A DNA stretch of 33,469 bases from an uncultured Bacteroidia bacterium (GTDB taxonomy: Bacteria > Bacteroidota > Bacteroidia > Bacteroidales > UBA932): contig CACYWN010000027.1 in the NCBI GenBank assembly GCA_902778105.1, positions 1 to 33,469 of the forward strand, written 5' to 3'. Both the position numbers and the translations under genes were made by a program. Shown piece by piece: positions 1 to 33,469 of the stretch; the stretch's first letter is position 1, and each line of letters opens with the position of its first letter. The notes beneath the pieces are model-generated. The model searched no databases, had not been told where the DNA came from, and saw only the letters and a program-made list of their open reading frames with translations.

Positions 1-177
1 TCTTCGCGTGTCATCATAACTGTTACGACTGTAAAGGTTAGGATGCAAAGTTAACCACGCTTTCGCGGGGCTTCAAGGGTACTTTGTCGGAGGCTTACAC
101 GCCTTATGCGATGGAGTTCACAAAGCCAGTAAGCATGGAACCGAGAAAGGCTAGGCTACCCCGGCGCTGGCAAGAAT

Positions 178-396
178 ATGAATAAACAAAACAATAAAGA
201 GTACAAAATAACACGCAAATTACAATTAGTCATAGCTATTGTTGTTTTCATTTGTGGAATACATATTTCCTGTACCAGAGTCTATTTCCTCTCGCCTATA
301 GGGGAATATATAAGCTCAGCAATCAGTATTCTAAGAGAAGTATTGATTCTTTATGGTGCAATCATTGGAATATATGGGAATTCTGGGGCCAGGTAA
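178..396 (+). CDS. small putative membrane protein, unknown
   Basis: This 72-residue frame starts with a lysine- and asparagine-rich stretch. A hydrophobic segment follows at about residues 15-32 (LQLVIAIVVFICGI), and a second, weaker one at about 50-66. It could be a small inner-membrane protein. I recognise no family. The frame stops at 396, right where the remnant of an amidase gene begins, so its last residues may be fusion sequence and not the original C-terminus. Its A/T-rich codon use differs from the amidase remnant. It could also be a chance frame in a recombination junction. Confidence 0.35.
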   Translation: MNKQNNKEYKITRKLQLVIAIVVFICGIHISCTRVYFLSPIGEYISSAISILREVLILYGAIIGIYGNSGAR

Positions 397-400
397 ATAA

Positions 401-838
401 TCAGCGACAGTATGCTGCAGACGTATCAACCGTGTGGCCATCCGTCACGATCACGAACCCCACGACACCTTTGTCGTCAGCATCCACGTCAATGCAGCCG
501 GCAGCTGCAGAATGTGGCACAGCGCCACGGGCTGGTGCGCCTACACTTTCCCCGGGCACACAGAGTCCGACAAGCTGGCCACCTGCCTGTATAAAGCCGC
601 CCAGAGACATCTTCCCGGCCACCGGCTCCGTACCGACTACAGCGACGGTGATCCAGACTTCGAGGAGCCCTTCTACATTCTGAAGCACACCTATTGTGCG
701 GCAGTCCTGACGGAGAACGGTTTCATGGACTCGGAGGTCTCGCTGAGCTTCCTCGAATCAGAGGAGGGGAAGAAGGCCATTGTTGCGCTACATGTGGAAG
801 GGATTATTAACTATTTTGAGAATAGTCTACAATCTTAG
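401..838 (+). pseudogene. N-acetylmuramoyl-L-alanine amidase, 5'-truncated remnant
   Basis: The frame encodes the C-terminal two thirds of an Amidase_3-type N-acetylmuramoyl-L-alanine amidase, which cleaves the peptide stem from peptidoglycan. Visible family features are the strand VSIHVNAAG with its zinc-ligand histidine and, near the end, the block AVLTENGFMD with the catalytic glutamate. The N-terminal part with the first zinc ligands is missing. The frame is closed by a stop at 398-400 and has no ATG; GTG 434 is the first possible start. The bases around 400-415 read as the expected upstream codons in another frame, so a small indel sits there as well. Amidases of this type are common cargo of Bacteroidales prophages and integrative elements. 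A strong hairpin follows the stop codon. The gene is judged non-functional. Confidence 0.75.
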
Positions 839-857
839 TTGTCCCAATGTGAAAACC

Positions 858-893
858 TATGCCACCGGTTGATTGTACTCTGCCGGTGGCATA
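858..893 (+). terminator. hairpin terminator after amidase remnant
   Basis: An 11-bp perfect stem (TATGCCACCGG at 858-868 pairing with CCGGTGGCATA at 883-893) encloses a 14-base loop. It lies 20 bases after the amidase stop codon and upstream of the next gene's promoter. It has no long T-tract, so it is inferred from stem strength and position. Confidence 0.6.
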
Positions 894-966
894 TTCATAT
901 GATGCTAACAATCTGTTGTATTGTATATATCAGCAAGTATTATTAGTCGTTGTGGGACATTTTGTG

Positions 967-974
967 TATATTTG
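967..974 (+). promoter_or_regulatory. Bacteroidetes -7 box for HNH endonuclease gene
   Basis: TATATTTG matches the Bacteroidetes -7 consensus TAnnTTTG exactly. It lies 25 bases before the ATG at 1000. No clean TTG -33 element is seen at 19-21 bases upstream; TTA at 943-945 is the closest. A promoter here rules out the longer in-frame start at 859. Confidence 0.6.
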
Positions 975-999
975 CATAAGGAACAATCATTTAAAGCAT

Positions 1000-1986
1000 A
1001 TGGCAAGAAGAAAATCCGTCAATAAAACGGGAATATCCCATATTTCAGGTGTCCCTACCAAGGATATTTGGATTTCCTATACTTGCCTCAATTGTGGGCA
1101 GGTTAATTACGAAAACATTGGTGAGCATATCATGCGGCCAGATGATGCTTTTGAAAAGTGTTCCTGGAAGTGTTCTAAATGTGGATTCGTTCATTCTAAG
1201 GACTCTGACCTTCCTGACAAGTTTAAGAATTGGGCTCCTGAGTTGAGAAAGAATGACTCTGCCACATGCAAGAATTTTTGGAGAGCTTTTTATACCCTTG
1301 CCACAGCTAATCCAGAGTATTACTGGAAACAATGCTTGACCTGTGGCCGCGTCCTTCCAAGTACTTCATTTGCCAAGCATGCGGGATGGAGCGAAATTGA
1401 GAAACAGCAGGAATGCAAGGCATGTAAAGCGGCTATCAACTCTCTCTTAAATCCTGAACGAACTAAGGAGCAACTTCACGAGAGTGCTGTCAGGCGCAGA
1501 CTTGGCGATTTGCTTCAGCCCAGTTCAAGTTTTAAATCTTTCAGTGATATTCAGGATCTGTTTCAACGTTTTGACAGTAAATGCTTCAAAACGGGGAAAC
1601 CACTTGATATCAACAAAAGAGATGAATGGGATATTGATCACATCCTTCCTGCCGCCTATTTTTATCCTTTGACAAAAGAGAATGCTGCTCTGTTGTCAAA
1701 AGGAGCCAATGGAAGCAAAAGAGCACAATGGCCAAGTCAGGTCTATACGAATCAAGAGCTTGTTGAGCTTGCAAGAATTACAGGCGCAGACCTTACGCTG
1801 CTTTCGAGTCCGGTTCCCATTTACAATACAAATGTAGATCCAAATATGGCCGTGAAGCGTTATCTGGGGAATGTGCGAAGTCAAGGTGCTCTTAATAAGC
1901 GTGTCAAGGACATAAAGAAAATTCTCACCGAAGCAAAGCTTATTGACAAGCTGTCCGATGAGAATAAAAAGCTTTTGGGGCTGTAA
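1000..1986 (+). CDS. HNH restriction endonuclease with zinc-binding cysteine pairs (putative type II)
   Basis: This 328-residue protein carries paired cysteines in its N-terminal half (C29/C32, C58/C61, C112/C115, C139/C142), which indicates zinc ribbons. An HNH nuclease core lies at residues 210-245: D-I-D-H with H214, then N228 and N237 in a GANGSK motif followed by WPS. This core resembles that of type IIS HNH enzymes such as Eco31I and MnlI, which cut DNA outside an asymmetric site. Translation is taken from ATG 1000, just after the -7 box; the in-frame extension back to 859 crosses the terminator hairpin. The gene converges on two DNA methyltransferases with only three bases between stop codons, so it is inferred to be the nuclease of that restriction-modification system. 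The recognition sequence cannot be read from the protein. Confidence 0.75.
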   Translation: MARRKSVNKTGISHISGVPTKDIWISYTCLNCGQVNYENIGEHIMRPDDAFEKCSWKCSKCGFVHSKDSDLPDKFKNWAPELRKNDSATCKNFWRAFYTLATANPEYYWKQCLTCGRVLPSTSFAKHAGWSEIEKQQECKACKAAINSLLNPERTKEQLHESAVRRRLGDLLQPSSSFKSFSDIQDLFQRFDSKCFKTGKPLDINKRDEWDIDHILPAAYFYPLTKENAALLSKGANGSKRAQWPSQVYTNQELVELARITGADLTLLSSPVPIYNTNVDPNMAVKRYLGNVRSQGALNKRVKDIKKILTEAKLIDKLSDENKKLLGL

Positions 1987-1989
1987 AGC

Positions 1990-3120
1990 CTACTCCATTA
2001 TCAAGTATTGGTGTGACGTGACTGTGCCAAGATCAGCGATTCCGAACTTGGCACATTCTGCCACATCTTCGTCATACAGCCTGGCCCGATTAAACCAATG
2101 ACGGGCACGTTGTTGTAAGACCTGTCCCATATCGCATTTGTCGCTTTTCCCAAGATGCATCACAAAGTATCCGCCAGCGCGGAGTCGTTCTCTTGCTTGC
2201 TGAAACACTGCATCGTAAACATTAAAACTCTCTTTCTGCCGCTCATCCACATATTGTGCAGGACGTAAGTTGAAATCTGGCTCATCCCACCCGGTAAACC
2301 AAAGCCGAATCCAATTCGCTAAATAAAAACGCGTGCTATCAAAGAATGGCGGGGATGTGATTATTGCATCCAGTTGGTTGAGTTCATCAGGCCAGGCCGC
2401 AGTTGAATCACCTAAAAACATCTGCCCACCAACAAAACACCTCGGGTATGGTTCTGCTACAGATCTTTCAACCTTTTCGGTAACTTTCTCTATTAGGTTT
2501 TTATACACTGCCTCTCCTGTGGGTGCATAAGGGACAATCGGATGGGATTTCCTGCTTAATGCATACGGTCGGTTCCCATGCAAGATATGAAGGAGCGAAG
2601 CAATAACCATCATTTCTGCTGTTGTTTGAGGTTCATTCTGTTGAAAGAACAGCCTTGCAGCAAGAATCTCTCTAAACGTTTGATCATTGTAGTACTCTGC
2701 AAGAGTTTTATTGAAGCCAAATCGACTATTTCGAGCAACATACCCACGAGGGAAATGGACGTTTTCAATAAACTCTTGCAAACGTTCAATAATAGCATGA
2801 CAATCGTCAATAGTGCAACGTTGCATTTTCGCAGATGATACATAGTATGCCAGAGGGCTAATATCCATTCCATACGCATGCTTTCCGTTTAAGCAACCTT
2901 CAAACGGGATTGTACCAACACCCGCAAAAGGATCGAATAATGTACCGCCTTGAGGAACAAATGTGCGGACGAGATGATACGCAATCGCTGGTTTTAATTT
3001 GCCCTGATAGGAACACAATGAATGATTAGGGTGCCCCCAATTCTTTTTGGAGAAGGGGAGTTCTTTGTGCGGGAGTTCTCTATAAAACTTACTCCACTTG
3101 CTATCTATATATTTCGTCAT
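1990..3120 (-). CDS. DNA methyltransferase (N4-cytosine/N6-adenine class), first of pair
   Basis: This 376-residue amino-methyltransferase has the S-adenosylmethionine-binding motif FDPFAGVGT at residues 62-70. The catalytic motif TSPPF is at 255-259. The binding motif comes first and the catalytic motif follows after about 190 residues, with the likely target-recognition region between. The TSPP[FY] motif places it among the N4-cytosine or N6-adenine methylases, but the sequence does not say which base is modified. It starts two bases after the stop of the upstream methyltransferase, so the two are probably translationally coupled. Its stop faces that of the HNH nuclease. Expected job: protecting one strand of an asymmetric recognition site. 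Confidence 0.85.
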   Translation of the reverse strand: MTKYIDSKWSKFYRELPHKELPFSKKNWGHPNHSLCSYQGKLKPAIAYHLVRTFVPQGGTLFDPFAGVGTIPFEGCLNGKHAYGMDISPLAYYVSSAKMQRCTIDDCHAIIERLQEFIENVHFPRGYVARNSRFGFNKTLAEYYNDQTFREILAARLFFQQNEPQTTAEMMVIASLLHILHGNRPYALSRKSHPIVPYAPTGEAVYKNLIEKVTEKVERSVAEPYPRCFVGGQMFLGDSTAAWPDELNQLDAIITSPPFFDSTRFYLANWIRLWFTGWDEPDFNLRPAQYVDERQKESFNVYDAVFQQARERLRAGGYFVMHLGKSDKCDMGQVLQQRARHWFNRARLYDEDVAECAKFGIADLGTVTSHQYLIME

Positions 3121-3122
3121 AA

Positions 3123-4634
3123 CTATACTTTCTTATATTTAATCACGAGAAGTACTTGAGAGAGGAGCGCACCATTACGTGATCTTCTTTGTCTTAATAT
3201 CTCTCGGCTCTGAAGCTTAAACCCCAATGGCTCAATTATCTCAAGAAGAATCAGGTCGGTTTGAATATGGACATTAGAAAAAATAGAATCACCTAAGTCG
3301 ACAAGAATGTCTGCTCCGTCATTCAGATTCTTGGTAAGTCCCTGAAACACTTCATGCATCTCCCTGAAATAGCATCTTGCCATTAAAGGAATCCTACGAT
3401 CATATGCCTGTTTATCTAAGATCATCATTGTATCATCCAGAAGTGGACTGGATAGGTCATTAACCTGCTTGGAATACTCCTGCTTAACATCATTGATGCC
3501 ACTGGTAAGGGCCTCATCACGATATAATCGCAAATCATCCTCAGATTGAAGGTAGGATAGGAACCAGAGTTCAAGTTTTGTGTTGCGGAAATAGTTAGTG
3601 CCATTCAGATATGGAGGACTTGTGATGACCGCGTCGATCTTGTTCTTCAATGAAGATTTGCCGATATTTTTGGCATTTCCTTGAATGAGCTTATGGTTAA
3701 GACGTATGTTCACCTGGCAATTCTGAATATCCTCGATAATAACCTTGATCTTCTCCGGCAAGATGTCCTGGATGATTACCATTTCGTTTTGGCGCTCTTT
3801 TTCAGTCTTAAAACGGAGATCACCCTGTTTTTTGAGATAAGAAATCGGTATTAAGCATGAAAACACAGCTACACTGAGCACTTTAGCAAGTAACAAGTCG
3901 CCGTCTTTTTCAATGCCATCAATGATAGTTTTAAGACGAAGGACTTGTTCAAATTGATCTTCTGGGAAGTAAACACTTTTCCCAAATACACGATAATAAG
4001 ATGCTCGAAGATTCTCGGCAGGAGTGGTTTTCGCAAGAGCGGCAAACATGTTGTCATTGATATTAACCAATTTCGATGCAAGCGCCTGTCGTTTGGATGA
4101 GCTTAGCTTCATCACGGAGATTTTGGTGTCAATCAAGACCTGAAGAAGCGGATTAACCTCGGAATATAAGGTCGGTATCCCTTTGTGATCAGCAGAGAAG
4201 ATTGTAGTGCCAGTTCCAGCAAAAGGCTCATAGATAAGCTTGGCATTCGGACAATACTTATCTATCAAAGCGTCAACAAAAGATGGAGAATATCCTTCAA
4301 TATAAGGGTACCATCGTTGGAAGGGAACATCTTTGCTATTCCCGAAAGTGACATCTTTGGTCTGAAACGAAGGAACATCTACTTTATTGATATGCTTGGC
4401 AATTATACGTTTGGCATATTGATTCACAGATCTTCCGTCACGGTCAGCTTTCTTCTTTAGAACGCTATATGTATCACACTTTAAGATCTTCTTAATCGCA
4501 TATGATGAAAGCTGACCAACTTTTTTGAATAGCTCTGCTTCGTCCTCAGTGAAGGCAAGTGCAAAAGATTTTGCCTTGCCCTTCTCACTTTGATAGTCGT
4601 CAAAATAAATCGCCTTATGTAACTGGGTCGCCAT
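3123..4634 (-). CDS. DNA methyltransferase (N4-cytosine/N6-adenine class), second of pair
   Basis: This 503-residue protein has motif I EPFAGTGT at residues 136-143 and motif IV TSPPY at 338-342, the same order as its neighbour but with a longer N-terminal extension. Residues 1-90 are rich in charged residues and may form a helical DNA-binding or dimerisation region. An in-frame ATG exists 24 codons further upstream (4706), but the promoter at 4668-4698 puts the transcript start after it, so ATG 4634 is chosen. It is the first gene of the methyltransferase operon. Two methylases of this kind next to one nuclease usually mean that the two strands of the recognition site differ and each needs its own enzyme. 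Confidence 0.85.
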   Translation of the reverse strand: MATQLHKAIYFDDYQSEKGKAKSFALAFTEDEAELFKKVGQLSSYAIKKILKCDTYSVLKKKADRDGRSVNQYAKRIIAKHINKVDVPSFQTKDVTFGNSKDVPFQRWYPYIEGYSPSFVDALIDKYCPNAKLIYEPFAGTGTTIFSADHKGIPTLYSEVNPLLQVLIDTKISVMKLSSSKRQALASKLVNINDNMFAALAKTTPAENLRASYYRVFGKSVYFPEDQFEQVLRLKTIIDGIEKDGDLLLAKVLSVAVFSCLIPISYLKKQGDLRFKTEKERQNEMVIIQDILPEKIKVIIEDIQNCQVNIRLNHKLIQGNAKNIGKSSLKNKIDAVITSPPYLNGTNYFRNTKLELWFLSYLQSEDDLRLYRDEALTSGINDVKQEYSKQVNDLSSPLLDDTMMILDKQAYDRRIPLMARCYFREMHEVFQGLTKNLNDGADILVDLGDSIFSNVHIQTDLILLEIIEPLGFKLQSREILRQRRSRNGALLSQVLLVIKYKKV

Positions 4635-4667
4635 AGAAAAAACTATAATAAAATTATATTTACTTCG

Positions 4668-4698
4668 CAAAGATACTATACGGATTCCAGATATACAA
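4668..4698 (-). promoter_or_regulatory. Bacteroidetes promoter for methyltransferase operon
   Basis: Read on the minus strand, TTG (4696-4698) is followed after exactly 20 bases by TATCTTTG (4668-4675). This is a textbook Bacteroidetes -33/-7 pair. It lies about 35 bases before the methyltransferase ATG at 4634. Confidence 0.75.
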
Positions 4699-4749
4699 GA
4701 CTCCAAAACTGGAAACTCATGGATGAACCAAAAATATTCTTTCCTTCAT

Positions 4750-5118
4750 TTACACGTCACACCAAAATAGCTGTTCATTCTCCTTATACTTCCGTTTCTT
4801 CGTCCAGAAGTCGCCAAGTCCATATTTCTGCGACCGCTCAATCCAGGCCTCAATCTCCTGACGGCGGAAGAGGGTAGTCCGGCCGGACTTGTAGTGGGGG
4901 ATGCCGTGGAAATAGAGCCAGCTGCGGACAAGTTCAATCTTCGGGTCGCCGGGAATCATTCGCCGAAGTTCGTAGATGTCAATCCAATCCTCCTGCGGGC
5001 CGATGGTGCCGTTTAACACTGGTTCGGTCTTGAGGGTAAGCCAGCCGTCGATGGCCTCCAGCTGCTTGACGATGCCGGCCAGAACTGCCGGAATCATGGC
5101 CACATTGATCTGCGCCAT
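4750..5118 (-). CDS. excisionase-like helix-turn-helix protein
   Basis: This 122-residue protein has a MerR/excisionase-type DNA-binding domain in its second half: a YELRRMIP helix, SWLYFHGIPHYKSGRT, then FRRQEIEAWI. That is the usual layout of the small helix-turn-helix proteins encoded beside integrases in Bacteroidales mobile elements. ATG 5118 is chosen because AGGAGG stands just upstream; the frame extension to 5202 is unlikely. The gene before it (5124-5321) is a second, truncated member of the same family. Likely role: excision or control factor of a now partial integrative element. Confidence 0.7.
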   Translation of the reverse strand: MAQINVAMIPAVLAGIVKQLEAIDGWLTLKTEPVLNGTIGPQEDWIDIYELRRMIPGDPKIELVRSWLYFHGIPHYKSGRTTLFRRQEIEAWIERSQKYGLGDFWTKKRKYKENEQLFWCDV

Positions 5119-5123
5119 ACCGG

Positions 5124-5321
5124 CTACCTCCTTCTGCCGCCTAAGGGATGCGTGGCACAATACCGTTCGGTGTTGTCTTTCACGCGGGTGCGAAGCAGCC
5201 ACTTGTCAATCTCCGACTTTTTGAACATCAACGTCTTGCCCTGCTTGTAGTAGGGGATAGTGTTGTCATTGACCCAACTGTACACGGTCGATGGAGCAGG
5301 ATGCGACAGCAGATATTGGCC
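5124..5321 (-). pseudogene. truncated second helix-turn-helix (excisionase-like) gene
   Basis: The minus-strand frame reads PSTVYSWVNDNTIPYYKQGK followed by LMFKKSEIDKWL, a clear helix-turn-helix domain of the same family as its downstream neighbour. Translation runs to a TAG at 5124-5126, five bases before the next ATG. Upstream it is closed by TAA at 5322-5324, with no start codon and no N-terminal region. About 30-40 N-terminal residues of a normal family member are missing. The break lies only 50 bases from the mnmE-like attachment sequence, so it was probably made by a deletion or recombination at the element end. Confidence 0.65.
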
Positions 5322-5370
5322 TTATGTTTATAGCCTTTGATAAGTTTTAACTAATTGAAAAACAAACTTT

Positions 5371-5387
5371 TATTTTCCGATGCAGAA
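5371..5387 (-). other. candidate attachment site (mnmE 3'-end-like), left copy
   Basis: The 17 bases TATTTTCCGATGCAGAA are identical to 31453-31469 and in the same orientation. On the minus strand they read TTC-TGC-ATC-GGA-AAA-TA, that is F-C-I-G-K-stop, the conserved C-terminus of MnmE, whose C-terminal cysteine motif is near-invariant. The 3' end of mnmE (thdF/trmE) is a known integration site for islands, for example SGI1 in thdF. No other mnmE coding sequence is present here, so this is the kind of short remnant an element carries after integration. Confidence 0.6.
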
Positions 5388-6021
5388 AAACACATACTTT
5401 CCAAGGGCTGTCGTGGGGTTTTTAATGGGGCATGATTGTCAATGAGTTACGCTTGTCGTTTGTCACAATTGTGACGGAATCGGCTTTTTTTGTGACAATC
5501 GTTGTGACAGAGTCGGGCCCAATCTCGAAGAGTCTTTATTGAGGACACTAAAATAATCGGGTAAAAGAGAAAAAAGGCCTGTTTTCAGACTCCCTGAGAC
5601 GTGTCAAGAATTTGTAACAAGTTTTACACGAGAAATGAGCGTCTCCAATCTTTAATCATTCCAGATACGAATTTGCGTTTTCATTGTTTTCTCGAGAAGA
5701 AAGGCTACTCATCAGTGTATGGAGATATGGTTGTATAGTCAGTTTGGTATATCTAATACATGACTGGCCTATACCGGCAGATAACCAGGACCCTCTTTTT
5801 TCTTCTACCAGAATATAGATAAGGACTTGCAATCGGCCTTAAGGAATCGCCAATTGCCTTTGTTGATACTGTTTCAAAGCTATGCAATAGCAGTGGCAAA
5901 ACCAATTTTCGGCCATTTTGCAAACTTCGAGAGATATAGTTTATAATCTTCGAAAATGCCCGTTATAAGTTTGACCGGCAATTTCAAAATCGGTTATTGC
6001 AATAACCTTTTTTATAGATAA
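5388..6021. other. gene-free stretch with repeats
   Basis: I see no convincing coding frame in this stretch. It holds a 14-bp perfect palindrome GTCACAATTGTGAC (5462-5475). It also holds two near-identical 13-mers, GTGACGGAATCGG (5471-5483) and GTGACAGAGTCGG (5504-5516), 33 bases apart, plus an extra GTGACAATCG at 5492. A short palindrome TTCTCGAGAA lies near 5690. The operator-like palindrome close to the next gene is listed separately. Confidence 0.5.
5992..6007. promoter_or_regulatory. candidate operator, 16-bp perfect palindrome
   Basis: GGTTATTGCAATAACC is a perfect 16-bp palindrome 15 bases upstream of the -33 element of the ATPase gene. An imperfect second copy, GGTTATTCTAATAAAC (6025-6040), abuts the -33 TTTG and fills the -33/-7 spacer. 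Two copies of one inverted repeat at a promoter suggest a repressor, possibly the ATPase protein itself, but the binder is unknown. Confidence 0.5.
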
Positions 6022-6053
6022 TTTGGTTATTCTAATAAACTTTTCTATTTTTG
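6022..6053 (+). promoter_or_regulatory. Bacteroidetes promoter for AAA ATPase gene
   Basis: TTTG (6022-6025), exactly 20 bases, then TATTTTTG (6046-6053): a full match to the Bacteroidetes -33/-7 promoter. The start codon at 6069 lies about 15 bases after the -7 box, so the leader is very short. The second inverted-repeat copy (6025-6040) overlaps the promoter. Confidence 0.75.
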
Positions 6054-6068
6054 CTCTGAATAAAGCAG

Positions 6069-7271
6069 ATGACCATGGAAACTCTTTTCAAGAAGCACCG
6101 CAAGTTGATTTCCCAGGTGAGCACGAATATCATCCGGGAAGCCATGAACACCATACCTTGGGAGAAACAGTTGGTTGCCATACGTGGTTCACGAGGTGTA
6201 GGCAAGACTACGCTGATGCGCCAGTATATCAAGTTGAACTATGGGATTCAGGCGGGGGAGGCCTTGTACTGCCTGATGGACAGTATGTACTTCACGAGTC
6301 ATTCATTGCTTGACCTGGCTGAGCGATTTCACTTGATGGGAGGGAAGCATCTGTTTCTTGATGAAGTACACAAGTATCCCAGTTGGAGCAAGGAGATAAA
6401 AGAGATCATTGACCTGTATCCTGAAATGAAAGTCACCTTCTCGGGATCTTCGCTACTTCAGATTCTGAATGCGGACGCGGACTTGTCCCGCCGCGTGCGA
6501 AGCCAGGATCTCGCGGGGCTATCTTTCAGGGAGTACCTCAGATTCTATCACGGCATTGAGCTTCCCGTCTTCAAGTTGGAGGAGATTCTATCCAACCCTG
6601 ATGCCATCTGTACCCGGGTTTGCGAAGCCTGTCATCCCCAGCCCTTATTCGAATCCTACCTTCGGGCGGGCTATTATCCCTTTTATGACGGGGACGTTGA
6701 AGATTACTACAGCAGGATTGAGAACGTTGTCAATTTTATCATTGACCAGGAGATGACGGATTTCTGTGGGGTGGACCCCGCTAACACCCGGAAGTTGAAG
6801 GCCATGTTGATGTTCCTGTGCGACAATGTCCCCTATGAAGTGAATATTGCCAAGCTGGCCTCCTACCTGGAACTGAACAAGGCGACCGTGCTTAGCTATC
6901 TGTCGGGCATGAAGAAGGCAGAACTCCTTCATCTTCTCTATTCGAGCAATGTCTCGGTGACAAAGATGCAGAAACCCGATAAGATTTATGTCCACAATCC
7001 CAACATCCTCTATGCATTGGGATCGAGGGAGAATATCGGTACCGTTAGAGAATGCTTCTTTGTGAACCAACTTTCGAAGGGCCATACCGTGGAGTACGGG
7101 AAAACCAGTGGAGATTTCCTTATCGACGGTCGTATCACGGTCGAAGTCGGCGGGAAGGATAAATCCTTCGAACAGATTGCTGATATTCCAGCCTCATATG
7201 TCTTTGCAGATGAGATGGAATTCCCTGTTGGAAAGAAACTTCCTCTCTGGCTGGCCGGTTTCCTCTATTGA
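6069..7271 (+). CDS. AAA+ ATPase with DUF4143 C-terminal domain
   Basis: This 400-residue protein belongs to the large AAA_14/DUF4143 family. Walker A is GSRGVGKTT (residues 40-48), Walker B is HLFLDEVH (about 94-101), and an FSGSS sensor-type motif follows. A winged-helix-like segment (about 270-300, AKLASYLELNKATVLSYLSG) comes next. The C-terminal DUF4143 region contains DFLIDGRITVEVGGK, which resembles a nuclease-like fold. These cytosolic ATPases are abundant in Bacteroidales and often occur as accessory genes; their function is not settled. The promoter is intact and flanked by palindromes. The last codons overlap, on the opposite strand, the tail of a GH3 relic, so the gene was probably joined to foreign DNA at its 3' end. 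ATG 6075 is an alternative start. Confidence 0.85.
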   Translation: MTMETLFKKHRKLISQVSTNIIREAMNTIPWEKQLVAIRGSRGVGKTTLMRQYIKLNYGIQAGEALYCLMDSMYFTSHSLLDLAERFHLMGGKHLFLDEVHKYPSWSKEIKEIIDLYPEMKVTFSGSSLLQILNADADLSRRVRSQDLAGLSFREYLRFYHGIELPVFKLEEILSNPDAICTRVCEACHPQPLFESYLRAGYYPFYDGDVEDYYSRIENVVNFIIDQEMTDFCGVDPANTRKLKAMLMFLCDNVPYEVNIAKLASYLELNKATVLSYLSGMKKAELLHLLYSSNVSVTKMQKPDKIYVHNPNILYALGSRENIGTVRECFFVNQLSKGHTVEYGKTSGDFLIDGRITVEVGGKDKSFEQIADIPASYVFADEMEFPVGKKLPLWLAGFLY

Positions 7272-7366
7272 ACACGTAGGTTTATTCCTTCCGTATCCCG
7301 GCTGTTCGGGCCAATCATGATCTCGAAATCGCCGGGCTCGCAGACCATATCCAGCCTGGGTGCTCC
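7265..7366 (-). pseudogene. GH3 glycosidase C-terminal scar
   Basis: The minus strand reads RLDMVCEPGDFEIMIGPNSR followed by DTEGINLRVQ and a TAG at 7265-7267. The pattern EPG-F-E-I-M-I-G-x-N-S-R-D is typical of the fibronectin-III-like C-terminal domain of GH3 beta-glucosidases and beta-xylosidases, and the stop falls where that family ends. Only about 30 residues remain; a TGA closes the frame upstream. It is the 3' stump of a deleted glycosidase gene and overlaps the end of the ATPase gene by seven bases. Confidence 0.55.
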
Positions 7367-7383
7367 TCAATGGGATCGTCGGG

Positions 7384-7707
7384 ATGCTTTATCTTTTCGG
7401 AATTCTGAAAGATGCAGACCTATTCATGGTCAGTGTCTTCTATTTCCTTTGCGACTATGTGTGCATCCTGATCTACTGTCCCTTCCAAAGCCATATCATG
7501 CACAACAAGTGCTGTGTAAACTGCCGGATTTACGGCTGGGGGGATTTTATGATGTTTACCCCCATGGTCTGTATCCGGCATTTTTTCAGCTGGACCCTGT
7601 TCTGGATGTCGGTGCTCGTACTGATCAGATGGGATTCAATAAAAATCAGCGAAAAAGTCTTCAGAAATGTCCCAGAGGGCGTTTCCGTCATAAAAAGAGA
7701 ATGCTAA
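7384..7707 (+). pseudogene. conserved cysteine-motif membrane protein, probably 5'-truncated
   Basis: The frame from ATG 7384 (GTG 7360 is also possible) encodes about 107 residues with hydrophobic segments. It contains the motif CPFQSHIMHNKCCVNCRIYG, then WGDFMMFTP and a second membrane segment SWTLFWMSVLVLIRW. I recognise this as a conserved, uncharacterised multi-pass membrane protein with a clustered-cysteine motif found in gut anaerobes. Family members have additional N-terminal membrane segments that are absent here. The frame fuses upstream to unrelated bases of the GH3 scar, so the 5' part was lost at the same junction. It may still be translated, but function is doubtful. Confidence 0.5.
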
Positions 7708-7746
7708 AATTGGGGTCTGTCCGATTTGTGTTTGATTTTGTCCGAA

Positions 7747-7783
7747 ACCGCTAAAGCGGTGCGCCGGTTGTTGGGTATCTTTG
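7747..7783 (+). promoter_or_regulatory. -7 box and inverted repeat upstream of beta-helix gene
   Basis: TATCTTTG (7776-7783) matches the -7 consensus and lies 34 bases before the ATG. No TTG is found at the -33 position. A perfect inverted repeat ACCGC-TAAA-GCGGT (7747-7760) occupies that place instead. A missing -33 box with a dyad in its place suggests a promoter dependent on an activator; the PUL regulator encoded nearby is the natural candidate. Confidence 0.5.
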
Positions 7784-7817
7784 CAACACTTTGCAACCGA
7801 TCGCTATCCGCTCCGCC

Positions 7818-9782
7818 ATGAAAAGAATCCCCCTCCTGCTGCAGTCCACTGCATACCTCCTGTTCCTCGCCATCTCGGCGGCCGCCCAACATAAAACGTA
7901 TTTCGTCTCGCCGGACGGCGACGACGCCGCCACGGGCCTTTCCGTGGCCCAGGCGTGGAAAACCATCGACAAGGTGAATTCCGTGGTGTTCCAGCCCGGC
8001 GACAAGATCCTCTTCGAGTCCGGCAAGACCTTCTATGGCCAGCTGATGCCCAAGGGCTCCGGAACGGAAGAGGCGCCGGTCGTGATGTCCTCCTTCGGCG
8101 GTTCCGCCCGACCGGTCATCAACTTCGGAGACGCCGAGGGCGCCGGCATCCTCCTCGAGAATGTGGACCATTGGGAGGTCCTCGGATTGGAAGTCGTGTC
8201 CTGCGAGCCCTACAAGGTCGGCATCGGCCGCCAGGGCATCGTCGTCCGGATCAGCAAGCCGGGCGAGTCGAGGCACTTCGTCATCAAGGACAACTATATC
8301 CATGACGTGTGGGGACAGCTCGGCGGCAACGGCCGCTACCAGGGCTACAGCAGCTCCGCCATCCTCGTGCAGACGGCCCGGATGGCTGACGGCATGGACA
8401 TCACCGGCGAGGGCGAGGCCGTCGTGATCAACGACGTGCTCATCGAGGGCAACAAGATCGAACGCGTGGACAAGTGCGGCATCGTGTGCCGCGGGGCCCG
8501 CTACGACGTGGCAATCCGCCGCAACTGGATGGACAACATCGGCGGTGACGGCATCTTCGTCAACGGGCCGTACCGGGGCCTGATCGAGTACAACGAGATT
8601 CACCGTTCCTGCATGCGCTCCGGCGACCCGAACCTGCCCGGCGACGACGGCTGGTGGCCGCATGTGGCCGCCTGCTGGATCCAGAACACCGAGGAGACCG
8701 TCATGCAGTTCAACGAGGTCTACGACACCGGCCGCAACCTCCACAACGGAGACGGCTTCGCCTATGACTTTGACTTCAACTGCAAGCGGTGCATCGCCCA
8801 GTACAACTATTCCCAGAACAACTACGGCTTCATGCTCCTGATGTACAACATCTTCGAGAACGTGACCCGGTACAACATCTCCGAGAACGACCATACCCAC
8901 CTGGTGCAGATGCAGGGCCCGATCGAGGGCGATAGGAGCCTGGTCTACAACAATGTGTTCTACATCGACTACGGGATGGCCGACATCGACTATTTCCTCA
9001 CGCGCAAGCCCGAGGAGCTCGGTGCCAAGTTCTACAACAACATCTTCTACGCCACCGGACAGGGACGCTTCCGCAGCGTGTACACCTCCGGCGACACCGC
9101 CGTCCGCAAGTATGACGAGGAGATGAAGGCCGACCTCCCCGCCGGCTCCGTGTTCCTGCACAACTGCTACTTCGGCCCGTGGAAGAACGGTATTCCGGAC
9201 GATCCCGAGGCCCTCGTCACCGACCCGAAGTTCGTCGCCCCGGGCACCGGTGGGAAGGGTCTCGCCACTCTGGGCGGCTATGCCCTCCGGCCGGATTCCC
9301 CGTGCATCAACACGGGCATGTATGTCCCGAACAACGGCGGCCGCGATTTCTTCGGCCAACCCGTCTCGGACGGCCGTCCGGACTTCGGAGTCTTCGAATA
9401 TCTGGGCAGCGGCATCTTCTCCGACGGAAAGACCGAGGCCGAACAGGACGAACTGGCCCGCAAGGCTTCCGACATCGCCTGGGCGAAATGGATGTTCCCC
9501 AAATCCATCTCCTCGAACGATCCGTTTATGGCCGTGATCCGTCTCCGCGAACCGCTCGACGGCTCGATCAAGGGATCTCTCTCCTGGGTGAACCCGAAGA
9601 ATGGCAAGACCGTTGCCGTGGACCTCGCCAAGGCTAAGGACCGCCAGGTTTTCGAGCTCCCCGTCAAGACCGACAAGGGAACGCTCGAGGGCACCACTTT
9701 GAAGGTCACGCTCGACAACGGAGCCTTCTGCGAAGTCTTCGAGGTCCCCTTCCGTGAAAACCAGCCCCGCCGGCATCCTTGA
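7818..9782 (+). CDS. secreted right-handed parallel beta-helix protein (putative polysaccharide-active enzyme)
   Basis: This 654-residue protein begins with a signal peptide (about residues 1-24, ending AISAAAQ). TYFVSPDGDDAATG and W-K-T-I-D-K-V follow, the usual opening of secreted parallel beta-helix proteins. The middle part has repeated N-rich turns such as YNEIH, YNYSQNNYG and YNNIFY. The helix closes with D-S-P-C-I-N-T-G and DGRPDFGVFEY, a typical beta-helix end. A C-terminal domain of about 100 residues follows. This fold is used by polysaccharide lyases, GH28-type hydrolases and some esterases; I cannot assign a CAZy family or catalytic residues. ATG 7818 is chosen because it directly starts the signal peptide. 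It is the first gene of the plus-strand PUL group and probably acts in the periplasm or at the cell surface. Confidence 0.75.
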   Translation: MKRIPLLLQSTAYLLFLAISAAAQHKTYFVSPDGDDAATGLSVAQAWKTIDKVNSVVFQPGDKILFESGKTFYGQLMPKGSGTEEAPVVMSSFGGSARPVINFGDAEGAGILLENVDHWEVLGLEVVSCEPYKVGIGRQGIVVRISKPGESRHFVIKDNYIHDVWGQLGGNGRYQGYSSSAILVQTARMADGMDITGEGEAVVINDVLIEGNKIERVDKCGIVCRGARYDVAIRRNWMDNIGGDGIFVNGPYRGLIEYNEIHRSCMRSGDPNLPGDDGWWPHVAACWIQNTEETVMQFNEVYDTGRNLHNGDGFAYDFDFNCKRCIAQYNYSQNNYGFMLLMYNIFENVTRYNISENDHTHLVQMQGPIEGDRSLVYNNVFYIDYGMADIDYFLTRKPEELGAKFYNNIFYATGQGRFRSVYTSGDTAVRKYDEEMKADLPAGSVFLHNCYFGPWKNGIPDDPEALVTDPKFVAPGTGGKGLATLGGYALRPDSPCINTGMYVPNNGGRDFFGQPVSDGRPDFGVFEYLGSGIFSDGKTEAEQDELARKASDIAWAKWMFPKSISSNDPFMAVIRLREPLDGSIKGSLSWVNPKNGKTVAVDLAKAKDRQVFELPVKTDKGTLEGTTLKVTLDNGAFCEVFEVPFRENQPRRHP

Positions 9783-9819
9783 GCCCCCGGGACAAATAAG
9801 GATTGAGGAGGCTGTTCTT

Positions 9820-9827
9820 TAACTTTG
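9820..9827 (+). promoter_or_regulatory. possible -7 box before esterase gene
   Basis: TAACTTTG fits TAnnTTTG and lies in the 136-base gap between the beta-helix gene and the first esterase. No proper -33 TTG is seen. It could allow separate transcription of the esterase-GH2 genes. Confidence 0.35.
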
Positions 9828-9918
9828 TAACAAACCACTAACCTATAGGCAGCGCCTACCGGTCCATCGAGTCCAACAAGGTTTCCACGATAGTCCATAT
9901 CGATTAAATAGTGCTTTT

Positions 9919-12298
<2,380 letters not shown>

Positions 12299-12334
12299 CG
12301 CAGGAAAGTATCCAATTCACTAAAACCATATTCT

Positions 12335-14749
12335 ATGTTGAAAAGAATCTTATCCATAGCTATCCTGGCGCTGGGGCTGGGCTTCACCCTATCCGCCCAA
12401 CCCCGCCAGATCACGAATTTTGATTCGGACTGGAAATTCAAACTGGGAGACCATGTGAACGCGCAAAGCGCCGGTTTCAACGACAAGGCCTGGCGCCTGC
12501 TCGATGTTCCGCACGACTGGAGCATCGAAGGCGAAATCAACGAGAACAATCCTGGCGGCGGCTCCATCGGCTACTTCCCGATGGGAATCGGCTGGTACCG
12601 CAAATCTTTCGACGTCCCCGGCTACAGCAAGGACAAGAAGTACACCGTCGAATTCGACGGCGTGTACATGAACAGCACGGTCTGGATCAACGGACACGAA
12701 GTGGGTACCTGGCCTTACGGCTATTCCAGTTTCTCCTATGATCTGACACCGTACCTGAAATCCAAGGGCAACGTCATCGCCGTGCGGGTGGACAACTCGC
12801 AGCAGCCCAACTCGCGCTGGTACAGCGGATCCGGCATTTACCGCCATGTCCGCCTGGTGGCAACAGGCAAGACATACTTCGAGAAATGGGGCGTGTTCAA
12901 CTACACGCAGGAAGTCCAGGACGGGAAAGCTGTCATCAAAATCGAATCCTCGGTCATCAACGACCTGAAGTCCCGGATGAACGGAACCGTCAAGCATGTG
13001 GTCCTGGACGCCGCCGGCAACGAGGTGGCGGAGAGCCACGTCGTGGTCGAAATCCTCGCGGGCACCAAGCATCCTGTCCACCAGACCCTGACCATCGACA
13101 ACCCGACCCTCTGGACCTTGGAGAAGCCGTACCTGTACACCCTGCGTTCCTATATCCTGGACGGTGACAAGGAACTGGACTGCGTGGACAACGTGCTGGG
13201 CGTGCGCACCATCGAGTACGATGTGGACAAGGGCTTCCTGCTGAACGGCAAGCACGTGAAGATGTACGGTGTCAATGTGCACCATGACGGTGGCGCCGTG
13301 GGCGCCGCGGTTCCCGCCCGTGTGTGGGAGCGCCGGCTCGAGATCTTCAAGAGCGGCGGCTGCAACGCCATCCGCACGGCTCACAACCCGCCGGATCCCA
13401 CCTTCCTAGACGCCTGCGACCGCGTGGGTATGCTCGTCATGGACGAGGCCTTCGACCAGTGGGTGACCCCCAAGAATACCTATGACTACAACCTCTATTT
13501 CCGCGACTGGCATGTTCAGGACCTCGCCGCCATGGTGGAGCGTGACCGCAACCATCCCTCGGTCGTGATGTGGAGCATCGGCAACGAGATCAAGGACCAA
13601 TACACGGAGTTCGGTCCCGAGTTCGCCCGGGAGATGATCGCCCAGTGCCACAAGATGGACCCGACCCGCCTGGTGACCGCCGGCAACGACGAGATCGCCT
13701 CCAACACCCCGGCCACTCCGGAATACCTGGCCGCCTACGAGAACGATATCGTGGGTTACAATTATCCGGACCGCTGGCGTGAACGGAGGGAACTCATGTA
13801 CTCCATCGACAAGGCCGAATTCCCGAACCGCCGAGTCGTCGCGACGGAATCCGGCGGCAACAGCGGCAGCCGCGGCAACTATCGTTGGGGTGGCGCCGGC
13901 CGCTTCGGCAGCGGTATCGGCAATATCGACACGGAACAGCGGTGGAAGTTCACGATCATCAACGACTACGTGATCGGCGATTTCATGTGGACCGGCATCG
14001 ACTACTACGGCGAGGCGAGATGGCCTTCCAAGGGCGCCGGGTCAGGATATCTGGACAACTGCGGTTTCAAGAAGGACGGCTACTGGTTCTTCAAGAGCAT
14101 CTGGACGGACGAGCCGGTGCTCCACCTGCTGCCCTACTGGAACTTCCCCGGCCACGAAGGTGAAATCATGCGCCTGGGCTGCTACACCAACTGCGAAAGC
14201 GTCGAGCTCTTTGTCAACGGCAAGTCCTACGGCAAGAAGGGCATCGAATTCCCGCGCCTGGGCCTGACCCTGGGCTGGGGTTTGGGCAACGGCCGCAATT
14301 ATCGCGGTACGACCTCCGAGCTCCATCTGGAGTGGGATGTCGAATACCAGCCAGGAGAAATCAAGGTCGTCGGGGTCAAGGACGGCAAAGAATACACCGA
14401 GGTGGTCCGCACCTTCGGCGATCCCGCCAAGATCCGTCTATCCGTCGACCGGTCGGAATTCACCACCGATCCGGACGACTGCGCCCACGTAACCGTCGAA
14501 ATCCTGGACAAGGATGGCAACCTATGCAAGGATGCCACCAACCGGGTCAAGCTCACCGTCAACGGCGCCGAAGTCATCGGCATGGAGAACGGCAACATGC
14601 GCGACCTCTCTTCCACGAAGACCTCCGAACGCGACACCTGGTGCGGCATGGCCCTGGCAATCCTCGCCGCTGACCACGCGGGAACCGTCTCCGTGAAGGC
14701 AGAGTCCGCTGGCTTGCAGGCCGGCGAGATTACTTTCAGAGCCAAATAA
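12335..14749 (+). CDS. GH2 beta-galactosidase-type glycosidase (first paralogue)
   Basis: This 804-residue secreted enzyme has a signal peptide of about 21 residues (ending TLSAQ). The GH2 sugar-binding domain includes DVPHDWSIEGE and GIGWYRKSF, followed by an Ig-like domain and the TIM barrel. The acid/base is E418 in WSIGNE and the nucleophile is E505 in VVATES. C-terminal Ig-like DUF4982 and DUF4981-type regions follow (LPYWNFPGHEG, VELFVNGKSYGKK). It has the length and layout of Bacteroidales exo-beta-galactosidases, which trim galactose from oligosaccharides in the periplasm. In a GH53 locus the expected substrate is beta-1,4-galacto-oligosaccharide. A colinear paralogue lies at 16465-18978. 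The next gene starts 12 bases later, in the same operon. Confidence 0.9.
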   Translation: MLKRILSIAILALGLGFTLSAQPRQITNFDSDWKFKLGDHVNAQSAGFNDKAWRLLDVPHDWSIEGEINENNPGGGSIGYFPMGIGWYRKSFDVPGYSKDKKYTVEFDGVYMNSTVWINGHEVGTWPYGYSSFSYDLTPYLKSKGNVIAVRVDNSQQPNSRWYSGSGIYRHVRLVATGKTYFEKWGVFNYTQEVQDGKAVIKIESSVINDLKSRMNGTVKHVVLDAAGNEVAESHVVVEILAGTKHPVHQTLTIDNPTLWTLEKPYLYTLRSYILDGDKELDCVDNVLGVRTIEYDVDKGFLLNGKHVKMYGVNVHHDGGAVGAAVPARVWERRLEIFKSGGCNAIRTAHNPPDPTFLDACDRVGMLVMDEAFDQWVTPKNTYDYNLYFRDWHVQDLAAMVERDRNHPSVVMWSIGNEIKDQYTEFGPEFAREMIAQCHKMDPTRLVTAGNDEIASNTPATPEYLAAYENDIVGYNYPDRWRERRELMYSIDKAEFPNRRVVATESGGNSGSRGNYRWGGAGRFGSGIGNIDTEQRWKFTIINDYVIGDFMWTGIDYYGEARWPSKGAGSGYLDNCGFKKDGYWFFKSIWTDEPVLHLLPYWNFPGHEGEIMRLGCYTNCESVELFVNGKSYGKKGIEFPRLGLTLGWGLGNGRNYRGTTSELHLEWDVEYQPGEIKVVGVKDGKEYTEVVRTFGDPAKIRLSVDRSEFTTDPDDCAHVTVEILDKDGNLCKDATNRVKLTVNGAEVIGMENGNMRDLSSTKTSERDTWCGMALAILAADHAGTVSVKAESAGLQAGEITFRAK

Positions 14750-14761
14750 ATCTATAGAGCC

Positions 14762-16405
14762 ATGAAAAAACACATTCTATTATCAGCTTTCTTCGGCACC
14801 GCCCTGCTCCTGCTGGCGGGCTGCTCCGGAAACAAGGCGGTGAACAAGGCCGACGGACAGCAACTCTTCATCGGCGAGGACATTGCCGTCGCCAACACGC
14901 AGTACGGCAAGGTGCGGGGATATATCCTCCGCGACCTCTACACGTTCAAAGGCATCCCCTACGGCGCCAACACGACAGGCAAGAACCGTTTCATGCCGCC
15001 GCAGGAACCGGAACCCTGGGACGGCGTCCGCCTGGCCCTCAACTACGGCGACATGGCCCCCCAGGCCATCGTCTATGACCGGAGTCCGGAATCCGCGGCA
15101 GGTTTCGTGGACAACTGGAACTTCTTCAACTCCAGCGAAGACTGTCTCCGGCTGAATGTCTGGACGCACGGGCTCGACGCAAAGAAGCGTCCGGTCCTGG
15201 TCTATTTCCACGGCGGCGGCTTCTTCAACGGAAGCGCCATCGAGCAGGATGGCTACAGCGGAGAAGGCCTCGCATCCTACGGCGACGTCGTCGTCTGTTC
15301 CGTCAACCATCGGCTCAACGCCTTCGGTTTCACCGACCTCGCCAAGGTAGGCGGCGAAAAGTACGCCCATTCCGGCAATGTCGGCATCCTGGACCTGATC
15401 GCCGCGTTGAAGTGGGTCCACAACAACATCGCCAACTTCGGCGGCGACCCGGACAACGTGACCATCATGGGCCAGTCCGGCGGCGGCGCGAAGGTGAGCA
15501 TCGTGGCGGCCATGTCGGCTGCCAAGGGGCTCGTCCACAAGGCGGTGTGCCTGAGCGGCAACTCCATCCAGGCTGCCGACAAGGCCCAGGCCGAAGCCCT
15601 CGGTGCCTTCATCCTCCAGGAGGCTGGCCTGAAACCCTCCGAGATCGACAAGCTCCAGGAGATGCCCTGGGAAGAATACTATGACCTGGCCAATGCGGCC
15701 GCGGCCAAGTTCAACCGCATGAACGGCGGTTCGGGCAGAAGGGGCGGATTCAGCCCCGTCGGCGACGGCCTCGACATTCCCGCAGGGACCTTCTATGACC
15801 CAGCTGACGAGACCATCCCCAACATCCCGATGATCTATTGCTCGGTCAAGCATGAAGGCAATCCGGACCGGAACAATCCGGAGCTCGAGAATGTCACCCT
15901 GGACGATGTCGTCGAAAGGATGACTCCCAACTATAGGGAGAATGCCCGTGCCGTCGTAGAGGCATACGCCAAGACCTTCTCCGAGTGCCGTCCTATCGAG
16001 ATCTGGGCCCTCCTGACCGGCGTCCGCACCAATATCGTCCGTTCGGCCAACAGGAAATACGAACAGGGTGCGCCTGTCTATGTCGCCTGGTTCGGCTGGC
16101 AGCCACCGCTGTTCGACGGCCGTCTGCGTTCCTTCCACTGCCTGGACATCTGCTTCTGGCTGCACAACACGGACCTGATGCTCACGCATACGGGTGGCGG
16201 CGCCCGTCCCCGCGCCCTTTCCGACAAGATGTCGGACGCCCTGGTGGCGTTCATGCGCACGGGCGACCCGAATTGCAAGTCGCTTCCCACCTGGCCCAAA
16301 TATACGCCGGAGAACGGCGAAGTGATGGTGCTGGATGACGAGTGTGTCGCCATGAACGACCCCGACCGCCCTGCCAGGCAGGTGATCGAGAATATCCAGA
16401 GATAA
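14762..16405 (+). CDS. carboxylesterase type B lipoprotein
   Basis: This 547-residue protein starts with a lipoprotein signal peptide and lipobox LLAGC (Cys21). The carboxylesterase (PF00135) features are clear: NTQYGKVRG and FKGIPYG near the start, oxyanion HGGG (150-153), nucleophile Ser239 in GQSGGG, and catalytic His459 in SFHCLDICFW. Such enzymes hydrolyse carboxylic esters; in PULs they are thought to remove acyl decorations. Being lipid-anchored it should sit in the outer or inner membrane facing the periplasm or outside. It is the third esterase of the locus and of a different family from the other two. It ends the plus-strand operon; a hairpin terminator follows at 16423. Confidence 0.85.
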   Translation: MKKHILLSAFFGTALLLLAGCSGNKAVNKADGQQLFIGEDIAVANTQYGKVRGYILRDLYTFKGIPYGANTTGKNRFMPPQEPEPWDGVRLALNYGDMAPQAIVYDRSPESAAGFVDNWNFFNSSEDCLRLNVWTHGLDAKKRPVLVYFHGGGFFNGSAIEQDGYSGEGLASYGDVVVCSVNHRLNAFGFTDLAKVGGEKYAHSGNVGILDLIAALKWVHNNIANFGGDPDNVTIMGQSGGGAKVSIVAAMSAAKGLVHKAVCLSGNSIQAADKAQAEALGAFILQEAGLKPSEIDKLQEMPWEEYYDLANAAAAKFNRMNGGSGRRGGFSPVGDGLDIPAGTFYDPADETIPNIPMIYCSVKHEGNPDRNNPELENVTLDDVVERMTPNYRENARAVVEAYAKTFSECRPIEIWALLTGVRTNIVRSANRKYEQGAPVYVAWFGWQPPLFDGRLRSFHCLDICFWLHNTDLMLTHTGGGARPRALSDKMSDALVAFMRTGDPNCKSLPTWPKYTPENGEVMVLDDECVAMNDPDRPARQVIENIQR

Positions 16406-16422
16406 ACCGGTCTGACAGGCAG

Positions 16423-16452
16423 AAAGGGCGGTCCGATGCGGCCGCCCTTTTT
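16423..16452. terminator. bidirectional terminator between convergent genes
   Basis: AAAGGGCGG (16423-16431) pairs with CCGCCCTTT (16442-16450) across a 10-base loop. T-rich bases follow on the plus strand, and the A-run at the left arm gives a T-tract for the minus strand. It lies between the carboxylesterase stop (16405) and the stop of the convergent GH2 gene (16465), so it can serve both. Confidence 0.8.
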
Positions 16453-16464
16453 CTAGTCCGAAGG

Positions 16465-18978
16465 CTATCGGGCCTCGAAGGTGACGGTGGAAGGCTCCAA
16501 TCCCTCCGACTCTACCGTGACGGAAACGGGGCCCTTCTTGTCGGCTGCCACGATGCCCAGGCACAGGCCGGAGAAGGCCTTGCGGGAATCGGCCTTGACG
16601 GAACCGAGGTCCTGCAGGTTGCCGTTCTCCACACCGATGAGCCGAGCCCCCTTGACACTGAAATGCACCAGGTTGTCGGTGATCGGGCAAATGTTGCCGT
16701 CGGCGTCGAGCACCTCCACGGTGATGTGGGCCACATCGCCGGGCTCCGCCTTGAAAGCGGGACGGTCCACGGTGGCGCGCAGCTTGGCGGGGGCTCCCGT
16801 CGTCCGGATGACCTCCTCGAAGGTTTCCCCGTCGCGCTGTCCGACGACCTTTATCTCGCCGGGCTGGTATTCCACATCCCAGGTCAGGTGGAGGTCCGCC
16901 GTCGTGGCGTAGCGCTTGCCGGGGGCATACTGGGCCCAGCTGGGATCCACGCCGCGGCGCGGGAATTCGGTTTCCTTCTTGCCGTAGGACTTGCCGTTGA
17001 CGAAGAGCTCGACCTCCTCGCAGTTGGTGAAGCAGGCCACCTGGATGATCTGTCCTTCATGCCCCTCCCAGTTCCAGTGGGGAAGCAGGTGCAGGACAGG
17101 TTCGTCGGACCAGATGCTCTTGAAAAACCACCATCCGTCCTTCTTGAAGCCGCAGTTGTCCAGATAGCCGGAGCTGCTGCCGCGGGACGGCCAGCGGGAT
17201 TCTCCGTAGTAGTCGATACCAGTCCACATGAAGTCGCCGATGACATAGTCGTAGTTCATGGCGAAGCGCCAGCGCTGTTCGACGTCGATCAGGCCACTGC
17301 CGATCAGGCCGCGGTTGGACCGGCGCATGCTGCGCATCATCTGCTGCATCTGGGGGGTATTCATCTGCTGGGGAGAGAATCCGTTCTGTCCGGCACCCAG
17401 GGGACGGGCCGGTTCCGCATCCGGGAGCCGGTACTCCCGGCGGGCGCCGCCGTAGCCGGAAGTCTCCGTGCCTACGACGCGGCGGTTCGGGAATTCGGCC
17501 TTGTCCAGGGCGTAGTTCAACTCGCGGCGGGTGCGCCAGCGGTCGGGATAGTTGTAGCCGACGATATCGTTCTCGAAGGCGGCCAGGAATTCGGGGGAGG
17601 TGGGGCTGTTGGAGGCGATTTCATCGTTGCCGGAGGTGACCAGGCGGGTCGGGTCCAGCTGGTGGCAGAAGGCGACCATCTCCCGGGCGATGCCGGGGCC
17701 GACTTCGCTGCGCTGGTCGCGGATCTCGTTGCCGATGCTCCACATCACCACCGACGGGTGGTTGCGGTCGCGGGCCACCATCGCCGTCAGGTCGCGCTGG
17801 TGCCATTCCTCGAAGGCGAGGTGATAGTCATACTTGGTCTTGCCGGCGACCCACATGTCGAAGGCCTCGTCCATCACCAGCATACCGTGCTTGTCGCAGA
17901 GGTCCAGGAATTCGGGTGCGGGCGGGTTGTGCGCCGTGCGGATGGCGTTACAGCCGCCGTCCTTGAGGATTTCGATACGGCGTTCCCAAACGCGCTCTGG
18001 AACGGCGGCGCCTACGGCACCGGCATCGTGATGGAGGTTGACACCTTTCATCTTGACTTGTTTTCCGTTCAGAAGGAAGCCCTTGTCGATGTCATATTCG
18101 ATGGTACGGACACCCAGGCTGCTTTCCACGCAGTCGATTTCCTTGCCGGAAGCGAACAACTGGGAGCGGAGGGTATAGAGATACGGGTTCTCGGTGTCCC
18201 AAAGCTTCGCGGCGGCGATCTCCACCTGTTGGTCCAGGGCCTGCTTGATGCCGGCGGGCATGGAGATGCCCTTCTCAGCCGTCGCCACCACGGCACCGGA
18301 CGCGTCGACCACACTCTGGCGGACCGTCAGGTCCCTGGCGCGGGATTCCCCGTTGGTGATGTCCGAATGGACCAGCACCTTCGCGGTTCCGTCTTCGACC
18401 GAAACGGTGTGGTGGAACACGCCCCACTTGTCGAAGCGGGTCTTGGACGTGCCCACCAGGCGGACATGGCGGTAGATGCCGGATCCGCTGTACCAGCGGG
18501 AATTAGGCTGCTGGGAATTATCCACACGGACGGCGACCACGTTGCCCTTCGCCTTGAGCACCGGTGTCAGGTCATAGGAGAAACTGGAGTAGCCGTAGGG
18601 CCAGGTGCCCAGGCAGACGCCGTTCACCCAGACGGTGCTGTTCATATATACTCCGTCGAATTCGATGGAGTATAGTTTCTCCTTGCTGTAGCCGGGCACA
18701 TCGAAGTGCTTCCGGTACCAGCCGGTACCCATCGGGAAGTAGCCGATGCTTCCGCCGCCGGGATTGTCTTCCAGGTTTTCTCCTTCCAGGCTCCAGTCGT
18801 GGGGAAGGTCGAGCTTGCGCCAGGAACGGTCGTTGAACCCCGTCGCCTGGGCTCCGGCAGGGTCGGCCTGGACGAAGCGCCAGTCCTGGTCGAACGGAAT
18901 CACGGCGCGGGAAGATTGGGCCTGGGCCAGCATGCAGCCGGCGGCCAGTGCGCAAATGAGGGTAGTCAGTCGTTTCAT
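16465..18978 (-). CDS. GH2 beta-galactosidase-type glycosidase (second paralogue)
   Basis: This 837-residue protein is colinear with the GH2 enzyme at 12335-14749 through residue 505 with no net gap. The same blocks recur at the same positions: DNPGGGSIGYFPMG, WYSGSGIYRHVRL, acid/base E418 in WSIGNE and nucleophile E505 in VVGTET. After the nucleophile it carries an insertion of about 35 residues (about 515-555), rich in Pro, Gln and Met (QQMNTPQMQQMMRSMRR), that the first paralogue lacks. The N-terminus is a signal peptide ending in AQA; the internal LAAGC could also act as a weak lipobox. The gene has its own promoter region facing the regulator gene and converges on the carboxylesterase gene. 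It probably releases terminal galactose from different linkages or chain lengths than its paralogue. Confidence 0.9.
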   Translation of the reverse strand: MKRLTTLICALAAGCMLAQAQSSRAVIPFDQDWRFVQADPAGAQATGFNDRSWRKLDLPHDWSLEGENLEDNPGGGSIGYFPMGTGWYRKHFDVPGYSKEKLYSIEFDGVYMNSTVWVNGVCLGTWPYGYSSFSYDLTPVLKAKGNVVAVRVDNSQQPNSRWYSGSGIYRHVRLVGTSKTRFDKWGVFHHTVSVEDGTAKVLVHSDITNGESRARDLTVRQSVVDASGAVVATAEKGISMPAGIKQALDQQVEIAAAKLWDTENPYLYTLRSQLFASGKEIDCVESSLGVRTIEYDIDKGFLLNGKQVKMKGVNLHHDAGAVGAAVPERVWERRIEILKDGGCNAIRTAHNPPAPEFLDLCDKHGMLVMDEAFDMWVAGKTKYDYHLAFEEWHQRDLTAMVARDRNHPSVVMWSIGNEIRDQRSEVGPGIAREMVAFCHQLDPTRLVTSGNDEIASNSPTSPEFLAAFENDIVGYNYPDRWRTRRELNYALDKAEFPNRRVVGTETSGYGGARREYRLPDAEPARPLGAGQNGFSPQQMNTPQMQQMMRSMRRSNRGLIGSGLIDVEQRWRFAMNYDYVIGDFMWTGIDYYGESRWPSRGSSSGYLDNCGFKKDGWWFFKSIWSDEPVLHLLPHWNWEGHEGQIIQVACFTNCEEVELFVNGKSYGKKETEFPRRGVDPSWAQYAPGKRYATTADLHLTWDVEYQPGEIKVVGQRDGETFEEVIRTTGAPAKLRATVDRPAFKAEPGDVAHITVEVLDADGNICPITDNLVHFSVKGARLIGVENGNLQDLGSVKADSRKAFSGLCLGIVAADKKGPVSVTVESEGLEPSTVTFEAR

Positions 18979-19021
18979 GAGGTGATATTGTTAAAAGATG
19001 GCTGTCCAAGGTGGTCCATTA

Positions 19022-19029
19022 CAAAAATA
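19022..19029 (-). promoter_or_regulatory. -7 box for second GH2 gene
   Basis: Read on the minus strand, TATTTTTG matches the -7 consensus, 43 bases before the ATG at 18978. No TTG is seen 19-21 bases further upstream, so an activator may be needed. It shares the intergenic region with the divergent regulator gene. Confidence 0.5.
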
Positions 19030-19090
19030 GCGGATAATGTTTCGAGAGGGTGACACAGAAAGGACAGATGATGACATATTTCCGCTTGAC

Positions 19091-19107
19091 TTTTCGCAGA
19101 GCGAAAA
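19091..19107. promoter_or_regulatory. candidate operator: TTTTCGC-AGA-GCGAAAA
   Basis: A perfect 7+7 inverted repeat with a 3-base spacer lies between the divergent GH2 gene and the hybrid two-component gene, 34 bases before the regulator ATG. AraC-type output domains usually bind direct or inverted half-sites, so self-binding is possible, but nothing in the sequence proves it. Confidence 0.4.
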
Positions 19108-19141
19108 AAATTGCGTATCTTCCAACAGCAATCCAAAAACG

Positions 19142-22100
19142 ATGAAAAGGTTCTCCATATCCTTGTTGATGACGTGCCTGTTTTCTCTCTCCGTTTCCGC
19201 GCAGGAAGGAGAGGCGATCATAGGAAACCTCCATAGCCAGACTGCTTCGCTTTCCGTCCGTTCCCTGGTCCAGCAGGACAACGGAATGATCTGGTTCGGA
19301 ACCGACCGGAACCTGTACAGTTACGACGGGTACGACCTGCGGCCCCACGCCTGCCCAGACGGCCATATCCAAGTCAATGCGCTGCTCTGCATGTCCGACA
19401 AGCTTCTGCTCGGGACGAACGACGGTATGTATTCCTTCTGCCTGGAAAATTACGTGTATCACCGCGCCGCGCCCCTCGATAAGCAGATGATCCGGACCCT
19501 CCGGGTCTGTCAGGGGAATGTGTTTGTCGGTTCCGACGAGGGCTTATATCGGTATGACCCCGAAGTGGACACGGCAACCCGCCTGTTGGAGGGCGACATA
19601 TTCTCCTTGGTTGCCCATGGGGATTCGCTTTTTGTCGGAACGCAGGAAGGCGTTTCCCTCTACCGTCCGGATACCGGAACGATCACAGCCTTTTTCCGGC
19701 CGCATAAACTCGGAGCCCGGACCATGGCCATTTCGATCCTGCCGGACGGCGACCGGATATGGATAGGGACAGCGCGGGTGCTTTACTGCCTGGACATCCA
19801 TTCCGGCGAGGTCTTGGACGAGGCGCCGTTCATGATTCCCAAAATGCTCTGCAAAGACTGGGAAGGCCGTTTGCTGGTGGGTACCGACAACGGTCTGTAC
19901 AGCTATGATTCCTCCGGAAAACAGGAAAAGCTGCTTTCCAGCGTCACCTGGGTCTGTACCGAAGATGCTGACGGCAATCTCTGGTTCGGTACGGACGACG
20001 GGCTCAGGCCCATGTGGCAGCATCCGACGGTCCGGCCGGTGCGGGGGCTGCCGGACGAAGACAACGCCCATTATACGGATCTTTACCGCGACAGCAAGGG
20101 CCGCCTATGGCTGGCCGGTTCCGACGGCATCGTGCTGATGGAAGGCCAGGGCGTCTTGCGGCATTATACGATGACCGATCCCACGCACCGGATCCGGCAT
20201 AACCGAATCTGGAGGATCGTGGAGGACCGGGAGAACGGAAGCATGTATTTCGCCTCTGACGGCGGTATCCAGCATTATGACGGGCAAAGCGGGCAGATGG
20301 AGCAGGTCCCCATCGCCGGAAGCCATAACTGGGTCTATGACCTGATTCCTTTCCGGGGCGAACTGTGGGCCGCATCTTTCGACGGGCTTTACCGCCTGAA
20401 GCGGGACGGAACCGTGATCGGCCATTATGGACAGTCCGAGGGGCTCAGTTCCAATGATATCGCGCGGATCGTCATCGGGCGGCAGGGCATGATATGGGCC
20501 TTGACCCGCGACCAGCATCTGTTCCGGATCGATCCGGACACCCAGCATGTCATTCCCTCCGATACAGGCGTCGGGCGTCCTGACGACATCTGCGGTGACC
20601 GGGAAGGCCGGATCTGGGTGGTCGCCGGAAACAAGGTCCATCGGATTACGCCGGGAGGGAAGGACGATGGAGACCTCCGGACCATGACCTTCCATCCGGA
20701 TGACGAGATGGAGTCGTTCTGTCTGACCGACAGTGACGAGCGGATCTGGATCTGCACTTCCGAGGGCCTGTTCTCCGTCGGAAAGGAGGAAATGAATGTG
20801 TCCAGCCTCGGAACATACCGCCACTATTTCGGCCTTGAATTCGATGCTTCCACGAACAGTTTACTGCTCGGTTCCGTCGGCTCGGTGGACATCCTCCGCC
20901 TGGATGAACTCGACCTTGCCGAACAATCCCGCGAGCCGGTCATCCACCTCACCGGAATCCTGGTGAACGGATCACGGAAGATCGAACCCGGCAAGCTGGG
21001 AAAGGAGCGGCTGGTGCTTCCGGCCCGCCAGAACCATCTGGACATCTCCTTTTCCGATTTCGACTTCAACGACGAATTCCCGCACCGTTTCGAATATCGC
21101 CTGGAAGGCCGTTCATCGCTGATGCGCAGTCCTGTCGTGGGCAACAAGGTCACGCTTTCCGCCCTGCAGCCGGGACGTTACCGCCTCAGCGTGGCCCGGG
21201 CCGGCAACCTTTCCAACGCGACGGAGCTCCTTTCTTTCCGTATCCGTCCGTTCTGGATCTATTCCTGGTGGATGATCCTGGTTTACCTTCTGGTTATAGC
21301 CGCGACTGCCTTCGCCTTTATACGGCAGGCCGTCATGCGGCGCAACCTGTTGTTGGAGCGCCGCCAGCGGGATGAACTGCTGGCGCAGTCCCGTCAGAAG
21401 GAAGCCTTCTTCCAGGAGGTCGCCCACGAGTTCAAGACCCCGCTCAGCCTGGTTATCGGTCCGCTCGGCAAGATGATCCGGGAAGCGGGTCCGGACACCG
21501 ACCTGCAGAGCCTCAAGCTCGCCCAGGAAAATGCGACGAAACTCAGCTCGCTGATCCATCACACCATCGACTATTACAAGGATACCGACGGGGTGGCGGA
21601 CAGCCTGATCAGCACCGATGTGGAAATGGTGGACTTCGCCCGCAGCATCTTCGATTCCTATCGGGAAAAATATCCGAAGCACGAATTCATCTTCAACAGC
21701 AGCCATCCCGTGATTCCGGTGGAGGTGGATATCGTCAAGGTGGAGACCATCCTGAACAACCTGCTCTCGAACGCCTGCAAATATACGCCCGAGGGAGGCT
21801 CTGTCCTCCTGACCCTGGAACGGGACGACGAGGGACACCAGCTGATCGTCAAGGTGTCCGATACAGGCGTCGGCATTCCCGAAGACGAACTGCAATTCGC
21901 TTTCCAGCGTTATTTCCAGTCATCCCGCACCAAGAACAACGGTTATGACAGCACCGGCATCGGCCTGTCTGTCATCAAGAGCTATGTCGAGGTCCATGGG
22001 GGACGGGTGTCGATCTCATCCGATGAGAACGGTACCACATTCACGGTCCTGCTCCCTTGCCTTTCTGACCATACTTCCTTCCCGTCCACGGCGCCGGATG

Positions 22101-22876
22101 CGCCAGAGGATCCGGACAAGCCGCTGATCGCCATCGTGGACGACAACGCCCAGATATGCACCTTCCTGGAGAGCATCCTGAAGGAGAAGTACCGTTGTAT
22201 CAGTTCCCATAACGGCAAGAGCGGACTCAAGTTGTGCAAGGATGTCCTTCCGGACCTGATCGTCTCGGATGTCTTGATGCCTGTCATGGACGGATTGGAG
22301 ATGTGCCGGCAAATCCGCCAGTACGGTCCGCTCAGCACCGTCCCCATCATCCTGCTGACCGCCAAGGACGACAAGCAGACGGAGCAGCAGAGCATCGGTC
22401 TCGATATCGATGTCTTCCTGCCCAAACCCTTCGAAGTTCCGACCCTGACCGCCCGGGTGGACCAGCTGCTGGGCAACAAGAAGCGGATGGAACAGCGGTT
22501 GAGGATGGAGCTCCTGGCCACGCCGGAGCCTTCCCGCGAACTGTCGCAGGACGAACGCTTCCTGCGCAAGGTGACCCGTCTGGTCGAAGAGCATCTGGAC
22601 GATGCCGACCTTTCCGTCTCGCGCCTGTGCGAACTGGGCGAGTTCAGCGAGAAACAGCTTTATCGGAAACTCAAGCAGTTCACCGGCATGTCGGCTGTGG
22701 AGTACATCCGTTATATCCGGCTCAAGAAGGCCGCTCTGCTCCTGCAGAACGGCAACTACACTGTTTCCGAGGTGATGTACTCCGTCGGTTTCTCCAACGC
22801 TTCCTATTTCACCCGCACGTTCTCCGCCGCCTACAACATGACACCGTCGGATTATATGAAGTCCTTCAAGAACTAG
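19142..22876 (+). CDS. hybrid two-component system regulator (HTCS) of the PUL
   Basis: This 1244-residue protein combines sensor and regulator. A signal peptide (about 1-20, ending SVSAQ) precedes periplasmic beta-propeller repeats with recurring W-F-G-T-D and Y-S-Y-D motifs (to about residue 630). Next come a Y_Y_Y domain, one membrane segment (about 704-727, WMILVYLLVIAATAFAFI) and a histidine kinase with phospho-acceptor His762 in VAHEFKTPL. The ATPase N and G boxes are NLLSNACKYTPEGG, DTGVGIPED and GIGLSVIKSY. A receiver domain with Asp1043 in VSDVLMPVMDG and a C-terminal AraC-type DNA-binding domain complete it. ATG 19142 starts the signal peptide; the upstream in-frame ATG 19037 lies within the intergenic dyad region and is rejected. 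HTCS proteins bind a breakdown oligosaccharide in the periplasm and switch on their PUL. Confidence 0.95.
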   Translation: MKRFSISLLMTCLFSLSVSAQEGEAIIGNLHSQTASLSVRSLVQQDNGMIWFGTDRNLYSYDGYDLRPHACPDGHIQVNALLCMSDKLLLGTNDGMYSFCLENYVYHRAAPLDKQMIRTLRVCQGNVFVGSDEGLYRYDPEVDTATRLLEGDIFSLVAHGDSLFVGTQEGVSLYRPDTGTITAFFRPHKLGARTMAISILPDGDRIWIGTARVLYCLDIHSGEVLDEAPFMIPKMLCKDWEGRLLVGTDNGLYSYDSSGKQEKLLSSVTWVCTEDADGNLWFGTDDGLRPMWQHPTVRPVRGLPDEDNAHYTDLYRDSKGRLWLAGSDGIVLMEGQGVLRHYTMTDPTHRIRHNRIWRIVEDRENGSMYFASDGGIQHYDGQSGQMEQVPIAGSHNWVYDLIPFRGELWAASFDGLYRLKRDGTVIGHYGQSEGLSSNDIARIVIGRQGMIWALTRDQHLFRIDPDTQHVIPSDTGVGRPDDICGDREGRIWVVAGNKVHRITPGGKDDGDLRTMTFHPDDEMESFCLTDSDERIWICTSEGLFSVGKEEMNVSSLGTYRHYFGLEFDASTNSLLLGSVGSVDILRLDELDLAEQSREPVIHLTGILVNGSRKIEPGKLGKERLVLPARQNHLDISFSDFDFNDEFPHRFEYRLEGRSSLMRSPVVGNKVTLSALQPGRYRLSVARAGNLSNATELLSFRIRPFWIYSWWMILVYLLVIAATAFAFIRQAVMRRNLLLERRQRDELLAQSRQKEAFFQEVAHEFKTPLSLVIGPLGKMIREAGPDTDLQSLKLAQENATKLSSLIHHTIDYYKDTDGVADSLISTDVEMVDFARSIFDSYREKYPKHEFIFNSSHPVIPVEVDIVKVETILNNLLSNACKYTPEGGSVLLTLERDDEGHQLIVKVSDTGVGIPEDELQFAFQRYFQSSRTKNNGYDSTGIGLSVIKSYVEVHGGRVSISSDENGTTFTVLLPCLSDHTSFPSTAPDAPEDPDKPLIAIVDDNAQICTFLESILKEKYRCISSHNGKSGLKLCKDVLPDLIVSDVLMPVMDGLEMCRQIRQYGPLSTVPIILLTAKDDKQTEQQSIGLDIDVFLPKPFEVPTLTARVDQLLGNKKRMEQRLRMELLATPEPSRELSQDERFLRKVTRLVEEHLDDADLSVSRLCELGEFSEKQLYRKLKQFTGMSAVEYIRYIRLKKAALLLQNGNYTVSEVMYSVGFSNASYFTRTFSAAYNMTPSDYMKSFKN

Positions 22877-22895
22877 TAGACGGATATAGATATGG

Positions 22896-22929
22896 ATTGC
22901 CCCGGCTCCTTCCGAGGAGCCGGGGCAAT
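22896..22929. terminator. strong bidirectional terminator
   Basis: A 15-bp perfect stem (22896-22910 with 22915-22929, GC-rich core CCCCGGCTCCT) and a TCCG loop stand between the convergent stops of the regulator (22876) and the SusE-like gene (22954). T-rich bases follow on the plus side. It should end both transcripts. Confidence 0.85.
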
Positions 22930-22953
22930 TTGTCTGCCGCCGGAGCGGATTCC

Positions 22954-24069
22954 TTACTTCACGGCACTGATGGCGAGGTGCCAAGTGCAGTCCGCGGATT
23001 CGTAGTAGAACTTGAAGCGGTAGGTTCCGGGAGCGTCGATCTTGAAGTTGGCGTCGCCGCCCAGGACCTTTTTGGAAATGTCGTTATGGTAGATCTTGAT
23101 GTCCGATCCGTCACGCACGGTCAGGTCGGCGGCGCGCTTCGGGCCGAAGGTGAATCCCCAGTTGTCGTTGATGGACATGCGGAAGGTGCCGGAGGAATAG
23201 TCGGCGGTGCCGATCCAGGCGTTCTCTTCAGCATTGTACACCAGTTCGGGATTGCCGCCGAACCACCAGCCGCCCAGGCCGCAGAGGCGGACGGGGCCGT
23301 CCAGCTCGGTGATGGAATAGGTTCCGGTGTTCAGGTCGGCCCGCACATAGGCCAGCTGAGCCGGAGCCTCGATGGCGGCGCCGCCGACGGCCAGCGTGCC
23401 GCTGTTGTCACCCCAGGCGTTGCCTTCGTTCGTGCCGGCATAGGTGTACTCCAGGAAACGGACCTGATTGGATCCGGTGGACTTCATGTTCACCAGGCCC
23501 TGGTACTGCTTCCCACCGCTCTCCGTCTCCTCGATACCGTCGCGGTCCGGGTGGTTGTTGTTGAAGCTGCCCGAGACATAGAGCATGTTGATGCCCGTGC
23601 TGATACGTGCGATCTCGAATTTGAGAGTCACCGGTTCGGATTTCACCAGGTAATACCCGTCACCCATGGATGCCGTCACATAGCACGGCACATCGTGGAC
23701 GGAACCCTTGGCGAGGCCCAGGTTGCTTTCGCCGATCAGCTTGGCATAGAGTGTCTTGTAGTCGATGGAGTAACTGGTGGTGGTCACGCCGGACACCAGG
23801 CACATGTCCGGGTGGGTCTCGCTGGACATATAGATCGAATAGCTGACTTCGGTGGGAGCGCCGAAGTCCGCCTTGTCCCAGGAGAAGGTCACGACGGCGT
23901 TCGGGTCGTCATACTTCTTCTGCGAGACCTGGACGGTCGGCATGTCCTTCATCTTCGGAGAGACGAACTGGCTCTCCTGGGAAGTCTTGACAATTTCAAG
24001 TCCGTTGGGGTCGCAAGCCGCCAGCAGGATGGCGAATACCGGCAGCAAAGAATATCTGATTCGTTTCAT
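22954..24069 (-). CDS. SusE-like outer-membrane lipoprotein
   Basis: This 371-residue protein has a lipoprotein signal with lipobox LLAAC (Cys19). An N-terminal SusE-type Ig domain follows (VTFSWDKADFGAPTEVSYSI, then SIDYKTLYAKLIGE). Starch-binding-like beta-sandwich domains come next (LYVSGSFNNNHPD at about 170, CGLGGWWFGGNPELVY at about 280, ending YRFKFYYESADCTWHLAI). SusE/SusF-type proteins sit on the outer-membrane surface and bind glycan; they are not enzymes. ATG 24069 is used because it starts the signal peptide. The start lies 13 bases after the susD stop, so it is the last gene of the operon, followed by the hairpin at 22896-22929. The exact ligand is not visible; beta-1,4-galactan is inferred from GH53. 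Confidence 0.85.
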   Translation of the reverse strand: MKRIRYSLLPVFAILLAACDPNGLEIVKTSQESQFVSPKMKDMPTVQVSQKKYDDPNAVVTFSWDKADFGAPTEVSYSIYMSSETHPDMCLVSGVTTTSYSIDYKTLYAKLIGESNLGLAKGSVHDVPCYVTASMGDGYYLVKSEPVTLKFEIARISTGINMLYVSGSFNNNHPDRDGIEETESGGKQYQGLVNMKSTGSNQVRFLEYTYAGTNEGNAWGDNSGTLAVGGAAIEAPAQLAYVRADLNTGTYSITELDGPVRLCGLGGWWFGGNPELVYNAEENAWIGTADYSSGTFRMSINDNWGFTFGPKRAADLTVRDGSDIKIYHNDISKKVLGGDANFKIDAPGTYRFKFYYESADCTWHLAISAVK

Positions 24070-24082
24070 ACGTGTTTCTTTT

Positions 24083-25789
24083 TTAGTTGGCATAACCCGG
24101 TTTGTGGGAAAGGTTGCGGTTGGCCGTCAGCTCGGACTGCGGGAAGTCGAACACCAGCAGGTGCTGGGAGAATCCCTGTCCCTGGTAGCTGCCGCCCTTC
24201 CATCTCCAGAGGAAGTCTCCGGAATGGAACTGGTCCCAGCGGATCAGGTCGGAGCGCCGGAACGCCTCCCAGACAAGCTCCACGGCACGTTCGTTCTGGA
24301 CGTCCTCCAGCGTGCAGCTCGGCAGGGGGTCGACATGGGCGCGCTTGCGGATTTCATTCAGGTAGGGGAGGCCCTTGGCGGCCTGTCCGGCCATCACGCA
24401 GGCTTCGGCATAGTTGAGATAGATTTCGGCCAGGCGTATCACCGGATAGTCGATGCCGGCCTTTGCACTGGCGGAGCCGTAACTCTTGGCGGAGCTGGCG
24501 AATTCTTCGCGGGTCATGTCGTGCGGGATGTTGTTGAACTTGTAGAGGCTCCAACCCTGGGTGAATTCGGCCAGGTCGGTCATTTCTTCCTTGTGTCCCT
24601 TGATGTAGAACAATCCGGCACGGGCGTCCGTATAGTTATAGATACCGGTGTACTTGCCCTCGGCGTCATATCCTTCATCCGGAACGGTCACGCCGAAATA
24701 CTTGAAGACGTACTCGGAAGGGACGCGGATACCGGCCCAGCCGTCGGCGACACCCAGGCTGTACATCGGGTTGCCGTTCTCGTCCTTGTCGTCGGCGGCC
24801 TGGAAGCAGGATTGGGCCAGGAAGATTGTCCCGCCCCAGCCGTTCATGTTGATTTCGTCATAGTCGATGGCGAAGATCATTTCCTTCCGGGCTTCGGCAT
24901 TCTCTCCGTTGTCTCCGCGGAACAGGTCGGAGTACGTGTCGCAGAGTTCGTAGTTCAGCTTGAAGACTTCCTCGCAGGCGGCCATGCATTCCTCCCACAT
25001 CGCGGGACCCTTCTGCGTGACGTTGCCCTTGGCGTCCACGGTGTTCTTGTAAACCTGGGCATTCAGGTAGAGGCGGCTGAGCAGACCCCAGGCGGAACCT
25101 TTGTCCACCCGCGGATAGTTGGAACCGGCGGCCGGCATGTCGCTGCTGGCAACCAGGTCCTTCAGCTCGGACTCGATGAAGTCGAAGATCTCACCGCGGG
25201 ACTTCACTTCGGGAGAGGCGGAGCCGAATTCGGATTCCTCGGTCACGAACGGGCCGTCGCCGAAGGTGTCCATCGACATCCAGTACATGAAGGCGCGGAG
25301 GAAACGGGCCTCGGCGCGCAGTCCGTGGACCTTGGCGATCACGTCGGCGCTGCATCCGCGGGCATCCAGACGGTCATCCGTGGTCTGGCGGAGGAACTCG
25401 TTGGTGAAGGTGATGCCGTGCAGGGTACGGCAATAGAGCGCGTAGGAAGCGGCGTTGTCAGCCGTGGACCACGTATTCTTATTGATATCCTGGGTCCAGG
25501 AGTCCTTTTCCCAGTCGTTCTTGCAGGCGTCCGTGGAGCATTCCTGAACGCACCAGAAGGCGCGCATCAGCTCGGAGGCACCAGCGTCCTCGACCTGGAG
25601 GTCGGAGGTGTTGTTGAAGCAGCGGTAGATCTTGGCCAGGCCGGAAACATAGTTCGCATAGTCGCTTCCGTAAGCGTTCTCGGACGTGAAGTCATCCTCG
25701 TTGAAAGGATAGGCGTCCAGGTCGCGGACGCAGGAGGCTGCGAAGATGCCGGTCAGCAGAAGCAATGCAATATATAGGAACTTTTTCAT
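24083..25789 (-). CDS. SusD-like glycan-binding lipoprotein
   Basis: This 568-residue protein has a lipoprotein signal with Cys20 (GIFAASC). It shows typical RagB/SusD features: an N-terminal TPR-rich helical part (AEARFLRAFMYWMSMDTFGDGPFVTEE), PRVDKGSAWGLLSRLYLNAQVY, and the C-terminal block YPVIRLAEIYLNYAEA followed by LNEIRKRA and ERAVELVWEAFRRSDLIRW. It forms the lid of the SusC transporter and captures oligosaccharide at the cell surface. Start 25789 directly begins the signal peptide and lies 14 bases after the susC stop. It is the third gene of the GH53-susC-susD-susE operon. Confidence 0.95.
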   Translation of the reverse strand: MKKFLYIALLLLTGIFAASCVRDLDAYPFNEDDFTSENAYGSDYANYVSGLAKIYRCFNNTSDLQVEDAGASELMRAFWCVQECSTDACKNDWEKDSWTQDINKNTWSTADNAASYALYCRTLHGITFTNEFLRQTTDDRLDARGCSADVIAKVHGLRAEARFLRAFMYWMSMDTFGDGPFVTEESEFGSASPEVKSRGEIFDFIESELKDLVASSDMPAAGSNYPRVDKGSAWGLLSRLYLNAQVYKNTVDAKGNVTQKGPAMWEECMAACEEVFKLNYELCDTYSDLFRGDNGENAEARKEMIFAIDYDEINMNGWGGTIFLAQSCFQAADDKDENGNPMYSLGVADGWAGIRVPSEYVFKYFGVTVPDEGYDAEGKYTGIYNYTDARAGLFYIKGHKEEMTDLAEFTQGWSLYKFNNIPHDMTREEFASSAKSYGSASAKAGIDYPVIRLAEIYLNYAEACVMAGQAAKGLPYLNEIRKRAHVDPLPSCTLEDVQNERAVELVWEAFRRSDLIRWDQFHSGDFLWRWKGGSYQGQGFSQHLLVFDFPQSELTANRNLSHKPGYAN

Positions 25790-25803
25790 ATGCTTGGGCA
25801 TGA

Positions 25804-28800
25804 TTAGAAGTTAAGATTGACACGGAGGGTGTAGGCCCGGGAGCGGGGCGTGCCGCTGCCGTCGATGCCGTCCTGTCCGATTTCAGGATCGACACCGGGA
25901 TACTTGGTGATGAGTGCCAGGTTGTTGGCGGTGAAGGCGAGACGCAGGCGGGCGTTGCCGAAGACCTTCGGGAAGGTGTAGCCGACGTTCACGTCATCGA
26001 TCTTGAAGAAGGAGGCGTCATGCAGGAAGTAGTCCGAATAGCTCTGTGCGATCATGTTGGTGTTCGTCCATCCGGTCTTCTTGACGATGTTCCGGTAATT
26101 GTGCAGGGCGCTGTAGTTGATCCAGTCGTTGGCCACGGTGGAGTTGTTCTGGTGGTAGTTCCAGAAGGCCCAGTTGCCGGCGGAGCCGTGTGCGTTGAAG
26201 CCGAAGTCCCAGTTCTTGAAGGTGTACTTCAAGCGGAGGCCGTAGTAGAACGAAGGAAGCGGGCTCTTTCCGGTGAGGTAACGGTCGTTGTCCGTGATCA
26301 TTCCGTCGCCGTCGCGGTCCACGAAGGCGTTCTGGATCGGCTCGCCGTCGGCGTTGTAGGCCTGCTGATACAGGAAGAACGTCCGGGGGGCATAGCCTAC
26401 GCGATGCTGCTGGGAGTAACCGCCGGTACCGACGCCGATACCGCCCGTCTGGATATAGTAGTTTTCGTTGACGCTCTCGTCACCGACCGTCAGTTTCGTG
26501 AACTTCGTGTCCTGGAGGGTGAAGTTTGCGCCGATGCTCAGGCTGTGGATCCGGTTGCGGACCGGGTTGAAGTTGAGTCCGAGTTCGATACCCTTGTTGC
26601 TCATGCTGCCGATGTTGGTCAGGAGCTCGTTGGAGAAGTTGGCGCCCATCGGGATGAGAACGGTGTTCAGGAGGTCCTTCGTGTCCTTCTTATAGACATC
26701 GATGTTACCGGAAACCAGGTTCTTGCCGAACCCGAAGTCCAGACCGATGTTGGACGTGATGGTCTCTTCCCACTTGACATGCGGGTCATAGGCCCGGGGA
26801 GTGAGGTTGAAGGTGCGCCCGTCGGAACCCATATTGTACTTGTCCGTCGTGCCGGTGGAGAGATTGTAGTTGGCGATATAGGAATAGTTGGCGATGCCGC
26901 TCTCCTGGCCCGTGATACCCCAGCCGATGCGGAGCTTGAGTTCGTCCAGGTTCTTTGCGTTCTGCATGAAAGATTCTTCCTTGATGTTCCAGGCGAAGGC
27001 GGTGGAGGGGAACAGACCCCAGCGGTGCTCCGGCGCGAAACGGGAAGATCCGTCGTTACGCAGGGTGACGGTGAGCAGGTAACGGCTCTTGAAGGAATAG
27101 TTGAAACGGCCGTAGAACGACACGAGGAAATGCTCCTCACCGTGATTGTAGATGCTTCCGTAGAGGTCGTCCTTCTTCACGTTGATTCCTTTCGCCTCGT
27201 TGACGAAGTCGTCGTTGTAGTGCTGCTCGTTGTGGTTGAAATAATAGAAGTGCTCGTACGAGTAACCCGCCATCGCGTCGATGCGGTGTCCGTTGAAGTC
27301 GTGGTTGTAGTTGGCGAAGAACTCCAGCATGTCGTTCTTGTTGAAGCCGTCGCTGAGCGTGTAGAGACCGACCTTCGGGGCGACACCGTCGTTGATCAGG
27401 CCCCAATAGCCGGGCTTGCTGCGGCTCCAGTTGCTGTTCTTGCGGCGGTCCGTGCTTACGCGGAGGTTGAACTGCAGGTCTTCGAAGCCGTGGACCTTGT
27501 AGTTGATGATACTGCTCAGCGTCCAGCCCAGGTTGCGCGGTTTCTGGAGCGTGTTCTCGTACTGCATCGGATTCGTCGCGGCACCGGCGCCCGGGATGAG
27601 GTCGTCTCCGCGGCCCGTACCGACAATATAATAACCGTAGTTGGTATCATAGTCGATGGAACCGTCCGGGTTGGTGAAGTACACCGGGAGTGTCGGGTTG
27701 AAACCGGCGGCCGAGCTGTAGCTGGCGCTGCCCAGGTCGGAGATGGAGGTGTTGACCTTGGCGTTGAGGGTGATCTTTAGATGATCGTCCAGGAAGGTCG
27801 GCGTGAAGGTGGCGCTGAGGGTGGGGCGATGGCTCCAGGAACCGAGGGTCTGTCCCTGGCGCTGGAAGTAACCGAGAGAGACGCGGTAGGGCAGGTGGCC
27901 TTTGAAAGTCGTGCCGCTTATGCTCAGGTTGTGGGTCGATCTCTGGCCCATCTTGGTGACGAGGCTGATCCAGTCGGTATCGGCGTCGCCCATCAGGGCC
28001 TGTGCGGACTCCCAGGATCCGGGACGGTCGGCATACAGCTCCTTCATGAAGGCGCGGTACTCGGTGGCGCTCATCACATCCTCGCGGCCGATATAGTGGC
28101 TCGCGGTGACGGAACCGCTGTAGGAAACGCGCGGCTTGCTGCTGCCGCTGGGCTTCTTCGTCGTCACGAGGATAACGCCCGAAGCGGCACGGGACCCATA
28201 GATCGCGGCGGAGGAGGCGTCCTTCAGGACCGAGAAGGAGTCGATGTCGTCCGGGTTGATGGACGACAGGCTGTTGGAGCTGAGCGGAACGCCGTCCACC
28301 ACGATCAGCGGGTCGTTCGAGGCGTTCAGCGAGGAGATGCCGCGCATGCGCATGGTGCCGTCGGGCAGCACGAGCAGGCCGGAAACCTTGCCTTGGAGCA
28401 GTTCATGGCTGGAGGAAACGGCGCCGCGGTTGATTTCTTCGGCTTTGACCGCCGCCACGGAACCGGTCATGTCGTCCTTGCGGACCGTACCGTAACCGAT
28501 GACGACGACGTCTTCCAGTTGGATCTGGTCGTCGGTCAGGACGACGCGTCCGCGGGCGAATTCGGGATCGCCCGCCGCAAGTTTGCGGGTTTCGTAGCCG
28601 AGGCAGGAAATGGTCACCTCGGCATTACTCCCGGAAACGGTCAGGGTGAAGTTGCCGTCGACGTCTGTGGTGACACCTCGGTTGACCTTTCCTTCCTCGA
28701 ACAGGGCTGCGCCGATGATGGGCGTTCCACCAGCATCGACCACGACACCTTTGACGGTGCGCTGGCCACCCTGTGCATACATTGTTTGATTGCTGATGGC

Positions 28801-28842
28801 CAGCAATGCAAACGACAGGACTAGCAATAACAGTTTCTTCAT
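25804..28842 (-). CDS. SusC-like TonB-dependent transporter
   Basis: This 1012-residue outer-membrane transporter has a signal peptide ending in MYAQ. A CarboxypepD-regulatory-like domain follows (VKGVVVDAGGTPIIGA), then the SusC motif around LEDVVVIGYGTVRK. The plug domain includes LIVVDGVPL and SVLKDASSAAIYGSRAASGV. A long beta-barrel ends in the aromatic signature YTLRVNLNF. It imports oligosaccharides across the outer membrane using energy from TonB, with SusD as lid. ATG 28842 is chosen because the signal peptide begins there; the frame open to 28968 overlaps the GH53 gene. It starts 10 bases after the GH53 stop, so the two are co-transcribed. Confidence 0.95.
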   Translation of the reverse strand: MKKLLLLVLSFALLAISNQTMYAQGGQRTVKGVVVDAGGTPIIGAALFEEGKVNRGVTTDVDGNFTLTVSGSNAEVTISCLGYETRKLAAGDPEFARGRVVLTDDQIQLEDVVVIGYGTVRKDDMTGSVAAVKAEEINRGAVSSSHELLQGKVSGLLVLPDGTMRMRGISSLNASNDPLIVVDGVPLSSNSLSSINPDDIDSFSVLKDASSAAIYGSRAASGVILVTTKKPSGSSKPRVSYSGSVTASHYIGREDVMSATEYRAFMKELYADRPGSWESAQALMGDADTDWISLVTKMGQRSTHNLSISGTTFKGHLPYRVSLGYFQRQGQTLGSWSHRPTLSATFTPTFLDDHLKITLNAKVNTSISDLGSASYSSAAGFNPTLPVYFTNPDGSIDYDTNYGYYIVGTGRGDDLIPGAGAATNPMQYENTLQKPRNLGWTLSSIINYKVHGFEDLQFNLRVSTDRRKNSNWSRSKPGYWGLINDGVAPKVGLYTLSDGFNKNDMLEFFANYNHDFNGHRIDAMAGYSYEHFYYFNHNEQHYNDDFVNEAKGINVKKDDLYGSIYNHGEEHFLVSFYGRFNYSFKSRYLLTVTLRNDGSSRFAPEHRWGLFPSTAFAWNIKEESFMQNAKNLDELKLRIGWGITGQESGIANYSYIANYNLSTGTTDKYNMGSDGRTFNLTPRAYDPHVKWEETITSNIGLDFGFGKNLVSGNIDVYKKDTKDLLNTVLIPMGANFSNELLTNIGSMSNKGIELGLNFNPVRNRIHSLSIGANFTLQDTKFTKLTVGDESVNENYYIQTGGIGVGTGGYSQQHRVGYAPRTFFLYQQAYNADGEPIQNAFVDRDGDGMITDNDRYLTGKSPLPSFYYGLRLKYTFKNWDFGFNAHGSAGNWAFWNYHQNNSTVANDWINYSALHNYRNIVKKTGWTNTNMIAQSYSDYFLHDASFFKIDDVNVGYTFPKVFGNARLRLAFTANNLALITKYPGVDPEIGQDGIDGSGTPRSRAYTLRVNLNF

Positions 28843-28852
28843 ATCAGATAGA

Positions 28853-30823
28853 TTAATAGGATTGGTAAAATGCGTCGTAAATGTCCATCTCGGCCGTGGT
28901 GCGCCCTTCCTTGTCGAACAGGCCGCCCCACATCGGGCTGGTGGCCTCCCAGATGAACGTGCCGGCACCCAGGCCGCCCGGAATGTCCTTCACAATCTCG
29001 TTGACTTCCTTGCGGTAGTCCTGGTATTCCACCACGATGACCGGCTTGCCGTACCGCTTCGCGAGGTCGTTGCAGTTGAAAGTCAGCTGTTCCAGCGTTC
29101 CGTGGTGCTTGGGGTAATAGGACTGGCCGATCACGTCGAACTTGACGTCGCGGGCCAGCATCTTGTCGTAGAATTCGACGGATTTCTCGTTCTGGCCGCC
29201 GAGGGCGACATGGATCATGATAGGAATGGAGGGATCGACGGAACGGACGCCGGCGCTGGCGCAGCGGATCATGACGGCGAAGGATTCATATTTGCCGTCC
29301 TCGACCTTGCCCTGAGGCCAGACCATGCCGTTGTTGACCTCGTTGCCCACCTGGACCATGTCCGGGCGGACACCTTCCTGGATGAAGCGGCGGACCACTT
29401 CGGCGGAATAGGAATAGACCTGTCCCTCCAGGCCCGAACCCGTGCTGCGCGCCCAGGAGGCGGGCTTGAACTGCTTGCCGGGATCAGCCCAGGTGTCGCT
29501 GTAGTGGAAGTCGAGCAGGAACTTCATGCCGGCCGCCTTGATGCGGGCCGCCATGGCTAGGGTCTGCTCCAGACCGCAGAAGCCGTCCTTGGAATAGCCC
29601 TTTTCGGCCGTCGGATCGACGAACAGGCGCAGGCGGATCCAGTTGAAATGGTGGTCCTTGAGAATCTCCAGGACGTCTTTCTGCACACCCTTGTCGGAGA
29701 ACTTGATTCCCTGGGCCTCCTGCTGGGGCACCCAGGAGATATCCGCTCCGATGATGGGTTCGTCGAAGGTTGTCTGCGGCTTGTAGGGCGGGATGTAAAG
29801 CGGCTGCCTGGCCGGGTTGGAATACTGCTCCTTGATCTGCTCGTAGATGCCGAAGATCTGCCGGTCGGCCCTTCCTTCGCGCGGGAACAGGGTGCGGGTG
29901 GGGGCCCAGGCCATCGTTCCGTTGCCGAGTTTGCCCGGCGTGGCGCGGACGATGTCGTTGATGATCTTGATGTTGCCGGCGTTGGCGCCGTATTCGCAGA
30001 TGTTCACGGGCTTGCCGTAACGGGCGGTCAGGTCGTAGATGTTGGCCTTCATGTCGTTGTAGGTCTCGTGCCAGCGCTCGTAATAGGACAGGCCGATGAT
30101 GTCGAAGTCGGCTCCATATTTCACCATATGGTCGAGGAAGTCGCGGCAAAGGGTGTTCTCGCCGCCCAGGGCGAGGTGGATCTGCAGCTTCGCATCCGGA
30201 AGGACTTCATGGACGGCCCGCTGGCCAGCCTTGTAGAGCCCCATGCAGGCGGCCCAGTTCTCTTCGGTGGCATCGTCCATCACCTTTCCTTCGGGCCAGA
30301 CCATGCCGTGGCTGATCTCGTTGCCTACCTGCACGATTTCCGGGGCGGCCCCGGCCGCCTTGAAGGCCTTCAGGGTCTCCTTGGTGTACTTGTACAACTG
30401 GTCTTCCAGGGCCTTGCCTGTCAAACCTTCCCACTTGGACGGCTTGTACTGCTTGTCCGGGTCGGCCCAGGTGTCGCTGTAATGGAAGTTGAGGGCGAAC
30501 TTCATACCGGCCGCCTTGATGCGCTTGGCGAAGGCGATGGTGCTCTCGGTCCCGCAGAAGCCGTCACGGGAATAACCGTGCGGTGCTTCCGGGGTGACGA
30601 ACAGGCGGAGCCGGATCACGTTGAACCCATGGTCTGCCATGATCTGGAGCGGATCCTTCTCGGTTCCGTCCATGTCATAGAACTTGGAGCCCCGGGCTTC
30701 CATCGCCGGAATCTCGGACACATCGGCTCCGATACAGAAGTCGAGGTCCTGCTGGGCCGTGGCGCGGGGCCCGGTCAGGAAGCATGCCGTCGCGGCCAGG
30801 AGGAGAAGAAAGGTTTTTTTCAT
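28853..30823 (-). CDS. tandem double-domain GH53 endo-beta-1,4-galactanase
   Basis: This 656-residue secreted protein contains two complete GH53 domains in a row. Family GH53 cuts beta-1,4-galactan (type I arabinogalactan). Domain 1 (about 27-345) has acid/base E169 in VGNE and nucleophile E277 in ICEYGAN. Domain 2 (about 355-656) has E495 in VGNE and E599 in VVEYQD. Each domain has one N-I-R-L-R-L-F-V (or W-I-R-L-R-L-F-V) strand and one HYSDTWADP loop, so this is a real duplication. Domain 2 keeps the G-T-F-I-W-E motif; domain 1 reads GTMAWAP there, so its specificity may differ. The signal peptide ends near ATAQ, with no lipobox. It is first in the operon, and its start is fixed by the promoter at 30870. 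The usual family protein has a single domain of 330-400 residues. Confidence 0.9.
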   Translation of the reverse strand: MKKTFLLLLAATACFLTGPRATAQQDLDFCIGADVSEIPAMEARGSKFYDMDGTEKDPLQIMADHGFNVIRLRLFVTPEAPHGYSRDGFCGTESTIAFAKRIKAAGMKFALNFHYSDTWADPDKQYKPSKWEGLTGKALEDQLYKYTKETLKAFKAAGAAPEIVQVGNEISHGMVWPEGKVMDDATEENWAACMGLYKAGQRAVHEVLPDAKLQIHLALGGENTLCRDFLDHMVKYGADFDIIGLSYYERWHETYNDMKANIYDLTARYGKPVNICEYGANAGNIKIINDIVRATPGKLGNGTMAWAPTRTLFPREGRADRQIFGIYEQIKEQYSNPARQPLYIPPYKPQTTFDEPIIGADISWVPQQEAQGIKFSDKGVQKDVLEILKDHHFNWIRLRLFVDPTAEKGYSKDGFCGLEQTLAMAARIKAAGMKFLLDFHYSDTWADPGKQFKPASWARSTGSGLEGQVYSYSAEVVRRFIQEGVRPDMVQVGNEVNNGMVWPQGKVEDGKYESFAVMIRCASAGVRSVDPSIPIMIHVALGGQNEKSVEFYDKMLARDVKFDVIGQSYYPKHHGTLEQLTFNCNDLAKRYGKPVIVVEYQDYRKEVNEIVKDIPGGLGAGTFIWEATSPMWGGLFDKEGRTTAEMDIYDAFYQSY

Positions 30824-30869
30824 ATGATTATGGTATTTAAGTTAATATGCAACAATAAAGGGGCACACA

Positions 30870-30877
30870 CAAAAATA
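30870..30877 (-). promoter_or_regulatory. -7 box for GH53-susCDE operon
   Basis: Read on the minus strand, TATTTTTG is a perfect -7 element, 47 bases upstream of the GH53 ATG. A TTTG lies upstream but 26 bases away, longer than the normal 19-21. The imperfect spacing fits a promoter that needs the PUL regulator. Confidence 0.55.
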
Positions 30878-31191
30878 CCGAACCGGATATGGAATGCTTT
30901 TCACAAACCGGACGAATTCTGACACTCTTTTTCCATTTGTGGATTTGGAGGCCGGAACAAGCAAAAGGGCAGACAGAAACACCGTCTACCCTTCCAAAGT
31001 AACCATAATATTAACCAACCGGATGGAAAAACGCGTTTTTCTGCCTGTCACAGGTGAAAAAACCGCCTTTTATCACCGAATATAAAGATAGTCCATTTCC
31101 GGGGGACTCTTTGACACGGAATGGACAAATGCTGCCACTGATTAATGATTGTCCGCGGAACGGACGATTTCGTCGCCATCATGGGCTAGAG

Positions 31192-31299
31192 ATGAGTAAC
31201 CACCGTTATTCCATTAAAGCAGGTCTTGCCAGCTATGCGAACGCCTGGAGAGGACTGACTCGATTCGTCCGCCAGCAAAACAATGCCTGGATTGCGCTA
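31192..31299 (+). pseudogene. possible diacylglycerol/undecaprenol kinase N-terminal relic
   Basis: From ATG 31192 the frame reads YSIKAGLASYANAWRGLTRF followed by VRQQNNAWI. This matches the start of DgkA-type kinases, which open with a basic amphipathic helix and a G-hydrophobic-x-x-hydrophobic-hydrophobic-R-x-x-x-N-A-x-I pattern just before the first membrane helix. After about 35 residues the similarity ends and no membrane helices follow. It looks like the beheaded front of a dgkA gene left at a recombination point. A chance match is possible because the segment is short. Confidence 0.4.
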
Positions 31300-31348
31300 T
31301 CGTCAAGGGATTCAAGACCTGCGGAGGCAGCCTGGATAAGGGCACTTG

Positions 31349-31435
31349 CATCTCGTCCTCAGGAATGCCTTACTTTGAGGACGAGATGGTCATTTTACCC
31401 GCTTCGTCCTCAGAATAGGGCTTAAATGAGGATGA
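31349..31435. repeat. double hairpin built on one motif (TCGTCCTCA / TGAGGACGA)
   Basis: CATCTCGTCCTCA (31349-31361) pairs perfectly with TGAGGACGAGATG (31376-31388), a 13-bp stem with a 14-base loop. The same core recurs as TCGTCCTCA (31404-31412), facing TGAGGATGA (31427-31435), which differs at one base. The four half-sites alternate in orientation and end 18 bases before the att-like copy. Confidence 0.7.
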
Positions 31436-31452
31436 AAACGGTCCCGGAAGGC

Positions 31453-31469
31453 TATTTTCCGATGCAGAA
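31453..31469 (-). other. candidate attachment site (mnmE 3'-end-like), right copy
   Basis: These 17 bases are identical to 5371-5387 and in the same orientation. On the minus strand this copy reads K-F-C-I-G-K-stop (TAG), the MnmE C-terminus. The bases on either side differ from the left copy. No intact mnmE gene adjoins it in this window. Confidence 0.6.
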
Positions 31470-31556
31470 TTTCAAACTAATTGATAATCAATTGTTTGAA
31501 ATGTCCGCGGTTCAAATACGGTTCAAATTCAACAAAAGTTTTCATAAGTTTTCGTA
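31470..31556. repeat. inverted and direct repeats beside right att-like site
   Basis: TTTCAAAC-T-AATTGAT (31470-31485) and ATCAATTGTTTGAAA (31487-31501) form a long, nearly perfect inverted repeat. CGGTTCAAAT occurs twice, 11 bases apart (31508 and 31519), and AGTTTTC[A/G]TA occurs twice head to tail (31537 and 31547). Short repeats spaced by one helical turn beside a core site are what tyrosine-recombinase arm sites look like. Confidence 0.55.
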
Positions 31557-31852
31557 AATCTGAAAATCCAATATTTTACACTCTGAAACACCCCGAATAA
31601 CAGCTTTGAAGGCTCTGGAATCGTGATTCATTATTCTTACTTTTTGATTCACGATCTTTTGGCGAGTATCTAGAAAACAGTGTGTTTTCTGGTAAAAAGA
31701 GAAGCATCCAATAAATACTGGAGCTCTTTTTTGACAAGGTTTTTATTTGCCACTGAATCAAGATATTCGTATGTTTGTATTTGCTAAATCGAGATTTATC
31801 GAACTGAATGCCTGCAAAAGAGTCTGTTAAATTCTCATTTCTCGAAATACTG

Positions 31853-31892
31853 TATTCGGGGCAGGCGTCTTGTTCAACGTCTGCCCCGAATA
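31853..31892 (-). terminator. terminator of redox operon
   Basis: TATTCGGGGCAG (31853-31864) pairs with CTGCCCCGAATA (31881-31892), a 12-bp perfect stem with a 16-base loop, 20 bases after the stop codon of the rubredoxin-fusion gene on the minus strand. Confidence 0.7.
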
Positions 31893-31911
31893 TAATTGAG
31901 ATCAAAATCGC

Positions 31912-32853
31912 TTAAGCCTTATTGAACTTCGTCTTCGGCTGTTTGCAGCGTGGGCAGCGCCAGTCGTCAGGGAGGTCTTCAAAGGCTACTCCATCGTGCT
32001 CCGCAGGATCATATACGTAGCCGCAGATTGAGCAGACATATTTGCCGGAAGCCTCCTGCTTGGAAAAGTCTACCTCCGCCAAGACTGTCGGCTCGGGATT
32101 GTTCAAATCCATAACGCGTTTGGCCTCCAGGTTCTCATAGCCCTGTGGGGTGTGGGTGCCGCAATAGACGGTGGGGTGATTGAGGATGAATTCCCGGATA
32201 CGGTTCTGGGTTTCGCGTGCGGCAGGAAGGTCATCATAGACAACGGACAGTTTGTCTTCATACAGGGCTTCATCCACATAGGTGATGTCTCCGTGAAACA
32301 TATAGAACAGACCTTCATTCTCTACGATGACGATGCTGTTACCCTTGGTGTGGCCCGTGGCCTTGATAAGATAGATGCTATCCGCGATCTTCTGGCTCTC
32401 CGGGAAATTGAAGTACGCCCCGTCGCTGAAGTTCACCGGGACAAGGTTTGAAAGCCCCTGGAGTTCAGCGGCATCCATCTCGTTCCGGTTGACGTAGACC
32501 TTTGCAGAGGGAAAACTCTTCAGTTCGCCGCTGTGATCGGCGTGGCGGTGGGTGAGGAGGATCTTCGTCACTTGCTCGGGTTTGTAGCCCAGGGCCGCCA
32601 GCGCTTCCACATAAGTGCAGATATCCTTGCCGGTGTAGGCCGGGCTGTTCTCGTCGGGCACTTCCTCGGGCGTCCCGGCAGGAAGTCCGGTATCGACAAG
32701 GATTACCTCGCTGCCGGTGTCGATCAGATAATTCTGCAGGCTGCCGCGGTAGCGGACGTTCTTGTCGAACTTGTCCATCCCTTCCTCTCCGCCGAAGGCA
32801 AAAGGCTGGGAATAGAAACCGTCTTTCCTGAATTTGACTGCTTTGATTTCCAT
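31912..32853 (-). CDS. metallo-beta-lactamase-fold hydrolase fused to C-terminal rubredoxin
   Basis: This 313-residue protein has a metallo-beta-lactamase domain (1-250) with the metal motif THRHADH (H102, H104, D106, H107), H168 in ATGHTKGN, D189 in FHGD and H234. It resembles the lactonase-like branch of the fold. Residues 270-313 are a rubredoxin: [10 protein letters not shown] (C274, C277), then [11 protein letters not shown] (C300, C303). The rubredoxin loop is shorter than usual. Four cysteines should hold one iron for electron transfer. A diiron or dizinc hydrolase fused to rubredoxin recalls flavodiiron and rubrerythrin partners that reduce oxygen or peroxide in anaerobes, but no flavodoxin domain is present, so the reaction is unknown. 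It is the last gene of an operon after a 57-residue protein and a ferritin-like protein. Confidence 0.85.
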
Positions 32854-32860
32854 TATCGGC

Positions 32861-33034
32861 TTATTTCGCAGGTTCCCACTTGCAGCGGACGGGTGAGACG
32901 ATGGCGCCTTCTTTTTTCAGTTCGGCAAAGGCCTTGTCAACTTCCTTGCGGTCGGCGTTCAGAGCCTTGGTCACATCACCGGCGGAAACGGGTTTGCCGG
33001 CTTCGCGCATGGCTTTCAATACTTGTTCTTTCAT
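32861..33034 (-). CDS. 57-residue winged-helix-like small protein
   Basis: This small protein reads [20 protein letters not shown], then [20 protein letters not shown] and [17 protein letters not shown]. The pattern of a first helix, G-K-P-V-S-A-G-D-V at a turn, a recognition-like helix and a wing-like K-E-G-A-I-V-S-P is that of a minimal winged-helix domain. It lies seven bases upstream of the rubredoxin-fusion gene and 47 bases after the ferritin-like gene, so all three are probably one transcript. It may be a small regulator of the redox operon; no further domain or metal motif is visible apart from one cysteine. Confidence 0.7.
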
Positions 33035-33081
33035 AATGATTCGTGGATTAAAAAAGTTATTACAGCACGGGCATTTTTACA

Positions 33082-33469
33082 TCATTGCGGTCGGGACTCC
33101 CAGGCCATGTGGTCCTTCTCGCCGTCAATCCACTTCTGGATGAGTTTCTGGGTGGGATAGTCGTCGGCGAAGGCGGCGGCCATCTCGCTCATCTGCTTCA
33201 CGGCCTCGGGATTGAAGTCAGACTCGATCTGCTGTTTCGGATCATCGTAGAAGGGGAACTCCATGGTCTTCATGGCCTCCTGAAGGTCGGCGGGCTTGCA
33301 ACCCAGTTCAACGAGGCGCTGCAGCACCTCTTCGGCCTCCTCCCATTCCTCTTCGGCCTCTTCTTTCCACTTGTCGGCCAATTTGTTCCAACCCTGCAGA
33401 CGGCAGTATGCCGAGAAGGCGAAATGCTGTTTGCTGTTTCCGAACCAGGCTGCGCCGAACATGGCGAAC
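33082..33469 (-). CDS. ferritin-like protein, 5' part outside window
   Basis: The visible 128 or so residues include W-F-G-N-S-K-Q-H-F-A-F-S-A-Y-C-R-L-Q-G-W, then KLADKWKEEAEEEWEEAEEV and LQRLVELG. This matches the first two helices of the ferritin/bacterioferritin fold. The second helix ends in E-W-E-E-A-E where ferritins have E-x-x-H, so the iron site may be altered. The frame stays open to the window edge (F-A before the first Met), and a start at 33462 would cut the first helix, so the gene continues outside. Iron storage or oxidant defence would fit the neighbouring rubredoxin fusion. Confidence 0.6.
   Translation of the reverse strand, partial: FAMFGAAWFGNSKQHFAFSAYCRLQGWNKLADKWKEEAEEEWEEAEEVLQRLVELGCKPADLQEAMKTMEFPFYDDPKQQIESDFNPEAVKQMSEMAAAFADDYPTQKLIQKWIDGEKDHMAWESRPQ

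Follow-up and report, generated by a model that had tools for sequence, protein, structure and literature searches.

How might a PUL that has no integrase of its own come to lie between two identical copies of the 3′ end of mnmE? The question is raised by a window of 33,469 nucleotides (the whole stretch of DNA analysed here, which is contig C27 of its assembly in full), in which the first-pass annotation had proposed an acquired island, or stacked islands, at mnmE. The 17-bp direct repeats on which that proposal was built are exactly as described: TATTTTCCGATGCAGAA occurs at 5371–5387 (left putative attachment core) and 31453–31469 (right core), both copies reading as + with no mismatches, and string matching together with flank comparison identified both as copies of the mnmE end that spell F-C-I-G-K-stop on the minus strand. 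A search allowing up to three mismatches returned the same two window sites and no more (0.09 expected from shuffles), and the exact 17-mer is confined to these two positions in the whole assembly (2.66 Mb in 48 contigs, 84.2% complete), the reversed-pattern control giving none; the repeat is thus not frequent across the genome, a frequency that had been named as evidence against an island. Within the genus, known here from metagenome bins, a 15-bp core is present in seven of the 101 genomes compared, the source genome being one of the seven; four of the other six (G004, G013, G049, G066) have it as the 3′ end of their intact mnmE, and in G036 and G039 it lies away from the mnmE end. Both window cores are mnmE 3′ ends, and they presumably function as attachment sites.

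The MnmE family search of the assembly gave a match on contig C11 alone (C11:142–1554, minus strand). This mnmE ends in ...H-C-I-G-K, its third codon positions differing from those of the window cores, and past its 3′ end are TTGAACC-type arms, the same type as those to the right of the 31453 core. This is the intact gene that was to be sought; its stop lies 141 bp from the C11 edge. Since no assembled join connects these two separate contigs, we infer the location of C27 at its own mnmE in the source cell. The mnmE hotspot may itself account for contig breaks; of the 75 genus genomes in which MnmE was matched, 15 have a full-length match that ends at most 160 bp from a contig start, by a hand count of minus-strand rows. 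Another core-like match in the source genome, the fourth (C1:115452), has CCA at the stop position and was taken as chance.

The region downstream of mnmE in this genus holds att-like repeats, arm arrays and tyrosine integrases, and an integrase adjoins mnmE in G013 (369 aa), G072 (379 aa) and G395. One G395 contig carries tandem cores after mnmE (at 9654, 39674, 56874 and 70529), and G016 and G013 likewise have an intact mnmE with further cores downstream, which bears out the idea of stacked islands; in all three genomes the gene end is restored and a copy stands at the far side, as in the site use of Salmonella genomic island 1 (SGI1). No relaxase was found among the ten proteins scanned from the first G395 element. 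The empty site for which a comparison with relatives had been suggested also exists, the left flank of the window running straight into an intact mnmE in G045, G229, G251 and G339. Furthermore, several matches are one-sided and end at or near cores, as site-specific exchange predicts: G126 is identical to the window at 338 of 345 positions to the right of 31452 and at 53 of 200 to the left, G121 at 112 of 120 to the right of 5370 and at 35 of 120 to the left, and C11 agrees with G072 at 155 of 157 positions up to the core, mnmE diverging beyond. The match between G013 and G395 (98.5%) starts 87 bp inside mnmE, not precisely at the core. Tandem cores, empty site and one-sided breakpoints show an integration hotspot downstream of mnmE in the genus. 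Of 30 loci, a regular-expression tally could locate the mnmE end in 29; ten of these ends have arms at most 330 bp away, and eight of the 29 have less than 170 bp before the contig edge.

On one contig (G033:C22), both kinds of unit end meet at a single core. Reading this contig as a circle was abandoned, its ends having no exact overlap, as was the assignment of SusC/SusD to it, where Pfam gave GH38, GH97 and a fucosidase instead. CAZyme genes adjoin cores in G033 and G064. A phage origin of the hotspot integrase was not supported, as no close relative came up (best identity 49.9% among phage records; best segment 53% among viral contigs).

The ATPase gene, gene scars and PUL reported from the interval between the window cores were all confirmed. 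Beside the left core, the PUL unit has its far end (5388–5520), which carries TTGTCACAATTGTGAC and TTGTGACAATCGTTGTGACA arm-like repeats and recurs in relatives, adjoining a core in G121, G003, G069, G033 and others. It is followed by an AAA_14 ATPase (6069–7271, plus strand; Pfam, with DUF4143 below the cut-off) that matches the PADLOC candidate defence family PDC-S01 and for which a pattern search of viral contigs gave nothing, by a scar consisting of the last codons of a GH3 gene (7272–7346, minus strand) that is complete in G069, and by a hydrophobic ORF fragment (7360–7707, plus strand) that matches nothing in Pfam and that we read as a gene scar. At the opposite end, sequence comparison revealed a conserved terminus (31348–31452) that touches the right core; five other genomes have it next to a core as well, at six places in all. 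On its PUL side the right core has neither arms nor an inverted repeat, so that excision of the unit by itself may not work; the two ends of the interval are unlike, with arm-like repeats on the PUL side at the left core only. In G069 the unit has a 4.6-kb relative that lacks the PUL and has the order core-arms-ATPase-GH3-core; compared with this relative, the window has 24 kb, including the PUL, in place of most of GH3. The PUL looks like cargo that displaced most of GH3 in an older core-ATPase-GH3 unit.

Assigned by Pfam except where noted, the PUL comprises, on the plus strand, a right-handed beta-helix protein (7791–9782; profile match), two putative esterases (9919–11118 and 11138–12298), a GH2 (12335–14749), a carboxylesterase family protein (14762–16405) and a hybrid two-component regulator with propeller repeats, kinase, receiver and AraC-type HTH (19037–22876), and, on the minus strand, a second GH2 (16465–18978), a SusE-like protein (22954–24093), a SusD family protein (24083–25801), a SusC-like TonB-dependent receptor (25804–28968) and an endo-galactanase with two GH53 domains (28853–30823). 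As the listed SusC-like ORF overlaps the GH53 gene, its true start is probably further in. The locus has the SusC/SusD pair, glycoside hydrolases and sensor regulator that define a PUL, and the GH53 and GH2 domains point to beta-1,4-galactan as its probable substrate. Its G+C content is 60.1%, compared with 43.8–50.3% for other parts of the window, and no plasmid in PLSDB matched its DNA in near mode. GH53 relatives with 79–91% identity are on contig stretches without any core; they do not amount to the contrary evidence that had been named, which calls for related genomes with the PUL at this very place and no repeats.

To the left of the unit, profile matches identify a 5′-truncated N-acetylmuramoyl-L-alanine amidase (434–838, plus strand; profile positions 67–174 of 174), an HNH protein (859–1986, plus strand) and two DNA methyltransferase-like genes (1990–3120 and 3123–4706, minus strand) of a left element, which also has an HTH_17/excisionase-like protein (4750–5202, minus strand; both matches below cut-off). 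To the right, sequence comparison places the end of a neighbouring element at 31470–31530, where a AACTAATTGATAATCAATT repeat is accompanied by two arm-like repeats of GGTTCAAAT (TTGAACC); the repeats to the right of the 31453 core are this neighbour's and not the PUL unit's, and its arms resemble those at the source genome's own mnmE and at the integrase-bearing G072 and G013 elements. The neighbour's cargo includes a metallo-beta-lactamase-fold and rubredoxin protein (31912–32853, minus strand; profile match) and a ferritin-like protein (33082–33462, minus strand; Pfam).

A Pfam scan of 20 window ORFs found no integrase and no relaxase, and the PF00589 search of the assembly gave no match on C27, its four matches being on C2, C4 and C21 (two); this agrees with the absence of an integrase noted earlier. 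The segment is bounded by two identical mnmE-end cores at which the matches of relatives break, as attL and attR bound a CIME, and C27 is likewise without integrase or transfer genes. We therefore think it likely that the segment is an integrase-less, att-bounded, CIME-like passenger in an accretion array at mnmE. On this model, the tyrosine recombinase of an incoming element would cross over inside the last mnmE codons, restoring C-I-G-K-stop and leaving a further copy of the 3′ end at the element's far side, and repeated insertion beside mnmE would push older elements outward. The window would then cover three members of the array in succession. Rightmost would be the far end of an element with TTGAACC arms, next to it the ATPase unit, its GH3 gene largely swapped for the galactan PUL, and leftmost the start of the HTH/methyltransferase/amidase element. 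As the unit with the PUL has no integrase, it would be expected to move only by way of a neighbour's, which would act on the unit's cores and carry it alone or in a composite; both this mobility and the identity of the acting enzyme are deduced from the arrangement of cores and arms. No integrase matching the TTGAACC elements was found in the unit's own assembly, which is 84% complete, and the predicted circle junction had no match in viral contigs, a poor place to look.

About 27.8 kb of the window recur at 99.7% identity (99.69% over 27.4 kb) in a second species (G232), in which mnmE is merely 86% and rho 90% identical; this bears out the claim that the PUL was acquired, and may reflect recent transfer between the two species or mis-binning. 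The common stretch crosses the right core unbroken. The G232 copy has no left core, its contig beginning 96 bp beyond window position 5670, and no match to window 99–5590 was found in G232. The 5670 breakpoint was dropped as another left boundary and reads more like the edge of an insertion sequence, given that those 96 bp are 78% like the start of G232:C38 and have 27 exact bases in common with G365; no transposase was identified there. Mis-binning of C27 (or of G232:C32), which would make the two-species identity an artefact and leave the att structure real, seems distinctly unlikely: both genomes are metagenome bins, and 99.7% over 27.8 kb stands against 86–90% in two chromosomal genes, but the first 98 bp of C27 equal the last 98 bp of its own C12, the G232 copy of which differs (97%), and window 99–5590 had no match in G232. 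These last two points weigh little, because graph nodes are shared among the contigs of a metagenome.

It is also rather unlikely that the stack is real and the PUL unit fixed, its cores being dead scars and the G232 identity a product of homologous recombination of the flanks. The integrase-free contig, the armless right end and the uninterrupted passage of the G232 stretch through the right core would all suit such a unit; matches of relatives nevertheless end at these very cores, and integrase-bearing elements use other cores in the genus. That the segment is instead a once-complete integrative element minus its integrase, and not an ATPase-GH3 unit that received a PUL, we consider unlikely. 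The usual explanation of CIMEs is that they are decayed elements (PMC5704250), and the segment does contain gene scars, that of GH3 among them, but the PUL-free G069 relative, which agrees with the unit in left end, ATPase and GH3, has no integrase and no room for one. A chance repeat, the 17-mers being unconnected with mobility, is extremely improbable: taken alone, a 17-bp repeat somewhere within 33 kb would not be very unusual, and PUL relatives occur elsewhere without cores, but the exact mnmE frame, the restriction to two genome copies, the arms and inverted repeats beside the cores, and the independent one-sided matches ending at both cores contradict it, and on these half-site data it was rejected.

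A passenger in an accretion array would give a PUL without a mobility gene a concrete way of passing between species, and one that can be tested. The comparison also marks mnmE as an integration hotspot of a Bacteroidales genus. Such units have none of the genes usually used to detect mobile elements, so PUL mobility may be undercounted. A broader reading, which we hold only tentatively and at somewhat less than even chances, is that the mnmE 3′ end serves the whole genus as an exchange hub, where units bounded by cores and lacking an integrase are interchangeable cargo slots that swap carbohydrate genes (GH3, the galactan PUL and perhaps the CAZymes of G033 and G064) and defence-like genes and are carried across species by neighbours' integrases; PULs would then spread with no need to carry mobility genes themselves.

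In the open-licence literature we found no paper stating that mnmE/trmE/thdF is a hotspot in Bacteroidales; papers on PULs and mobile elements there were general, and none concerned the mnmE site. SGI1 integrates at the 3′ end of trmE/thdF, which is mnmE, and its tandem integration has been reported (PMC8409611, PMC2297512); unlike the PUL unit, it has its own integrase and resistance genes, and it belongs to Gammaproteobacteria. Mobile elements of gut bacteria have been reported to carry 47 SusC/SusD-bearing PULs, with two ICEs inserted in tandem (PMC6907783); the elements described in that study are of kinds such as ICEs, IMEs and prophages, whereas the window unit encodes no mobility gene. 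The Dehalococcoides islands at ssrA (PMC3146451) are similar in being tandem islands split by direct repeats of a gene 3′ end, some of them, as here, without an integration module and carrying niche metabolism genes, although they involve a serine recombinase and a tmRNA site where we find tyrosine recombinases and a protein gene. Compared with accretion-formed CIMEs as presented in PMC5704250, the window differs in its site (Bacteroidales mnmE), its PUL cargo, its one end without recognisable arms and a mobilisation that is predicted; like them, it is att-bounded and free of integration and transfer genes, and it probably shares a gene end with integrase-bearing elements arranged in tandem.

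The 17-bp sequence proposed as a direct repeat is exact at both 5371-5387 and 31453-31469, reads F-C-I-G-K-stop on the minus strand, and has no other exact copy in the 2.66-Mb assembly; allowing up to three mismatches revealed no further copy in the window (0.09 expected). The assignment of these repeats (hereafter cores) to the mnmE 3' end, made in the first-pass annotation, also held: a 15-bp core, present in 7 of 101 genomes of the genus (own genome included), forms the 3' end of intact mnmE in four genomes (G004, G013, G049 and G066) and lies away from the gene end in two (G036 and G039). Read along mnmE, the cores displayed retain codons for C-I-G-K-stop while third positions and the stop codon vary; this conservation is built into the core search pattern and is thus no independent proof, and one residue is changed at two sites located via their flanks, in G003 (F) and G069 (R). 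A degenerate core was detected in 198 of 300 genomes, with at least two cores in 67 (hand count). A reversed-pattern control gave 11 matches in total across the 300 genomes, and part of the degenerate-core matches, including one in the own genome, is due to chance.

The intact own mnmE, expected elsewhere in the assembly, was located on contig C11 (142-1554, minus strand). It ends in HCIGK, with third positions differing from those of the window cores, and 141 bp separate its stop from the contig edge; beyond the gene lie two GGTTCAAAT repeats resembling those right of the 31453 core. Up to the core, 155 of 157 positions at this contig end are shared with G072; past the core, the two mnmE genes diverge. 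The window is exactly contig C27, and its positions 1-98 are identical to the final 98 bp of own contig C12, with near copies in G232, G340 and G133; contigs run into a shared repeat at this point. In the left element of the window, an HNH protein (859-1986), whose gene adjoins two methyltransferase genes, has its top PADLOC and NCBIfam matches in the HNH section of Cas9 models; each of these is weak and scores well under the cut-off.

The predicted empty site was found in related genomes: the 35-55 bp running up to and through the 5371 core corresponds to the end of intact mnmE plus the sequence just after it in G045, G229, G251 and G339 (flank identity 81-93%), with an amidase region (92%) about 170 bp beyond this flank in G229 and an HTH region (93%) about 0.9 kb beyond it in G045. 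At both window cores, similarity to relatives breaks off on one side: in ungapped comparisons, the window agrees with G121 from 5370 at 112/120 positions rightwards and 35/120 leftwards, and with G126 from 31452 at 338/345 rightwards and 53/200 leftwards. The 105-bp stretch immediately left of the core at 31453 recurs next to a core six times in five other genomes, in two of these as a partial copy; G307 keeps both flanks of the 5371 core (74%).

In this genus the region downstream of mnmE serves as an integration hotspot with tandem cores. Among 20 stretches examined, 19 contain mnmE, and downstream of it many carry a ACTAATTGATAATCAAT-type repeat and several kinds of arm-like arrays, followed by ORFs; this pattern was not seen after mnmE in G044, G054, G094 and G057. 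A tyrosine integrase (Phage_integrase, SAM-like and arm-binding domains) lies downstream of mnmE in G013 and G072, an integrase motif alone in G038, and an integrase matching PHROGs integrase families in G395. A single G395 contig has its mnmE core at 9654 and more cores at 39674, 56874 and 70529. Its first element is 98.5% identical to that of G013 over 14.7 kb, upstream regions being only 72-74% alike; the match starts 87 bp within mnmE instead of at the core, and similarity drops to 69-82% in the distal portion of the element. The far core of G013 lies 29 kb downstream.

The first G395 element past mnmE (contig C6; L225:9801-20000 and L226) encodes the integrase, a DUF3987/primase protein, two DNA methyltransferases, a Piwi-domain protein and a restriction-endonuclease-like protein, a cargo that by its predicted products is defence-like. 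At the start of a G033 contig (C22; L169:416-18622), a core joining both kinds of unit end precedes GH38, GH97 and alpha-L-fucosidase genes; a second core was not found on that contig. Three mnmE-end cores lie within 1 kb beside mnmE in G028 (C44:753-1724), perhaps as very small units or bare scars. In G017, G030, G033 and G046 a second, partial match to the MnmE C-terminus lies elsewhere, suggesting either fragmented genes or longer duplications of the gene end at far att sites.

Window positions 5371-7346 are 94% identical to the first part of a 4.6-kb G069 unit, in which a full-length GH3 gene and an altered second core come next. The identity ends at 7346, within the GH3 3' end; the window proceeds to a hydrophobic fragment, the galactan polysaccharide utilization locus (PUL) and the 105-bp terminus described above (31348-31452). 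The second G069 core has no such terminus next to it, so the right ends of the two units differ. The G+C content of the PUL is 60.1%, against 43.8-50.3% in the rest of the window and 49.3-56.0% in sampled own contigs. Its GH53 gene (28853-30823) has relatives of 79-91% identity in G015, G259, G251, G177, G065, G225 and G036. No core occurs in the stretches fetched around these relatives, nor in those of G370, G331 and G201 (for G065 and G331, 40 kb of much longer contigs), and the PUL is therefore not tied to mnmE. The GH53 protein is a single chain with two GH53 domains; other public relatives include Selenomonas loci (43-47%) and two Lentisphaeria-labelled contigs (69-72%), which hints at cross-phylum transfer or mislabelled bins.

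A GH53 gene of 100% identity lies on CACZKE010000032.1 (MAG RUG12703), taken as contig C32 of G232. This contig is 99.69% identical to window 5670-33096 and 100% identical to 33093-33469, with a 40-bp difference in length where the two matches meet; mnmE and rho of the two genomes are only 86% and 90% identical, respectively. The right core and the adjoining neighbour fall within the shared stretch, whereas the G232 contig ends before the left core is reached. Set beside the divergence of mnmE and rho, such near-identity fits a recent transfer of a composite, though it may stem from mis-binning. In the proposed mechanism, integrases of neighbouring elements would recombine mnmE-end cores, incoming elements would insert directly beside mnmE, and integrase-less units would ride along; that the cores work in the own cell, which integrase helps them and how the contigs are ordered are inferred.

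PULs on gut mobile elements are already known (PMC6907783); in open-licence papers we found neither mnmE as a Bacteroidales hotspot nor an integrase-less PUL unit at mnmE. The window cores share their host gene end with SGI1 (PMC8409611), the arrangement follows the logic of accretion and cis-mobilizable elements (CIMEs; PMC5704250), and the closest layout is that of the Dehalococcoides ssrA islands (PMC3146451).
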